Below are positions 1 to 64,000 of a DNA stretch of 64,000 nucleotides, piece after piece; position 1 is the stretch's first letter, and the number at the start of each line of letters is the position of its first letter. The DNA comes from Brevibacillus laterosporus (GTDB lineage Bacteria > Bacillota > Bacilli > Brevibacillales > Brevibacillaceae), in assembly GCA_007833815.1 (NCBI GenBank), contig CP033464.1, positions 3,776,001-3,840,000 on the forward strand, given 5' to 3'. Position numbers and translations under genes: made by a program. The notes below the pieces were generated by a model. It saw only the letters and a program-made list of their open reading frames with translations. It was not told the origin of the DNA and did no database searches.

Positions 1-3000
1 CCTTTTGCACGCAAGGTCTGCGCGAGGCGGTTGGCTTTTTCATCCAATTCGCGATAAGTCAGTTGCTGATCACCGTATACCACAGCGATCTGCTCTGGCA
101 TAGCGCCTGCTTTTTGTTCGAACAGCTTCTGCACAGTGATGTCTTGGGGGATGCTCGTGAATGTGTTGTTAACTCCTGTGAGCAGGTGTTCTTTTTCAGC
201 ATCGGTCATCATGTCAATGTCGATCAGCTTGATATCCGGTTGCGCAATCACTTGATTGAGAATGCACAGATAATGTTGGGTCATCCGCTCTATCGTCTCA
301 TGACGGAACAGTTGGGTCCGGTACTCCCAGTCAAACACAATTTTGCCTTCGCGTTCAGCTGCTACCACGGTCATGTCGAATTTGGCTATATCATGAGTGA
401 ATTCATAGGAGCTCATTGCCAGATTAGCCATCGGGAAGGCGGAAACATCGATATTCTGTACGGAGAACATGACGTCAAAAAGCGGATTGCGGCTAACGTC
501 ACGCTGAACATCCAGCTTTTCGATCAGTGTCTCAAGTGGGTAATCCTGATTTTCGAACGCTTTGAGGCTGTTCGCTTGGACTTCGCTCAGGAATTGGCCG
601 AACGTCGCGTCAGTCACAAGTTGGCTGCGCATCGCAAGCGTGTTGACGAACATCCCCATCACATGTTCTAGTTCAGCCAGTTGGCGTCCGGCAATCGGGG
701 TACCAATGACAATATCATTTTGGTCGCTGTATTTGTGAAGTAGGACATTAAGTGCGGCCAGCAGGGTCATATACAAGGTACTACCCTGTTCGTTGCAGTA
801 AGTCAGCAAACGCTCACTCTGGCTTTCGTTGAGTTCGAATTCGATGCGCGCACCCGCGAACTCTTGAACAGTCGGGCGCGGGAAGTCAGTCGCAAGCTCC
901 AGCACAGGAATGTCACCGCTGAAGGTGTCGAGCCAATATTTCTCCTGCGCCTTTGCTGCACCTCTTTGCATGATCGCTTGTTGCCAGACGGCATAATCTT
1001 TGTATTGAATCGAGAGCGGTGCCAATTCCACGCGGGCGTAGAGTTGAGCCAACTCATGTAGGAAAATGTTCATGGAAACACCGTCAGAGATGATGTGATG
1101 CATGTCGAGTACGAGCAGATGGTCTTGTTCCCCGATTCGGAAAAGTCCGACTCGTGCCAGTGGTGCCTGACTTAAATCAAAAGGTTGAATGAACGTGTCG
1201 ACCTCTTTTTTCAGTAATTCTTCGGTGGCTTCGATATAGGAAAACGGCAATTCGGCTTCCTTATGAATCTGCTGCATCAACTCTTCGTCTACGGTGACAA
1301 AAGAAGTTCGGAGCGATTCATGACGATGGGTCAGTGTGCGGACGGCTTCTTGCAGGCGTTCGACATCAAGTGGTCCGTTGAGCCGCATCATCATCGGCAT
1401 ATTATAGGTTAGTTCCGCGCCGTCGAATTGGACGGTCACATATAGACGTTTCTGTGCTGAGGTCGACGGATAAAAGTCACGAGCTTCTGCTGGAACGAGT
1501 GGCGGTAAGGTACCCTCATCAGCCTCTGTGATGTAAGTCGCCATCTGCTCGACGGTCGGATGGCTGAACACTTCTTTGAGTGGATACTGGATGCCAAAGT
1601 GCTTGTTGATTCGAGAAACCAGCATTGTCGCTTTGAGAGAATGGCCGCCCCGTTCGAAAAAGTTATCGGTGATGCTCACTTGAGTAATACCTAGCACTTC
1701 GGCCCATATTTCTGCCAGTTGTTTCTGTGTTTCGTTCTTAGGTGCCACGTATTCGCTTCCACTGGCGATGGTCTCCGGCATCGGGAGTGATTTGTGGTCA
1801 ACTTTGCCATTGACGGTCAGTGGGAGAGAATCGAGTGCTATATAATAGGAAGGAATCATGTAATCCGGCAGCTCTGCTGACATATGCCCACGCAGTTCGG
1901 TGGTACTCACTTCATCAGCTTGCACGTAGTACGCGCAAAGTGTTGCGTCGTCAGAAATTACCTGCACGGTTATGACCGCTTCATTTATCGCAGGGTGCTT
2001 ACGTAGTTGAGCCTCGATTTCGCCAGGCTCGACACGATGACCGCGTACTTTGATCTGATTATCGACGCGACCGTGGAAAGTCAGGGTTCCTTCTTCCGTC
2101 CAACTGACAAGGTCACCCGTGCGGTACATGCGTTCATCCGGTTCGAACGGGCTCGCTACAAACTTCTCGGCTGTCAGATCAGGACGGTTGTGGTAGCCAC
2201 GAGCAAGACCTACACCACAAACGCACAGTTCGCCAGGTATTCCGACAGGCTGGAGCTGGTCATCAGCGGTCAACACATAGGCACGAGTGTTGGCGATTGG
2301 ACCACCAATGGTAATTGGCTTGTCTATTTGCATGTCGCGGGCAAATGTAGAGACGATCGCGTTCTCTGTTGGGCCGTATTCGTTGATCAACTCAATACGA
2401 GGGTTGAGTGATTGACTCTGACGGATGATGTTCTCTGTCAGTTTGTCGGCACCCAAGCAGATCAAGCGTAACGACTCGGTCTCTTCGGCGGTCATGCCGT
2501 CGATGATCGCTCTGTACATGACGGGCACGGTAATAAAGCTGGTTACGTTCCAGCGCAGGATATGACGCTTGATCGCCGCTGGGTCTTTGGCATCGTCGGG
2601 CGGCAAGATGACCGCTTTGGCTCCGGCGATCAATGGTGAGTATAGGCTAATGACGAACCCGTCGAACGCGAAGGAAAAGAGCTGCAACACACTGTCTTCT
2701 GTACAGAATCCGTACTCGCGGCTACGCCAATAGATTGTATTGACCACATTGCGGTGTTCAATCATAACCCCTTTTGGCTTGCCGGTGGTGCCGGACGTGT
2801 AGATCATATATGCAAGGTCAGATGGGGTATTTACTGACTCAAGCGGACTGTTGTCTGTATCGCAGGCAGTGATATCAATCAGGCCGTAAGATGCCACTTT
2901 TTCCCCAAGGGTAGCGCTAATGATTTCGCGCAGATGCGGTTGGGTCAGAATCAATTGAATATGGCTATCAGTCAGGATATATTCGATGCGCTCTTTTGGA

Positions 3001-4643
3001 TATTCCGGGTCGATTGGTACATACGCGCCCCCTGCTTTGAGTATCGCAAAAAGTCCAATTATCATTTCCATAGAGCGTTCAGCCATAATCCCGATCAGTT
3101 GGTTAGGTGCCACTCCCTGTCTGCGTAATACGCGGGCTAACTGGTTCGCTTGGTCGTCTAGTTGTTGGTAGGTCAGGCTCTCGTCGTTGTACGCAAGCGC
3201 GATGGCATCCGGTGTGCGGGCTACCTGCTCTTCAAACAATTGATGCAAGGTTTTCTCTGCCGGAAAGTCTATTGTTGTGTTGTTAAAAGTGATAAGCAGC
3301 TTCTGCTTTTCCTCGGCGGTGAGCAACTCATAGGTGTTGACGGCTTGATGAGGTGTTGCAATCACTTGCTCTGTCAGCTTTGTTAGGTGAGCACCTATGC
3401 GCTCGATAAACGATTGGTCATATTTGTTCGCATTGTAGCTCAGGCGTACGGTGAACGGGTTGCCCGGAATCACGACGAGATGGAAATCATAGTTGGTCAT
3501 CTCATGGGCATCCACTCCGACTATGGAAAAACCCATATCTTTGTCCAATTCCGTCTGATAGAGCCCTTGGTTATCTACGTGGTTCTGGAAACCGATGATG
3601 TGATTGAACAGGTCGCTCCCGAGTCCGGTGCTTGACTGGATATCGGCGATGGAGACGTATTCATAGGATTTGGCTTCCAATGCGTTTTGCTTCACCGTTT
3701 TGAGCAGTTGGCTAAACGTCTGCCCACTTACGCTTTTGATCCGCACAGGTACGGTATTGATAAAGAGACCGACGATCTGTTCCACACCTTCGATCTCAGA
3801 GGGACGACCTGAGACGACGGAACCAAAGACGACATCTGGCGTGTTGTTGTAGCGTTGGAGCAAAAGGCCCCAGATCGCTTGAAACACATTGTTGGTCGTG
3901 GTCTGGTGCTCGCGGGCGATACGGTGGATGCCCTCGCTCAACGCTTCCTCCAGATTGACCGTTACTTCCCTATAGCTGAATTCATAAGAGCCTGTGTGCT
4001 GCGGGGCGATAACCGCAGGTTTTTCATATGCGGAGAGGTAGTTATCCCAATAGGTAATCGCCTCAGTCTGGTCTTGTTTTTGTAGCCAATTGATGTAACT
4101 GCTGTATGGGGCCGTCTTTTCTTTGACTAGTGGCTGATCCATAACAAGCATTTTGTAGAAGCGGAAAAAATCTTGCATCACGATGCCAAAGCACCAACCA
4201 TCCATCAAGATATGGTGGTGGCTCCAAACTAGTTGATACTCCTTCTCTCTGGTCTGAATCACACTAATACGCATCAGGACATCTTTGGAAAGATCAAAGC
4301 CTCTTTCTCGATCAGCCTGGAGCAAAGCCGCGATATGAGCGTTTTGTTCGTCGGAGGAAAGGTTTACAATATCGTGAAAGGTAACGGTGGTCGTGCGTTC
4401 TCTTAACACGACTTGGCGTGGACGCTGTAACTTTTCGTGGAGGAACAGCGTGCGGAAAATATCGTATTTGCTGATTAAATGGTTCAGGCTTTTTTCCACA
4501 TAGCCAACGTTGAGGTCACCTTGGATGACCAGCCTCATCTGCTCAAAGTAAGCATGTTGCGCTTCACCAAGTAAGGAGTGGAAAAGCATGCCCTCTTGCA
4601 TAGGTGATAAAGGATACACCTTTTCGATTTGGTTATTTTTCAT
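1..4643 (-). CDS. Nonribosomal peptide synthetase, C-A-T-C-A... (3' part outside window)
   Basis: Fourth NRPS protein of the assembly line; about 1547 residues are visible and the frame stays open to the window edge. ATG at 4641-4643 follows a GGGGAGT ribosome binding site. Domains: C (1-445, HHILMDGW near 143, the type that accepts a D-residue from an upstream epimerase), A (455-955, YTSGTTG near 616), T (GGHS serine near 1001, preceded by Arg instead of the usual Leu/Ile), a second C (1040-1480, HHIISDG near 1184) and the start of a second A (from about 1490). No E domain follows the first T, so this residue should stay L. The first A pocket reads D-G-I-T-I-L-E-I-V by alignment to GrsA positions. 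It shares the D-G and the Glu before YGPTE with the fengycin-type Tyr code but is not close enough to assign. The substrate is left open. Confidence 0.95.
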   Translation of the reverse strand, partial: MKNNQIEKVYPLSPMQEGMLFHSLLGEAQHAYFEQMRLVIQGDLNVGYVEKSLNHLISKYDIFRTLFLHEKLQRPRQVVLRERTTTVTFHDIVNLSSDEQNAHIAALLQADRERGFDLSKDVLMRISVIQTREKEYQLVWSHHHILMDGWCFGIVMQDFFRFYKMLVMDQPLVKEKTAPYSSYINWLQKQDQTEAITYWDNYLSAYEKPAVIAPQHTGSYEFSYREVTVNLEEALSEGIHRIAREHQTTTNNVFQAIWGLLLQRYNNTPDVVFGSVVSGRPSEIEGVEQIVGLFINTVPVRIKSVSGQTFSQLLKTVKQNALEAKSYEYVSIADIQSSTGLGSDLFNHIIGFQNHVDNQGLYQTELDKDMGFSIVGVDAHEMTNYDFHLVVIPGNPFTVRLSYNANKYDQSFIERIGAHLTKLTEQVIATPHQAVNTYELLTAEEKQKLLITFNNTTIDFPAEKTLHQLFEEQVARTPDAIALAYNDESLTYQQLDDQANQLARVLRRQGVAPNQLIGIMAERSMEMIIGLFAILKAGGAYVPIDPEYPKERIEYILTDSHIQLILTQPHLREIISATLGEKVASYGLIDITACDTDNSPLESVNTPSDLAYMIYTSGTTGKPKGVMIEHRNVVNTIYWRSREYGFCTEDSVLQLFSFAFDGFVISLYSPLIAGAKAVILPPDDAKDPAAIKRHILRWNVTSFITVPVMYRAIIDGMTAEETESLRLICLGADKLTENIIRQSQSLNPRIELINEYGPTENAIVSTFARDMQIDKPITIGGPIANTRAYVLTADDQLQPVGIPGELCVCGVGLARGYHNRPDLTAEKFVASPFEPDERMYRTGDLVSWTEEGTLTFHGRVDNQIKVRGHRVEPGEIEAQLRKHPAINEAVITVQVISDDATLCAYYVQADEVSTTELRGHMSAELPDYMIPSYYIALDSLPLTVNGKVDHKSLPMPETIASGSEYVAPKNETQKQLAEIWAEVLGITQVSITDNFFERGGHSLKATMLVSRINKHFGIQYPLKEVFSHPTVEQMATYITEADEGTLPPLVPAEARDFYPSTSAQKRLYVTVQFDGAELTYNMPMMMRLNGPLDVERLQEAVRTLTHRHESLRTSFVTVDEELMQQIHKEAELPFSYIEATEELLKKEVDTFIQPFDLSQAPLARVGLFRIGEQDHLLVLDMHHIISDGVSMNIFLHELAQLYARVELAPLSIQYKDYAVWQQAIMQRGAAKAQEKYWLDTFSGDIPVLELATDFPRPTVQEFAGARIEFELNESQSERLLTYCNEQGSTLYMTLLAALNVLLHKYSDQNDIVIGTPIAGRQLAELEHVMGMFVNTLAMRSQLVTDATFGQFLSEVQANSLKAFENQDYPLETLIEKLDVQRDVSRNPLFDVMFSVQNIDVSAFPMANLAMSSYEFTHDIAKFDMTVVAAEREGKIVFDWEYRTQLFRHETIERMTQHYLCILNQVIAQPDIKLIDIDMMTDAEKEHLLTGVNNTFTSIPQDITVQKLFEQKAGAMPEQIAVVYGDQQLTYRELDEKANRLAQTLRAK

Positions 4644-4703
4644 GTCCGTTACTCCCCATTTTTTCTCCTAGATATGTATGAGTGAAAATAGTAAGGAAGG
4701 GAT

Positions 4704-4743
4704 GTGTGAGCCGTAAGTCCATTCGGATAATAACAGCTCACAC
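4704..4743 (-). other. Intercistronic stem-loop between NRPS genes
   Basis: Perfect 8-bp inverted repeat GTGTGAGC (4704-4711) / GCTCACAC (4736-4743) in the 135-nt gap between two NRPS genes. There is no T-run, so it is not a standard terminator. It could be an mRNA processing or stability element; the role is inference. Confidence 0.45.
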
Positions 4744-4778
4744 TTCCTCTTGTGCCTTGGTGGCGGCACGGCATTAGA

Positions 4779-7700
4779 TTAGAGATTGTTGATAAAGTCT
4801 GCGATGTCGTCCAGCTCTTCGAAGGTCAGATCCTCATCACCTACATCACTTGGGGTGAGATCGGCGCCTTCTTTTTGCAGGCAGTGATTGATAATCGAGC
4901 GTAGATGGTGCATATAACGCTCCACTAGCTTGGTAATTGTGCTGTCTTGGTAGCGCTCTTGGCTATAGAGGATTTGAACGTGCAACTGTCTCTCATTTAC
5001 ACTTCCAATAATATCCAATTCATAACTACGTTTGCTGTTCGGACTGAACAGCGGTCCTTTAGGCATGTCTGATGGCTGGAACAATCCCTCTCCTTTGCTC
5101 TGCTCGAACTGACCGAGGTAGTTGAAACTAATCTCGGGCTGCAGGGTGAGTGCGGAGCCTTCGCGCTGGGCTGAACCTGCGAGATGCTTTAGGATGCCGT
5201 AGCCTATTCCTTTTTGCGGAACGATGCGTAGGGATTCTTTTATCGCCTTGATCTGATAGGAGAGATCATGGTCAGGACGGATAGTCAGATTGACAGGATA
5301 CAAGGAAGTGAACCAACCTACTGTTCGACTGATGTTGATTTCCTTGATGATACCTTCGCGTCCGTGACCTTCGAGATCGACTAGCACGTGGCTTTCCCTT
5401 GTCCACTCGTGAATCGTGCGGGCCAGCGCGGTGAGCAACAGGTCGTTGATCTCGGTATGATAGGCTTGATGAGCATGCTTGAGAAGGTTATCCGTCTCTT
5501 CGCTTGTCAAACTGGCGGCCTGGCTCTGAAGGTTGCGCCAGAAATTGGTTCCATCCGCATGATCTTGTGGCAACGGCTGATTACTGATTGCTTCGAGCTC
5601 TTTCCAATAGTGCCACTCTTTGGCTATCGTTTTGCTGTCGGCATATTCCGTAAGGGCGCGGGCCCAATCCTGATAGGAATGCGTCTTGTCCGGAAGCTGG
5701 ATGTCTTCGCCACGCTGGGCTTGGTGGTAGGCAGTCTGTAAGTCTTCCAGTATAATTCGCCAGGATACGCCGTCTACCACCAAGTGATGGATGGTAAGCA
5801 AAAGGTGGTCGCCCCAAGCAGTCTGGAACAGGATTGCTTTGAACAGGGGACCGTGTGTCAGATCAAGGCTCTGTTGCATACGGGTGGCTTCCGTCTCGAT
5901 TCGTGAGGTCAAAACCGTCGCGTTGTTCACACCACGCAAGTCGATGATGTCAAGGATGAATTCTTTTCCTTCCGCCTCTCCGATGCTACTGTTGGTCTGT
6001 ATGACACGACCGTCTGCTTCCATGTTGTAGACCATCCGCAACGCGTCATGATGTCCCATTAATTCTGTCAGAACGGTGCGAAGAATCTCTGCTTCTAATC
6101 CTGTTTGTGCATGCAACATCACCGATTGATTCCAGTGGTGCTGATTGGTCATCTGTTGAGCGAAGAACCACTGCTGGATCGGTGTCAGTGGAACCTCTCC
6201 CACTACTTCCCCTTGGGTCGCGGTGGTGCTCATCTGTTTGACATAGAGGCTGAGCTCTTCGATGGTCGGATAAAGAAAAATCTGCTTGATATCCGCCTTC
6301 AACTGATGATTGCTCAAGCGGGCCACAATCTGAATCGCGTTAATTGAGTCTCCGCCAAGGTCAAAGAAGTTATCCTGAATACCAATGCGCTCCACGCCCA
6401 GCACATCGGCAAATATTATCGTCAACAGTTCTTGCTTATCGTTAGTTGGAGCCACATACTGTTTGCCGGTCTGAGTCTCGGTATCAGGCAATGGCAAGGC
6501 TTTTCGATCGACTTTGCCATTGGTTGTCAACGGCAGTTTCGGCAACGTGATGTAGAACGTTGGAATCATATAGTCCGGTAGGTGTACGGCAAGGTATTTG
6601 CGCAGTTCACGATAATCGGGTGCGTCTTCGGCGACGATGTAGGCACAGAGGACTTTTTTGGTATCTAACTCCTTTGGCTCGACGATAGCCGTTTGGATTG
6701 CCTCGAAAGCATTGAGCCTGCTTTCGATCTCCCCCAGTTCGATGCGGTAGCCTCGAATTTTGACTTGGTGGTCTCCACGGCCTAGGAATTCAAGATTTCC
6801 GTCTGGAAGCCAACGGGCAATGTCGCCTGTGCAGTACATGCGTTCCCCTTCAGCAAACGGATTGGCCACGAACGCCGCATCAGTCAGGTCAGCCCGATTG
6901 AGATAACCACGTGCCAGACCACCCCCGGAGATACACAACTCACCTGGCACACCGATTGGTTGCAGTTTTCCGTGACGGTTGATCACATGGATACGTACAT
7001 TTTGGGCGGGTTTTCCAATTGGGATATTTGGCAGAGCCTCGGTCACTTCGTAGTATGTTGCCAAAACAGTGTTTTCTGACGGACCATAGTTATTGATGAA
7101 ACGGCAGGATTGCGGAATAAAGCGATTCAGTTTGTCGCCACCTGTGTTCATGATGCGCAAGCTCTGAGTCGGCCATTCCATGAACAACTCGAACATCTGA
7201 GTCGGTAGATAGCTCACCGTAATCTGATGGTGATCATAGTAGTGGTGCAAACGCTCAATATCATAGCGCACCTCATCACTCAACAGATGGAGCGTTGCCC
7301 CTGCAGTCAGGCTAGGGAAAATCTCCCAGATTGTCGCATCGAATCCAAAGCCAGCGTATTTGGTCATACGATCTTGCGGGGTCAATTCGTACTGCTCCTT
7401 GATCCCACAACAGAGATTGATCAGCGAATGGTGTTCGACCATCACCCCTTTTGGCTGCCCCGTAGAGCCGGAGGTAAAGATGACGTATGCCAGATTGGTG
7501 GAAGTAGTGACAGGCTCCAAATTAGTGGTCTCGCCCTGATACAGTGAAGTATCGGAAAGAGCCAAAATTTCCCCGTCAAAAGTCAACGAAAGTAGTGACT
7601 TCGTATGGGTCAACAGCCATTTGCTGTTCGCCTCTTTGACCATATAATTCATGCGCTCAACCGGATAATCTGGAGCAATCGGCAGGAACGCACCGCCGGC

Positions 7701-10700
7701 TTTGAGCACTGCGAGCAGTGCAACGACCATCTCCACGGAGTGGTCTGCGATGATGGCTACGATGCTTTCGGAACCAACGCCTATGGAGCGCAACTTGCGG
7801 GCCAGTTGATTTGCCTTTTCATTGAACTGCTGGTAGGTCAGCTGTTGCCACTCATCCACGAGTGCGATGTGATCAGGTCGTTCGATAGCCTGCTGTTCGA
7901 TTAAGGCATGCACAAGTTGATCAATTGGATAGTCCGCTTGGGTGTCGTTAAAAGTAGTCAGTAATTGCTCGCGCTCCTCTGCCGTTACCATATCGATCTG
8001 AGCAATTGATCGATCCGGATCTAAGACTGCTTCGCTGATGATCTGGGTCAAATGCTCAGCCATGCGCTCGATGGTCTCTCGCTTGTAGAGGGAGGTGCTG
8101 TACTCCCAATCAAACACCAGTTCGCTATCCAACTCTGCAACCTGAACTGTCATGTCAAACTTCGCTACCTTGTACGGATAGGCGTAGTTGCTGACTGTTA
8201 AGCCCGGTAGGTTTTGCTTGGCAAACGCTATATTTTGCACCGCAAATGTCGTGTCAAACAACGGATTGCGGCTAAGGTCTCGACGCAGGTTGAGCTTGTC
8301 TATCAGTTCTTCGAGCGGATAGTCCTGATGCTCATAGGCATTAAGAAGGTTCTCTTTTACCTCGGTCACAAACGCTCGGAAACTCTTGTCAGCAGCTGGC
8401 TTGTTGCGCAGAGCCAAGGTGTTGACGAACATCCCGACCACTGGTTCCAGCTCAGCAAGTAGACGGCCAACGATAGGTGAGCCGACAATAATGTCTTCCT
8501 GATCAGTATATTTGGAAAGCAGCACGTTATACGCCGCGATCAGAGTCATAAACAATGTCACTTGGTTCTGCTCGCAGAAACGGTTAATCACCGCTGTCTG
8601 TTTTTCATCCAAGGTAAAGGTGTATCGGTCCCCCTCAAACTGTTGAACAGAACCGCGGGCATAGTCGGTTGGCATGTCGAGCACTGGTAATTCACCAGCA
8701 AAGGTATGGAGCCAGAACTCTTCCTGACGTGTAGCCTCTTTACCCTGCATCTTGGTCTGTTGCCATGACGCATAGTCTTTGTACTGAATGCGTAGAGCTG
8801 GCAGTTCTTGACCTTGATAGAGTTGGTTAAACTCTTGAACCAAGAGTTTCATGGATACACCGTCGGAGATGATGTGATGCATATCCACGACAAGCACGTA
8901 ACGCGTATCGCTAGCACGGATGATTAGGCCACGCATAAGTGGTGCTTGGCTCAAATCAAATGGCTGGATGAATTGTTCGATGATCTCGTTCAGTTCTGCT
9001 TCGCTCGCCTCTGGTGCTTCAATCACCTCAAATGGTAGTTCTAAATTCTCATGTACCTGTTGCATCAGAGCGCCATCTACCATCGTAAATGAAGTTCGAA
9101 GTGACTCATGACGATCCACCAAGCTTCTCCAGACCGAGCAGGTACGCTGTGTGTCGAGAGATCCCTCAATGGAGAGCATCAACGGCATGTTGTAGCTGGT
9201 CCCCGCCCCTTCGAACTGTTGGATGACGTAAAGACGTTTTTGTGCGGATGTAGTAACATAATTTTCTTTATGGTCAACTGATTCGATTGCGACATATTCG
9301 CGTGTGGTAGCATTGCGGATATAATCAGCCATTTGACGGATCGTTGGATATTGAAACACCGCTTTGAGTGGGAAATGAATTTCTAGCTGCATAGCGATGC
9401 GTGATGCGAGCATGGTCGCTTTAATTGAATGACCGCCGATACTGAAAAAGTTGTCTTCCACTCCAACTCTCGCCTGCCCCAGAACTTCTCCCCACATCTC
9501 GGCAAGCGTGGACTCCAACTCATCTGATGGTGCGACATATTCGGTGCTACGGTGAAATTGTTCATCAATCTCAGGCAGTTGGTTGCGATCCACCTTGCCG
9601 TTTGGCGTGAGTGGCAGTTTTTCCATCTCAACAAAGTAGCTTGGAGTCATGTAGTCCGGCAGGTTTTGACCAAGTGACTGACGCAGTTCCTCTGGCTTCA
9701 CCCCGTTAGCTACGTAATATGCGACGAGGTAGACAAGCCCGTGGGAGTCTTGGCGATCGATCACGATGGCGTCTTGCACCTTTGGATGTTGCAACAAAAC
9801 ATGAGTAACCTCGCCTGGCTCAATACGGTAGCCACGGATTTTGACCAGATGGTCGAGACGAGAGACGTATTCCAAGTTACCGTCCGAAAGCCACTTGACC
9901 ACGTCACCAGTACGGTAGATACGCTCGCCTGATCGATACGGATGCGGAATGAATTTTTCTTCAGTCAGTTCGTCGCGGTCTAAATAACCGCGTACTAAGC
10001 CACCGCCCCCGATGCACAACTCACCTGGAACACCGATTGGCTGAAGGTTTTGATTTCGGTCAAGTACGAATAGTTGGGTCTGACTCACTGGTTTGCCGAT
10101 AGGCACTGTGTGTGCGTCAGCTGATAGCTGCCCGACCGAATAGTACGTGGAATAGACCGTGTTTTCCGATGGACCGTAGAGATGAATGAGTCGGTTGGGT
10201 CCGAGATATTGTATCGCTCTGCGGACGTGGTGAACCGAGACTTTTTCCCCACCGAACAAAATCTTGTGCAGCGGAGCTATACAGCGCAAGTCCGCATCCA
10301 CCACCGCATTGAACAGGGCTGTTGTCATCAGTGTCATGGTGACGCCATTCTCAGTGATGACCCGAGCCAGTTGGGTGACGTCCAGCATCTCTTCGCGCTT
10401 GATCAGCACCAGCCGAGCACCATTGAGCAATGCACCATAGACGTCGAAGATGGAGCCGTCAAAAATATAGTTGGACAGCTGCAAAATCCGGTCTTGCTCG
10501 CGGATGTTGACATAGTTGGGATTGACCACAGTCCTTAACACATTGGCATGAGTGGTCAGATTGCCTTTTGGCTTCCCTGTTGAGCCGGAAGTGTATTGGA
10601 TGAACGCGAGACTTGGCCCGTTGGCCTGCTGCGGCAGATTGCTTGCATCCCCTTGGTAGAGCGCGTTGTCATCAAGTGGAATGGCTTCGACCAGCCATGG

Positions 10701-12434
10701 ATACAGGTTAATCAGATGTGTCTGGGTCAATACAAGTTGGACATCGGCATCCTTTTGCAGGAACCCGATGCGGTCAGCTGGGAACTGAGGGTCCATGGGT
10801 AGATAGGCTCCGCCCGCTTTGAGTACGGCCAGCATGGCGACGATCATCTCGATGGAGCGGTCAAACACCAAGGCAACGGTACGCCCTCCTCGGATTCCCT
10901 TGGCTTGCAGATGACGGGCCAGTTGGTTGGCTTTTTCATTCAATTGTTGATAGGTCAACTGATCGTCGCCGAACACGACGGCGATGCTTTCTTTAAGCGA
11001 TTCCGACCAGAATTCGAACACCTCGGCAATGCTTTGGGTGTACGGTGTATAGGATTGCTCTGGATTAAACTCGTTGAGTAGTCGTTGTTTTTCCTCATCG
11101 GTGACGATTTCGAGATGGTTGACTACAAGAGCAGGGTTATCGGTAATCTGTTCCATCACTTTGGTCAGATGCCCACTTATGCTTTGGATAAAATCAAGCG
11201 TAAACTTTTGCCCGTTATAAATAAACTTGACCAGCATTTGGTCACCGGATTGGGCTGCCAAGATATTGAAATCGTAGTTGGTCTGCTCGAACACCTCGAT
11301 ATCATGTATACGAAGGCCAATCTGTTGCTCCAACTCGTCAGTGCTGATGCGGGACGGATAGTTCTGATACGCCAGCAGATGGTCAAACAAGTTCTGCTGA
11401 AGACCGGACTGCTGCTGGATATCGGTAAGTGACACATAGTCGTATGCTTCGGAGCGGAGAGCTGCGCCTTTGACCTGTTGGAGCAGGTCTTCAAAAGTCA
11501 ACCCCGCTTGCATCTTCACACGAACCGGGATCGAGTTGATAAACAGACCAACGATCCTCTCCACACCAGGGATGTCGGATGGACGGCCGGAGACAACTGC
11601 GCCGAACACAACGTCATTGGTATTGTTGTAACGTTGGAGCAGAATGCTCCAGACGGCTTGAAACACATGATTCATCGTAACCTGATAGCGGCGGGCAAGC
11701 CCGGTCAGCTTGGCCGTGAGCTCTGTCGGCAGGGTCACGAGGTGTTCCTGTGGTTGATAGCCACTCTCTGTCTGGGATGCCGGTATTTGGGGCGGTACGC
11801 TGACACGTTCTTCATAGCCGTAGAGATACTGGTTCCAGTAGGCCAATGCCTCTTCGCGATCCTGATTCTCCAGCCACTGAATATAGTGACTGTACGGCAC
11901 CACAGCTTCTAACCTAATAGGAAGATTGTCATTCACCTGCTGATAGAGTTGGAAAAACTCTCCGAGGATGATCCCGAAGCACCAACCGTCCATCAAGATG
12001 TGGTGATAGCTCCAGATGACTTGATAAGTGTCATCCCCTGTCTTGAGTACAGACATACGGGTAAGCAAGTCACTGGTCAAATCGAATCCTTTTGCCTTGT
12101 CCTGTTGACAGAAAGCCTCCACTTGGGTGGCTTTTTCTGCATCGGGCAGAGACGAGATATCTTCGTAATGGATGGTCGTTGTGCGCTGTTGCAAGACGAT
12201 TTGGAGCGGTTCCTCCAAATCCTCGCACATGAAAATCGTGCGCAGGATATCGTAACGCTCAATGAGCAAGTTGAGGCTTTTTTGGAAGGCGTCAAGGTTC
12301 AACGGTCCTTCCAACACGAAACGCATCTGCTCGAAGTAGGCGTGATGGTCGCGATCCAGTATGTGATGAAACAGCATCCCTTCTTGGAGAGGGGACAGCC
12401 GTTGGATCAGCTTAATCTCTGCATGTTCTCCCAT
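4779..12434 (-). CDS. Nonribosomal peptide synthetase, C-A-T-C-A-T-E (modules 5 and 6)
   Basis: 2551 residues; ATG at 12432-12434 behind a strong AAGGAGAGG site that overlaps the end of the upstream NRPS gene (16-nt gap), so the two are probably translationally coupled. Order: C (HHILMDGW near 145), A (460-950, YTSGSTG near 615), T (GGHS near 998), C (HHIISDG near 1188), A (1500-1990, FTSGSTG near 1656), T (GGDS near 2028), E (HHLVVDGVSW near 2216), then an acidic C-terminal donor docking helix after the LTPSD motif. First A pocket D-G-F-L-L-G-L-V-Y resembles the Ile code of bacitracin synthetase (DGFFLGVVY), so Ile or Val is likely. Second A pocket D-A-W-Y-N-G-N-V-L is related to the Leu code DAWFLGNVV but has Tyr and Asn at two lining positions, so its substrate is unclear. 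That residue would be epimerised to D. Confidence 0.97.
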   Translation of the reverse strand: MGEHAEIKLIQRLSPLQEGMLFHHILDRDHHAYFEQMRFVLEGPLNLDAFQKSLNLLIERYDILRTIFMCEDLEEPLQIVLQQRTTTIHYEDISSLPDAEKATQVEAFCQQDKAKGFDLTSDLLTRMSVLKTGDDTYQVIWSYHHILMDGWCFGIILGEFFQLYQQVNDNLPIRLEAVVPYSHYIQWLENQDREEALAYWNQYLYGYEERVSVPPQIPASQTESGYQPQEHLVTLPTELTAKLTGLARRYQVTMNHVFQAVWSILLQRYNNTNDVVFGAVVSGRPSDIPGVERIVGLFINSIPVRVKMQAGLTFEDLLQQVKGAALRSEAYDYVSLTDIQQQSGLQQNLFDHLLAYQNYPSRISTDELEQQIGLRIHDIEVFEQTNYDFNILAAQSGDQMLVKFIYNGQKFTLDFIQSISGHLTKVMEQITDNPALVVNHLEIVTDEEKQRLLNEFNPEQSYTPYTQSIAEVFEFWSESLKESIAVVFGDDQLTYQQLNEKANQLARHLQAKGIRGGRTVALVFDRSIEMIVAMLAVLKAGGAYLPMDPQFPADRIGFLQKDADVQLVLTQTHLINLYPWLVEAIPLDDNALYQGDASNLPQQANGPSLAFIQYTSGSTGKPKGNLTTHANVLRTVVNPNYVNIREQDRILQLSNYIFDGSIFDVYGALLNGARLVLIKREEMLDVTQLARVITENGVTMTLMTTALFNAVVDADLRCIAPLHKILFGGEKVSVHHVRRAIQYLGPNRLIHLYGPSENTVYSTYYSVGQLSADAHTVPIGKPVSQTQLFVLDRNQNLQPIGVPGELCIGGGGLVRGYLDRDELTEEKFIPHPYRSGERIYRTGDVVKWLSDGNLEYVSRLDHLVKIRGYRIEPGEVTHVLLQHPKVQDAIVIDRQDSHGLVYLVAYYVANGVKPEELRQSLGQNLPDYMTPSYFVEMEKLPLTPNGKVDRNQLPEIDEQFHRSTEYVAPSDELESTLAEMWGEVLGQARVGVEDNFFSIGGHSIKATMLASRIAMQLEIHFPLKAVFQYPTIRQMADYIRNATTREYVAIESVDHKENYVTTSAQKRLYVIQQFEGAGTSYNMPLMLSIEGSLDTQRTCSVWRSLVDRHESLRTSFTMVDGALMQQVHENLELPFEVIEAPEASEAELNEIIEQFIQPFDLSQAPLMRGLIIRASDTRYVLVVDMHHIISDGVSMKLLVQEFNQLYQGQELPALRIQYKDYASWQQTKMQGKEATRQEEFWLHTFAGELPVLDMPTDYARGSVQQFEGDRYTFTLDEKQTAVINRFCEQNQVTLFMTLIAAYNVLLSKYTDQEDIIVGSPIVGRLLAELEPVVGMFVNTLALRNKPAADKSFRAFVTEVKENLLNAYEHQDYPLEELIDKLNLRRDLSRNPLFDTTFAVQNIAFAKQNLPGLTVSNYAYPYKVAKFDMTVQVAELDSELVFDWEYSTSLYKRETIERMAEHLTQIISEAVLDPDRSIAQIDMVTAEEREQLLTTFNDTQADYPIDQLVHALIEQQAIERPDHIALVDEWQQLTYQQFNEKANQLARKLRSIGVGSESIVAIIADHSVEMVVALLAVLKAGGAFLPIAPDYPVERMNYMVKEANSKWLLTHTKSLLSLTFDGEILALSDTSLYQGETTNLEPVTTSTNLAYVIFTSGSTGQPKGVMVEHHSLINLCCGIKEQYELTPQDRMTKYAGFGFDATIWEIFPSLTAGATLHLLSDEVRYDIERLHHYYDHHQITVSYLPTQMFELFMEWPTQSLRIMNTGGDKLNRFIPQSCRFINNYGPSENTVLATYYEVTEALPNIPIGKPAQNVRIHVINRHGKLQPIGVPGELCISGGGLARGYLNRADLTDAAFVANPFAEGERMYCTGDIARWLPDGNLEFLGRGDHQVKIRGYRIELGEIESRLNAFEAIQTAIVEPKELDTKKVLCAYIVAEDAPDYRELRKYLAVHLPDYMIPTFYITLPKLPLTTNGKVDRKALPLPDTETQTGKQYVAPTNDKQELLTIIFADVLGVERIGIQDNFFDLGGDSINAIQIVARLSNHQLKADIKQIFLYPTIEELSLYVKQMSTTATQGEVVGEVPLTPIQQWFFAQQMTNQHHWNQSVMLHAQTGLEAEILRTVLTELMGHHDALRMVYNMEADGRVIQTNSSIGEAEGKEFILDIIDLRGVNNATVLTSRIETEATRMQQSLDLTHGPLFKAILFQTAWGDHLLLTIHHLVVDGVSWRIILEDLQTAYHQAQRGEDIQLPDKTHSYQDWARALTEYADSKTIAKEWHYWKELEAISNQPLPQDHADGTNFWRNLQSQAASLTSEETDNLLKHAHQAYHTEINDLLLTALARTIHEWTRESHVLVDLEGHGREGIIKEINISRTVGWFTSLYPVNLTIRPDHDLSYQIKAIKESLRIVPQKGIGYGILKHLAGSAQREGSALTLQPEISFNYLGQFEQSKGEGLFQPSDMPKGPLFSPNSKRSYELDIIGSVNERQLHVQILYSQERYQDSTITKLVERYMHHLRSIINHCLQKEGADLTPSDVGDEDLTFEELDDIADFINNL

Positions 12435-12450
12435 TTGTTACTACCTCTCC

Positions 12451-15400
12451 TTAGATTTTGATAGATTTGAGTTTTCCTGAGATCTTACTAAGCTTGTCGA
12501 TAGAAATCTTGTTGTAGCCCACATCGCTTGGGGTCAGGTCTGTTCCTTCTTTGTTGAGACAGTGGTCGATGCAGCGAGTCAGTTGACAAAGGTACATCTC
12601 AGCAAGGCGTTCAATCGTGGCTTCGTTGTACTGTTGAGAGCTGTACATCCAGTGCAGGGTCAATTGGCCGTCTGCGACGCTGCCTGTGATGTCAATCAGA
12701 TTGGTACGATCGCTTTTCGCACTGAACAGGGCGCCAGTCGGCATCGCGGTCCGTTGGAAACCTGCCGAGGATTTATCTTGGCCGAACTGACCCAAGTAGT
12801 TGAAACTGATCGCAGGTTTGATCATGCTAGTCAAAGCGTCTTTTTCGAGTGGATCGGTCATGTAGCGCAAGAGACCGTAACCGATTCCTTTATTCGGGAT
12901 TTGGCGAAGTGATTCTTTGATCATCTTGATCTGGTAGGACAGATCTGAAATATGAGACATATCGATCACGACAGGATACATGCTGGTAAACCACCCGACG
13001 GTACGGCTGATATCGACGGCATGGATGATATCTTCGCGGCCATGCCCTTCCAACTCGACAGCAAAACGATTCTCCCCTGTCCACTCATGCAAGGCCAATC
13101 CCAGCGCGGTCAAGAGCAGATCATTGATCTCGGTCTGGTACGCTTGATGAACGTTCTTGAGCAGTTTCTCTGTCGCTTCAGTGGAAAATGTCGATGTGAC
13201 CACACGCATGTCGCCCCATGTATTGCCACCAGTTCCATGATCAGATGGGATACTATCCACCTGCACCTTTTCTTGTTTGTGCCAGTAATCCAGTTCTTTA
13301 CGCAGTGTTTTTCCTGTAGCGTAATCCGTCAACTGGTTTGCCCAGTATTGGTAGGAATGCGTCTTCTGTGGCAGGGTGATCGATTGGTGCGAGAGCGCTT
13401 GTTGATAGGCATTCTCCAAATCTTCGAGGATAATGCGCCAAGATACACCATCGACGACAAGGTGATGAATTGCGATCAACAGATAGTCAACTTCCCTGGT
13501 GCGGAACAGACCTGCTTGGACGAGTGGTCCTTCGTGCAAGCTAATACCCGTTTGAATACGGGTTCCTTCGCTCTCAAGGCGGACAGTCAAGTCAATTTCA
13601 TCAGATAAATCAAGCGTTTCGAGGGTGAAAAGCTCCCCTGCGATGCCCAGATTGATCTGTCGAACCTCATCGTTTACACCCTCCTCGGTTACATACACCA
13701 TCCGTAATGCATCATGATGTTCCACCACTTTTTGCAGGGCTTGACGCAGTGCATTCTCGTCTATACCTGCCGGATGAGTCAGCATCATAGCCTGATTCCA
13801 GTGATGTGCGTCGGTGAACTGCTGGTTGAAGAACCACCGTTGAATCGGTGTCAACTTGACTTCGCCCTCGACTGTTCCTTGCTCGATCACGGTGCTAGTG
13901 ACATTGATATACGGAGTCACCTGCTCAATCGTCGGGTTTTGGAATAAGTCGCGGATCGTCAGCTTGATGTTATGACTGGTCAGACGGGCCATGATCTGGA
14001 TCGCCTTGATAGAGTCACCGCCGAGGTCAAAGAAGTTATCCTTTACCCCGACACGCTCAACGCTTAGTACATCGGCCCAGATCTCGGCCAAGGTCTCTTC
14101 GATGCTGGTGGTAGCCGCCACATATTCAGTCTGAACAAGCGCTTCGGCATCCGGCTTCGGCAATGCTTTGCGGTCTACCTTGCCATTGGCGGACAGCGGC
14201 AGGATTTCCATCAACTTAAAGTGACTTGGAATCATATAATCCGGCAAAATGCGAGCCAGATGTTGGCGTAGTTCGTCAATCCGAACCGGTTTTGATGCCA
14301 CGTAGTAAGCGCAGATCATGTCGTTGTGTATCTTAACCGCCGTCTCGGTGACATCCGGATGGGTCAACAGTTGGGTCTCGATTTCGCCCAACTCGATGCG
14401 ATAGCCTCTCACTTTTACCTGTTGGTCAATGCGACCCAGATAGATCAGATTGCCGTCTTCGCGCCATGCGACCAGGTCACCAGTGCGATACATACGCCCG
14501 CCAGGTACGAACGGGTCATCGACGAATTTGTCGGCTGTCAGGTCAGGACGGTTCAAGTAACCACGAGCCAAACTGTCACCTGCCACACACAATTCACCTG
14601 GTACGCCGATTGGCTGAAGCTGCGTCATTTGGTTGAGCACGTAGACACGAACATTGTAAATCGGCTTACCGATTGGAATGTTTGGCATCTCTGACTCGAT
14701 ACGGTACCGGGTCGTCACAACTGTATTTTCTGTCGGGCCATAGTTGTTGACCAACTGGTAGCGTTGCGGGGTAAACGATTTGAGCTTGTCACCGCCAGTC
14801 AGAACCAGACGAAGCGATTGGTTCTGCTTGGACAGATTCATGAACGCTTCGCACAGCTGTGTCGGCAGGAAGCTTACCGTGATGTTATTTGCTTCAAAAT
14901 ATTCGTTCAGTTGCTCGATATTAAGACGGATATCAGGACGGATCACGTGCAACAAAGCTCCCGCAACCAATGTCGGGAAAATCTCCCATACAGTTGCATC
15001 GAAGCCAAAGCCTGCATATTTGGTAGTACGGTCGTTTGCGGTAAGTTGGTACTCGCTTTGATGCCAAAGTGTCAGATTGACGAGGGAACGATGCTCAACC
15101 ATAACACCTTTTGGCTGACCGGTAGAGCCAGACGTATAGATGACATAGGCCAGATTTTGCGCGTTGGTTCCTTGCGCCTGTAATGATTTCTCCCCTTGAT
15201 ATAGCTCTGAATCAGTCAGGTCAATCACATCTCCGGCAAAGTCAAGCACCGCCAGATTCGTACCGCAGTTGGTCAACAGCCATTTCGTCCCGCTGTCGGA
15301 CAACATATACTGTACACGCTCGCTCGGGTAAGCAGGGTCAATCGGCAAGAACGCGCCTCCCGCTTTGAGGATAGCCAGTATACCGACGATCATCTCTAAG

Positions 15401-18400
15401 GAAGGCTCCGCCATCATCGCTACGATGCTTTCTGCCTCCACTCCTTTTCCCTGAAGTACAGCGGCAAGGTTGTTAGCCCGTTGATTTAACTCGCCGTAAC
15501 TTAGACGCTGCTCCTGATACACCAACGCAGTCTGCTCCGGTCGCTCCTGCACTTGCTTTTCAAACAAGGCATGGATCGTTTGATCAAGCTCATGGTCACG
15601 GCTTGTCTGATTGAATACATCGAGCAGTTGCTCTTTTTCCGCATCTGTCACCAACTCAATCTGTTCAATCGACAGATCAATCTTTTCTGCCACTTGCCCG
15701 AGGATATGGACATAATGCTTCGCCATCCGCTGTAGCGTCTCACGCTTGAACAGCTTGGTCGCATATTCCCAGTCGAACACCAGCTTATCGTCCATCTCCC
15801 GCCCTTGCAGGGTAAGATCGAACTTGGCGACTTGGTAGCTGTATGCATGTGGCTTGGTTTGCAATCCCGCGAACACGTCGAATCCGAGCTCGATATTTTG
15901 CAGAGTGAACATCGTGTCGAACAGCGGGTTGCGGCTTAGGTCGCGGCGCAGTCCGAGTTGTTCCAGCAATGATTCGAGTGGATAATCTTGATGTTCGTAG
16001 GCTTTGAGCAGATTCTCCTTGACTTCGTGCAGGAACATGCGGAACGTTTTGTCAGACTTCGGCTTGTTACGCAGCGCTATCGTGTTGACGAACATCCCGA
16101 TGATCGACTCAAGATCAGCGTGTGGACGACCGGCAATCGCCGAGCCGACGATGATATCGTGCTGTCCAGTATATTTGGCGAGGAAGACGTTGTACGCAGC
16201 CAAAAGGGTCATGAACAGCGTCGAACCATTTTGCGCTGACAACTCTTTGAGTCTGTTTGTCAAATCCGCATCTATTTCAAAACTGATGCGATCACCGTCG
16301 AAACTTTGCATCACCGGGCGCGGGTAGTCGGTCAGCACCTCTAACACCGGCAACTCACCACTAAATTGCTCCTGCCAAAACGCGACTTGCGCATGGGTTT
16401 CACGGGCGGCCAACTGTTCCTGTTGCCAAACAGCGTAATCTTTGTATTGAAGGTGGAGCGGCGGCAAGTCTTGACCACTATAAAGCTTGCCTAATTCTTG
16501 GAAAAACACATGGATGGACACACCATCCGCGATAATGTGATGCAGGTCGATCAAAAGAATGGAGCGTCTCACATCCATCCGCACCAGTGCAGCCCGTGCC
16601 AGCGGTGCAAGCCCCAGATCAAACGGCTGGATCAACGATGCGATCACGTCGTCCACGCTCACCTCCATCGCTTCCTTCACTGTCAGCGGAATTTCGGCAA
16701 CCGACTGGATGCGTTGTACCAAATGATCCTTTTCCATGGAAAAAGAGGTGCGTAATGCTTCATGGCGGCGGGTCATCTCATCCAGTGCATGACGCAGACG
16801 ATCAAGGTCGATCTCACCCTCGATATCCATCATCATTGGCATGTTGTAGCTGGTGTCCACACCTTCGAACTGGCTGATGACAAAAATCCGTTTTTGTGCT
16901 GGTGTGGCTGTGTATTCATTGCCCTTAGTCGGAGCTGCCGGATGAATCGACACGTACCTGCCTGCCTCCGCCTGCGTAAGATAAGCAGCCAGTTCGCGCA
17001 CGGTTGGACGCTGGAAGACCATTTTGAGCGGTACATCTACATTGAACTGTTTATAGATACGCGATACCAGCATGGTTGCCTTAAGCGAGTGACCACCCAA
17101 GTCGAAGAAATGGTCGGTCGCTCCTAAGCGCGGCACACCCAGTACTTCCGACCAAATCACAGTCAATGCCTCTTCGGTCGGATTGGAAGGTGCTACGTAG
17201 ATACGACCCGATTGCCCGTCTGGCTTAGGCAGAGCGCGGCGGTCAATCTTGTTGTTAGGGGTGAGCGGCATATCTTCCAGTTCGATCAGCACCGATGGAA
17301 TCATATAATCTGGGAGTATTCGTCCCAAATCACTGCGAAGCTCCTCCGCCGTAACCGGCTCGGATGGAACATAATACGCGCACAGACCAGGTGTACCCGC
17401 CTGTTCGTAGACAGTGACGAACACTTTTTGCACAGCACGATGGTTGAGCAACTGTGCCTCAATCTCACCTGGTTCGATGCGGTAGCCACGTATTTTTACC
17501 TGATGGTCAATCCGTCCCAGGAACTCGATCATACCGTCTGCCAGGTATCTGCCCACGTCACCAGTGCGGTACATCTTGGAACCAGGATGGAACGGGTCGT
17601 CGACGAACTTCTCCATCGTCAGGTCTGGACGGTGCAGATATCCTGCCCCCACATTCTCTCCGGCGATGTAGATTTCTCCGCTGATCCCCGGTGGTTGCAA
17701 TTGATTGAAGCGATTCAAGATGTGGATTTGTGTATTCGCAATCGGGCGACCGATTGGTACAAGCTCCAGGTGGTTGTCTCCCGCTTTCATCGTCAACGTG
17801 GTGACGACGTGCGTCTCGGACGGACCGTAGTGATTGTGCAGTTGGAGTTCATGCTTCTGGAGATAGTCTATGAACACCGCAGGAAGAACCAATTGCTCAC
17901 CTGCTGTGACGATATGCTTGAGATTTGCAGGCAACTTCTCCACATACAGCGGATCTGCAATAATGAATTTTACTAGCGCCGTCGGCAAAAAGGCTGTTTC
18001 AATCTGATGTTTCTCCACAAACTGGAGCAGACGAAGCACATCGCGTTTTTCATCGCTTGCGATGATGTGCAGCTCCCCACCTGCGAGCAGCGTTGAAAAA
18101 ATCTCCTGCGCACAAACATCGAAGCTGATCGTTGTAAATTGCATCACACGATTGAATGCAAGCGAGGTGCTCGCGTACTCAAAGCTGATCAGGTTCACGA
18201 GATTGTGATGCTTGACCAATGTACATTTTGGCTTGCCGGTCGTACCCGATGTATAAATCGCATACAGAATGTCTTGGGGGATGTTTATCGGCTCTGGATT
18301 TCGGGTAATATTGTCTGAAACAAGTATTTCGAACAGTTGCAACACCTCACCGCCGAACGCCTGGACAACCTCTGACGTTTGGTCGGTCAACAACAGACGT

Positions 18401-20100
18401 GCTCCACTGTCTTGCAACATATAGGTAATTCGTTCCGATGGATATTCAGGGTCGATTGGCAGATACGCGCCCCCTGCTTTGAGGATAGCGAGCAACCCAA
18501 TCACCATCGGAATCGAACGTTCGGCCATAATGCCGATGATTTCGGACGGTTGTACCCCTCGTTCACGCAACATGTGAGCCAGTTGATTCGCTCGGCGGTT
18601 CAGTTCTGCATACGTGATGGACTCCCCGTATTGGACAACCGCTACTTGATCCGGTGTACGTGCCGCCTGTTCCTCGAACAGTTGGTGAATCGTTTTGTCC
18701 CGTGAATAATCGGCTGCGGTATCGTTGCATGCCGCCAGCGCTTTTTGATCTTCTTCCGTGAGGATACTGATCTCATGCGCAGCAATCTCTGGGCTGTGCG
18801 TGATCTGACGCATGATCGATTGAAGATGCTTTCCGATGCGGCTGATGTAATCCCCGTCGTATTGATTGGCGTTGTAATTGAATTTAAGCGTCAACTGCTT
18901 GCCGGGAACCACAATGACGTTGATCCCGTAGTTGGTTTGTTCAAACGCCTCCAACTTGCCCAGCGTAAAGCCTAAGTCGTGACCACTGCCGTAGTGGCCT
19001 AATTCTGATTTGAGCGGGTAGTTCTGGAACACGATGATATTGTCGAACAGTTCTTGCTGCCCGCCGCCAGAGACCGCTTGGATATCAGCGAGAGACACAT
19101 ATGCGTATTTTTCCGAAGTGAGTGCTTGGCGTTTAACCTCTTGCACGATCTGTCCAAATGTAACCCCGTTTCCACCATTGACACGCACCGGGATCGTATT
19201 AATGCAGACCCCGACGATTTTATCAATGCCCTCGATTTCGGAGGGGCGACCATTCACAACCACACCGAATACTACATCGTCGTTGTTGTTGTACCGTTGC
19301 AACAGAATTCCCCAGACCGCTTGAAACAGATGGTTGATCGTCACCTGATGCTTTTTCGCCAGTTCGGAAAGCTCTGTGGTTATCGTCTCATCAATCGTGA
19401 CGAACAGTTCCTCTTGACGGTAGCTAGGGTCGATTTTGGTGCCAATCGGATGAGGAGATGGCAAAGTGGTCTGCTGCTCGTAGTTTTGCAAGCAGGTCTT
19501 CCAATAATCAAGCGCTTCTTCTTGGTCCTGTTGCTCCAGCCATTTGATGTAGCGACTGTACGGCACCACTCTGTCCATTGGGAGTTGCTTGTTGGTGCGA
19601 GCTTGTTCATACAGTCCGAAGAAGTCATCCATCACAATACCGAAACACCAACCATCCATCAGGATATGGTGGTAGCTCCAGATCAGATTCCAACTTGTAT
19701 CACCTGTCTGCACGACGGTGTAACGCATCAGCGCATCGCTGGTCAGGGAGAAGCCTTTCGCTTTGTCCGTATTTTTAAGTTCAGTCAGGTAGGTCTGTTG
19801 CTGCTGTTCGTTCAGGTGGCAGATATCGCGGTAATCCACCTTGATCGGACGTTGTTTGAGTACCACTTGCAACGGCTTGCTTACATTTTTATAAAGAAAA
19901 GCGGTACGCAGAATGCTGTAGCGACTGATCAATTGATTGGCCGCCTGTTCCACAAGAGCGACATTCAGCTCGCCTTGTATAGGAAAGTCAAGCTGTTCGA
20001 AATATGTATGGTGGTCTTTGTCTTTTAACGAATGAAACAGCATCCCCGCTTGCATGGGAGATAAAAAGTAAATATCCTCTACGTTTTGCTTGTCAAACAT
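12451..20100 (-). CDS. Nonribosomal peptide synthetase, C-A-T-C-A-T-E (modules 3 and 4, Pro then D-Leu)
   Basis: 2549 residues from the ATG at 20098-20100 (MFDKQNVEDIYFLSP), which places the C-domain core where the sister proteins have it; the frame stays open 24 codons further upstream. Domains: C (HHILMDGW near 143), A (460-955), T (GGHS near 1005), C (HHIIADG near 1187), A (1500-1990), T (GGDS near 2027), E (HHLVVDGVSW near 2213). First A pocket D-V-Q-F-V-A-H-V-V is the proline pattern (tyrocidine/gramicidin S Pro is DVQLIAHVV). Second pocket D-A-W-F-L-G-N-V-V matches the classical Leu code of gramicidin S synthetase. The C-terminal docking tail after LTPSD is Lys-rich (KLSKISGKLKSIKI), unlike the acidic tails of the two sister synthetases that end in the window. 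This could give specificity for the next protein. Substrate calls are by eye. Confidence 0.97.
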   Translation of the reverse strand: MFDKQNVEDIYFLSPMQAGMLFHSLKDKDHHTYFEQLDFPIQGELNVALVEQAANQLISRYSILRTAFLYKNVSKPLQVVLKQRPIKVDYRDICHLNEQQQQTYLTELKNTDKAKGFSLTSDALMRYTVVQTGDTSWNLIWSYHHILMDGWCFGIVMDDFFGLYEQARTNKQLPMDRVVPYSRYIKWLEQQDQEEALDYWKTCLQNYEQQTTLPSPHPIGTKIDPSYRQEELFVTIDETITTELSELAKKHQVTINHLFQAVWGILLQRYNNNDDVVFGVVVNGRPSEIEGIDKIVGVCINTIPVRVNGGNGVTFGQIVQEVKRQALTSEKYAYVSLADIQAVSGGGQQELFDNIIVFQNYPLKSELGHYGSGHDLGFTLGKLEAFEQTNYGINVIVVPGKQLTLKFNYNANQYDGDYISRIGKHLQSIMRQITHSPEIAAHEISILTEEDQKALAACNDTAADYSRDKTIHQLFEEQAARTPDQVAVVQYGESITYAELNRRANQLAHMLRERGVQPSEIIGIMAERSIPMVIGLLAILKAGGAYLPIDPEYPSERITYMLQDSGARLLLTDQTSEVVQAFGGEVLQLFEILVSDNITRNPEPINIPQDILYAIYTSGTTGKPKCTLVKHHNLVNLISFEYASTSLAFNRVMQFTTISFDVCAQEIFSTLLAGGELHIIASDEKRDVLRLLQFVEKHQIETAFLPTALVKFIIADPLYVEKLPANLKHIVTAGEQLVLPAVFIDYLQKHELQLHNHYGPSETHVVTTLTMKAGDNHLELVPIGRPIANTQIHILNRFNQLQPPGISGEIYIAGENVGAGYLHRPDLTMEKFVDDPFHPGSKMYRTGDVGRYLADGMIEFLGRIDHQVKIRGYRIEPGEIEAQLLNHRAVQKVFVTVYEQAGTPGLCAYYVPSEPVTAEELRSDLGRILPDYMIPSVLIELEDMPLTPNNKIDRRALPKPDGQSGRIYVAPSNPTEEALTVIWSEVLGVPRLGATDHFFDLGGHSLKATMLVSRIYKQFNVDVPLKMVFQRPTVRELAAYLTQAEAGRYVSIHPAAPTKGNEYTATPAQKRIFVISQFEGVDTSYNMPMMMDIEGEIDLDRLRHALDEMTRRHEALRTSFSMEKDHLVQRIQSVAEIPLTVKEAMEVSVDDVIASLIQPFDLGLAPLARAALVRMDVRRSILLIDLHHIIADGVSIHVFFQELGKLYSGQDLPPLHLQYKDYAVWQQEQLAARETHAQVAFWQEQFSGELPVLEVLTDYPRPVMQSFDGDRISFEIDADLTNRLKELSAQNGSTLFMTLLAAYNVFLAKYTGQHDIIVGSAIAGRPHADLESIIGMFVNTIALRNKPKSDKTFRMFLHEVKENLLKAYEHQDYPLESLLEQLGLRRDLSRNPLFDTMFTLQNIELGFDVFAGLQTKPHAYSYQVAKFDLTLQGREMDDKLVFDWEYATKLFKRETLQRMAKHYVHILGQVAEKIDLSIEQIELVTDAEKEQLLDVFNQTSRDHELDQTIHALFEKQVQERPEQTALVYQEQRLSYGELNQRANNLAAVLQGKGVEAESIVAMMAEPSLEMIVGILAILKAGGAFLPIDPAYPSERVQYMLSDSGTKWLLTNCGTNLAVLDFAGDVIDLTDSELYQGEKSLQAQGTNAQNLAYVIYTSGSTGQPKGVMVEHRSLVNLTLWHQSEYQLTANDRTTKYAGFGFDATVWEIFPTLVAGALLHVIRPDIRLNIEQLNEYFEANNITVSFLPTQLCEAFMNLSKQNQSLRLVLTGGDKLKSFTPQRYQLVNNYGPTENTVVTTRYRIESEMPNIPIGKPIYNVRVYVLNQMTQLQPIGVPGELCVAGDSLARGYLNRPDLTADKFVDDPFVPGGRMYRTGDLVAWREDGNLIYLGRIDQQVKVRGYRIELGEIETQLLTHPDVTETAVKIHNDMICAYYVASKPVRIDELRQHLARILPDYMIPSHFKLMEILPLSANGKVDRKALPKPDAEALVQTEYVAATTSIEETLAEIWADVLSVERVGVKDNFFDLGGDSIKAIQIMARLTSHNIKLTIRDLFQNPTIEQVTPYINVTSTVIEQGTVEGEVKLTPIQRWFFNQQFTDAHHWNQAMMLTHPAGIDENALRQALQKVVEHHDALRMVYVTEEGVNDEVRQINLGIAGELFTLETLDLSDEIDLTVRLESEGTRIQTGISLHEGPLVQAGLFRTREVDYLLIAIHHLVVDGVSWRIILEDLENAYQQALSHQSITLPQKTHSYQYWANQLTDYATGKTLRKELDYWHKQEKVQVDSIPSDHGTGGNTWGDMRVVTSTFSTEATEKLLKNVHQAYQTEINDLLLTALGLALHEWTGENRFAVELEGHGREDIIHAVDISRTVGWFTSMYPVVIDMSHISDLSYQIKMIKESLRQIPNKGIGYGLLRYMTDPLEKDALTSMIKPAISFNYLGQFGQDKSSAGFQRTAMPTGALFSAKSDRTNLIDITGSVADGQLTLHWMYSSQQYNEATIERLAEMYLCQLTRCIDHCLNKEGTDLTPSDVGYNKISIDKLSKISGKLKSIKI

Positions 20101-20166
20101 TCTTGTACATACACCCCGCATTCCAATAATTAATGTGATTTTCCATTGGTAGAAAAAGTGTCCCCC

Positions 20167-20206
20167 GCGCACACGTCAGAAGCCAACAAGGCCTACCCGT
20201 GTGCGC
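20167..20206 (-). other. Intercistronic stem-loop between NRPS genes
   Basis: Perfect 9-bp inverted repeat GCGCACACG (20167-20175) / CGTGTGCGC (20198-20206), GC-rich, in the 148-nt gap between the first and second NRPS genes. No T-run follows on either strand. It may be a processing or stability hairpin within the long transcript; the role is inference. Confidence 0.5.
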
Positions 20207-20248
20207 CGGAGTGACGTGACCGGTTTTCGGGGATGACAGATTACTTCA

Positions 20249-23200
20249 TCAGTTAAAAAGATCCAACGCCGCTTCCAAGTCATCAAAGCTCAAGCCGCTT
20301 GAGGTAAAGTCACTAGGGGTTAACTCATTGGTTTGCTGGCTTACACAGTGTTGGATACAGCGCAGCAGGTTCTCTTTAAAACGGGCCAACAGTTTGGTAA
20401 TGGTTTCTGTCTGATGAATCTGGGTGTTATACAGGACGGACAGCTTCAACCTGCCGTCTGTTACCATGCCAAGGAAGTCGAGCATATAGGTTCGTTCGGC
20501 GCTTGGGCTGAACATCTCACCGACTGGTTTGTCAGATGCTTGGAACAACCCGACTCGCTGGCTGTTGTCAAACTGACCGAGATAGTTAAAGCTGACTTCG
20601 GCCTGTGTGTCGGTGAGCGTTGTCTCGGTGAGGTATTTGAGAATGCTATAACCAACACCTTTGTTGGGAACTTGGCGAAGCGATTCTTTCATCTGTTTAA
20701 TCTGCTGTCCAAGGTCTCGCGGTGCATTCATCTTCAGCACCACAGGATAGATCGAAGTGAACCAACCAACTGTTCGTGTCACGTTGATGTCTTTTATTAT
20801 GTCTTCGCGGCCATGTCCTTCTAGATCGACACGGATTTGTGTCTGTCCGCTCCATTCACTGAGTGTCAAGCCGAGCGCAGTGAGCAGGATTTCGTTAATC
20901 TCGTTGTTATAGGCGTGATGTGCGTGTTTAAGCAAATCTTCCGTTTCCTTTTCGCTCAGACAGACCGTTTCTTCGGCAGTTTCAGCCCAGCGGTTGCATG
21001 GCGATGTTGCATCTTTTGGCAATGGTTCGGTTGCGGTCTGTACCACGGTTTGCCAGTAGCTCGCTTCTTTCTGTGCCATACGGCTGTTGGCATATGTGGT
21101 GAGCGCCTCTGCCCAGTTTTGGTAAGAGTGCGTCTTTTCAGCAAAATGGATCATCTGATCGCATACTGCCTGCTCGTACCCGATCGCTAAGTCTTCAAGT
21201 AGGATGCGCCAGGAGACACCATCTACCACTAAGTGATGAATCGCCAGCAAGAGATGGTCACCTTCCGCCGTATGGAACAGGCCGGTATGGACGAGTGGCC
21301 CATGGGTCAGGTCAAGACTCTGCTGGATGCGGGTAGCCTCGGTACGGATGGCTGTGTCAAGCTCGTTCCCAACGGTCAGATTGCCAAGGTCAATTACCTC
21401 AAAGTCAAACAAATGACTCTCTTCCCCACGGTTCACTTGCTTGATGTGATGCTGAGACAACACGTAGGACATGCGCAAGGCATCATGATGTAACACCAGT
21501 TGGCGCAAGACGCGATAAAGGGCTTCTTCGTCAAACCCTTCACGACGGTAGACCATCATCGATTGGTTCCAATGGTGAGAGTCAGCGAAATCTTGGGCGA
21601 AGAACCAGCGTTGGATCGGTGTCAACTCAACCTCACCTGTGATCATGTCCTGATCTGCTTTGGCCTCCAGCGGTTTGACGTAGAGGCTGAGTTCCTCGAT
21701 GGTCGGATTCATGAAGATATCTTTGATCTCCACTTTCAGTTGATGCTTGTTCAACTGGGCAATCACTTGTATGGCCTTGATCGAGTCGCCTCCCAGATCA
21801 TAGAAGTTGTTGCGGATACCGATCCGTTCTGCTCCGAGCACTTCTTGCCAGATCGTGGCGAGAATAGCATCTGTCTCGCTTTGTGGTGCCACGTAGGAGA
21901 TAGCGGCTTCTGCGGATTTGTCCACAGATGGCAATGCTTTGCGGTCTACCTTGCCGTTGGCGGTAAGCGGCAGTTGCTCTACCTCAATGAAATAGGATGG
22001 CACCATGTAATCCGGGAGTGTTTGACCAAGCCACTTGCGCAGATCATTGGTAGATACCACTGAACTAGCGGTATAGTACGCCGCCAGCATTTTGCTGTTG
22101 CTGTCTTGCTGTGCAACGACGACGACCTCTTTGACAGATGGATGCTGCAAGAGCGTTGTTTCAATCTCGCCTAGTTCAATACGGTGGCCGCGGATTTTGA
22201 CTTGGGCATCGATGCGATCCAAATATTCGAGATTACCGTCTGGAAGCCAGCGCACCAAGTCACCTGTACGGTACATGCGCTCACCAATAGCAAACGGGTT
22301 GTCGACGAACTTTTCAGCGGTCATCTCCTGCTTATTCCAATAGCCGCGTGCCAAGTTAGTGCCTGTGACACACAATTCGCCCAACACGCCGATTGGCTGA
22401 AGCTGATTGTGGGAGTTAAGCACATATGCCTTGACGTTGTGGATCGGCTTGCCGATAGGGATGTTCTTGTCCGCCTCTGTGATGAAGCAATTGGTGGCAA
22501 CGACCGTGTTTTCAGTCGGACCGTAGTTGTTGACCAGCTGATAGTTTTGCGGCGTATACGTTCTAAGCTTATCCCCGCCTGTCATCAGGTAACGAAGCGA
22601 ACGGTTACCAAGACTCATGAAGGTCTCACACAGTTGGGTTGGCAAAAAGCTGACCGTGATACGGTGCTGTTCGTAGTACTCATTAAGTTTGTGGATATCG
22701 TAACGAAGATCATCCCCCATAACATGGATGGTCGCACCACTAATTAGGTACGGGAAGATCTCCCAAACCGAGGCGTCGAAGCCAAATCCGGCGTATTTAG
22801 TCGCAGCATCTTCGGATGTGATGCCATACTCGCTCTGATGCCAGAAGCAGAGATTGACGAGCGAACGATGCTCGATCATGACCCCTTTTGGCTTCCCGGT
22901 TGAACCCGACGTGTAGATGATGTACGCCAAGTTGGCAGGCTGCGCTACCTCTGGAAGGTTGGACGCGTCGCCCTGATAGGAGGTCGAGTCGGCGATCAGA
23001 ATGACCTCCCCTGCGTAAGCGTTGATCTCCACGGCTTGACTAGTGTGAATGAGTAACAGCTTCGCTTGGCTGTCTTCGAGCATGTATTGGATACGGTCGG
23101 CAGGATACTCCGGGTCGATCGGCACGAATGCAGCCCCAGCTTTGAGGATGGCTAGTAAACCGATGAACATCTCTAGAGAGCGGTCTGCCATGATGGCGAC

Positions 23201-26200
23201 AATCTGCTCAGGCCCCGTTCCTTTTTCGCGCAGGCGACGTGCAAGTTGATTGGCCTTATCGTTGAGTTGCTGATAGGTCAGTGCCTCTGAGCAACATACA
23301 ACAGCGGTCTGATCAGGTGTTACCAGCGCTTGTTTTTCGATCAAAGTATGGATCGTCTGCTCAACCAGGTAATCGCGTTCGGTATGGTTGAAATCAATCA
23401 AGAGTTGAGCTTTTTCCGCTTCTGTCACCAGCTCGATGGCGACAATGGAGAGTTGTGGCTGTTCCATGACTTGCTCCAACAGGTGGATCAAGTGCTTGGA
23501 CATCCGCTCAACCGTCTCGCGGGCAAACAGCTTAGTGCTGTATTCCCACTCAAAGCGGAGTTGCCCGTCTTTTTCCACACACAATAGCGTCAGGTCGAAC
23601 TTGGAGATCGGGTATTGATAATCATACGAGCTGACTTGGACATCTTGCATCACGTTGTAGTCGATATCTACGTTTTGCAGGGTAAACATCGTGTCAAACA
23701 ACGGATTGCGGCTCAAGTCGCGGCGCAGACCCAGTTTTTCGATCAGTTCTTCCAGCGGGTAATCTTGGTGTTCGTGGGCTTGAAGCACATGTTCTTTCAC
23801 TTCTGCGACGAATTGACTGAATGATTTATTGGCCTGCGGATAGTTGCGCAACGCCAACGTGTTGACGAACATACCCATCATCTGCTCCAAATCGGCATGC
23901 GGGCGACCTGCAATCGGTGATCCTACGATAATATCTTCCTGACTCGTCCATTTCGCCAAAAAGACATTGTACGCAGCAAGCAACAGCATATAGAGCGTAG
24001 TATCTTGACTTGTGGCAAAAGATTTGAGTCTCGTGGTCCAGTCTTTGCTCTGATCGATCCAGATGCGGTCTCCCTCGAAACTTTGGGCAGATGGACGCTG
24101 GTAATCAGTCGGCAGTTCTAGCACTGGCAGTTCTTTAGCAAAAATGTCAAGCCAATATGCCTCATGTTGACGATTCTCTTCACTGCCAAGGCGGGATTGC
24201 TTCCAGACGGCAAAGTCTTTGTATTGAATGCGAAGTGGCGGTAGGTCCGTGCCTTGGTAGTACACGCCAAGGTCGCGCATGAATACATTCAGCGACACTC
24301 CGTCTGCAGCAATGTGGTGCATATCTACCACGAGGATAGCGTGCGCCGGAGCCAGTTCAATCAGAGTGGCTCTCAGTTGTGGAGCTACACGTAAGTCAAA
24401 CGGGCGGATCGCATCGGTAATCAAGTCGTGTATCAGTGTCACCGCATCAGCATCCGACTGAACTTCGGGAGCCTGTACGATCTCCACAGGTACATCAGCG
24501 TTCTCATGAATCCGTTGTACGAGCACTCCCTCCACCATCTCATAGCTGGTGCGGAGCGTGTCATGACGAAGGACGACAGCTTGAAGAGCTTGTCGCAGGC
24601 GGTCTTTGTCCAAGTCGCCGCGAAGTTCAGCAATGATTGGCATGTTATACCCTGTATTAACACCATCAAACTGGCTGATGACGTAGAGACGTTTTTGTGC
24701 GGATGTGACAGGATAGTGCGTCATAGTTGCCGCGGGTTCGATAGACGTATAGGAACGGACAACGGCTTGCTCGATATAGGTTGCCATCTGCTGAATCGTC
24801 GGTTTGAGGAACACTTCTTTGAGCGGGAACTCGATACCAAAATGCTTGTGAATCCGCGATACCAGCATCGTCGCTTTAAGCGAGTGACCACCGATTTTGA
24901 AGAAGTTGCCGGTCGCACTCACATTCTCCACTCCCAAAACTTCCGCCCATATCCCAGCCAGTGTAGCCTCCGTCTCATTGCCCGGAGCCACGTACTCTTC
25001 CATCATCACAGTCGCTTCAGGAATCGGCAGAGCGAGGCGGTCGATCTTGCCATTGTGATTGAGTGGCAACTCGTTTAGTGGCATCAGGTAAGATGGAATC
25101 ATGTAGTCAGGCAGAGATTCGGCCAGATAGCTGTGGACAGCTTCCGGTGTCAAGACTTCCTCTGTCACATAGTACCCACACAGGCTGGGATTAGAACCAC
25201 TCTGATACATCATGACAAACGCTTTGCTAATCATTGGGTGGTTCAACAATTGAACTTCGATCTCTCCTGGCTCAATTCGATAACCCCTAATTTTTACTTG
25301 ATGGTCGATGCGACCCAAGTATTCGATCGTGCCGTCCGGCAACCAGCGAGCTATATCGCCTGTACGATACATAATTTCACTCGGAGCAAACGGATTTGGC
25401 ACAAATTTTTCGGCGGTCAAATCATCGCGGTTCAGGTAGCCTAGTCCGACTGTGTCACCAGAGACACAGAGTTCACCCGGTACACCAACAGGCTGGAGCT
25501 GCATCTGTTCACTTACAATGAAAATTCGCGTATTGGCTAGCGGTCGTCCAATCGGTGGAATCCCCATGATTGGCTCTTTAGCCTTCATCGTTAAGCTGGT
25601 GATTACATGCGTCTCTGACGGTCCATAATGGTTGTGCAACTGAATGTCATGCTGATGCAGATACGTAATGAACGATTCCGGCAGGATCAGCTGCTCCCCT
25701 GCTGTGACCAAATGTTTGAGTGATTTCGGTAATTTTTCCACGTAGAACGGTTCATTGATGATGAACTTCAACAGTGAGGTCGGCAGGAACGCCGTCTCCA
25801 AACCCCGTTCTTCGATAAATGCCAGGAGCTTAAGGATATCGCGCTTGTCATCATTGCCGATGATGTGAAGCTCCCCACCCGCCAACAGCGTGGAGAAAAT
25901 CTCCTGATAGCACACGTCAAAACTGATTGTGGTAAACTGCAACACACGTCTGAAATCAAGTGTGGTCTGGTTATATTCAAAGTGAACAATATTGGATAAA
26001 TTGCGGTGTGCAAGCATGATCCCCTTCGGACGACCTGTTGTACCAGACGTGTAGATTGCATACAACAAATCGGATGAAATGTTGATACAATCCAGATTAT
26101 CGGTGGCGTTTTGCTGATACGCTGTGTCATCCAGCTTGATCACGTCACCGCTGAACATCAGACCCGTTTCATCACGATCGGTTAGTAATAGGGTACTGCC

Positions 26201-29200
26201 GCTGTTTTCCAGCATGTAGCTGACCCGCTCTGTCGGCAGTACCGGATCAATCGGCAGGAACGCCCCACCCGCTTTGAGAATGGCGAGCAATCCGGTCAGC
26301 ATCCCTATCGAACGATCTGCCATAAGACCTACGACCTGATTTGTTTTGACCCCTTTGGTTCTCAAGTGGAGGGCCAGTTGGTTGGCTCGTGTATTGAGTT
26401 CACCATAGGTGATCTTCTGGATCCCGTCCTGTTCGACAGCAGCCACAGCATCTGGAGTACGGGCTACCTGTTGTTCAAACTGTTGGTGCAACGTCATGTC
26501 TCGTGGGTAATCCATCTCGGTTTGATTAAACGCCGCGAGCAGATGTATGTCCGCGTCAGAGAGGAACGTCACGTGAGACAGTGGTTGAGCCACATCTTCA
26601 CTCACTGCCGTAAGAAGCCGTTCGAAGTGTGACAGCATCCGCTCCATCGTATCATCGCGGTACAGTTCAGTATCGTACTCCAGCATAACCTGTAAGTCTT
26701 CCCCCGCTTCAAAAACTTGGACAGTAACATCAAACTTAGAGGTTTCGCTGTTCTCGATATGCATCGTCATCGTAGCATCTGCCAGGTCAATCGGGCGCAT
26801 CTTGGCGTTCTGCACGATGAACAACACTTGTGAAAGGGGGTGAAGATGCGGTCTACGCTCAAGATCAAGCTCGTCTACTACCATCTCAAAAGGCACGTCT
26901 TGATTGTCGAACGCTTCAAGCGCAGTTACTTTCACTTTTTGCAACAAATCAGCAAAACTTTCCGTCATATCTATATCCACACGCATCGCCAACGTATTGA
27001 CGAAAAAGCCAATCAAACGTTCGATCTCTACCTGGTTACGGTTGGCGGTAACGGATGAGACAATTACATCGCGCTGACCAGAGTAGCGGGACAACAGCGC
27101 TAAGAAAGAGGATAGCAAGATCATGTACAAGGTTGCACCCTCTTGCTGGCTCAACTGCTCCAGTTTTTCCCGCAGATGTGAGCTGAATCTACGTTCAATG
27201 GACTTGCCCACTCGGCTTGGATTAACTGGACGCGGATAATCGGTCGGCAACTCCAATTCAGTCGCATCTTCAAGCTTGGTTTTCCAATAGCTCAGCTGAC
27301 GGACGATCAGTTCATCTGAGAGCAGGTCTTGCTGCCAGAGTGTATAGTCCGCATACTGAATCGGCGATTCCGGCAATTCTACGGTCTTCCCGTCTCTAAG
27401 CTGGTCATACGCATCGGCTAATTCTTCAATGAATACCCCGACAGACCAACCGTCAGAGACGATATGATGAATCGAGACCACCATGACATGTTCATCATCG
27501 GCAGCACGGATCAACACAGCGCGTATGAGTGGATCCTTTTCTAAGTTAAATGGTGTGATCGCTTCTTGACGAATCTGAGCTTGTACCGCATGTCCACGCT
27601 CACCGGAAGGCAGATGTGTCACATCCACCAACGGTACTTCGATCACCAGTTCCGAAGCAATGATCTGTACCGCCTCATCCCCCTGCAGGGCAAATCGGGT
27701 ACGCAGTGTTTCATGTCGGTCCACAATCAACTGCACCGCCTGCGAAAGCAGATGAACTTGGACGTTCTCTCCTTTCAGATGGAGGCTGACCGTGTTGTTG
27801 TAGTACGGGCTCTCTGGGTTCAATTGGTACAGGTACCATTGACGCTTTTGTGCGCTGGACATAGGTAGGGTGTCGCCGTACACCGCTTTGTTGATCTTAT
27901 GCTGATCACCTGTGTTACGTTGACCCGCACCCATTTTCTGTTCGATCTCTTGGGCCAGTCCCTCAATCGTTGGACTGACAAACAATGCTTTCAGCGGAAT
28001 ATCCACTTGGCAAATCTCTCGGACCTGTGACAGCAGTTGTGTCGCTTTAATTGATTGTCCACCTAGAGCGAAAAAGTTATCACGTACCCCAAAATCATCT
28101 GTTCCAAGTAAACTTGACCAGATACTAAACAGGGCATTTTCTAATGGAGACCTCGGTTTGATGCGTTCGATGCCTCCTGCTTTTTTCTCCAATGCCATGA
28201 GCATCTCTTCGCAATCGGTTGCCCCCGCCTCGGTGTACATCCATTCATCGATTTCATGCAACACCACTTGAATCGGCTCACCAGGCTTTGCCGCCAGAAG
28301 CACTTGCTCTGTCTTTTCTCTCAACGATTGGTACGACAGCTCCATCGTTTGATCCAGTTGAAAAAAGAGATGCAGCATTTGTATTCTCTCAGGTTCGATT
28401 GCCAGGAACTTAGACATGTCCGGTTTGGTTGCATCAATCCCTACATAGAGCAAAGATTCATTCGACATCATCCCAATCAGCCAAGAATAGAGACCTTTTA
28501 CAGAGCGGATCGCTTGGTGACCACGGCTTTGCAGGATATCCTTCATCACCAACAGGTCGCGCCCCATCCCGATGTCATCCCACAAGCTCCATGCGAAGCA
28601 ATAGGTTCTCACTTCACCACTCGCCTGCATGTACTGGCTAAAGCTCTCCACGAACTGATTCGCCGCCGCATACGCACCCGCCATATAACCAGATGACAGT
28701 GTGGTGGTTGAGGATGAAGTGACATACATACTGGTAGGTCGCTTTTTCAAAAGCTGATAAAGGGCAAACGTACCGTACACCTTGGCTTCGAACATTTCAT
28801 CTAACGTCGCCTTGGTTTCATCCTTGAGCAGTGTCTCACGGTACACACCGGCAAGATGAATCACTCCGTTCAGAGTCTGACCAAAACGCCCCTCCCACTC
28901 AGCTGTGACAGCTTCGAGTTGCACCGGATCAGCGATATTACATGTGGTATAGTGAACTTCTCCACCGTTTTGTGCCCATGCTTCAAGCTCCTTAAGCCAT
29001 TTGATTTTCTTACTCGTACCTGTTGATTCGTCAGAACAGCTCCCTTCTGAACTAGCCGGAAGCGGTGTTCGGCCAACAAGAAGCACTTTTGCCTGATAGT
29101 GACGCAACAGATGCTCGACAAAAAGCTTCGCCACCCCGCCAAGACCACCAGTGATCAGGTAAAAACCACTTTGTGTCAACGGACTCTCTGTCAGCGCGGT

Positions 29201-31951
29201 GTTTTCCAATTCCACACGGGTCATGCGTGGTATATAACGTTTTCCTCCACGGTAAGCAACGATTGCTGTTTTGGTATGATTCGTCACACCTTCCAAAAGT
29301 GCCAATTGTGCAGCGGTTACCAGTCGGTTTAGTTCTTGTTTGATGAATGCACCGTATATTTCTTGAGCGTCATCAGTCAGGTCGATATGGAGAAACGCCG
29401 TCTCAGGGAACTCATGCGGTAACGTTTTGAAAAAGCCGATCAACGGAGAATTCGCATAGGAAACCATCTCTGCTTTGTTCGTCTGGTAGAGGTTTTGCGT
29501 GACCAGAGTAAACGTTGATGGTTGCAAATTGCGATCGGCCATGACTTTTGCTAGATAGACCGTCGCGTAGTTGTCCTCTTGCACCGCTTTCAGTTCGTCT
29601 ATGGTCTGCGGTTGATCACGGGTGACATTACCACTCATCCCTTGCAAAAAGAACACATGTGAGATCTCAATCTGCTCTTTTTCAAGCTCACCGAATAATT
29701 TATTCAAATCATTTAGATTATTGAAATTTACGACATATTGAAAGCTCCCTATTTTGGAGAACTCTTTTCCGTTTGTAACGATGATAGATTCTCCTTCACC
29801 CATTTCCCCTAAGACCAATCCGTTCACCGCTTCGAACGAATTAATCATGAGTAGCCGATTGCCGGAAATTACCACTCTCTCGCCTTTTGTCATCTCCTCA
29901 CACGAAACATCATCCACCGGACATTCTATCCATATTGGTTTGTAAAACCAGCTTGGAAGCGTGTTGTCGTTTTCCAGTTTCAGATCGATTTTCTTGAGGA
30001 TCTCGTCGAACTCTCCGTTAGCCAGACGTTTGGAAAGATCAGGACGCTGGATTTTGCCAGAGTTCGTTTTAGGAAATTCTCCCTGCGTGATTGGAACGAT
30101 CAACGCCGGATTCAGGCCCATCTTGACATTGAGATGACGGCGAATCTCTTTGATCACGCCCAAGCAGGATTCGAGATCAGGTTCAACCGGAACAAAGAAA
30201 ATCGCCAGTTCGTCGCTACCACTAGACATCTTGGGAATTGTAATAGCGGCAGAAAACGTGACCTTGACGCCTTTTACCTCTTCCACGAACGACTCTATTT
30301 CGTAGTTGTGAATATTATTTCCGTTGATGATGATCACGTCTTTTTCACGACCAGTGATCGTCAGTCTGCCTTGATGCAGGAAACCGAGATCACCCGTAAT
30401 GAACCATCCGTCGCCGCCGAATACTTCTGCGTTCGCTTCCGGGTTATCGTAATAGCCCACCATGATGTTGTTACCTTTAACCTGCAAGCGACCAATCTGG
30501 TTTTCGCGGATCACGTTGTTGTTGGAATCGACGATACGAACGGATACACCGGGGATCGGCCCCCCTACTTCGGTAAACATCACATGATTCGGATGCCCCA
30601 CGGAAACGCTGCGAATCGTTCCACCGAGCGACGCTTTATCCAGAATCTGATAACCGCTCGTCGGGGTCAGACGATTGAGCAGCTTGTTGAAAACGATTCC
30701 GGAAGAAGTCTCTGACATACCAAAGGATGGAGCCATCGCGTCATCTGGTAATCCGTGCGGTTGAAGCAACGTAAGGAACTGCTGAACAACCTTAGAGACG
30801 ACCGGCTCGCCCCCGTTGAGGATATGGCGCATACTGGAGAGATCCCAATTGCTTTGTTTGATTTTTTCTACTTGATCATTAACCAGCGCAAACGCGAAAT
30901 TAGGTGCCCAGGTCATCGTTGCCCGATATTGGTCAATCCAGTTGAACCAATTGAGTGGATTTGCGATAAAGCTGTCGATCTTAGGCAAAATCTGTTCGCT
31001 TGCCAGATAAACGCCAAGCACGTGAAACATCACGATCCCACCCACGTGGTCCAATGGCATCCAGTTCAGAATGATTTCATCCGATGTAAAGTTATGGCAA
31101 GCGACTGTACCACGCGCACGAGCAAGGATGCTTTCGTTGCAGTGCTGAACGCACTTCGGAATTCCTGTACTGCCTGATGTCAAAAGATGGAGTACGAGTG
31201 AATCTGGTGTAGCCTCGTAATACTGCTGATCTGGTTCATTGTATGTCAACGGCTCCAGTGCCACATAACGTAACTCGTCGGTCTCCAAGAGGGTTTGTAG
31301 TTGTTCAATCGACCCAATCAACGCTTCATCCACCAGCATCAATGGTTTCTGTAAAAGTTTCCAAGCGTTATGTATACGGCTAACCCCAGAATTCCAGTCT
31401 GTATAAGTCGGTGCAATCGCGATCGGTGTCGGCAAAAATCCGCCGAGTACACAAGCCCAGAACGCAGTGACAAAATTCTTGTTGTGATCCAACTGGAATA
31501 TTACTGGATCGCCTGGTTGAAGCCCTTGCTGGCGCAAACCACGCAGGACCGACTCCGCCTCTCGCAATAGCTTCGCATAAGTCATGGTGACTTCGCTGCC
31601 ATCGAGTTGGACAAAGATCAATCGTTTGTCGTGAGCGACACGGGCCGCCCGCAAGAGAACCTCGATTAACGTACCTGGTTCATCTACCGCCAGTTGTAGC
31701 TCTCCCCCGAAACTGAGCGCAAGCGGCAAAGCCTCATCCCGTTCATCGTGTTGCGTTGTGGCTGTGGAAGTCTGGCTCCCGTTCATCAATTGTTCCGATT
31801 TCCAGTCCGAGAAAAAGTGACTGAGATGAATGGCAGGAATGGTAACAAGGCCCTCTTTTGCCAAAGAGGCTATTTGTCCAACACCTTCCAGCGTTTTCAA
31901 CTCTTTTACCAAGTCGATTGGAATCGTTCGAGAATCAACAGGTTGTGACAT
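20249..31951 (-). CDS. Initiating NRPS: acyl-AMP ligase-KR-T-C-A-T-C-A-T-E
   Basis: 3900 residues; ATG at 31949-31951 with AAGGGAGT upstream; first gene of the NRPS operon. Domains: acyl/aryl-AMP ligase of the fatty-acyl-AMP/CoA-ligase-like type (about 50-610; LTSGSTG near 257; PLDHVGG motif), a PKS-type ketoreductase including its structural half (about 665-1130; TGGLGG near 934; Ser in TSSSTTT and Tyr/Asn in AYAAAN near 1095 intact), a carrier domain (GGQS near 1299), C (HHIVSDG near 1499), A (1805-2300), T (GGHS near 2357), C (HHIAADG near 2545), A (2855-3340), T (GGDS near 3387), E (HHLVVDGVSW near 3579) and an acidic donor docking tail. First A pocket D-V-Q-F-V-A-H-V-I reads as Pro; second D-A-W-F-M-G-N-V-V as Leu, epimerised to D. 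The loading part should activate a carboxylic acid and reduce a keto group on it. A KR at this place has precedent in PksJ of bacillaene, where it reduces an alpha-keto starter. Which acid is loaded cannot be read from sequence. Confidence 0.97.
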   Translation of the reverse strand: MSQPVDSRTIPIDLVKELKTLEGVGQIASLAKEGLVTIPAIHLSHFFSDWKSEQLMNGSQTSTATTQHDERDEALPLALSFGGELQLAVDEPGTLIEVLLRAARVAHDKRLIFVQLDGSEVTMTYAKLLREAESVLRGLRQQGLQPGDPVIFQLDHNKNFVTAFWACVLGGFLPTPIAIAPTYTDWNSGVSRIHNAWKLLQKPLMLVDEALIGSIEQLQTLLETDELRYVALEPLTYNEPDQQYYEATPDSLVLHLLTSGSTGIPKCVQHCNESILARARGTVACHNFTSDEIILNWMPLDHVGGIVMFHVLGVYLASEQILPKIDSFIANPLNWFNWIDQYRATMTWAPNFAFALVNDQVEKIKQSNWDLSSMRHILNGGEPVVSKVVQQFLTLLQPHGLPDDAMAPSFGMSETSSGIVFNKLLNRLTPTSGYQILDKASLGGTIRSVSVGHPNHVMFTEVGGPIPGVSVRIVDSNNNVIRENQIGRLQVKGNNIMVGYYDNPEANAEVFGGDGWFITGDLGFLHQGRLTITGREKDVIIINGNNIHNYEIESFVEEVKGVKVTFSAAITIPKMSSGSDELAIFFVPVEPDLESCLGVIKEIRRHLNVKMGLNPALIVPITQGEFPKTNSGKIQRPDLSKRLANGEFDEILKKIDLKLENDNTLPSWFYKPIWIECPVDDVSCEEMTKGERVVISGNRLLMINSFEAVNGLVLGEMGEGESIIVTNGKEFSKIGSFQYVVNFNNLNDLNKLFGELEKEQIEISHVFFLQGMSGNVTRDQPQTIDELKAVQEDNYATVYLAKVMADRNLQPSTFTLVTQNLYQTNKAEMVSYANSPLIGFFKTLPHEFPETAFLHIDLTDDAQEIYGAFIKQELNRLVTAAQLALLEGVTNHTKTAIVAYRGGKRYIPRMTRVELENTALTESPLTQSGFYLITGGLGGVAKLFVEHLLRHYQAKVLLVGRTPLPASSEGSCSDESTGTSKKIKWLKELEAWAQNGGEVHYTTCNIADPVQLEAVTAEWEGRFGQTLNGVIHLAGVYRETLLKDETKATLDEMFEAKVYGTFALYQLLKKRPTSMYVTSSSTTTLSSGYMAGAYAAANQFVESFSQYMQASGEVRTYCFAWSLWDDIGMGRDLLVMKDILQSRGHQAIRSVKGLYSWLIGMMSNESLLYVGIDATKPDMSKFLAIEPERIQMLHLFFQLDQTMELSYQSLREKTEQVLLAAKPGEPIQVVLHEIDEWMYTEAGATDCEEMLMALEKKAGGIERIKPRSPLENALFSIWSSLLGTDDFGVRDNFFALGGQSIKATQLLSQVREICQVDIPLKALFVSPTIEGLAQEIEQKMGAGQRNTGDQHKINKAVYGDTLPMSSAQKRQWYLYQLNPESPYYNNTVSLHLKGENVQVHLLSQAVQLIVDRHETLRTRFALQGDEAVQIIASELVIEVPLVDVTHLPSGERGHAVQAQIRQEAITPFNLEKDPLIRAVLIRAADDEHVMVVSIHHIVSDGWSVGVFIEELADAYDQLRDGKTVELPESPIQYADYTLWQQDLLSDELIVRQLSYWKTKLEDATELELPTDYPRPVNPSRVGKSIERRFSSHLREKLEQLSQQEGATLYMILLSSFLALLSRYSGQRDVIVSSVTANRNQVEIERLIGFFVNTLAMRVDIDMTESFADLLQKVKVTALEAFDNQDVPFEMVVDELDLERRPHLHPLSQVLFIVQNAKMRPIDLADATMTMHIENSETSKFDVTVQVFEAGEDLQVMLEYDTELYRDDTMERMLSHFERLLTAVSEDVAQPLSHVTFLSDADIHLLAAFNQTEMDYPRDMTLHQQFEQQVARTPDAVAAVEQDGIQKITYGELNTRANQLALHLRTKGVKTNQVVGLMADRSIGMLTGLLAILKAGGAFLPIDPVLPTERVSYMLENSGSTLLLTDRDETGLMFSGDVIKLDDTAYQQNATDNLDCINISSDLLYAIYTSGTTGRPKGIMLAHRNLSNIVHFEYNQTTLDFRRVLQFTTISFDVCYQEIFSTLLAGGELHIIGNDDKRDILKLLAFIEERGLETAFLPTSLLKFIINEPFYVEKLPKSLKHLVTAGEQLILPESFITYLHQHDIQLHNHYGPSETHVITSLTMKAKEPIMGIPPIGRPLANTRIFIVSEQMQLQPVGVPGELCVSGDTVGLGYLNRDDLTAEKFVPNPFAPSEIMYRTGDIARWLPDGTIEYLGRIDHQVKIRGYRIEPGEIEVQLLNHPMISKAFVMMYQSGSNPSLCGYYVTEEVLTPEAVHSYLAESLPDYMIPSYLMPLNELPLNHNGKIDRLALPIPEATVMMEEYVAPGNETEATLAGIWAEVLGVENVSATGNFFKIGGHSLKATMLVSRIHKHFGIEFPLKEVFLKPTIQQMATYIEQAVVRSYTSIEPAATMTHYPVTSAQKRLYVISQFDGVNTGYNMPIIAELRGDLDKDRLRQALQAVVLRHDTLRTSYEMVEGVLVQRIHENADVPVEIVQAPEVQSDADAVTLIHDLITDAIRPFDLRVAPQLRATLIELAPAHAILVVDMHHIAADGVSLNVFMRDLGVYYQGTDLPPLRIQYKDFAVWKQSRLGSEENRQHEAYWLDIFAKELPVLELPTDYQRPSAQSFEGDRIWIDQSKDWTTRLKSFATSQDTTLYMLLLAAYNVFLAKWTSQEDIIVGSPIAGRPHADLEQMMGMFVNTLALRNYPQANKSFSQFVAEVKEHVLQAHEHQDYPLEELIEKLGLRRDLSRNPLFDTMFTLQNVDIDYNVMQDVQVSSYDYQYPISKFDLTLLCVEKDGQLRFEWEYSTKLFARETVERMSKHLIHLLEQVMEQPQLSIVAIELVTEAEKAQLLIDFNHTERDYLVEQTIHTLIEKQALVTPDQTAVVCCSEALTYQQLNDKANQLARRLREKGTGPEQIVAIMADRSLEMFIGLLAILKAGAAFVPIDPEYPADRIQYMLEDSQAKLLLIHTSQAVEINAYAGEVILIADSTSYQGDASNLPEVAQPANLAYIIYTSGSTGKPKGVMIEHRSLVNLCFWHQSEYGITSEDAATKYAGFGFDASVWEIFPYLISGATIHVMGDDLRYDIHKLNEYYEQHRITVSFLPTQLCETFMSLGNRSLRYLMTGGDKLRTYTPQNYQLVNNYGPTENTVVATNCFITEADKNIPIGKPIHNVKAYVLNSHNQLQPIGVLGELCVTGTNLARGYWNKQEMTAEKFVDNPFAIGERMYRTGDLVRWLPDGNLEYLDRIDAQVKIRGHRIELGEIETTLLQHPSVKEVVVVAQQDSNSKMLAAYYTASSVVSTNDLRKWLGQTLPDYMVPSYFIEVEQLPLTANGKVDRKALPSVDKSAEAAISYVAPQSETDAILATIWQEVLGAERIGIRNNFYDLGGDSIKAIQVIAQLNKHQLKVEIKDIFMNPTIEELSLYVKPLEAKADQDMITGEVELTPIQRWFFAQDFADSHHWNQSMMVYRREGFDEEALYRVLRQLVLHHDALRMSYVLSQHHIKQVNRGEESHLFDFEVIDLGNLTVGNELDTAIRTEATRIQQSLDLTHGPLVHTGLFHTAEGDHLLLAIHHLVVDGVSWRILLEDLAIGYEQAVCDQMIHFAEKTHSYQNWAEALTTYANSRMAQKEASYWQTVVQTATEPLPKDATSPCNRWAETAEETVCLSEKETEDLLKHAHHAYNNEINEILLTALGLTLSEWSGQTQIRVDLEGHGREDIIKDINVTRTVGWFTSIYPVVLKMNAPRDLGQQIKQMKESLRQVPNKGVGYSILKYLTETTLTDTQAEVSFNYLGQFDNSQRVGLFQASDKPVGEMFSPSAERTYMLDFLGMVTDGRLKLSVLYNTQIHQTETITKLLARFKENLLRCIQHCVSQQTNELTPSDFTSSGLSFDDLEAALDLFN

Positions 31952-32050
31952 GTATCAGATACTCCCTTCGTTACGATGGATAGTGAAAGATTCGGTCTCC
32001 TATGTCTAAAATGAAGCGTATTCTAGATTTTAAGAAAGGATTAATTTAAT

Positions 32051-32110
32051 TTCCATCAAACTTATATGCATGCAATTAATATTAATTTCATACATATAAG
32101 TTTGATGGAA
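32051..32110. promoter_or_regulatory. Perfect 18-bp inverted repeat upstream of the NRPS operon
   Basis: Arms TTCCATCAAACTTATATG (32051-32068) and its exact reverse complement (32093-32110), 24-nt spacer, about 100 nt upstream of the NRPS start codon. The spacer contains a further 14-bp palindrome, AATTAATATTAATT (32074-32087). On the minus strand a TTGACA (32122-32127) lies 11 nt before the first arm, but no -10 at normal spacing is seen. No T-run follows, so it is not a terminator. It is probably an operator or a 5' UTR stem-loop controlling the NRPS operon; the function is inference. Confidence 0.6.
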
Positions 32111-32235
32111 GTTTCTTACTATGTCAAAAAATATAAAATTATTTTCAATAAAACTAAAAAAACTTTTTGGGTTTGATAGATCTTCATACCAGGAATAAAT
32201 AACGATTTTTTACACAAAAAGACACTTTGTAACTA

Positions 32236-32278
32236 GTAAAAAAGAGCAGATGTCCTTAGGTAAAGGCATCCTGCTCTT
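32236..32278 (-). terminator. Intrinsic terminator (minus strand)
   Basis: AAGAGCAG (32242-32249) pairs with CTGCTCTT (32271-32278), with imperfect further pairing inside. Read on the minus strand, the stem is followed by a run of six T. It would insulate the NRPS promoter region from upstream minus-strand transcription. No intact minus gene lies directly before it. Confidence 0.6.
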
Positions 32279-32310
32279 ACCATATCTTACTTTATCTACT
32301 TGGATGAAAG

Positions 32311-32516
32311 GCGAAAGCTTACAAGTTTACCCGTAATTACATCGGGTATGACACTGCTACATACGCTCATGGTGGATACCATGTGAAGATGTTTAGGCTT
32401 ATCGGTTTCGGCAAAGCGGATCAGTCGATCGGTTCGAATACGTTGGGTACGTAGAAGGTTCCATAGTGTCTGTAGTGCTTGACGTTGACCGCTACGTTAA
32501 TGATGCAGTCTACTAG
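32311..32516 (+). pseudogene. Possible decayed small secreted-protein gene
   Basis: Two plus-strand reading frames look protein-like: one from 32311 (AKAYKFTRNYIGYDTATYAH...) and, after a one-base frame change near 32440, one ending (...SVVLDVDRYVNDAVY) in three tandem stops TAG TAG TAA at 32514-32522. A stop lies just before 32311, and there is no start codon or ribosome binding site. The Tyr-rich, Gly-containing composition is reminiscent of secreted beta-rich proteins, but I recognise no family. The rest of 31952-32918 is AT-rich, with a 9-bp hairpin at 32690-32718 and no gene I can support. Confidence 0.2.
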
Positions 32517-32883
32517 TAGTAACTAAGATTGTAAGGAATAGGAAGGAATTACAAATCGTATTATATACAATATTTACATAAAAATAAATACAATATTTAC
32601 AAAAAAATAATTTGTTCATGTTTTTGTAAAAGAGATTTCTTCCTAACCCTGTCTTTAAACGTTCAATTTGTTAGTTAAATAATAGAAATGCCGATTCCCT
32701 GTATTAGAAGGAATCGGCTTCCACCGGAGACATAATACGCCAAGTTGATTTCGTGCTACTATTCGCTGGAAAATCCTCTCCCAATCCAAAAATATTTGTA
32801 AACGTAATCCGAATAAAAATTAACATATTGTGTTGTTTTATGTAAACAAAACAACACAAATAGATTTACATATAACGATGAAA

Positions 32884-32912
32884 AAACCACCCTGATTTAT
32901 CCAAGGTGGTTT
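32884..32912 (-). terminator. Intrinsic terminator of the DUF2167 gene
   Basis: AAACCACC / GGTGGTTT stem of 8 bp (32884-32891 with 32905-32912). On the minus strand it is followed by a T-run, and it lies 7 nt past the stop codon of the gene at 32919. Confidence 0.85.
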
Positions 32913-32918
32913 GACTAT

Positions 32919-33917
32919 TTACATCGTTTTTGAGTTATCGTTTGAAGAAGATGTCGAATCAGTTTGATTAGATGGAGTCGATGATGCATTTGACTCTACT
33001 ATCGGAGTCTTCTCAACTGAAGGATTGGGATCAGTCGCCTCCTGAGAATCGCTTGATGGCTCCATGACATGGGCCTTTTTCTTTTTGAAAATGTTCGTGA
33101 CTACTTTAAAGATACCACCCAACACAAGAATTACAATAATCCATGCTTTTTTCAAAAATACAAGAATGAGTGCAAGAATACCTATTTTTTTGGCAACAGC
33201 CAATCCTAATCCACCCAGTACAAGTCCTGTCAAACCAAATTCAGCTAACTTGTCTGTCGAAGCATCATAGTCACTGTATCGATTTCCTTCTTTCAACTGG
33301 AACTGAGGCATAATTTGTTCAGTCAAAATCTTTTTATCCTGTGCCAATGTCGCTGGATCAGATACAAGAATAAAAGAAACATATCCTTTTCGTGTTAACA
33401 TTTGCAAATTGTAGTTAATAATCGGGTTTTTCTTATTATCTTCGGCAAGCATTGACCATTGCAAGGTATGAGTCTTTGCGTCATAGGAAGGTGGAACGTG
33501 CCAACCCACTACATGAATTTGCTCTTCAGGCTTGCGGTCTTTGTTGTGCTCTTCTGTTCCTTCTTTGTAACTCTTTAGGATAGCATCTTTATCAATATTG
33601 TTTTGCTCATCATCCATGATGTGACCTACTTCATCATATTCCATTACTACGTACCAATTTTCTTTATCCGAAGTAGGGTACACACTTCCAATTTCGCGTG
33701 ATGATGCTGAGTTCCCGAACTCTTTTTGGACCGTTATGGTATCTTCTTTGTTCAAATAAGTGAGCTGATCTGGGATTTTAAAAGTAGCTAATTTATCCCC
33801 TACATCAACTTTCGTCCCCCCACTCACCCATTTTAGATTCTCTACTGCATAGACCGAAGTAGTAAAAACGGTAATAAGTAAAACAAGAATGATTGAATAA
33901 ATGCTTTTTGATCTCAC
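32919..33917 (-). CDS. DUF2167 family membrane protein
   Basis: 332 residues; GTG start at 33915-33917 behind GGAGG. A signal peptide (about 1-24, cleavage near SVYA-VENL) precedes an extracytoplasmic domain carrying the DUF2167 hallmarks: NWYVVMEYDEVGHI, then GWHVPPSYDAKTHTLQWSM near 140-160 and NYNLQMLTRKGYVSF near 175-190. Two hydrophobic stretches (about 225-250 and 252-272) anchor it, followed by a basic KKKK patch and a Ser/Thr/Pro/Asn-rich low-complexity tail of about 50 residues. Family function is unknown. It is monocistronic, with its own terminator, and reads toward the NRPS operon without obvious linkage to it. Confidence 0.85.
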   Translation of the reverse strand: MRSKSIYSIILVLLITVFTTSVYAVENLKWVSGGTKVDVGDKLATFKIPDQLTYLNKEDTITVQKEFGNSASSREIGSVYPTSDKENWYVVMEYDEVGHIMDDEQNNIDKDAILKSYKEGTEEHNKDRKPEEQIHVVGWHVPPSYDAKTHTLQWSMLAEDNKKNPIINYNLQMLTRKGYVSFILVSDPATLAQDKKILTEQIMPQFQLKEGNRYSDYDASTDKLAEFGLTGLVLGGLGLAVAKKIGILALILVFLKKAWIIVILVLGGIFKVVTNIFKKKKAHVMEPSSDSQEATDPNPSVEKTPIVESNASSTPSNQTDSTSSSNDNSKTM

Positions 33918-34400
33918 TTGGTGGCCTCCATTGTTAAATTAGTTATATGCACAAACGTAATCTTAACAATTGATCTAATGGTGGTAAATGATATATTAGT
34001 TGGAAATAATTAAGCAGAAAGTCATAGGAAATCAGTAACTACCCATACAATTCTGATAAATATATTTTTTGCAAGAGCCTTTGGATACAAATTATATTTT
34101 TATATTTATTCCCTATAAATTCCATACTCCTTATGGTATGTTCTACTACAAATAATCGGTTTGGAAAAAGGGTGTACATACCTGTATGCCAACAACTAAC
34201 CAAGTATCAAATATCGTAACTAATCTGGTATCCACTCATCTATGAAAAGATGTGGTACTAGGCCCGACATTTTTCTAATAGATTAACTATAAAAAAGGGT
34301 GTTAATAAATCTTCACACCTATTCTGCTAGGCATATGCTCTATCAAAAGCCCGAAAAGCGACAGTAGCCGTCAAGGGGAGGGGGGGGGGATTTTTGCTAA
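33918..34400. other. AT-rich intergenic region without a supported gene
   Basis: No open frame with a ribosome binding site is visible on either strand. Two oddities sit at its downstream edge: a run of ten G at 34380-34389 and, just after it, a perfect 9-bp hairpin GATTTTTGC-TAA-GCAAAAATC (34389-34409). Neither overlaps a coding sequence. Confidence 0.5.
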
Positions 34401-34460
34401 GCAAAAATCTAAAGGGGCTGCCTTCAGTCATATTTCATGACTTTGGGACAGCCCTTTGTA
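34401..34460 (-). terminator. Terminator of the gldA-dhaKL operon
   Basis: Long stem-loop just past the kinase stop codon: AAAGGGGCTGCC pairs with GGACAGCCCTTT and an inner AGTCAT/ATGACT stem extends it. On the minus strand the stem is followed by TTTAGATTTTTGC. Confidence 0.75.
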
Positions 34461-34495
34461 TTATCATTTGAATATAACAATCAGCTATAATCGGT

Positions 34496-36256
34496 TCATT
34501 CTATGACTTGAGCTAACTCCGTGAAGATGACACCCAATGCAAAGGCTCCCGCGTCTGGATAGCCGAGGCTTCTTTCACCAACCGTTCCTGCCCGGCCCAT
34601 TCTAGCGACAAGGGACTCCGTATGCTTCGCCCCTTGTACCGCGGCTTGGGCAGCTTTGACAGATGCTGTCTTGATATCATCGCCCGCTTTGGCGCTTTGC
34701 TCCCAAGAATCGGAAAATGGGGCAAGAGCGTCAATCAAAGTCTTATCGCCGACCACCGCTCCTCTTCCAAAGGATCTTTCTCCCGTGTCTTGGATACCTT
34801 TGACAACGGCCTTCATCATGCCAGCGAAATCTGCGACGGATAATTCGGTCTTGTCTCCGGCAAATTTACTTGCAGCTCGGAATGCCGATCCCCAGATAGG
34901 TCCGGAAGCCCCACCACAATGCTCCATAATGACCAAAGAGCACGCAGTCAGAAAGTCCTCTATATTTGCTGCATTGTGTTCAGTAATTTCCCGCCACTCA
35001 TTTTTCAATTGTTTGAAGCCTTTTGCCACGCTCATGCCAAAATCTCCATCGCCCGCATGAGAATCCAATTCACAGAAAGGAACTTCATTCTCTATAATAA
35101 CTTCACTCATCTTATCAATCAGATATATCAGATTGTTTAACGAGAATGTATTCTTATCAATCGTTGCATATTTCTTATCCGTCTCGCATCGATAAGATAC
35201 AGCTCGATTCTCTTGCGAATCGAATGCTGCTTCTTCAACACACAGCGGTGTGAACGGTTGGGTAACTTGAAGCGCAGGAGTATCGCAGGTTGCCTCCAAA
35301 TAATGTTTTAATTGATTGTCTAATTTAATAATCGACACGGAAGCCCCTTCCATGTCTATGCTTGTCATGTAGTTGCCGACGAATACTTTAAAGATGGACA
35401 CGTTGCTGTTGTTGATTTCTCGAACAACCGCGTTTGCCAACAAATACAATTCTTGCAGCGGAGATCCACCGAATCCGTTAATCAAAACGCCGATTTCTTG
35501 TTGTGAATCGTCGCTTATTTTCATATCGCGGAACAAATCCGTTACCATTTTCTTTGCCAGCTCATTGGCGGATACAATCTTTTCTCTGCGGATTCCGGGC
35601 TCGCCGTGAATACCTACACCATACTCGATCTCATCCTCATTCAGTTCGAAAGTAGGCGTCCCTTTAGCCGGAACCGTACAAGACGTAAGCGCAAAACCAA
35701 TGCTTCTTGTATTATCTATTGCCTTCTGAACAATTTCCTTTACTTCTCTTAATTCTTTTCCCTCTTCCGCGGCAGCACCGGCAATCTTATGAACGAATAC
35801 GGTTCCGGCAACTCCCCTTCTTCCTACCGTGTACAGACTGTCTTCCACCGCGATATCGTCATCGACTTTGACATAATCGACAAGCAACCCGTCTTCGCCT
35901 GCAAGATGTGCCGCGTTTTTAAAATTCATAATATCTCCGCTGTAATTTTTGATGATCAACAATGTGCCTTTTTTACTAGCGGAAGCTTTGATCGCTTGAT
36001 AAATCTGAATCTGAGATGGGGAAGCAAATACATCCCCGCAGACCGCAACATCTAACATCCCTTTCCCGACAAATCCGGCATGTGCAGGTTCGTGTCCGCT
36101 TCCGCCGCCGCTAATAAGCGTTACTTTGTTTTGTTGGATTTGCTTTTTCTTAATAATCTTATATTTACTGTTAAACTCCAGATCCGGATGTGCAAGTACG
36201 ATCCCGCTACACATTTCTCTTACCAGCGTCTCCGGCTTATTTATAATTTTCTTCAC
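34496..36256 (-). CDS. Dihydroxyacetone kinase, DhaK-DhaL fusion (ATP-dependent type)
   Basis: Phosphorylates dihydroxyacetone to DHAP, the second step of oxidative glycerol use. 586 residues from a GTG at 36254-36256, where the usual family start (KKIINKPETLVREM) lies; AAGGGTGAG upstream sits in the end of gldA, one base from its stop, so the pair is coupled. The N-terminal DhaK part (1-330) has SGGGSGHEPAHAG and the substrate-binding His in GIHGEPG near 218. The C-terminal DhaL part (about 380-586) has the Mg-ATP Asp cluster D-S-H-A-G-D-G-D-F-G near 400 and CGGASGPIWG near 450. The covalent fusion is the architecture of ATP-dependent (Citrobacter/yeast-type) enzymes rather than the PTS-dependent DhaKLM complex, and no dhaM is present. 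Confidence 0.95.
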   Translation of the reverse strand: MKKIINKPETLVREMCSGIVLAHPDLEFNSKYKIIKKKQIQQNKVTLISGGGSGHEPAHAGFVGKGMLDVAVCGDVFASPSQIQIYQAIKASASKKGTLLIIKNYSGDIMNFKNAAHLAGEDGLLVDYVKVDDDIAVEDSLYTVGRRGVAGTVFVHKIAGAAAEEGKELREVKEIVQKAIDNTRSIGFALTSCTVPAKGTPTFELNEDEIEYGVGIHGEPGIRREKIVSANELAKKMVTDLFRDMKISDDSQQEIGVLINGFGGSPLQELYLLANAVVREINNSNVSIFKVFVGNYMTSIDMEGASVSIIKLDNQLKHYLEATCDTPALQVTQPFTPLCVEEAAFDSQENRAVSYRCETDKKYATIDKNTFSLNNLIYLIDKMSEVIIENEVPFCELDSHAGDGDFGMSVAKGFKQLKNEWREITEHNAANIEDFLTACSLVIMEHCGGASGPIWGSAFRAASKFAGDKTELSVADFAGMMKAVVKGIQDTGERSFGRGAVVGDKTLIDALAPFSDSWEQSAKAGDDIKTASVKAAQAAVQGAKHTESLVARMGRAGTVGERSLGYPDAGAFALGVIFTELAQVIE

Positions 36257-36257
36257 A

Positions 36258-37391
36258 TTACTCACCCTTTTTCTTAAATTCCTGTCCAATTAGATCTGCT
36301 ACCATAATAGCAGCTACTACATCTTCTTCACTCACCGGAAAAGGCATGGAATGAATAGACTCTTCCAGTATACAGGCTTTCTGGGCGACATTCAGCAACT
36401 CTAGTCTGGTGACATTCGTTACGCCGATATCGGAGAGACACACCGGAAGACCTACACTTACACAGAAACTCAATACCTCGTTTATTTCATCCGTACTTGC
36501 ATTTTCAAGGACTAATTGAACAAGCGTAGTAAATGCAACTTTCTCACCATGATAATACGAATGGGTTCCTTCCAACGCGGTTAAGCCATTGTGAATGGCG
36601 TGTGCAGCTGCCAGACCGCCGCTTTCAAACCCTAAACCCGACAAAAGGATGTTCGTTTCGATAATATTTTCAAGCGCTGGAGTAACGACATTGGAATCAC
36701 AGGATATTTTAGCTGTAAGGCCGTCTTCAAGGAGCGTTTCATAGCAAAGCTTGGCAAGGGCAAGAGCTGCTTTCGTTCCTATAGCTGGCTGACCGACTCC
36801 ACCATTTGCTCCGCAAGGCAGTCCTGCATTCACATGGGAATAAGAGTTGGCGGTTGCTCTCGCCTCAAAGTAAGTAGAAAGCGCATCCCCCATGCCTGCT
36901 ACAAGAAAGCGTGTAGGCGCATTGGCAATAACGTTCGTATCAACCAACACTACACTTGGACTTTGTTTAAAATAGGCATAATCATCAAACTCTCCCTCCT
37001 GAGAATAAAGAACCGCAGAATGGCTTGTCGGTGCGTCCGTCGCTGCAATTGTCGGCACAATAATTAACGCATCGCCCTCTGCTACACACTTCGCGGTATC
37101 TATCGCTTTACCTCCACCTAATCCAATGATGCAAGGACAAGCATGTTCCTTAGCAAGCTGTTGCAATCTATGCACTTCGCTCCGGGAACACTCTCCATTG
37201 AAACCGCTCTCAATTATAGTTACTCCAAATTGTACCATGGTATGTTCCAGTTTCTCTTTTACACGTGTTACGTCATCTTTATGAGCAATAAGAAGAGCCG
37301 AATCACCAAATGTCTTGATGAAATACCCCAGATTTACTATTTCATTTTTACCCTGAACATATTTGGATGGACTAATAAAAGCTTTTCTCAT
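36258..37391 (-). CDS. gldA: Glycerol dehydrogenase (NAD, iron/zinc alcohol dehydrogenase family)
   Basis: Oxidises glycerol to dihydroxyacetone, feeding the kinase encoded directly downstream. 377 residues from the ATG at 37389-37391, behind GAGGAGG with normal spacing; the frame is open 12 codons further but has no ribosome site there. NAD-binding GLGGGKAIDTAK near 85-96 and metal ligands Asp in AGMGDALS (about 169), His in AHAIHNGLT (about 267) and His in THSYYHGEK (about 280) are all present. First gene of a two-gene operon. The upstream intergenic region contains paired repeats that probably bind the divergently encoded AraC-type regulator. Confidence 0.95.
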   Translation of the reverse strand: MRKAFISPSKYVQGKNEIVNLGYFIKTFGDSALLIAHKDDVTRVKEKLEHTMVQFGVTIIESGFNGECSRSEVHRLQQLAKEHACPCIIGLGGGKAIDTAKCVAEGDALIIVPTIAATDAPTSHSAVLYSQEGEFDDYAYFKQSPSVVLVDTNVIANAPTRFLVAGMGDALSTYFEARATANSYSHVNAGLPCGANGGVGQPAIGTKAALALAKLCYETLLEDGLTAKISCDSNVVTPALENIIETNILLSGLGFESGGLAAAHAIHNGLTALEGTHSYYHGEKVAFTTLVQLVLENASTDEINEVLSFCVSVGLPVCLSDIGVTNVTRLELLNVAQKACILEESIHSMPFPVSEEDVVAAIMVADLIGQEFKKKGE

Positions 37392-37429
37392 GTGAGTAAT
37401 CCTCCTCTGTACTATTTGTATTCCCATTC

Positions 37430-37458
37430 ATTATAGATCCATCTTCTACAAATATCAT
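37430..37458 (-). promoter_or_regulatory. Putative gldA-dhaKL promoter
   Basis: On the minus strand a perfect TATAAT (37430-37435) is preceded at 17 bp by a poor -35 (ATGATA, 37453-37458). A weak -35 fits an activator-dependent promoter. Confidence 0.5.
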
Positions 37459-37493
37459 TGAACTATTCACTCCAAATAAAGCTCTTTCTCATC

Positions 37494-37540
37494 GTATTAT
37501 CTTTTCCTGCAAGCAGAAAAATGGTATTATCTTGTCCTGC
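37494..37540. promoter_or_regulatory. Direct repeats, probable AraC-type regulator binding sites
   Basis: GTATTATCTTTTCCTGC (37494-37510) and GTATTATCTTGTCCTGC (37524-37540): 17 bp with one mismatch, offset by 30 bp, close to three helical turns. They lie between the divergent gldA and pocR-like promoters; the second repeat overlaps the -35 of the regulator gene. Binding by the adjacent regulator is inference. Confidence 0.6.
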
Positions 37541-37562
37541 CATCCGATTATTATGCTATAAT
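37532..37562 (+). promoter_or_regulatory. Putative promoter of the PocR-AraC regulator gene
   Basis: TTGTCC (37532-37537) and TATAAT (37557-37562), spacing 19 bp, 25 bp before the start codon. The -35 lies in the second direct repeat, suggesting autoregulation. Confidence 0.55.
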
Positions 37563-37587
37563 AAGTTACAAAAGGAGAATTGATCAC

Positions 37588-38601
37588 ATGACCTTGCATT
37601 TCAAATTGGACAAAATTATGGATCTGGAAAAGTGGCAGAAGCTGCAGGACTCTCTCTCCCTGGTGACTAAAATGGCCATTATAACAACCGACTACAAAGG
37701 CGTGCCGGTAACGCAGCACAGCCAATGCCAGAGCTTCTGTCAGGCGATACGAAAAGACGGCCCATTGTCCGAATACTGCCAGAAATGTGATGCAAGAGGC
37801 GGTCTTGAGGCTGTGCGACTGAATCAACCCTATATCTACCTTTGCCATTTTAATATTATTGATATTGCCATCCCTATTATTGTCCATAATCAGTACATTG
37901 GGGCTATTATGGCGGGACAGGTAAAATTGCGCGATAATCCGATGGAGCTCGAACAAATTGTAACTCGGCCAACAAATGCCGATACCCATAAAAAGTTCCT
38001 CGACTTGGAACAAGACTATGCTTCTCTCCCAGTTCTGTCCTATGACGAAATAACAACCATTTCTGAAATGCTGTATCATTTATGCAATTATATTGTGGAA
38101 GAGGCTATAAATAAAAATTCAATGATCGATATGTACCGTCATGCGTTAACAACGGACCAGCCTGTTTTTGATTCTATTGCCGAGCACTCGTACCGCAATA
38201 TTCAAACCATAAAAAAAGAGCTGGAAAATACACTTATTGATAGCCAGATCATAAAAATGTCTAACCATAAAAGGATTTCTTCCAACACCATTCTTCAACC
38301 GGCTTTTGATTATATCTATGCTCACAAAAATGAAAACATCAAATTAACGGACATGGCCGATATTTGCCATGTAAGCCCAAGCTATTTCAGTCGTATGTTC
38401 ACGAAGGAAACCGGGGAGAATTTTTCCGTGTTCATTCCACGCTTGAAGATGGAGTGGGCCAAACAAATTCTAGAGACAACCGATCTGTCCATCTCTCAAG
38501 TCAGCAACGAATTGGGATTCAGCGAACCTAGCTACTTTATCAAAACGTTCAAAAAATTTGAACGGATAACGCCTGCCGTCTATCGTAATATTTATCAGTA
38601 A
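37588..38601 (+). CDS. PocR sensor-AraC family transcriptional regulator
   Basis: 337 residues; ATG behind AAAGGAG. The N-terminal half (about 10-165) is a PocR-type ligand-sensing domain with the conserved Cys set (CQSFCQAIRKDG, then EYCQKC) and YLCHF; this domain family senses small diols or hydrocarbons and is found in regulators of glycerol and propanediol use. The C-terminal 100 residues are two AraC helix-turn-helix units (LTDMADICHVSPSYFSRMF; ISQVSNELGFSEPSYFIKTF). It is divergent from gldA-dhaKL and separated by paired repeats, so it very likely activates that operon in response to glycerol or dihydroxyacetone. The ligand is inferred from context. Confidence 0.9.
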   Translation: MTLHFKLDKIMDLEKWQKLQDSLSLVTKMAIITTDYKGVPVTQHSQCQSFCQAIRKDGPLSEYCQKCDARGGLEAVRLNQPYIYLCHFNIIDIAIPIIVHNQYIGAIMAGQVKLRDNPMELEQIVTRPTNADTHKKFLDLEQDYASLPVLSYDEITTISEMLYHLCNYIVEEAINKNSMIDMYRHALTTDQPVFDSIAEHSYRNIQTIKKELENTLIDSQIIKMSNHKRISSNTILQPAFDYIYAHKNENIKLTDMADICHVSPSYFSRMFTKETGENFSVFIPRLKMEWAKQILETTDLSISQVSNELGFSEPSYFIKTFKKFERITPAVYRNIYQ

Positions 38602-38613
38602 TAGGGGGATGAG

Positions 38614-38790
38614 TTAGGGAATAAATTTCTTCACATAGAGTTCACCGTTCCATTCATCCGGCAATGGTTCTTCTTTGTCGAAATGACATTTAAACCAATT
38701 TCTGAGTTCCCAGTATCTAATCCATTTAGGAAGAGGCTTGAATTGAATACTTTTTCGAGACAGCAACTCAGATTCCTTTGCCAGGCTCTA
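38614..38790 (-). pseudogene. C-terminal gene remnant, unidentified
   Basis: About 57 minus-strand codons (from SLAKESELLSRKSIQF to ELYVKKFIP) end in a TAA at 38614-38616. A stop lies in frame just upstream, and there is no start or ribosome binding site. Composition (Trp/Lys/Glu-rich, natural codon use) looks like real protein, but I recognise no family. It lies between the AraC regulator and the BASS gene. Confidence 0.3.
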
Positions 38791-38845
38791 GCTAAGGATT
38801 AAAACAAGTATTTCATATGGATCAGATGTAAAAACGTCCAGTTCA

Positions 38846-38898
38846 TAGAAAAAGAGCCTGATTTACCCCTTTTTTGGGCACCAATCAGCTCTTTTCTC
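38846..38898 (-). terminator. Terminator of the GntR-BASS operon
   Basis: AAAAGAGC-TGATT pairs with AATCAGGCTCTTTTT on the minus strand; the stem ends in a T-run shortly after the transporter stop codon. Confidence 0.75.
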
Positions 38899-38907
38899 TT
38901 TATTATT

Positions 38908-39855
38908 TTACTCTCTATCAGCTACATTCTTCTCCTTCATTCTACTAAAAATTGATGCCAATACAGAGCCTGAAATATTGTGCCAGACACTAAAAATAGC
39001 ACTTGGAACTGCTGCTAAGGGAGAAAAATGTGCCGTTGCAATCGCGACTCCTAGACCCGAATTCTGCATACCTACTTCCATGGCAACTGCTTTTTGCTTA
39101 GCTAGATCCATTCCACATAGACGAGCAAATAAGAATCCCAACAGAAAACCAAGTACGTTATGTAGCACCACAACAGCAAAAATCATTACACCTGCCGAAG
39201 CTAGTTTAGCCTGGTTCCCTGCAACTACGCCGCAGATGATCATTACAATTGCCACTACGGAAACCAATGGCAATGCTTTCACGCTTGCGGCTGCCTGTTT
39301 TCCAAAAAATTTTTTCACTAAAAACCCCAAGGCTAACGGAATGATAACCACTTGAATAATAGAATAAAATAAGGACCAGATATTAATATCTACCCATTTA
39401 CTTGCCAACAGTAAAATTAAAAACGGTGTAACGATAGGAGCAAGTAGTGTTGAGACAGAAGCGATTGCTACAGCAAGAGCCACATCCCCTCTTGATAAAA
39501 AGACCATCACATTGGAGGCAGTGCCGCTTGGACAGCACCCTACCAAAATTACTCCAACTGCAATTTCTGGCGGCAAATCTAAGAAATAAGCTAATAAAAA
39601 TGCCAATAGTGGCATCACAAGATAATGCCCAACAACGCCCAATGCAACATCTTTTGGACGACGAAACACTTCTTTAAAGTCAGAAGCAGATATGGTTAAA
39701 CCCATGCCAAACATCACGATTCCTAGCAACGGAATAACATAAGCTCCAATCCATTTAAAATGCTCTGGATATACATACGCAATAACGGAAAATAACAGTA
39801 CCCACACTGTAAATGTCTTCCCTGCAAAAGAACTGATTTTCTCCACAACTCCCAT
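38908..39855 (-). CDS. Bile acid:sodium symporter (BASS) family transporter, YocS-like
   Basis: 315 residues, ATG behind GGGAGG. About nine or ten hydrophobic helices; typical BASS signatures are GVILVGCCPSGTASNVMVFLSRGDVALAV (near 100-128, sodium-site region) and the later EVGMQNSGLGVAIAT. Bacterial members carry organic anions, including pantoate-type acids as well as bile acids, so the name does not fix the substrate. It lies 34 nt downstream of a GntR/FCD regulator gene in the same direction, and the two are probably an operon in which the regulator senses the imported compound or a product of it. Confidence 0.88.
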   Translation of the reverse strand: MGVVEKISSFAGKTFTVWVLLFSVIAYVYPEHFKWIGAYVIPLLGIVMFGMGLTISASDFKEVFRRPKDVALGVVGHYLVMPLLAFLLAYFLDLPPEIAVGVILVGCCPSGTASNVMVFLSRGDVALAVAIASVSTLLAPIVTPFLILLLASKWVDINIWSLFYSIIQVVIIPLALGFLVKKFFGKQAAASVKALPLVSVVAIVMIICGVVAGNQAKLASAGVMIFAVVVLHNVLGFLLGFLFARLCGMDLAKQKAVAMEVGMQNSGLGVAIATAHFSPLAAVPSAIFSVWHNISGSVLASIFSRMKEKNVADRE

Positions 39856-39889
39856 AATAAAGCCTCCCTGTTGTCTCTATCTGTATTTT

Positions 39890-40555
39890 CTACATGAGTT
39901 CATATAGCTCACGCATGGGTCTGAGGATATTTTGTTTAATACTTGTTTCAAGTTTTTCTTGATTCCCAGTTCGTAACGCCTGAATAATGTGCTCATGTTC
40001 ATCAACGGAAGCTACATTCATCGCATAAGTTTGCTTTAAAAACACATATTTAAACCGGCGAATATGATTTTGTAACGAAATATGAAACGACGTCAAATAT
40101 GGATTGTCAGCTACATCCGTGATCAAATTGTGAAATTGCTCGTCATACTCCATCGCTTGATAAGGCTCTCCTCTACGGATCGCCTCTGCAAATTTTGCAT
40201 TCCATTCTTGTAACTGTTCAATATGTTGAGGCACGAAATGTACGGAAGCAAAATCAGCTGCCAAGGCATGTAACGTAGCAAGCGTCGGATATACTTTTAA
40301 GATATCTTCCTTCTCAATATGGGTGACTCTGGTATCTTTTCCTGGTTGCATCTGAACTAAACCCTGTACTTCTAGTAATTGCAAAGCTTCTCTGACAGGT
40401 GTCCTACTCACGCTCAACGCTTCAGCCAGCTGGACGTCTACCAATTTTTCACCCGGCTTTAGTGTTCCATCTATAATCCATCTCCGAATGTGAGAGAAGG
40501 CACGATCTTTGGCTGACACTCGAATAGGAGCTACATAATTTCTAGGAATTGGCAT
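39890..40555 (-). CDS. GntR family regulator, FadR/FCD subfamily
   Basis: 221 residues from the ATG at 40553-40555 behind AGGAGGG; the frame is open 15 codons further without a ribosome site. An N-terminal winged helix (about 12-75; LAEALSVSRTPVREALQLLE) is followed by an all-helical FCD ligand domain (about 85-215) with metal/ligand residues in EYDEQFHNLI and DEHEHII. Such proteins usually repress and are released by a small carboxylate. Cotranscribed with the BASS transporter, which is its likely target. Confidence 0.9.
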   Translation of the reverse strand: MPIPRNYVAPIRVSAKDRAFSHIRRWIIDGTLKPGEKLVDVQLAEALSVSRTPVREALQLLEVQGLVQMQPGKDTRVTHIEKEDILKVYPTLATLHALAADFASVHFVPQHIEQLQEWNAKFAEAIRRGEPYQAMEYDEQFHNLITDVADNPYLTSFHISLQNHIRRFKYVFLKQTYAMNVASVDEHEHIIQALRTGNQEKLETSIKQNILRPMRELYELM

Positions 40556-40632
40556 GTCTTCCCTCCTTTTCAATATGTAATATATCGCATACACCCTCAA
40601 AGTTCAACGGAATTTTCAATCTATTTATACTT

Positions 40633-40684
40633 CCAAATTATACAAAAGGACCATAGTTGGATTTTACATTCCAACCATGATCCT
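40633..40684 (-). terminator. Terminator of the nrdIEF operon
   Basis: AAAGGA-CCATAGTTGGA pairs with TCCAACCATGATCCTTTT across a short loop; on the minus strand a T-run (CCTTTTG) follows. It lies about 50 nt past the nrdF stop codon. Confidence 0.7.
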
Positions 40685-40737
40685 TTTCGTTAGCTTCCAT
40701 TTGCACGTATTTGGCCTAGTTCGCCATTTAAATGCTC

Positions 40738-41733
40738 TTACTCACAAGATGTGTCTTTTACACGTTGGTTCAAGAAATCAAAATCTTGATCATGCAACGG
40801 CTCCACTTTCCCTTTTTGATAGCCACTTCCCTTTGTGGAGAAGAAATCATGCGTACTCGTTTCTGTACGAATACCGTTTAACACAACAGGATGAACTTCT
40901 TCTTCTTCAAATAGTTGTTCTAATCCCAGGTTCATGAGAGCTTTGTTAGCATTATAACGAATATATTTTTTCACTTCATGTGTCAGACCAATTGAATCAT
41001 ACAGCGTTTCTGTATACTCTAATTCATTTTTGTATAGGGATTGAAGAAGCTCATCAACAAACTGGGTTGCGTGATGTTGTTCATCTTCTGTTAATCTAGC
41101 ATAAACTTCTTGTGCTAATAACCCAACAAACACACCATGCACACTCTCATCACGAATAATCAGCTTGATAATCTCTCCGCTGGCAACCATTTTCCCTTGA
41201 CCAGCTAAAAATAACGGATAGAAGAAACCAGAATAAAACAGGAAGCTTTCTAAGAAGACAGACGCTACCATCGCTTTATATAAGCTCATATCATCGCCAT
41301 CTTTGATATTTCTGTAGATATCATCAATAACTGCTGTTTTATATTGCAAATGTTTATCTTCTTTTACCCATTGAAAAATTTCGTGAATCCGCTCTGAACT
41401 TGCTACTGTTGTAAAAATAGTGCTATAGCTCTTAGCATGAATCTCTTCCATCGCCGCCTGGAAAATCAGAATTGCTTTCTTTTGTTTTTCTTTAACATGC
41501 TGTGCAATCATCGGCATGCCAACATTTCCTTGCTCGGTATCAAGCAACGTTAATCCACCTAATACCTTCATATACGTATCACGTTCATTCTCAGTTAAGT
41601 TCGTCCATGATTTTAGATCCTTCGAAATCGGAATCTCTGTATCTAACCAGAACTGGGATGTATTTTGCGTCCATAACATCTCCGTATACTGGGTTTCCGG
41701 TTCATTCCAGTTCACTGCTTCGAATTTAGACAT
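40738..41733 (-). CDS. nrdF: Class Ib ribonucleotide reductase, beta subunit
   Basis: Radical-generating small subunit (dimanganese or diiron with tyrosyl radical) of the aerobic, B12-independent class Ib enzyme. 331 residues from the second of two in-frame ATGs (41731-41733), because GAGGAG lies 8 nt before it but only 1 nt before the first. Metal ligands are seen in LLDTEQ, AAMEEIHAKSYS (Glu, His and the radical Tyr), FLESFLF and IRDESVHG. 15 nt downstream of nrdE and overlapping nothing. Last gene of the operon; no nrdH glutaredoxin is encoded here. Confidence 0.96.
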   Translation of the reverse strand: MSKFEAVNWNEPETQYTEMLWTQNTSQFWLDTEIPISKDLKSWTNLTENERDTYMKVLGGLTLLDTEQGNVGMPMIAQHVKEKQKKAILIFQAAMEEIHAKSYSTIFTTVASSERIHEIFQWVKEDKHLQYKTAVIDDIYRNIKDGDDMSLYKAMVASVFLESFLFYSGFFYPLFLAGQGKMVASGEIIKLIIRDESVHGVFVGLLAQEVYARLTEDEQHHATQFVDELLQSLYKNELEYTETLYDSIGLTHEVKKYIRYNANKALMNLGLEQLFEEEEVHPVVLNGIRTETSTHDFFSTKGSGYQKGKVEPLHDQDFDFLNQRVKDTSCE

Positions 41734-41748
41734 TGCCATGCTCCTCTC

Positions 41749-43848
41749 TTATACGCTGCAACTAACGCATTCCTCGATGGTTTTTTTCTTCGTACGAGTA
41801 TAATACAGCGTCTTCAAGCCTTTTTTCTGAGCATAGATATAATACATAGCCAAATCTCGTGTGGTCGCATCATCTTTTACATACAGAATGGTAGAAATCG
41901 CTTGATCAATATGCACTTGTACTTCTGCAACGAGATCGATGACATTGAACATGTTCATATCATACGCCTCTTTATAGTAGAAGAAATTCTCATCATCTAA
42001 GAATGGCATCGGGTAAATGGTTTTGGAATCACCATATTCGCGCTCCTCAATACGTTGCGTGATCGGTGCAATAGACGCCGTTGAAGATTGCAGGTATGAG
42101 ATGGAACCCGTAGGAGCAATCGCTAATCGATACGCATGATAGAGTCCGTAGGTTTGTACCTCATCTTGCAAACGGGCCCAATCTTCCTTCGTTGGAATGT
42201 GGTGGCCTTCGAACAACTGTTGAATTTTTTCATTTTTTGGTGAGTAATCATGTTGTTGATAACGTTCAAAATAAGCACCAGATGCATATTCACTACGCTC
42301 AAAGTCTACAAAAGTAATTCCGCGCTCTTTTGCAATAAGCATAGATCGTTCTAGCGAATAAAAATTCAAGATCATGAAGAATGTACGTACAAAATCAATA
42401 GCTTCCTTTGATTCATAAGAGATTTTATTTTTAGCAAGATATCCGTGTAGATTCATGGCTCCTAAGCCAACAGAATGAAGCTCGCGATTTGCTTTTGCCA
42501 CAGATGGAACAATAGAAATATTTGTACGGTCAGTAACTTCGGTAAGAGCATCCATTGCTAAATGAATCGTTTCTCGCATTCTCTTATTGCTCATTACATT
42601 TACTATGTTAAGCGAGCCTAAGTTACAAGAGATATCTCGATTAATAACATCGTCTACTCCATAATCATTAATGTTGGAAACTTCACTAAGCTGAGCTATT
42701 TCGCTACACAGATTAGAGAATTTAACTCGTCCGATCTCTTTTAATGCGTGATATTCATTAGCATTATCGACATACATAATATATGGATAACCAGACTCCA
42801 TCTGGATTTGAGCCAATTTCATTATCAGATCTCGTGCTCCGATTTTTTTCTTGCGGACACGTGGGTTATTAACCAACTCTTCATACATGATACCCATATC
42901 CATATCGTCTAGATGCTCACCATACTCTCGGAACACCGTGTGTGGATAGAACAAGTACATGTCTTTATCTTTTTCTACCAAGTCAAAGAATTTATTAGGA
43001 GCAACAACGCCAAGTGACAAGGTTTTAATCCTGATTTTCTCATCGCTGTTGATTTTTTTCGTATCTAAGAATTCTTGAATATCTGCATGGAAAATATTGA
43101 GATAAACAACACCACTACCATCGCGTTGACCTAGTTGGTTCGCGTATGAGAACGCATCTTCAAACAGCTTCATGACAGGAAGAACCCCACTTGCCTTACC
43201 GTCTAATCCTTTGATCTGTTCTCCTGCTGCACGGATTTTGCTTAGATTTAAACTCACTCCGCCACCAATTTTGCTAAGTTGTAAGGCTGAATTGATAGAG
43301 AAACCAATCGAATTCATAGAATCATCTACCTCAAGTAAGAAACAGCTAACCAGTTCTCCACGTCTTTTCTTACCTGCATTTAAGAAGGTAGGAGTAGCTG
43401 GCTGATATTCTTGCGAGATTAATAGATCTGCATATTGTAGAGCTTTTTCGCTGTCTCCCTTTGCTAGAAATAGAGCAACTACAGCTATCCGATCCTCATA
43501 ACGTTCAAGGAATTTGCTTTCATCATTTGTTTTCATCGCATAGTTATGATAGAACTTGAATGCGCTCATAAAGGAAGGGAAACGGAATTTTTTATCATAT
43601 ACGTAGCGATAGACTCGTTCGATATCAGCGAATTCATAGCCTTCAAACACTTCAGCCTCATAATAGTCATTTTCAATCAAATAATTAATTTTCTCACGTA
43701 GGTTATGGAAAAAGACCGTATTCTGATTTACATAATCAACGAAATAGCTCTTCGCAGCCTCTAAATCTTTATGAAACTGAAATTTCCCGTCTTTCTTCAC
43801 CATAATTTCGTTGTTCAACGTGATCCATTGTGGTAGTTGCGTGGACAA
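41749..43848 (-). CDS. nrdE: Class Ib ribonucleotide reductase, alpha (catalytic) subunit
   Basis: Reduces ribonucleoside diphosphates to deoxy forms. 699 residues, normal for NrdE. The start is a TTG at 43846-43848 with an AGGAGGT site at good distance; it lies inside the 3' end of nrdI in another frame, giving an 80-nt overlap. Seen: Cys in ELVSCFLLEVDDSMNSI, the loop NLCSEI with the active Cys, SCNLGSLN, the PTGSISYLQSSTASIAPI signature near 590 and the C-terminal ECVSCSV redox cysteine pair. There is no N-terminal ATP-cone, as expected for class Ib. Expression is predicted to be governed by the cobalamin riboswitch ahead of nrdI. Confidence 0.96.
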   Translation of the reverse strand: MSTQLPQWITLNNEIMVKKDGKFQFHKDLEAAKSYFVDYVNQNTVFFHNLREKINYLIENDYYEAEVFEGYEFADIERVYRYVYDKKFRFPSFMSAFKFYHNYAMKTNDESKFLERYEDRIAVVALFLAKGDSEKALQYADLLISQEYQPATPTFLNAGKKRRGELVSCFLLEVDDSMNSIGFSINSALQLSKIGGGVSLNLSKIRAAGEQIKGLDGKASGVLPVMKLFEDAFSYANQLGQRDGSGVVYLNIFHADIQEFLDTKKINSDEKIRIKTLSLGVVAPNKFFDLVEKDKDMYLFYPHTVFREYGEHLDDMDMGIMYEELVNNPRVRKKKIGARDLIMKLAQIQMESGYPYIMYVDNANEYHALKEIGRVKFSNLCSEIAQLSEVSNINDYGVDDVINRDISCNLGSLNIVNVMSNKRMRETIHLAMDALTEVTDRTNISIVPSVAKANRELHSVGLGAMNLHGYLAKNKISYESKEAIDFVRTFFMILNFYSLERSMLIAKERGITFVDFERSEYASGAYFERYQQHDYSPKNEKIQQLFEGHHIPTKEDWARLQDEVQTYGLYHAYRLAIAPTGSISYLQSSTASIAPITQRIEEREYGDSKTIYPMPFLDDENFFYYKEAYDMNMFNVIDLVAEVQVHIDQAISTILYVKDDATTRDLAMYYIYAQKKGLKTLYYTRTKKKTIEECVSCSV

Positions 43849-44194
43849 AGTGAAATACCTCCTGCTTAAAAGTTTCTACATCTCTTCTGGTACCGCTCAA
43901 TTCAAATTTCATTACTAATGGCACATTGTATTGTTCGGCAATTTGGTCAGCTGCTAGTCCATAGCGAGTTCCCCAATTCATGTTCCCGCTAGTTGCAACT
44001 CCCTTCATCCATTGAGAATGTTGAGATAGGAATTGTTGTGTCGTTTCAGGAACTTGTCCAAATCCCGTTGTATAAGTAATCAGAATGAAAGGTTCGTTTA
44101 TGACGACATCATCGGAAATTTGTATACAGCGAAAATCTAGTTTTTGGACGAAGCGTTTCACATTCCCTGTTTTGGAATCATATACGATCAGCAT
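43769..44194 (-). CDS. nrdI: NrdI flavodoxin-like protein
   Basis: Flavodoxin-like FMN protein that supplies the oxidant for NrdF cofactor assembly. 141 residues from the ATG at 44192-44194 (a TTG directly precedes it), with GGGGGG 7 nt upstream. FMN-binding features: YDSKTGNVKRF at the N terminus, TYTTGFGQVPETTQQFL, and the SGNMNWGTRYGLAAD loop. First gene after the riboswitch; its end overlaps nrdE by 80 nt. Confidence 0.94.
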   Translation of the reverse strand: MLIVYDSKTGNVKRFVQKLDFRCIQISDDVVINEPFILITYTTGFGQVPETTQQFLSQHSQWMKGVATSGNMNWGTRYGLAADQIAEQYNVPLVMKFELSGTRRDVETFKQEVFHFVHATTTMDHVEQRNYGEERREISVS

Positions 44195-44274
44195 CAATGT
44201 ACCCCCCTTTCATGTATAAAGGACATATGATGGTAATAGGCTGACTGCTGATAATTGCCACTTTTTGCCAATAT

Positions 44275-44308
44275 AAAAAGCTCATCCCTTCATGGGTGAG
44301 CTCTAAAA
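44275..44308 (-). terminator. Riboswitch expression platform: terminator before nrdI
   Basis: AGCTCA...CCC (44279-44288) pairs with GGGTGAGCT (44294-44302) around a short loop; on the minus strand the stem runs into TTTTT. It sits between the cobalamin aptamer and nrdI, so ligand binding can be read out as premature termination. Confidence 0.8.
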
Positions 44309-44379
44309 CGGCACAACAAAAGAAAAAATAGCAAACTAAAGAACCGCTACTATTTAATCCCCGTACCGTTTCAACTTCC

Positions 44380-44582
44380 CATTCCCCGAAGATGTGAAAC
44401 TAAGAGAATGGGCAGGTCTACTGACTTGTGTTTCACTTTACTTTGAGCCCTTCCCATATAAGTTGCCTGAAAGACATGCCTATACAGTGGTATGCTCATT
44501 TCATCCACACTTACAGTTGCGGGGACAGCTCTGGAATTACACCAGATTCCCTATTAAGTCGCAAAATGACACCTAATTCTCG
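44380..44582 (-). ncRNA. Cobalamin (adenosylcobalamin) riboswitch upstream of nrdIEF
   Basis: On the minus strand the conserved core is plain: GGGAATCTGGTG, AATTCCAGAGCTGTCCCCGC followed by AACTGTAAG, then a CCACTG-containing arm and AGTCAGTAGACCTGCC. These match the family-defining blocks of B12 riboswitches. The edges are approximate. With the terminator at 44275-44308 this forms a transcription-off switch for the B12-independent ribonucleotide reductase. Control of B12-independent reductases by B12 riboswitches is known from Streptomyces. Confidence 0.95.
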
Positions 44583-44630
44583 GCAGCAAAGTAACTTTTA
44601 TCAGTATGTAGTATATTAAATTCATATAAG

Positions 44631-44644
44631 ACACTAAATGTAGT
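44631..44644. promoter_or_regulatory. Possible NrdR box
   Basis: ACACTAAATGTAGT resembles the NrdR-box palindrome (ACACTATATATAGTGT-like), about 50 nt before the riboswitch aptamer. A weaker similar stretch, AGTATGTAGTATATT, lies at 44612-44626. Tandem boxes are usual for nrd promoters; the call is tentative. Confidence 0.35.
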
Positions 44645-44865
44645 CTTGTCACCTAGCATACAATGTTTCTATCAAAAGAGCAAGACGCAAAGTGCCTACA
44701 AACAAAAAATAAAATCCGATCACCCCACAGCAGACAACTAGGTATATTACTAGCAAAATTAGTAACTCTATACCTTTTTCTATTCAATAAAATGATGGTT
44801 CTCGCGTATATTCTACAACTTTGCAAAAGGTTTTATTATAAAACGACACAAAAATAGAATATAGC

Positions 44866-44894
44866 TTGTTAAATAAGAACAAGCGTTCTATAAT
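44866..44894 (+). promoter_or_regulatory. xerS promoter with embedded LexA-type (SOS) box
   Basis: TTGTTA (44866-44871) and TATAAT (44889-44894) at 17-bp spacing. AGAACAAGCGTTCT (44876-44889) fills the spacer and matches the Gram-positive LexA consensus CGAACRNRYGTTYC at 12 of 14 positions, with both GAAC and GTTC half-sites perfect. Bound LexA would block the promoter. A second overlapping inverted repeat, GCTTGTT/AACAAGC (44864-44884), is also present. The rest of 44583-44963 holds no gene I can support. Confidence 0.65.
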
Positions 44895-44963
44895 AAGATA
44901 TACCCATGTATGAGGACAAAGTGATTTTATAACGATGAAACAACGGATAAGGTGGTCTTTCTC

Positions 44964-46085
44964 ATGTCTGTAACAAAACAACGGGATACCGTACAATTAA
45001 TTGAAAGAATCCCTTCTTTTCCTTGGTATGTAGAAAAATATGTCGACCATAAAAGATCGAAACGCGCTTCTGTCTCTACTCTACTCGGTTATCTGCGCGA
45101 TTTTGAGTTCTTTTTTCGCTGGCTTATGGCAGAGGGTCTCTCCAAAGCCCCACAGATGAACGACATTGCCCTCAATGAGTTAGAGAGTTTGCGTAAAGAA
45201 ACAGTAGAATCCTATCTCCTCTACTTACAGGATTCTCATCTATTTGAGCGTTCATTGTTGTTAACAAAGCCGACCAAAAGCGCTAAAAAAGAATATAGCG
45301 ATTTGACAATATCTCGCAAGCTGTCTAGTTTAAAGTCTCTTTTTTACTATCTATCTGCGCTCTCAGAAGATGAACATGGTGAATCATATTTAAAGCGTAA
45401 CGTGATGGCAAAAATTGAGTTACATGTGGAAGAGGTTACACCACTCGCTCGTGCAAATGCTATCCGTTCCAAAATATTAGTAGATGACGAAATACAGAAG
45501 TTCGTTGATTTTGTCTACCATGGATACTTGCAGTATTGTGATACCAAGAAAAAATTAAATTTTCATTACCGGAATCGCGATCGAGATGTAGCTATTATCG
45601 CGCTAGTCCTTTCAGGAGGATTTCGTGTATCGGAAATAGTAAATTTAAACCTCCAAAACGTGGTACTCGAGAAAAATCAGGTCTTGATGATTCGAAAAGG
45701 AAAAAAAGAGGACGCCCCCTTCTTCAGTGATTGGGGAAAGGAATATTTGCTTCGTTATATGAACACACGTCAGAAATATCAACCTCCTGCTAGTGAGGAT
45801 GCTTTATTTCTAACGATATCGCCCACAAAGCCAATCGGTCACCGTATTGATTTACGCTCCGTTCAGAAACTAGTAAAAAAATATGGAAATGCTTTTGGAA
45901 TGCCAGACATTTCTGTCCATAAGTTACGCCATAGCTTTGCTACCCAATTTTTGCGTCTAAACCCTGATCCCCATCAACTTCAAGCTCAATTGGGCCATTC
46001 AAAAATAGATACCACGATGCAGTATGCGCATGTTCTTGATGATGCTTTGAGTAAAGCAGTAAATCGAACGACTAGTAAATTATAA
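44964..46085 (+). CDS. xerS: Tyrosine recombinase, XerS-like
   Basis: 373 residues; the second in-frame ATG (44964) is chosen because GGTGG lies at proper distance, unlike for the ATG at 44952. N-terminal SAM-like DNA-binding domain (about 15-165) and C-terminal catalytic domain with all expected residues: Arg in GGFRVSE, Lys in IRKGKKED, His/Arg in HKLRHSF, His in LGHSKIDTT and nucleophile Tyr in MQYAHV. Length and N-terminal sequence resemble the single-recombinase XerS type that resolves chromosome dimers in some Firmicutes, not a phage integrase; no prophage genes are near. Its promoter carries a LexA-type box, suggesting induction on DNA damage. No dif site was identified by eye. Confidence 0.9.
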   Translation: MSVTKQRDTVQLIERIPSFPWYVEKYVDHKRSKRASVSTLLGYLRDFEFFFRWLMAEGLSKAPQMNDIALNELESLRKETVESYLLYLQDSHLFERSLLLTKPTKSAKKEYSDLTISRKLSSLKSLFYYLSALSEDEHGESYLKRNVMAKIELHVEEVTPLARANAIRSKILVDDEIQKFVDFVYHGYLQYCDTKKKLNFHYRNRDRDVAIIALVLSGGFRVSEIVNLNLQNVVLEKNQVLMIRKGKKEDAPFFSDWGKEYLLRYMNTRQKYQPPASEDALFLTISPTKPIGHRIDLRSVQKLVKKYGNAFGMPDISVHKLRHSFATQFLRLNPDPHQLQAQLGHSKIDTTMQYAHVLDDALSKAVNRTTSKL

Positions 46086-46142
46086 AGAAAAGACCTTCTC
46101 CTCGTGTGACAAGCCTACAAGCCATATTCACTCCGATCATAC

Positions 46143-46186
46143 AAAAAAGCAAGCAACATTCTTCGAATAATGTTGCTTGCTTTGCT
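46143..46186. terminator. Bidirectional terminator between xerS and the ABC-F gene
   Basis: Perfect 12-bp stem GCAAGCAACATT (46149-46160) / AATGTTGCTTGC (46169-46180), 8-nt loop. On the minus strand it runs into TTTTTT; on the plus strand into TTTGCTT. It serves two converging genes. Confidence 0.85.
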
Positions 46187-46204
46187 TACAATCATGGGTT
46201 CAAT

Positions 46205-48301
46205 CTATTCCTCTTCTTGCATTGCGTACCAATTTTCATAAAGCTGTTTGATCTCTAGTTCTTGTTCCGTTATCAGATTCTGATAGCGAATGAGTTGTAC
46301 ATAGTCGTCCTTAACTAGCTCCATCTCTTGCTGCCATTGCTCACATTGCTCTTCTTTCTGAGCGATCTCTGTTTCTAATTGTTGAAGCTTAAACGAATTC
46401 ATTTTTGTCACTCTGTGTTTAGTAAGGGGTTTTGTTTGTGCCAGACTTTTACTCTCTGTTTGGATAGTAGATTTCCCAATTTTTACAGATTCAACATGAG
46501 TATGAGCTGCTTGTTTTACTTGATGTATCTGTTTTTCTGACTCTATCTTGTTCCCCTGTTGTGACTGATAATTACGATTTGGCTCTTCAATCTGCAATCG
46601 CTTTAAGCATGTACTTTTCTGCTTGTCGTTTCCCATTTTATTATTTTCATACAACTGTTGTTTTTTACGCTTTTCTCTTGCTTCTTCATAGGTTCCTTCA
46701 TAATGTATCAGTTGTTGGTTATCAATCCAGTAGACACCTTCTACCATCTTCTGTAAGAAATATCGATCATGAGACACGATTAAGAGCGATCCTTTGTAAT
46801 GAAGTAAGGCTTCTTCCAACGTCTCTCGGGCTTCGATATCTAAATGGTTAGTTGGCTCATCTAGTATAAATAGATTAATGTCTTGATTCATTAATTGAGC
46901 CAACCGCAGTCGCATCCGTTCTCCTCCACTTAGCTGACCCACTCGTTTAAACACATGCTCTCCATAGAACAAAAAACGAGCCAGCATATGTCTAGCTTGA
47001 GCTTCTGTCACAATGGCGGCTTCCCTAAAGGCATCAATGACACGTCGGCTAGGGTCTCCTTCCAGTGCCTGTTGAGATAAATACCCAACCTTTACTTGGC
47101 TCCCTAGCATTACACGACCTGCATCTGGCTCTACCTCTCCTAGTACCATTTTAATGAATGTGGATTTGCCACTACCATTGGAACCAAGCAGTGCTTTCCG
47201 TTCACCATACCGTAGGGAGAAATTCGCTTCTTGTAATAAACAAACTTTCCCGAAAGCTTTTGTCACATTATTAATTTGTATGACATCCCGACCGCTTCGG
47301 TCTGTTTTTTGAAAATACAAATCCATCTTGTCTGCTTCCAGACGTGGACGTTCGATTTTCTCCATTCGTTCCAATGCCTTTTCCATACTTTTGGCCCGAC
47401 GATGAAAAGAATCATTGGGAGGATTAGCTTGATTTCCCCATTCACGTAATCGTTTAATTGCTTCTTTCATTTTCTTGATTTTCTTTTGTTGTTCTTGATA
47501 ATCAGCGAATTGTCGTAATACACGTTCCTCTTTTTCTTTCACAAAAACACTGTAATTACCTTGATAGGTTTGCAATTCACCACTATCTACTTCCCATATA
47601 CTCGTAGCCACTGCATCCAAAAAGTAGCGGTCATGAGAGATTAGCAAAATCGTACCTGGATATTCACGTAAAAATTGCTCTAACCACTCCATTGATTCCA
47701 CATCGAGATGGTTAGTAGGCTCATCTAAGAGGAGTACATCACTTTTTTCACATAAAATTTTAGCCAAGCCAATTTTCGTCTTTTCTCCTCCACTTAACTG
47801 CGAGAAGGGAGTGTCAAGTAACGAAGATGACAACCGAAGACCATCTACTACCATTTGAATCCTAGCTTCCACCATATATCCGTCTAGTTGCTCAAAGGTA
47901 TCCTGCAAGCGTTGATAGCGAAATAATAATTTGTTCTGTTCTTCTGTCGATAATTTTTGATACTCATCTATATTTGACATGAGTTGTTGGCACGATTGTA
48001 TGGACCACTCTATTTCTTGCACCTTAGAAAAAGCACTTTGTATCACATTGCGCCCTGTCCATTCCCTTGGGTACACAGGCTGCTGTGGTAAATAAGCAAA
48101 TGTGGCATCTTTAGCTCGAAAAATAGAGCCTGAATCTGGGGTATCTAGCCCTAGTAACAAGGTGCAAAGTGTGCTTTTTCCAGCTCCATTTGGCCCAACA
48201 ATTCCTATACGTGACATTTGATTTACCTCGCAAGAAATTTCAGTTAAAACCAAATTGGCTCCGAATGATTTTGAAATAGAATTAGCAGCTAGAACGATCA
48301 T
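46205..48301 (-). CDS. ABC-F ATPase (ribosome-acting, antibiotic-protection-like)
   Basis: 698 residues, ATG behind AAGGAGG. Two nucleotide-binding domains without membrane segments: Walker A GPNGAGKST (36-44) and GSNGSGKST (about 378), signatures LSGGEKTKIGL and LSGGERMRLRL, Walker B followed by DEPTNHLD in both. The linker (about 265-345) is charged and helical, as in ABC-F factors that reach the peptidyl transferase centre. The C-terminal extension of about 150 residues is long and Gln/Lys/Glu-rich, ending in a coiled coil. ABC-F proteins act on ribosomes either in housekeeping translation or in resistance to macrolide, lincosamide or pleuromutilin drugs; which applies here cannot be told from motifs. 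The leader carries a terminator hairpin, a layout common for drug-induced ABC-F genes. Confidence 0.9.
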   Translation of the reverse strand: MIVLAANSISKSFGANLVLTEISCEVNQMSRIGIVGPNGAGKSTLCTLLLGLDTPDSGSIFRAKDATFAYLPQQPVYPREWTGRNVIQSAFSKVQEIEWSIQSCQQLMSNIDEYQKLSTEEQNKLLFRYQRLQDTFEQLDGYMVEARIQMVVDGLRLSSSLLDTPFSQLSGGEKTKIGLAKILCEKSDVLLLDEPTNHLDVESMEWLEQFLREYPGTILLISHDRYFLDAVATSIWEVDSGELQTYQGNYSVFVKEKEERVLRQFADYQEQQKKIKKMKEAIKRLREWGNQANPPNDSFHRRAKSMEKALERMEKIERPRLEADKMDLYFQKTDRSGRDVIQINNVTKAFGKVCLLQEANFSLRYGERKALLGSNGSGKSTFIKMVLGEVEPDAGRVMLGSQVKVGYLSQQALEGDPSRRVIDAFREAAIVTEAQARHMLARFLFYGEHVFKRVGQLSGGERMRLRLAQLMNQDINLFILDEPTNHLDIEARETLEEALLHYKGSLLIVSHDRYFLQKMVEGVYWIDNQQLIHYEGTYEEAREKRKKQQLYENNKMGNDKQKSTCLKRLQIEEPNRNYQSQQGNKIESEKQIHQVKQAAHTHVESVKIGKSTIQTESKSLAQTKPLTKHRVTKMNSFKLQQLETEIAQKEEQCEQWQQEMELVKDDYVQLIRYQNLITEQELEIKQLYENWYAMQEEE

Positions 48302-48407
48302 GATCTATTTCCTCCTTGGAAATCGGCCCCCACAAACGTTACACAAGCGAATACAAGCCTCTTGGATCATCCCATACATGATTATAACTGGTGCGTTTTA
48401 CCAGTAC

Positions 48408-48437
48408 AAAAAACCACAGGCACCTACCACCTGTGGC
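48408..48437 (-). terminator. Terminator/attenuator in the ABC-F leader
   Basis: GCCACAGG...CCTGTGG stem followed by TTTTTTG on the minus strand, about 105 nt before the ABC-F start and 54 nt after the end of a small open frame. It may terminate that small gene, act as an attenuator for the ABC-F gene, or both. Confidence 0.75.
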
Positions 48438-48490
48438 ATCTTTTCCTCTTAATGTAATTCGATCATCATGATCGAAAAATGGAAGGGAGG

Positions 48491-48634
48491 TTATGCATGC
48501 AAGGTACGCGTTAATGGAAACCGTTCGTATTTGTTAGTAGAGTTAAAAATGGACAGACTTCTCCCGTTGTTGACGAAATCATGTGTTTGACTGGACATTT
48601 CTACCACAAACCACGCTTGAACAGTTCCTGACAT
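48491..48634 (-). CDS. Small protein or leader peptide, 47 residues
   Basis: ATG at 48632-48634 directly follows a near-perfect AAAGGAGGTGCAGGTAC ribosome binding site; the product starts MSGTVQAWFVVEMSSQTHDF and ends TRTLHA. No family recognised, no signal peptide. It lies between the EcsC gene and the ABC-F attenuator on the same strand. It could be an independent small protein or a regulatory leader whose translation influences the downstream terminator. Confidence 0.55.
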   Translation of the reverse strand: MSGTVQAWFVVEMSSQTHDFVNNGRSLSIFNSTNKYERFPLTRTLHA

Positions 48635-48712
48635 GTACCTGCACCTCCTTTTGCAAACTTTTCCATAGTATAGCGTCTGGTCTATAAATTGTAAAGCATC
48701 TTTTTCCAACCG

Positions 48713-49537
48713 TTACTCCATTACGCTTTGGGGATCAATCATCGCTTTACTTGTGTCTTGTTCTGCTAACCTTTGCAATATTCTCCGCTTCTTGTATAAC
48801 ATCTGACCTGTCATTGCTATGTCAGCAATCTGTGTTCGATTGGTATATGCACCAAAAAACATACCAGCTATTGGGATTAACTGAAATAATTTTTTCCAAG
48901 CCATATTATCCATATATGTCAAACTAACTTCGCGCCAACCTTGTAGCTGAGCTATGACTTCTTGATGTTTTTCTCCTTGATCAAAATAGGCCAGCTCTTC
49001 CAAAATTGCCTTTTTTCCAACAACATCTGCGGAAGTAAATTGTAGACATTTGATAATAAAAACACGCTCTACCTTGTCATGAGGGTCATATCCATAAGTA
49101 AGTGCCATTTCCTGCAACACTTTTAAGGAAAGGCCAATGACAATTGGTATGTCTATCGCAAGTGTAAACATACCGCCAAATCCTGTTGTAGCCCCTTGAA
49201 CCATCGCAACATTAGTGCGCGATTCTGTTAATTGAATGGCTACTTGATCCATTTCTTGTAAGGCTCTAACCTGCACTTGTTCAATCCTATTGGGAGAGTT
49301 GCTAAATCGATTCCAAACATCTTGATTTTTGATAAGGTATTTGCCACCCGTCTGTATATAGGCGCCCATTTCGTTTATCAAATCCCCCACTTTTTCCTTT
49401 AATGCCTTTGGGACAGTGCGATCTAGCCATACAAACGGAAGTCGACCTATTTTCTCCCAGAACCATAAATCCTTTTGATCTTGCTCCCACGTCTCAATGG
49501 TACGTAACTGTTGCTGCAAGTCCTCTATGCTCTCCAT
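48713..49537 (-). CDS. EcsC family protein
   Basis: 274 residues, ATG with AAAGGGTG upstream. The middle (about 85-225) has the EcsC family core: QVRALQEMDQVA, the glycine-rich QGATTGFGGMFTLAIDIPIVIGLSLKVLQEMALTYGYDP stretch (split by about 20 hydrophobic residues) and KCLQFTSADVVGKKAILEEL. A possible hydrophobic hairpin at 205-220 (LFQLIPIAGMFFGAYTN). The family is named after a protein of the Bacillus ecs ABC-transporter operon and its biochemical role is not known. Here it is not next to ecsAB. Confidence 0.85.
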   Translation of the reverse strand: MESIEDLQQQLRTIETWEQDQKDLWFWEKIGRLPFVWLDRTVPKALKEKVGDLINEMGAYIQTGGKYLIKNQDVWNRFSNSPNRIEQVQVRALQEMDQVAIQLTESRTNVAMVQGATTGFGGMFTLAIDIPIVIGLSLKVLQEMALTYGYDPHDKVERVFIIKCLQFTSADVVGKKAILEELAYFDQGEKHQEVIAQLQGWREVSLTYMDNMAWKKLFQLIPIAGMFFGAYTNRTQIADIAMTGQMLYKKRRILQRLAEQDTSKAMIDPQSVME

Positions 49538-49590
49538 GAAATATGCACCCTTTCACAATGCTTGTCCCCCTGCATTTACCATTCATCAGA

Positions 49591-50865
49591 TCAGGTAGCT
49601 AAACGACAAACCGCCTCATACAAATACTCTACACCTATACAAATATCTGATACCTCGGCCCACTCACTGGGATGATGGCTAACCCCATCTTTACAACGAA
49701 CAAATAACATACCCATTTCCGTTACTTCAGACATGATCATCGCGTCATGACCTGCTCCACTAAACATCTCTGGAAACTCCACAGTTCTTTTCAAGCCAAT
49801 TTCACGAAACATCTGTACAAGTTCAGTGGAAGCATCCGCTTGTTTGATCGTTAGTAAATTTTCAATCTGATAATCTAGCCCGCGTCGTAAGGATATTTCT
49901 GAAAGCAAGGCGTCCAAATCGGTCAAAATCTGTAACAACCGTTGATCATCTATATCTCGAATATCAATTGTGAATTCAACAGAACCTGGAATAACATTGC
50001 AAGCACCCGGTTCCAGCCCGAAAGTCCCCACAGTCCCAACGGTAGGTTTACTACTATCAGCACTACATAGTTTTTCCAACCCTACTATTGCTTCGGCTGC
50101 ACCCATCATTGGGTCTTGACGCATGTTCATCGGTACAGTACCAGCATGACCAGACTGGCCAGCCAATTTGATTTTAATCAATTGCACACCCATAATGCTT
50201 GTAACAATCCCTACAGGCTCATTGACTGCTTGCAGGTAGGGACCTTGTTCAATATGTAGCTCTAGATACGCTTTTATATCCTCAGGACTCCGCATATCTG
50301 ATGTTCGTTTTTGAGACGGAAAGCCACATTGCTGTAAAGCCTCTGATCTTGTCACACCTTGCTCGTCACGTCTAACTAAATCTTCTGGAATAAGCTTTCC
50401 CCACATCCCCCTGCTACCAAAAAATCCATCTGAAAAACGAACTCCTTCTTCATCACAGAAGGCAACTACTTCAATAGGATGCTCATGCTGCACGTTATTT
50501 TCGGTCAAGACCTGTACAACCTCAATTCCACCAATGACTCCGACAGTGCCATCGAATCTACCACCGTTAGGAACCGAATCGATATGAGAACCTAGCATTA
50601 CCGCAGGTGCATGAGGATTGATCCCTTCTTTTCTACCAATCAAATTCCCAAAGCAGTCTTGTCGAACATACATTCCTGCTTCTTTCATCCAGCTAGCAAC
50701 CATACTTTGGGCTAACATATCTTCATTTGTCAAAGCTAGTCTAGTAACTCCCTTTTCAGAAGTCCTACCAATTTCGCCTAATTGTCGCAACCTACTGTCA
50801 ATTCTTTGTTCCTTTATCTTTACGTATGAACCCAGATCGGGTTTCTGATTTTTATAGGTATCCAT
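49591..50865 (-). CDS. M20-family amidohydrolase (N-carbamoyl-L-amino acid / allantoate hydrolase type)
   Basis: 424 residues, ATG behind AGAGGAG. Metal-site motifs of the HyuC/AllC/beta-ureidopropionase group: GSHIDSVPNGGRFDGTVG (near 90-107), CDEEGVRF (near 135), the dimer-interface GHAGTVPM (near 218) and SGAGHDAM plus the final HHPSEW. The enzyme should hydrolyse an N-carbamoyl or ureido compound, releasing CO2 and ammonia. Without other purine or pyrimidine catabolic genes nearby, the substrate (carbamoyl amino acid, allantoate or ureidopropionate) is undecided. Monocistronic. Confidence 0.9.
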   Translation of the reverse strand: MDTYKNQKPDLGSYVKIKEQRIDSRLRQLGEIGRTSEKGVTRLALTNEDMLAQSMVASWMKEAGMYVRQDCFGNLIGRKEGINPHAPAVMLGSHIDSVPNGGRFDGTVGVIGGIEVVQVLTENNVQHEHPIEVVAFCDEEGVRFSDGFFGSRGMWGKLIPEDLVRRDEQGVTRSEALQQCGFPSQKRTSDMRSPEDIKAYLELHIEQGPYLQAVNEPVGIVTSIMGVQLIKIKLAGQSGHAGTVPMNMRQDPMMGAAEAIVGLEKLCSADSSKPTVGTVGTFGLEPGACNVIPGSVEFTIDIRDIDDQRLLQILTDLDALLSEISLRRGLDYQIENLLTIKQADASTELVQMFREIGLKRTVEFPEMFSGAGHDAMIMSEVTEMGMLFVRCKDGVSHHPSEWAEVSDICIGVEYLYEAVCRLAT

Positions 50866-51027
50866 AACAACAAATCTCCTCTATCTAGATGGAATGTGTA
50901 TCTTTTGTAGTAGTAATCTGATTATTATTTCATGGAATTGATTTTTTGACTATCTAGAAAAGGCTACTCTCCCTCTTGAAATACCAGGTAAAAGAAAAAA
51001 GACGCTTTGAAATTTCGTCTGCTTAAC

Positions 51028-51059
51028 AAAAAAGCCGATCCCCTTCTGTTACAGGATCG
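51028..51059 (-). terminator. Terminator overlapping the stop codon of a small gene
   Basis: CGATCC (51036-51041) / GGATCG (51054-51059), followed on the minus strand by GCTTTTTTG. The stop codon of the gene ending at 51049 lies in the loop, which supports that gene being real. Confidence 0.75.
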
Positions 51060-51309
51060 ACCCTCTATTAGAAATAAGATATTTTTTCAGCAGCTTATTC
51101 CATTCTACAGACTCAGGATATTCAATTGGAGCTTTTCCATCATTTTTACCGTCTTCTGAGCAAAACATTAGATGCTTATTATCTCCATCCACAATGAATA
51201 GCAAGCTTTTGGCATGCAGGAACGATATTTTTGGTTGCTTGCTCCTATTGGAATTCCACTGCAAGACCTTCCTTTTCCGCCTTGGCAGCTGCTTCATTCC
51301 TTTCATCAA
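51049..51309 (-). CDS. Small uncharacterised protein, possibly frameshifted at the N terminus
   Basis: 86 residues as given; C-terminal part (SLLFIVDGDNKHLMF, then PESVEWNKLLKKYLI) is well formed and a terminator overlaps the stop. The N terminus in this frame is oddly basic (MKQLPRRKRKVLQW). A better start, ATG at 51314-51316 after CGGGGT, opens another frame (MRFDERNEAAAKAEKEGLAV) that hits a stop 23 codons later, at the point where this frame becomes protein-like. Either a one-base frameshift has joined two halves wrongly, or the gene starts inside. No family recognised. Confidence 0.5.
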   Translation of the reverse strand: MMKGMKQLPRRKRKVLQWNSNRSKQPKISFLHAKSLLFIVDGDNKHLMFCSEDGKNDGKAPIEYPESVEWNKLLKKYLISNRGSIL

Positions 51310-51382
51310 AACGCATTACATACCCCGAACTCTCTATAAGTTTATTTGTCAGAGTGACAACAAGTTCCTGCAAACTTTTTTA

Positions 51383-52351
51383 TCAGTAATCCCTCCCTTT
51401 TCCGGAATCCCCCAAGTCGATCAATCCCTCAGGATAGGGTTCAAAAAAGCGTTGTCGTAACAAATACTCTTGTTCATACCTGTAAACCCATGATTTTAAA
51501 AGACTAGTCATACTACTTAATGGCAATTTCCTCTCTCGATACCTACTTAGTAAATGCATAAAGTGTTCCTTTTCCTTCGAGGACAGCTCCTTACTAAAAT
51601 AGCCCATAATATGCTGGCAGACATTAATATTGGAAGTATATCGAGCTGTACGCTTAAACATGTTGGGTAACAGTTTAGCATACTCATCCCAGACCTGCTT
51701 TTCTGTTTTTTTGTCGTGGTTTGCAACGATTTTCCCCAGCTCTTTAGTAAGCTTTTGATTATATGACATAAATAAATACTTGTTTTCAGCATGAAATTGA
51801 ATTAATTTTTGAATAGTAGGCGCCATTTGCATATGGCGAAAATAAGCTTGCGTAAACAGCTTCGTAAAAAAGTGTTCTCTAATGGTAAAATTTTTTAACC
51901 TACCTTCTTCTTCAATAGCGGCATGAGGAAAATATGCTTCCACCTTATTACCAAAAAAACCGGGACCGCTTTCTACGACAGGTGCCCTCTCCCAACCACT
52001 ATATACTTTAACATCTTTTACTCCACAACTTGGCGAACGATTTTTCAAAATAAAACCATCTACTTCCCTCACATTTTGTAAAAAATGATCAGAAAAGGCA
52101 TTCATCTGTGTACTAAGATCTACGCGTGTTGAAGGCTGTACTAGCCGGTGTTGCTCCCCTTCTTTGATGATTCGAATGGTTTCACGTGGAATACCCAGAC
52201 CGATTTCTACCTCAGGACAGATTGGAACAAAAGTGACGTATGGAGTTAAACTTTGCACAGTGATATCAGAAAGAACAGCTCCATTGTAACGACACTCCGC
52301 GAATTCCAGGCATTTACTTACAACAACAATAGGTTTGATAGCTGTCTCCAC
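51383..52351 (-). CDS. DUF523 (TudS-type) - DUF1722 fusion protein
   Basis: 322 residues, GTG start with GGAGGGG upstream. The N-terminal 150 residues are DUF523, whose characterised members are thiouracil desulfidases with a [4Fe-4S] cluster held by three Cys; candidate ligands here are in VSKCLEFAECRYNG, FVPICPEVEIGLGIPRE and LKNRSPSCGVKDV. The C-terminal part (about 190-300) is DUF1722/YbgA, helical, with LIQFHAENKYLFMSYNQ and the later VCQHIMGYF. The fusion is common in bacteria, sometimes near photolyase genes; none is seen here. A role in thiolated-base salvage is inference from the first domain. Confidence 0.85.
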   Translation of the reverse strand: METAIKPIVVVSKCLEFAECRYNGAVLSDITVQSLTPYVTFVPICPEVEIGLGIPRETIRIIKEGEQHRLVQPSTRVDLSTQMNAFSDHFLQNVREVDGFILKNRSPSCGVKDVKVYSGWERAPVVESGPGFFGNKVEAYFPHAAIEEEGRLKNFTIREHFFTKLFTQAYFRHMQMAPTIQKLIQFHAENKYLFMSYNQKLTKELGKIVANHDKKTEKQVWDEYAKLLPNMFKRTARYTSNINVCQHIMGYFSKELSSKEKEHFMHLLSRYRERKLPLSSMTSLLKSWVYRYEQEYLLRQRFFEPYPEGLIDLGDSGKGRDY

Positions 52352-52527
52352 ACTCGCCCCTCCACTTGTTGGTAATCCGCCTTTATTTTATCCATTTTGT
52401 ACCACACTATACGAACAACTTTTTCTTACAAAAGTGTAAGTTGGATGTAAGATAGATGCATTTTCCTGAATCTATAAACCAAGTAGACTGATTTCATCAC
52501 TACTAGAAAAATTTTGGGAGGTACTTC

Positions 52528-52917
52528 GTGTCTATTAACAAATTTCTTATCATCCTAGCAGCCGTCGTAGCTAGTATACTCCTTATTCTGTTTGGTCTAA
52601 GAGGACAATCTGTCATGCTGGACAGACTCAACCCTACTATTCCGGTGAAGCCGTACTACACTGTCGTGGAGACTGACGGTAAACAACTAAACAATACACA
52701 ATGGGAATATAAATTGATAGGATATGATGATAAAGGAGAGAAAAATACCTTTATTATGATTGCTTCTAAAAGTCTGCGAAAAGGGGCCTATTTAGAAGTT
52801 TATGCGAAAGGCTTAAATGGAAAAGGATGGACAGAGGTAACTCCGGCAGGTATCCCTGAAAAAGCACAGAAAAATCTGAGCTTCCTTATAGCTTTGGAAA
52901 GCAACAATACAAGATAA
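52528..52917 (+). CDS. yxeA: YxeA family (DUF1093) protein
   Basis: 129 residues, GTG start 6 nt after GGGAGG. An N-terminal membrane segment or uncleaved signal (about 5-25) precedes a small extracellular beta-rich domain (40-125) with the family pattern YYTVVETDGK, YEYKLIGYDDKGE and LRKGAYLEVYAK. Small Firmicutes exoproteins of this family have no settled function; some are near peptide-stress genes. Monocistronic, ending in a shared terminator. Confidence 0.8.
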   Translation: MSINKFLIILAAVVASILLILFGLRGQSVMLDRLNPTIPVKPYYTVVETDGKQLNNTQWEYKLIGYDDKGEKNTFIMIASKSLRKGAYLEVYAKGLNGKGWTEVTPAGIPEKAQKNLSFLIALESNNTR

Positions 52918-52970
52918 TCATCCACACGAATGTTGCCAATGAACTCTTCATCTAAACAGAAAAATACAAA

Positions 52971-53015
52971 AAAGGCTGTCCTCTGTAGGTTCATTCCTAC
53001 TAGGAAACAGCCCTT
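52971..53015. terminator. Bidirectional terminator (yxeA / MFS gene)
   Basis: GGCTGT (52974-52979) / ACAGCC (53007-53012), with an inner GTAGG/CCTAC stem, flanked by A-run on the left and CTTTCTTG on the right. It serves two converging genes. Confidence 0.8.
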
Positions 53016-53044
53016 TCTTGTATTTCTAGTTTTTCCTTCGTATG

Positions 53045-54283
53045 TTAGATCCGGTCTCTGAGATTGCCGTATAACGGGCGATCGTAAAATAAATAACAGA
53101 AAAGAGGTAACACACAGATAGCAATCATAACGTACAGCATGAAGACTGGTGAGAAGCTTTCGTACAGTAGCCCTCCGATAAAAGGACCAACCATGCGACC
53201 TGCAGTAGCCGCACCGCTCACAGCCCCTTGGAATAAGCCCTCTTTACCAGGAACGGACAGTTCTGCCGCTGCCGCTGGTACCGCTGGCCATAACAACATC
53301 TCTCCTAATGTTACAATCATCATACCGATGACAAAATGACTATAAGCCTGATCATATGCTAAAACACCCATTCCGCAAACAAATATAAACAAGCCAGCGA
53401 TCATTTGAGAACGCAGATTAGACAAATAATGACGTGTGACATACGCACATAAAGGCTGAGCTAGGATTATCAAAGCCCCATTAATCGTCCACAACAAGCT
53501 ATATTGGGATAACGAATACCCTAACCGAGTCATATAAGAAGATAGATTCGTCGACCATTGTACATATGGAATCCATGTTATGGCAAATCCTAAACCAAGA
53601 ATCATCAAAGATAAACCAGAGGGTGTTCTCCACACAGAGGTTTCATTCTTGGGAGATCTGTCAGCTGCTTGCTCTGCCTTTCTTTGTACATGTCGGGCCA
53701 CTGTCTCTGCCGCAATCTTCTTTAAATCTAAGCCAAAACCAATCACGGCTAAAAAGATTAAATTGGTTAATCCATTGACTAAGAAAACAAACATGAACGA
53801 TACACTAGCAACCACTCCGCCCAAAGCAGAACCAACCGCTACACCTAGATTTTGCGACAAGTATAACAAGTTAAAAGCTCGTCGTCCCCCTTCTGGCCAA
53901 ATACTTCCAGCCATCGCATTTAGGACTGGGAAAACCATACTGTTACTAAAACCAAGAACGCCCATCATACAGACATAAAATGGCCATTCTCGAAAAAAAG
54001 CTAGCGAAGTAACACAAGCAGCAGAGATAAGTACACCAGCAAAGATCGTTTTAATTCCACCAATCTTGTCATGTAAAATGCCACCCGCCATGCTTCCTAC
54101 AATGCCCATACCAGCATGAAGCATCAATACGAGTCCAGCTACCGTAGCTGGCTTACCCAACACTTGGGTGATATAAATATTATTCAAAGGCCAAATAAAA
54201 GGCATCCCCGTTACATTAATAATGGCCCCGATCGCCAAAATCCACAGGGCCCGAGGATAGGTGGATACCATCTTGGAAAACAC
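53045..54283 (-). CDS. MFS transporter, 12-TM exporter type
   Basis: 412 residues; GTG start (54281-54283) behind GAGGAGAG. About 12 hydrophobic helices split by a charged central loop (about 195-215, KKIAAETVARHVQRKAEQ). MFS loop 2-3 motif appears as GGILHDKIGGIKTI near 68-81. The second half begins with TPSGLSLMILGLGF. The sequence resembles multidrug or glycolipid exporters of Bacillales, but no substrate can be assigned. Stands alone between converging yxeA and the IPP isomerase gene. Confidence 0.87.
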   Translation of the reverse strand: MFSKMVSTYPRALWILAIGAIINVTGMPFIWPLNNIYITQVLGKPATVAGLVLMLHAGMGIVGSMAGGILHDKIGGIKTIFAGVLISAACVTSLAFFREWPFYVCMMGVLGFSNSMVFPVLNAMAGSIWPEGGRRAFNLLYLSQNLGVAVGSALGGVVASVSFMFVFLVNGLTNLIFLAVIGFGLDLKKIAAETVARHVQRKAEQAADRSPKNETSVWRTPSGLSLMILGLGFAITWIPYVQWSTNLSSYMTRLGYSLSQYSLLWTINGALIILAQPLCAYVTRHYLSNLRSQMIAGLFIFVCGMGVLAYDQAYSHFVIGMMIVTLGEMLLWPAVPAAAAELSVPGKEGLFQGAVSGAATAGRMVGPFIGGLLYESFSPVFMLYVMIAICVLPLFCYLFYDRPLYGNLRDRI

Positions 54284-54382
54284 GTTCGTACTCTCCTCTC
54301 ATGCTGTCAAAATCTACCGAAACCCTCTAACGATTACAACCATACAAATTAACAGAAGAATCCATTTTGGTCAATTCATATT

Positions 54383-55444
54383 TCATCGTTTGATCCGATC
54401 GATTTTTGATGAATCCATTCGCCATAAGCGATCTGTAGCTGTAAGCTCATCAATAGTAGACACACCTATTCCAAACATGGCTACACGACATTCAAACTCA
54501 ACTCGTTCCATGAGTGCTACAACCTCATCAATGGATTTAGTAGCCGCTTCAAGTAGTGCACGACCAAACCCGATTAAGTCTGCTCCCAGAGCAATAGCTT
54601 TTGCCGCTTCTACCCCGTTCTGAATACCACCGCTTCCGATTAAAGGAAAAAATGGAAGCTCCTCACGGATGGTTTGTAAGGAAACTGCTGTCGGAATACC
54701 CCAATCTTGGAACGCCTCTGCCGCTATTTGCTTCATCGGTTCATTCGATCGGTACTTTTCTACCTCAATCCAGGAAGTGCCACCAGCCCCTGCCACATCG
54801 ATAAAGGAAACGCCTGCATCCACAAGACGTCTAGCTGTTTGCGAATCAATGCCAAATCCTACTTCTTTTACTCCAATTGGAATTGGACTTCTCTCACAGA
54901 CCTGCTCAATTTTTGGGAGCAACTGTCTAAAATCTTGATCCCCTCCAGGTTGGAAAATCTCTTGCATGCTATTTAGATGTAAAACGAGCGCATCAGCTTC
55001 AACCAACTCCACACAGCGAAGACATTCCTTTACCGTATAACCATAATTAAGCTGAACAGCCCCTAAATTGGCGATAATCGGAATAGATGGAGCGTGTTCT
55101 CTCACTCTAAAGGTTCGAGCAAGTTCTTCACTCTCCAAGGCAGCACGGACGGAACCTAAACCCATAGCCCAGCCCCTGGCTTCAGCCGCAATCGCTAATG
55201 TGGTATTAATTTGTTGGGCACCTTTCGTTCCACCTGTCATGGAACTCACCTGGAAAGGAGTCCCTATGCTTTTTCCTAAGAAAGACGTATGTAACGAAAC
55301 ATCGTCAAAACGAATCTCTGGTAGGGCCGCATGTAAAAAATGATACTGCTCCAAACCTGTCGTAAGCCGATTAGATACCTCTTTATGTAAACAAATCTCA
55401 ATATGTTCTGATTTACGTTTTTCAATATCTGACTGATGTGTCAC
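54383..55444 (-). CDS. fni: Type 2 isopentenyl-diphosphate delta-isomerase
   Basis: FMN/NADPH-dependent interconversion of IPP and DMAPP for isoprenoid synthesis. 353 residues from a GTG (residue 9 of the longest frame), since AAGGTG lies 7 nt before it. TIM-barrel flavoenzyme motifs: RKSEHIEICL at the N terminus, SSMTGGTKGA, GLGSVRAAL, ANLGAVQLNYG, LHLNSMQE with the conserved Asn, VKEVGFGI, GAGGTSW and IGSGGIQNGVEAAKAIALGAD. Unlinked to other isoprenoid genes here. Confidence 0.95.
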   Translation of the reverse strand: MTHQSDIEKRKSEHIEICLHKEVSNRLTTGLEQYHFLHAALPEIRFDDVSLHTSFLGKSIGTPFQVSSMTGGTKGAQQINTTLAIAAEARGWAMGLGSVRAALESEELARTFRVREHAPSIPIIANLGAVQLNYGYTVKECLRCVELVEADALVLHLNSMQEIFQPGGDQDFRQLLPKIEQVCERSPIPIGVKEVGFGIDSQTARRLVDAGVSFIDVAGAGGTSWIEVEKYRSNEPMKQIAAEAFQDWGIPTAVSLQTIREELPFFPLIGSGGIQNGVEAAKAIALGADLIGFGRALLEAATKSIDEVVALMERVEFECRVAMFGIGVSTIDELTATDRLWRMDSSKIDRIKR

Positions 55445-55685
55445 TACAATCACCTTCCTACATGTCATTCTCTGAATTTCCTATCTAACCGTACCCCATT
55501 ACTACTCTATTTCTATATTGTAACAAAATAAGCTACAATACAAGAGCAAGCCTTTTACGTTGTTGCCTAATTTTTCAACGTAGTAAGACTTGTACTACTT
55601 TCTCCGCCTGTGAATAAAAAGTCCACTGGAAGGTTTAGGATAAAGAGTATATGAGTTTCGAAAAGAAGCTTGGAGGTGTTTTGCA

Positions 55686-55868
55686 ATGTATTATTCTCGC
55701 AAACAAGAAGAACCGGTAGAAGATGTGGAAACCTCTATCTGGGCATGTACCAAAAATGATTGCATCTGCTGGATGAGAGAAAACTTATCTTTTGACAAAG
55801 TACCGGTTTGTCCCATCTGCAGCTCCTCTATGGTAAAAGAATCAAAAATGTTACCACCTATTGATTAG
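55686..55868 (+). CDS. ydjO: YdjO-type small cysteine-rich (cold-inducible) protein
   Basis: 60 residues, ATG behind TTGGAGGTG. Matches the YdjO family: WACTKNDCICWMRENLSF, then PVCPICSSSMVKESKMLP. Two paired-Cys motifs suggest a small zinc ribbon. The Bacillus subtilis member is annotated cold-inducible; function is unknown. Followed by a strong terminator. Confidence 0.9.
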   Translation: MYYSRKQEEPVEDVETSIWACTKNDCICWMRENLSFDKVPVCPICSSSMVKESKMLPPID

Positions 55869-55879
55869 GATGAACACAA

Positions 55880-55928
55880 GGGAAGCCTGTCTCTTGGTGT
55901 AGAGTCAGGCTTCCCTTTCTCTAAGATT
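55880..55928 (+). terminator. Terminator of ydjO
   Basis: 10-bp stem GGGAAGCCTG (55880-55889) / CAGGCTTCCC (55916-55925), followed by TTTCT. Confidence 0.85.
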
Positions 55929-56009
55929 TCATCCACAGGAAGCTTATGGTATACTTTTATCATGATATGATTTTGTATATCTCGATGATGTAGAACCACG
56001 GAGGATTTC

Positions 56010-56489
56010 ATGCTAACTTTCGAACAAAAACAAGCGATTATTGAATCGTTCCCAGAACTAACAAAAAAAGAGGTTTCCTTAGGACGCCTGAACTACCATT
56101 TTGAAGAAAGCCTTCACGACAAAAAGATTGTTGTGAATCATCTCCACCCAAATGGTAATGGTTTTGTCTATGCAGGCCACCTTCCGAAAAAAAAGACTGG
56201 TCCAAAAGGTATGGTAAATATCCGCGATTATTCCGAAGAGCAATTGCGTAGCTTGATTGCTGATTCTATCGCACATTTATCTACAGAATATGTTGAAACC
56301 GAAAACGATCTCGATTCAGCTGATCCTATTGAAGAGATTTGGGTAAACAGAAAAGGTGATACGCTACGCCTGATACAAGAGGATGAATTGTTTAACGTAT
56401 ACACAGGAGACAATCTGGAGGATTCCTACAACTCCTATAAAGGTGCAGTTACGTATCTGCACAGTGAAGATTTTAAGCGTCAAGAGTAG
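56010..56489 (+). CDS. Uncharacterised 159-residue protein
   Basis: ATG after ACGGAGG, with clean coding character and its own terminator. Begins MLTFEQKQAIIESFPELTKK; a Lys/Gly-rich loop (LPKKKTGPKGMVNIRDYSEEQLRSLIADSI, split near 65-90) is followed by an acidic segment and WVNRKGDTLRLIQEDELFNVYTGDNLEDSY. The layout looks like a small conserved Bacillales protein, but I do not recognise the family. No membrane or signal segment, so it is cytoplasmic. Confidence 0.75.
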   Translation: MLTFEQKQAIIESFPELTKKEVSLGRLNYHFEESLHDKKIVVNHLHPNGNGFVYAGHLPKKKTGPKGMVNIRDYSEEQLRSLIADSIAHLSTEYVETENDLDSADPIEEIWVNRKGDTLRLIQEDELFNVYTGDNLEDSYNSYKGAVTYLHSEDFKRQE

Positions 56490-56496
56490 GATGGGA

Positions 56497-56520
56497 GGCC
56501 CTTGTCTAAGGGCCTTTTTA
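56497..56520 (+). terminator. Terminator of the 159-residue gene
   Basis: AGGCCCTT (56497-56504) / AAGGGCCT (56509-56516) with a 4-nt loop, followed by TTTTTATTTT. The stretch 56521-56704 beyond it holds nothing I can support. Confidence 0.85.
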
Positions 56521-56704
56521 TTTTAGAAAATGTCTTTATACAAGAAGCCTGGTTCTTGCTTCCAAATGTCACTATTAAATATATAGCAACTCCCAATGGC
56601 AAAAAAGCTTTCCACGGATATATCTAGAAAGCTCCTTTGTCTATACACACTAGAGGGAAACGCTACGTCTCGTACTCGGCTCCATGTAAAGCCTAAAAAC
56701 GACA

Positions 56705-57139
56705 TCAATGATGATGTGAATGATCTTGTTGAGCTTGTTGAGCTTGATCTCCCTGTTGATCTCTTTCTTTTTCCAACGCTTGTTGCTCTTCTCTTGACAG
56801 GTTTCCTACTATCACGCGCTTGGTAGGCAGCAAAGACAGACCGTGTGCTTTGACATAAGCTTGTACGTAGTAGACACCACCCTCTCGAAAAATCACGTTA
56901 CTTTCATAGACCCCAGCAGAATCCCCTTGACGATGCTCAGATTTACTTTCTGTATTGTTGTCTGTTTTATCGGCTTTAGGTGCTGCTTTATACCGCTTAC
57001 TCTCTTGCTCCTGATTTACCTGCCAAATTTTCAATTGCACATCTTCAGCATCTGATATGGGCTTATTTTTGTCTGTCAGCTTGACTTGTAACGAACTCAC
57101 TTGGTTGGGTTGTAAGCTTTCAGGAATGGCAATTTCCAT
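56705..57139 (-). CDS. YtkA-like domain protein, apparently lacking its export signal
   Basis: 144 residues. The YtkA/FixH-like beta-sandwich is clear: IAIPESLQPNQVSSLQVKL, DAEDVQLKIWQ, GVYESNVIFREGGVYYVQAYVKAHGLSLLPTKRVIVG (three blocks). Known members are lipoproteins or exported, yet this frame begins straight at the domain, with no signal or lipobox. The only ATG has AAAAGG merely 2 nt away, and TAA lies three codons upstream. A Lys/Glu/Asn-rich insert (about 48-75) and a His-rich tail (DHSHHH) are present; the tail may bind metal. Possibly an N-terminally truncated gene. Confidence 0.6.
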   Translation of the reverse strand: MEIAIPESLQPNQVSSLQVKLTDKNKPISDAEDVQLKIWQVNQEQESKRYKAAPKADKTDNNTESKSEHRQGDSAGVYESNVIFREGGVYYVQAYVKAHGLSLLPTKRVIVGNLSREEQQALEKERDQQGDQAQQAQQDHSHHH

Positions 57140-57530
57140 TACCTTTTATACATTTAAATCAATTTCATAAAGGCTTTTTTCAAAAATGATTAGACCAACC
57201 TCGAGGGTTTTTCCAATGTCTACTTTAAGGGGTGCACTTCACACGAAAATAAAGTGTTAGACTGGCTTTTATTTATGGAGCTATTGAATCCGTTAGTTCA
57301 ATCATTTATCTATTGACTTGTTGCCTGCCATTTAGCACAGCAAAGCTGCCGAATATCTCTGCAGCAGCTTCTTGGTTGCGCTCTTGATCCCGTGTTACTT
57401 TAAGTATTTAAGTATTTAAGTATACAATCTTTCTTTTATAATAGATCCTGTTCCATTACTTAATTACAAAAGAAGTTGCAGTAACCACTGGGAAAAAGTC
57501 AACAATATAGTAGCTAAAAAATTTTTATAT
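57140..57530. other. Intergenic region with short tandem repeat
   Basis: No supported gene. A TTTAAGTA-type unit is repeated three times near 57400-57422. On the minus strand a protein-like stretch (VDIGKTLEVGLIIFEKSLYEIDLNV) ends in TAA at about 57147, immediately before the YtkA-like frame and in its frame. It may be debris of a neighbouring or fused gene. Confidence 0.3.
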
Positions 57531-58733
57531 TTAGATATGATATTGACTTTTAAATTCGAAAATCTCATCAACAGCTTGATGATACCCACCTGATTTTCGA
57601 AAGGATTCCCTAATATTTTCAACATCTTTCTTGAAAGATGAGAGGCTTAACACATGATCTACGGCTTCACGTAGTTGATTTGCAGTCAAGCTTTGCATTT
57701 GTAATTTAATGCCTGCTCCGATATTGGCGACTTGCCCCGCAATTATCGGCTGATCCGCGCTTTGTGGGATTACAATTAGCGGAACCCCGTAATAGAGACC
57801 TTCATTGGTACTGTTCATTCCACCATGTGTAATAAATAATTTAGTGTATTGCAGTACATCAGTTTGTGGAACATAATTTTTTACGATGAAGTTTTTAGGA
57901 ATTTCCCCTAAATCAGAAATTCGGGATTTATTCCCAATAGACATGACAATAGTATGATCAGTGTTCCCAAATGCCTCAAAACAAAGCTTATAGAAATCAA
58001 TTGCTTGGTTAAAGACTGTACCCAGTGAAATGTAAATTGGGTCTTTCCCCTTGATTGCAGTAAAGTCGAAGTTTTCTTGAGTTAATCGTGAAGAGATGGA
58101 TGGACCTACAAATTTATAAGTTTGGTCGAATGCTTCTCCATAAGGTTGAAACTCCCTTGTTGTATAAACGATTGTAAGTGGTGCAGGATTACAAAACACT
58201 TCGTAAGGAGAATGGATCTCCACATCATATTTTTCCTTCACCATTACCGTCAGGCTTTGAAATTTATCGTTTATAGGTTTAACTATTTTTGTAGGGACTT
58301 TTATAGAAAATTGTTCCAACATTTTATCGAATGATACTTTTGTCTGCGCAAAAGAAGTACAAGAGTTGATTGCAGGAAGCTTAAGAATTTGAGCAAGTAA
58401 ACGTCCGCAACCAAACATGGAATCATGGATGATGTAATCAAAATGCTCTCCTTTGATCTGTTCAAGAACGCTTGGTATGACTATATCTGCCGTAAGTAAA
58501 AGACCGTTGATTCTTTCGAGTAAATAATCTCTTCCACCTGAGATAAAGGCTTTTATAAATTTTTGATCGTCAAATGTTCGTACTGAAGCTCCCGTCTTCT
58601 CAATACGCTCCCGAAAAGTTTCTATAGAAAAGTACACTACCTCTTCTCCACGCGAAATAAGCTCTTGCACAACTCCAATAGTTGGATTGATATGTCCCTC
58701 TGATCCACCATTAATAAATAAAACACGCGCCAT
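57531..58733 (-). CDS. Macrolide-type (MGT, GT1) UDP-glycosyltransferase
   Basis: 400 residues from the ATG at 58731-58733, 8 nt after AAGGAGTGG. GT-B fold: N-terminal acceptor domain starting VLFINGGSEGHINPT with the catalytic-type His in EGHINP, and C-terminal donor domain with YISLGTVFNQ and the sugar-nucleotide motif THGGMNSTNEGLYYGVPLIVIPQSADQPIIAGQV (split; near 320-350). Relatives glycosylate macrolides, flavonoids and other lipophilic compounds, often inactivating antibiotics. It stands alone, so self-protection or detoxification is only inference. Confidence 0.92.
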   Translation of the reverse strand: MARVLFINGGSEGHINPTIGVVQELISRGEEVVYFSIETFRERIEKTGASVRTFDDQKFIKAFISGGRDYLLERINGLLLTADIVIPSVLEQIKGEHFDYIIHDSMFGCGRLLAQILKLPAINSCTSFAQTKVSFDKMLEQFSIKVPTKIVKPINDKFQSLTVMVKEKYDVEIHSPYEVFCNPAPLTIVYTTREFQPYGEAFDQTYKFVGPSISSRLTQENFDFTAIKGKDPIYISLGTVFNQAIDFYKLCFEAFGNTDHTIVMSIGNKSRISDLGEIPKNFIVKNYVPQTDVLQYTKLFITHGGMNSTNEGLYYGVPLIVIPQSADQPIIAGQVANIGAGIKLQMQSLTANQLREAVDHVLSLSSFKKDVENIRESFRKSGGYHQAVDEIFEFKSQYHI

Positions 58734-58992
58734 TTCTACCACTCCTTAGGTATACTGTTCTCTAAATTGTGTAAGAGTAAGGGGCACTGTCCCATACCAT
58801 CGCTCGAATCAAATAATGGAATCAAGTTTATCATAGTACAATACTTGAAAATCTCAAAACTTTAATCACCATATTTTTCCGCTATTCTGCCCGTTAGTTC
58901 AATAACTTGCGGTCAGTCTAAATACATTATTTTCAATAGACAATTGGTATTTTTTAACTGGTCCTGATGACAGAAAGCCATCGACTATTTGC

Positions 58993-59158
58993 CTAAAAAT
59001 TCGAATGATTACTTGGAGTGATCCATATCTGCACCATCTCCCTTTGATTTATGGTACAGTGCATGTCCGTTCTGCCAAGATCACTTTCAATCGGCTTTTC
59101 ATCATGCGTTATCCCCCACGTTCCGTAATTCCGTATCAGTCTGGTCGAATCCTTTGAC
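58993..59158 (-). pseudogene. Unidentified gene fragment beside the IS element
   Basis: About 54 minus-strand codons ending NHSNF-stop read like protein (GTWGITHDEKPIESDLGRTD, then MHCTINQREMVQIWITPS), but there is no start or ribosome site, and the frame runs upstream into the terminator stem and IS end. Unrecognised; possibly the tail of a decayed gene. The remainder of 58734-59182 holds nothing I can support. Confidence 0.25.
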
Positions 59159-59194
59159 GAGAAGATGGAGGTTTTGGCGAAAAAAAAGCCCCTA

Positions 59195-59202
59195 CAATTT
59201 AG
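59195..59202. repeat. Target-site duplication, left copy
   Basis: CAATTTAG directly before the IS left end; an identical copy follows the right end at 60896-60903. Confidence 0.85.
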
Positions 59203-59226
59203 GAGGGCACTGAAAAAGTCCACTTA

Positions 59227-59277
59227 ACAAAAAAAAGGTATAATCCCTCATTTTTCGAGGTGATTGTACCTTTTTTC
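59227..59277. terminator. Hairpin at the IS left end, upstream of the transposase promoter
   Basis: AAAAAGGTATAATCCCTC pairs with GAGGTGATTGTACCTTTTT around ATTTTTC, with a T-run after it. It would block transcription entering from outside, as many IS elements do. A TATAAT-like box follows (CTGTATAATAAAAG). Confidence 0.7.
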
Positions 59278-59314
59278 TGTATAATAAAAGTATCAATTTA
59301 TGTGGGTGGGTACG

Positions 59315-60766
59315 ATGATTCAAAAACAACAATCAATGATCTTCAGTCCATTTATAGCTATATATGATGTAGTCGTTCCGAAGGATAATTTGTTACGAAA
59401 AATCAACGAACTTATGGACTTCTCTTTTGTGTATGACGAGCTTAAGGATAAATACTGCCTAGATAATGGTCGTAAAGCTATTGATCCTATTCGTATGTTT
59501 AAATATTTATTGTTGAAGTCTATTTATGATTTGTCTGATGTAGATTTGGTTGAACGTTCGAAATATGACATGTCATTTAAGTATTTTCTCCATATGGTAC
59601 CAGAGGAGAAAGTGATAGAAGCGAGTTCTTTAACCAAATTTCGAAAGCTACGTTTAAAAGACATTAACCTTCTAGATATGCTTATTAATAAAACAGTTCA
59701 AATCGCTATTGAAAAGGGGATTATCAAAAGTAAAGCTATTATTGTTGATGCTACTCATACGAAAGCTCGCTATAATCAAAAATCTCCGAAGGAGATCCTC
59801 ACGGATCGATCAAAGAAATTAAGAAAAGCCGTCTACACAATAGATGAAAATATGAAGCAGAAGTTCCCTGCTAAAACAACATCCAATGTATTAGAGGATG
59901 AAATAGACTACTGTCAAAAGCTCATTGACGTAATCGAAAAAGAAGGCAATATCTCCGAGTATCCAAAAGTAAAAGAACAGTTAAATCTACTGAAAGAAAC
60001 TGTCACTGATGACCTCGAACAGTTGCAAATCTCAGAAGATCCTGATGCAAAACTTGGTCATAAAAGTGCAGATTCCTCGTTTTTTGGCTACAAAACACAC
60101 TTGGCAATGAGTGAAGAAAGGATAATCACAGCCGCAACAATTACTTCTGGAGAAAAAAGTGATGGAAAGCAATTACAAACGTTGATTGAGAAAAGTATAG
60201 AAGCTGACATGGAGATTGAAACAGTTATCGGTGATACAGCTTATTCGGAAAAAGATAATATTATTTACAGTAAAAAGAATGAAATCAAACTAGTTTCTAA
60301 ATTAAACCCTCTCGTTACGCAAGGGAATCGTAAAAAGGAAGATGAATTTGAATTTAATAAGGATGCCGGGATGTATGTGTGTAAAGCAGGACATATGGCA
60401 GTCCGTAAAGCTCGACAAGGGAAAAAAGGTGTAGGGAAAAATCAAACGGATACGTATTACTTTGATATTGAGAAATGCAAGCAATGTCCATTGAAAGAGG
60501 ATTGTTATAAAGACGGAGCAAAAAGCAAAAGTTACTCAGTGAGTATTAAATCCAGTGAACATACTGAACAGGCAAAATTCCAAGAGAGTGAGTACTTTAA
60601 AGAAAAATCAAAGGAAAGATATAAAATTGAAGCGAAAAACAGTGAGCTAAAACACAGACACGGGTATGATGTGGCATCATCTTCGGGTCTTATTGGCATG
60701 GAGTTACAAGGGGCAATGGCTATATTCACTGTAAACTTAAAAAGAATATTGAAATTAATGGATTAA
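59315..60766 (+). CDS. tnp: IS1182-family transposase
   Basis: 484 residues from the ATG at 59315, chosen over 59300 because GGTGGGT lies just before it. N-terminal DUF772-type region (FSPFIAIYDVVVPKDNLLRKI, split; CLDNGRKAIDPIRMFKYLLL) and a DDE catalytic core: Asp in IIVDATHTKARY, Asp in VIGDTAYSEKDN, Glu in YKIEAKNSELKHRHGYD. A Cys-rich insert (CKQCPLKEDCYKDG) with zinc-ribbon look lies before the last Glu, as usual for the family. No frameshift or internal stop: probably active. Confidence 0.95.
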   Translation: MIQKQQSMIFSPFIAIYDVVVPKDNLLRKINELMDFSFVYDELKDKYCLDNGRKAIDPIRMFKYLLLKSIYDLSDVDLVERSKYDMSFKYFLHMVPEEKVIEASSLTKFRKLRLKDINLLDMLINKTVQIAIEKGIIKSKAIIVDATHTKARYNQKSPKEILTDRSKKLRKAVYTIDENMKQKFPAKTTSNVLEDEIDYCQKLIDVIEKEGNISEYPKVKEQLNLLKETVTDDLEQLQISEDPDAKLGHKSADSSFFGYKTHLAMSEERIITAATITSGEKSDGKQLQTLIEKSIEADMEIETVIGDTAYSEKDNIIYSKKNEIKLVSKLNPLVTQGNRKKEDEFEFNKDAGMYVCKAGHMAVRKARQGKKGVGKNQTDTYYFDIEKCKQCPLKEDCYKDGAKSKSYSVSIKSSEHTEQAKFQESEYFKEKSKERYKIEAKNSELKHRHGYDVASSSGLIGMELQGAMAIFTVNLKRILKLMD

Positions 60767-60797
60767 AAACAAAATAATAAACCGATGAAAATGGTAA

Positions 60798-60846
60798 AAA
60801 GACGACTCTTGCATTCAAGAAATGAATTTGAGCCGTCTTTTTTTTG
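60798..60846 (+). terminator. Transposase terminator inside the IS
   Basis: AAAGACGACTC...GAGCCGTCTTT stem with one mismatch, followed by a long T-run, between the transposase stop and the right inverted end. Confidence 0.8.
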
Positions 60847-60895
60847 ATGAAGCTATATAATTCCTTCGGAAAATCGTAAGATTTTCAGTGCCCTC

Positions 60896-60903
60896 CAATT
60901 TAG
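60896..60903. repeat. Target-site duplication, right copy
   Basis: CAATTTAG, identical to the left copy at 59195-59202. Confidence 0.85.
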
Positions 60904-60947
60904 CAAGGGCTTTTAACTTAGCAGCAAAATATCAATTTTCTTCTGGT

Positions 60948-61072
60948 GGTCCCACATCTCCATCAAGCTAAAGGATTACCCCCAAAATGATAAAATGAGC
61001 ATTTTGGGGGTAAAAATATTATAATTTTCGTTCTGGGGGTGCTATAAAATTCTTAGCTTGATGGGCATGTGG
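60948..61072. repeat. MITE-like inverted-repeat element
   Basis: Ends CCCACATCTCCATCAAGCTAA (60951-60971, approximate left edge) and the near reverse complement TTAGCTTGATGGGCATGTGG (about 61053-61072) match at all but a few positions. Inside is a perfect 13-bp hairpin TACCCCCAAAATG (60977-60989) / CATTTTGGGGGTA (61000-61012). About 125 bp, no coding capacity. The GCCCATCAAGCTAA end resembles IS4/IS231-type termini from memory, so it may be mobilised by such an IS. No target duplication was confirmed. Confidence 0.5.
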
Positions 61073-61118
61073 TGCTATCCCTATCAATAAAAAAAGACAA
61101 TTAAAGAATGAAACAACA

Positions 61119-61156
61119 ATCCCCCAACGATACATGGTAATTGTATGTTGGAGGAT
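61119..61156 (-). terminator. Probable terminator of the DHA2 exporter operon
   Basis: ATCCCCCAAC-GATAC pairs with GTATGTTGGAGGAT; on the minus strand it is followed by TTGTTGTTTC, a weak T tract. Located about 50 nt past the exporter stop. Confidence 0.5.
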
Positions 61157-61203
61157 ATTCTTCTAATTATTTATTGTCAGTACATTTATCGAAAATGAAA
61201 ATG

Positions 61204-62811
<1,608 letters not shown>

Positions 62812-63003
62812 TCACTCCTTCTCATGTAATCCTTTGCATTATTGTGCATCAATATACCTTGTTACTTAAGTTTTTTAACAACTTATTCAGTAGGAGTTAC
62901 ACCCCTTATTGAAGGGGTTAGTTGATATTTATTTTCCATTTTTCAACTCTTTTATTTCCATATAAATCCTCCTAGTATAAAAAAGATATTAAAACATTGT
63001 TGG

Positions 63004-63651
63004 TTAATGTAAATTTTTGACTTCATCGTGAATACTCATCATTTTTTCATCCATTAATTTAGCAGTTTGCGATGCTTCTAATAGGTCTTTCTCTAGATAG
63101 TTAGGGATTCTTTTATCATATTTGTAATAAATTTTATGTTCCAAACTAGCCCAAAAATCCATGGCTAACGTTCGAAGCTGAATTTCGGCATAAACATTTT
63201 CAATTCCGTGAGATAATGTAACAGGAATTTGGACTATTAAATGTAAACTTTGATACCCATTTGGTTTCGGACACTTAATGTAATCCTTTACTTCCATGAT
63301 TTTTATATCTTTTCGATTTATTAGCTGGTCGTAGATGTCATAGATATCATTGACAAAGGAACAAACTATTCTCATTCCAGCAATATCAAATAAATGACTT
63401 TTTGAACTTAACAATGACGGGACGATATTTTTTCTTTCTAGTTTCGCCATTATACTTTCCGGACTTTTAATTCTCGTTTTAATATGTTCAATTGGATTGT
63501 AATCATTTAAATATTTTGCTTCTTCAGCCATAATATTAATTTTCGTTTTCAGTTCATCTAATGCGAATTTATAGGGTAATAAGAAGTGACTCCATCTTTG
63601 CACATCTTCCATTTGGAACTTCCTCATTTCTTTGACTTCTAAATCTTTCAT
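63004..63651 (-). CDS. Small alarmone synthetase (RelQ/YjbM-like, RelA/SpoT synthetase domain)
   Basis: 215 residues; synthetase domain only, no hydrolase or regulatory part, so it should make (p)ppGpp or pGpp from ATP and GDP/GTP/GMP. Motifs: IEHIKTRIKSPESIMAKLER, the loop DIAGMRIVCSFVNDIY, KDYIKCPKPNGYQSLHLIV and EIQLRTLAMDFWASLEHKIYYKY with catalytic Glu and Gln. ATG overlaps the stop of the upstream gene (ATGA) behind AAAGAGGTG, indicating translational coupling to a TetR-like regulator. An exporter gene follows. The N-terminal 20 residues are divergent from typical RelQ. Confidence 0.88.
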   Translation of the reverse strand: MKDLEVKEMRKFQMEDVQRWSHFLLPYKFALDELKTKINIMAEEAKYLNDYNPIEHIKTRIKSPESIMAKLERKNIVPSLLSSKSHLFDIAGMRIVCSFVNDIYDIYDQLINRKDIKIMEVKDYIKCPKPNGYQSLHLIVQIPVTLSHGIENVYAEIQLRTLAMDFWASLEHKIYYKYDKRIPNYLEKDLLEASQTAKLMDEKMMSIHDEVKNLH

Positions 63652-64000
63652 TTATACACCTCTTTATAAAAACCTTTTTTAAGTAAGGAAAGGTCTAAAG
63701 TATAGTTTTTTACCGACTCATCCAAGGGGAGGTCCTTTGCGAAATTTTGAATGAGATTTTGAAACGTCACAGCCATGATAATCTTCAGGACATGGAATAT
63801 TTCTCGTTCATCAGTTATGTTTAGTTTTTCTGTACTTATTAAAACCATGATTTCTGATAATCGATTTTTATAATTAACCTCGTTCACATTTCGGGTCAAT
63901 GTATTTTCAACTTTATAATTCATATTCAAAAAGGCATTTCTAAAAAAGTTGCGATTTTCTAGGTTCTGAAAGCCAATTAACATATAATGGTAAAATCCGA
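63648..64000 (-). CDS. TetR/AcrR-like regulator, C-terminal part (5' end outside window)
   Basis: 117 residues visible, frame open to the window edge. Almost entirely helical with the look of a TetR ligand/dimerisation domain (NFFRNAFLNMNY, HVLKIIMAVTFQNLIQNFAKDL); the DNA-binding half is not in the window, so the family call rests on helix pattern and on the neighbouring drug exporter. It overlaps the alarmone synthetase by 4 nt. It could instead be an unrelated helical protein. Confidence 0.45.
   Translation of the reverse strand, partial: GFYHYMLIGFQNLENRNFFRNAFLNMNYKVENTLTRNVNEVNYKNRLSEIMVLISTEKLNITDEREIFHVLKIIMAVTFQNLIQNFAKDLPLDESVKNYTLDLSLLKKGFYKEVYK

Follow-up and report, generated by a model that had tools for sequence, protein, structure and literature searches.

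A ten-residue NRPS line of the auriporcine type in Brevibacillus laterosporus with a predicted sulfonium-amine release

The NRPS line of this Brevibacillus laterosporus is a linear line for ten amino acids of the auriporcine type. It is predicted to start with a 2-hydroxyacyl unit and to release the chain with a sulfonium amine as a peptide amide, a reading given a probability of about 60%. The backbone and the cluster order are already in print. The unusual part is the far end, a SET domain and an AdoMet decarboxylase (AdoMetDC)-like gene. Both lie left of the window, which is the whole analysed stretch of 64,000 nucleotides (CP033464.1, positions 3,776,001 to 3,840,000). A broader proposal has slightly better than even odds: SET methyltransferase and an AdoMetDC-derived pyruvoyl enzyme may form a two-gene route to 3-(dimethylsulfonio)propylamine in several phyla, and one Brevibacillus-type lineage may have welded the SET domain to an NRPS C domain, releasing a permanently charged peptide.

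Positions 1-31951 carry, on the minus strand, three NRPS genes in full and a portion of a fourth; the genome (G000) has 111 condensation-domain matches. N1 (20249..31951; 3900 amino acids) comprises an A-KR-T loading module, C-A(Pro)-T and C-A(Leu)-T-E. N2 (12451..20172; 2573 amino acids) encodes C-A(Pro)-T and C-A(Leu)-T-E, and N3 (4779..12434; 2551 amino acids) C-A(Ile)-T and C-A(X, DAWYNGNVL)-T-E. The first third of N4 (1547 of 4765 residues) is at 1..4643 on the same strand. The whole gene is at G000:C4:3766346-3780643 (= L002:1846-16143), and with its remainder the line extends 9.7 kb beyond the left window edge. N4 encodes C-A(DGIICGEIV, Tyr/Phe-like)-T, C-A(Leu)-T, C-A(Ile/Val)-T, C-A(Thr)-T, a terminal C domain and a SET domain. 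The full order is keto-acid-type A-KR-T, Pro, D-Leu, Pro, D-Leu, Ile, D-X, Tyr-like, Leu, Ile/Val, Thr, terminal C, SET. The line contains no thioesterase. N1-N4 have no reductase domain, and all 11 PF07993 matches of the genome fall outside the cluster. The next gene after N4 is the AdoMetDC-like gene (G000:C4:3765898-3766272, outside the window). It is followed by a gene for a 354-residue protein (L001:12724-13788) that had no Pfam or NCBIfam match, is also present in the sister genome G003 and could be a cluster member. G003 has kept all four NRPS genes, ten modules and tail, at 84-85% identity. Nine of the ten pocket codes are identical and the tenth differs at one position. The conservation of the same four genes in the sister genome argues that the line is not a chance assembly. 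Elsewhere in the window are a tyrosine recombinase (44952-46085, PF00589) with housekeeping-like neighbours as judged by eye, a glycosyltransferase (57531-58742) with matches to UDPGT and EryCIII-like models, and a transposase-like ORF of 488 amino acids (59300-60766), named by eye only. Glycosyltransferases of the UDPGT/EryCIII-like type can act on natural products.

The pockets of the ten amino-acid A domains were read from an alignment in which the GrsA positions were located by motif. We infer the substrates from these codes by the meanings that such codes commonly have. The codes are DVQFVAHVI (Pro) and DAWFMGNVV (Leu) in N1, DVQFVAHVV (Pro) and DAWFLGNVV (Leu) in N2, DGFLLGLVY (Ile) and DAWYNGNVL (X) in N3, and DGIICGEIV (Tyr/Phe-like), DAWFLGNVV (Leu), DGFFFGIVF (Ile/Val-like) and DFWNIGMVH (Thr) in N4. 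An earlier note on this DNA had listed seven codes. The first six were recovered identically by the separate alignment; the seventh is DGIICGEIV and not DGITILEIV. Its Pro-D-Leu-Pro-D-Leu-Ile-D-X backbone is supported by the codes and, for the D-centres, by the E domains after Leu-2, Leu-4 and X-6. Module order and E domains are read directly from the genes. The E domains close N1, N2 and N3. The one after Leu-2 (residues 3431-3898 of N1; 20258..21661, minus strand) has chain matches to gramicidin S synthase 1 and tyrocidine synthases 1 and 2 and contains the motif HHLVVDGVSWR. In a quick tree of 28 rows, the three E domains form one clade and the C domains following them another; the terminal C domain is placed on a long branch among the other elongation C domains.

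The line does not begin with a plain fatty acyl start. Residues 78-1126 of N1 (28574..31720, minus strand) are a keto-acid-type loading A domain with a KR (PF08659), matching 6ulw with 977.6 bits and 6ulx with 625.5 bits. The alignment with 6ulw, which we take to be the keto-acid A-KR enzyme StsA, spans query residues 24-1336. A 2-hydroxyacyl starter is therefore predicted. The A-KR-T loading module is alike in StsA and, presumably, in the lines with bogorol-type 2-hydroxyacyl starters, and the rest of the line differs in both.

Auriporcine was isolated from B. laterosporus PE36 and consists of a C6 hydroxyacyl unit, L-Pro, D-Leu, L-Pro, D-Leu, L-Leu and L-phenylalaninol, based on a crystal structure, Marfey analysis and the MSn ions 422 and 535 (PMC3940840). 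Cluster 23 of this strain was predicted to encode a PKS-like initiation module followed by Pro-Leu-Pro-Leu-Ile-Leu-Tyr-Leu-Ile-Thr (PMC3940840). On comparison of predicted module orders, the KR-containing initiation module and the ten residues found here have the same order; leucine for X and tyrosine at position 7 are taken in this match from the antiSMASH labels quoted in that paper. With the auriporcine start and the cluster 23 order published, the view that no known Brevibacillus peptide starts this way was wrong. The b-ion series acyl-Pro-Leu-Pro-Leu that had been suggested as a check is represented by the reported auriporcine ions 422 and 535 (calculated 422.265 and 535.349), and the reported [M+H]+ of 799.5330 agrees with the calculated 799.533 (PMC3940840). 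Auriporcine and cluster 23 thus share with the line the initiation module, the module order, the E domains and the product start hydroxyacyl-Pro-D-Leu-Pro-D-Leu. Auriporcine itself is a six-residue phenylalaninol, in contrast to the ten-residue line, and has L-Leu and L-Phe-ol where modules 5-6 code for Ile and a D-residue.

The C-terminus of N4 is a SET domain that is closest to BurB, far closer than to lysine methyltransferases, and that has the BurB-type SET fold. BurB is the methionine S-methyltransferase of a sulfonium route to DMSP and contacts methionine via main chains (PMC7496086; PMC12542666 for the contacts). Of twelve BurB pocket residues named in PMC12542666, four are kept in the N4 tail (Thr73, His93, Tyr124, Arg133) and eight differ (Arg42, Ala44, Arg70, His72, Ser88, Val130, Met132, His138). 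With these differences, the SET domain may act instead on 3-methylthiopropylamine, formed by prior methionine decarboxylation, or on something else. The Ser88 position is Met in 16/16 aligned rows of the N4-tail clade, and the methyl acceptor may therefore differ from that of BurB. The SET domain probably produces S-methylmethionine from methionine.

SET tail and terminal C domain were detected in the same two of 40 genomes of the family, the C domain with an E value no higher than 1e-150 among up to 41 candidates scored per genome. A draw of 399 Bacilli genomes had the SET tail in four (G000, G003, G400 and, weakly, G106). The G106 protein was left out; it is a weak match with 27% identity at a locus without an AdoMetDC-like ORF. 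Of the 398 genomes in a phylum draw, only two passed E 1e-20: G000 and G724, the latter with a stand-alone SET protein at a 3.3 kb locus that has neither type of decarboxylase. The AdoMetDC-like profile matched three of the 399 Bacilli genomes (G000, G003, G400). As thresholds differed and G000 and G003 are sister genomes, the co-occurrence with SET in Bacilli counts as few independent events.

The AdoMetDC-like protein is a divergent homologue. With 39.5 bits it fails the cut-off of 75.65 of the AdoMetDC model TIGR03330, and it keeps the AdoMetDC fold, the pyruvoyl-forming Ser and the catalytic His and Cys. The motif HTND is present in 15/15 rows of its alignment; the canonical AdoMetDC copy of the genome has HTYPE. 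The replaced Trp and Glu of AdoMetDC presumably bind the adenosyl part of the substrate. A search for a Thermotoga AdoMetDC ligand paper in the open-licence literature found none of use. The proline missing after His-Thr-Trp/Tyr is likely the diagnostic proline of Fig. 8 in PMC10407285, where the roles of Ser63, His68 and Cys83 in AdoMetDC are described. The ornithine decarboxylase SpeDC has the four diagnostic residues Gln, Thr, Phe and Tyr (PMC10407285). SpeDA and SpeDC are similar to the present protein in the AdoMetDC fold, the retained pyruvoyl Ser/His/Cys and the lost AdoMetDC signature. They produce agmatine or putrescine, (PMC10407285), whereas the clade described here is linked to a SET gene of the BurB type.

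A scan of genome contigs with the single N4 tail sequence found no relative. Scanning with four aligned SET rows, a procedure in which one of two short motifs has to match exactly, yielded 75 loci, and the counts describe that sample only. None of the record titles names Streptomyces, though S. mobaraensis is known to have a BurB homologue. With a profile iterated on its own matches, an AdoMetDC-like gene was found directly upstream of the SET gene at 14 loci, from seven Spirochaetes MAGs, four Paenibacillus, one Alicyclobacillus, one alphaproteobacterial MAG and one unclassified MAG. The pairing is thus observed in other phyla. No C domain was found at these 14 loci, which suggests a use of the pair without an NRPS. 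On visual inspection of a naive gene list, their neighbours vary between phyla. In the alphaproteobacterial MAG, closely spaced genes on one strand (L022:5606-10435) encode an AMP-ligase, a GNAT acetyltransferase, an amidase, the AdoMetDC-like protein and SET, an arrangement that would suit the acylation of a sulfonium amine there as well.

A PLP decarboxylase is present instead at 19/75 loci, counted with a profile built from five of them (L025, L026, L027, L037, L045). It is located within 0.2 kb of the SET gene at 16 loci and about 4 kb away in L050. In L025:8331-10007 and L027:4308-6002, a PLP decarboxylase of the ornithine/DAP type and a BurB-type SET domain form one protein, which might make the sulfonium amine on its own. 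Pfam checks on five of the 19 gave the Orn/DAP/Arg type. L045 has, one after another, a PLP decarboxylase, SET, a class-III aminotransferase and an aldehyde dehydrogenase, which are the types of enzyme described for DMSP. Both decarboxylases together were found at none of the 75 loci. Neither was found in the fetched flanks of 42 loci: 35 from Pseudomonas and three from Pandoraea with BurB-type SET genes (L028 and L066 among the two genera), L021, and the megasynthase-linked, bur-like L047, L054 and L074. Proximity is therefore not a general rule. In a SET tree, one side of a 100/100 branch comprises the rows with an AdoMetDC-like partner, both rows fused to an NRPS, and L021; PLP-partnered and partnerless rows are on the other. 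The tree has 74 rows and only 137 columns, with many forks unresolved; L012, a near-copy of L011, and the fragments L060 and L085 were dropped before. L021 belongs to the AdoMetDC-partnered clade, and its contig of 3.1 kb lacks the decarboxylase.

BurI and SMMDC are similar to diaminopimelate decarboxylase, and the plant enzyme is similar to an ornithine decarboxylase (PMC11464771). Because the PLP class known for S-methylmethionine decarboxylation replaces the AdoMetDC-like gene beside the same methyltransferase, the AdoMetDC-like enzyme probably does the same job. An AdoMetDC ancestor is plausible, since S-methylmethionine is AdoMet with a methyl group replacing the adenosyl group. The putative pyruvoyl S-methylmethionine decarboxylase may descend from an AdoMet decarboxylase that gave up the adenosyl portion of its substrate. 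A SET methyltransferase of BurB fold coupled to a decarboxylase is shared with the BurB/BurI system (PMC7496086, PMC12542666). The decarboxylase of that system resembles diaminopimelate decarboxylase and the one here AdoMetDC. The amine is oxidised there to DMSP, which starts a chain; here the amine would end the chain.

In the proposed pathway, a keto acid would prime the line and the loading KR would reduce it to the 2-hydroxyacyl unit. The SET domain would methylate methionine with AdoMet, and the AdoMetDC-like pyruvoyl enzyme would decarboxylate S-methylmethionine to 3-(dimethylsulfonio)propylamine. The reverse order, methionine decarboxylation before S-methylation, would yield the same amine. 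The terminal C domain is situated after the last T domain, with no TE or R domain downstream. Its motif is HHIISDG in G000 and NHIISDG in G003 (C1, L005), where the first His of HHxxxDG is replaced by Asn. In both genomes the SET domain is physically joined to this C domain and the decarboxylase gene follows. With SET fused to a C domain that lacks a downstream carrier, the simplest role of this C domain would be the transfer of peptidyl-Thr onto the amine. We infer from this arrangement that the free amine could cleave peptidyl-Thr from the last carrier to form an amide. The predicted product is 2-hydroxyacyl-Pro-D-Leu-Pro-D-Leu-Ile-D-X-Tyr-Leu-Ile/Val-Thr-NH-(CH2)3-S+(CH3)2, with m/z of about 1370.87 if the hydroxy acid is C6, X is Leu, position 9 is Ile and position 7 is Tyr. 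Bleomycin A2 is a peptide with a 3-(dimethylsulfonio)propyl amide end. The likeness to the proposed terminal amide concerns the product structure alone, and the backbone is unrelated. For the genes of the bleomycin A2 amine, no useful paper was found in the open-licence literature.

The product isolated from PE36, the six-residue phenylalaninol auriporcine (PMC3940840), speaks against the sulfonium reading. The line may act as published: the chain would be released prematurely, either after Tyr/Phe, one module being skipped, or through later proteolysis, and would be reduced to phenylalaninol. The final modules would then have no part in it, nor would the terminal C domain, SET and the decarboxylase. 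The matching start and cluster 23 order agree with this, and no second Pro-Leu-Pro-Leu line was found in G000, where three Pro-like A stretches reach E<=1e-35, two in the line and the third distant. The third (G000:C4:3684465-3684869, 50% identity) belongs to another large NRPS and has similar counterparts in G003, G004 and G005. An early exit is nevertheless quite unlikely. The means of making phenylalaninol, a reductase, is absent from N1-N4, and the cited passages on the published cluster 23 name none; Ile and a D-residue are coded where auriporcine has L-Leu and L-Phe-ol; and the sister genome has kept all modules and the tail. The link to cluster 23 was a tentative assignment in 2014 that invoked module skipping, early termination and reduction, and its authors want further experiments (PMC3940840). 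The main text of that paper has no mention of a decarboxylase or a thioesterase, and 'set' appears three times as an ordinary word; Figure 5A may draw more.

The far end itself can be read in other ways. The neighbour could be an ornithine, arginine or AdoMet decarboxylase, with putrescine, agmatine or spermidine attached by the terminal C domain and the free amine, similar to the side chain of lysine, N-methylated by SET. AdoMetDC homologues with ODC or ADC activity exist (PMC10407285), and N-methylation of lysine is the best-known activity of SET domains. Release by spermidine or putrescine with a lysine-like SET was the first idea. It was displaced by the BurB-like tail and the exchange of the partner for a PLP decarboxylase, which in the other SET clade is the partner where one is present and once lies in a DMSP-type operon; it stays as an unlikely alternative. 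Terminal C domains can also cyclise or hydrolyse a chain, like the fungal CT (PMC11546977), and the pair could provide a free sulfonium amine for another use, as the 14 loci without a nearby C domain would allow. The fusion would then be incidental, which is highly improbable in view of SET joined to the terminal C domain in two genomes with the decarboxylase gene following. The release as a sulfonium amide is preferred, against which also stand the retention of only four of the twelve BurB pocket residues, the Asn in the G003 terminal C motif, the 42 SET loci with neither decarboxylase, and L021, which has none despite its clade.

Among the matches listed in the open-licence literature, titles and abstract starts indicated no SET domain on an NRPS, no pyruvoyl S-methylmethionine decarboxylase and no sulfonium amide from Brevibacillus. 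The passages of the papers cited here contain no report of a sulfonium peptide. If the proposal is true, the likely full product of the kind of line tentatively tied to auriporcine since 2014 would be a different, cationic sulfonium peptide with a searchable mass. The decarboxylase would represent a new class acting on S-methylmethionine, and DMSP-type sulfonium routes would extend to bacteria in which an AdoMetDC-like gene replaces the PLP enzyme. The pair of SET and decarboxylase genes would be a genome-mining handle for sulfonium-capped natural products.
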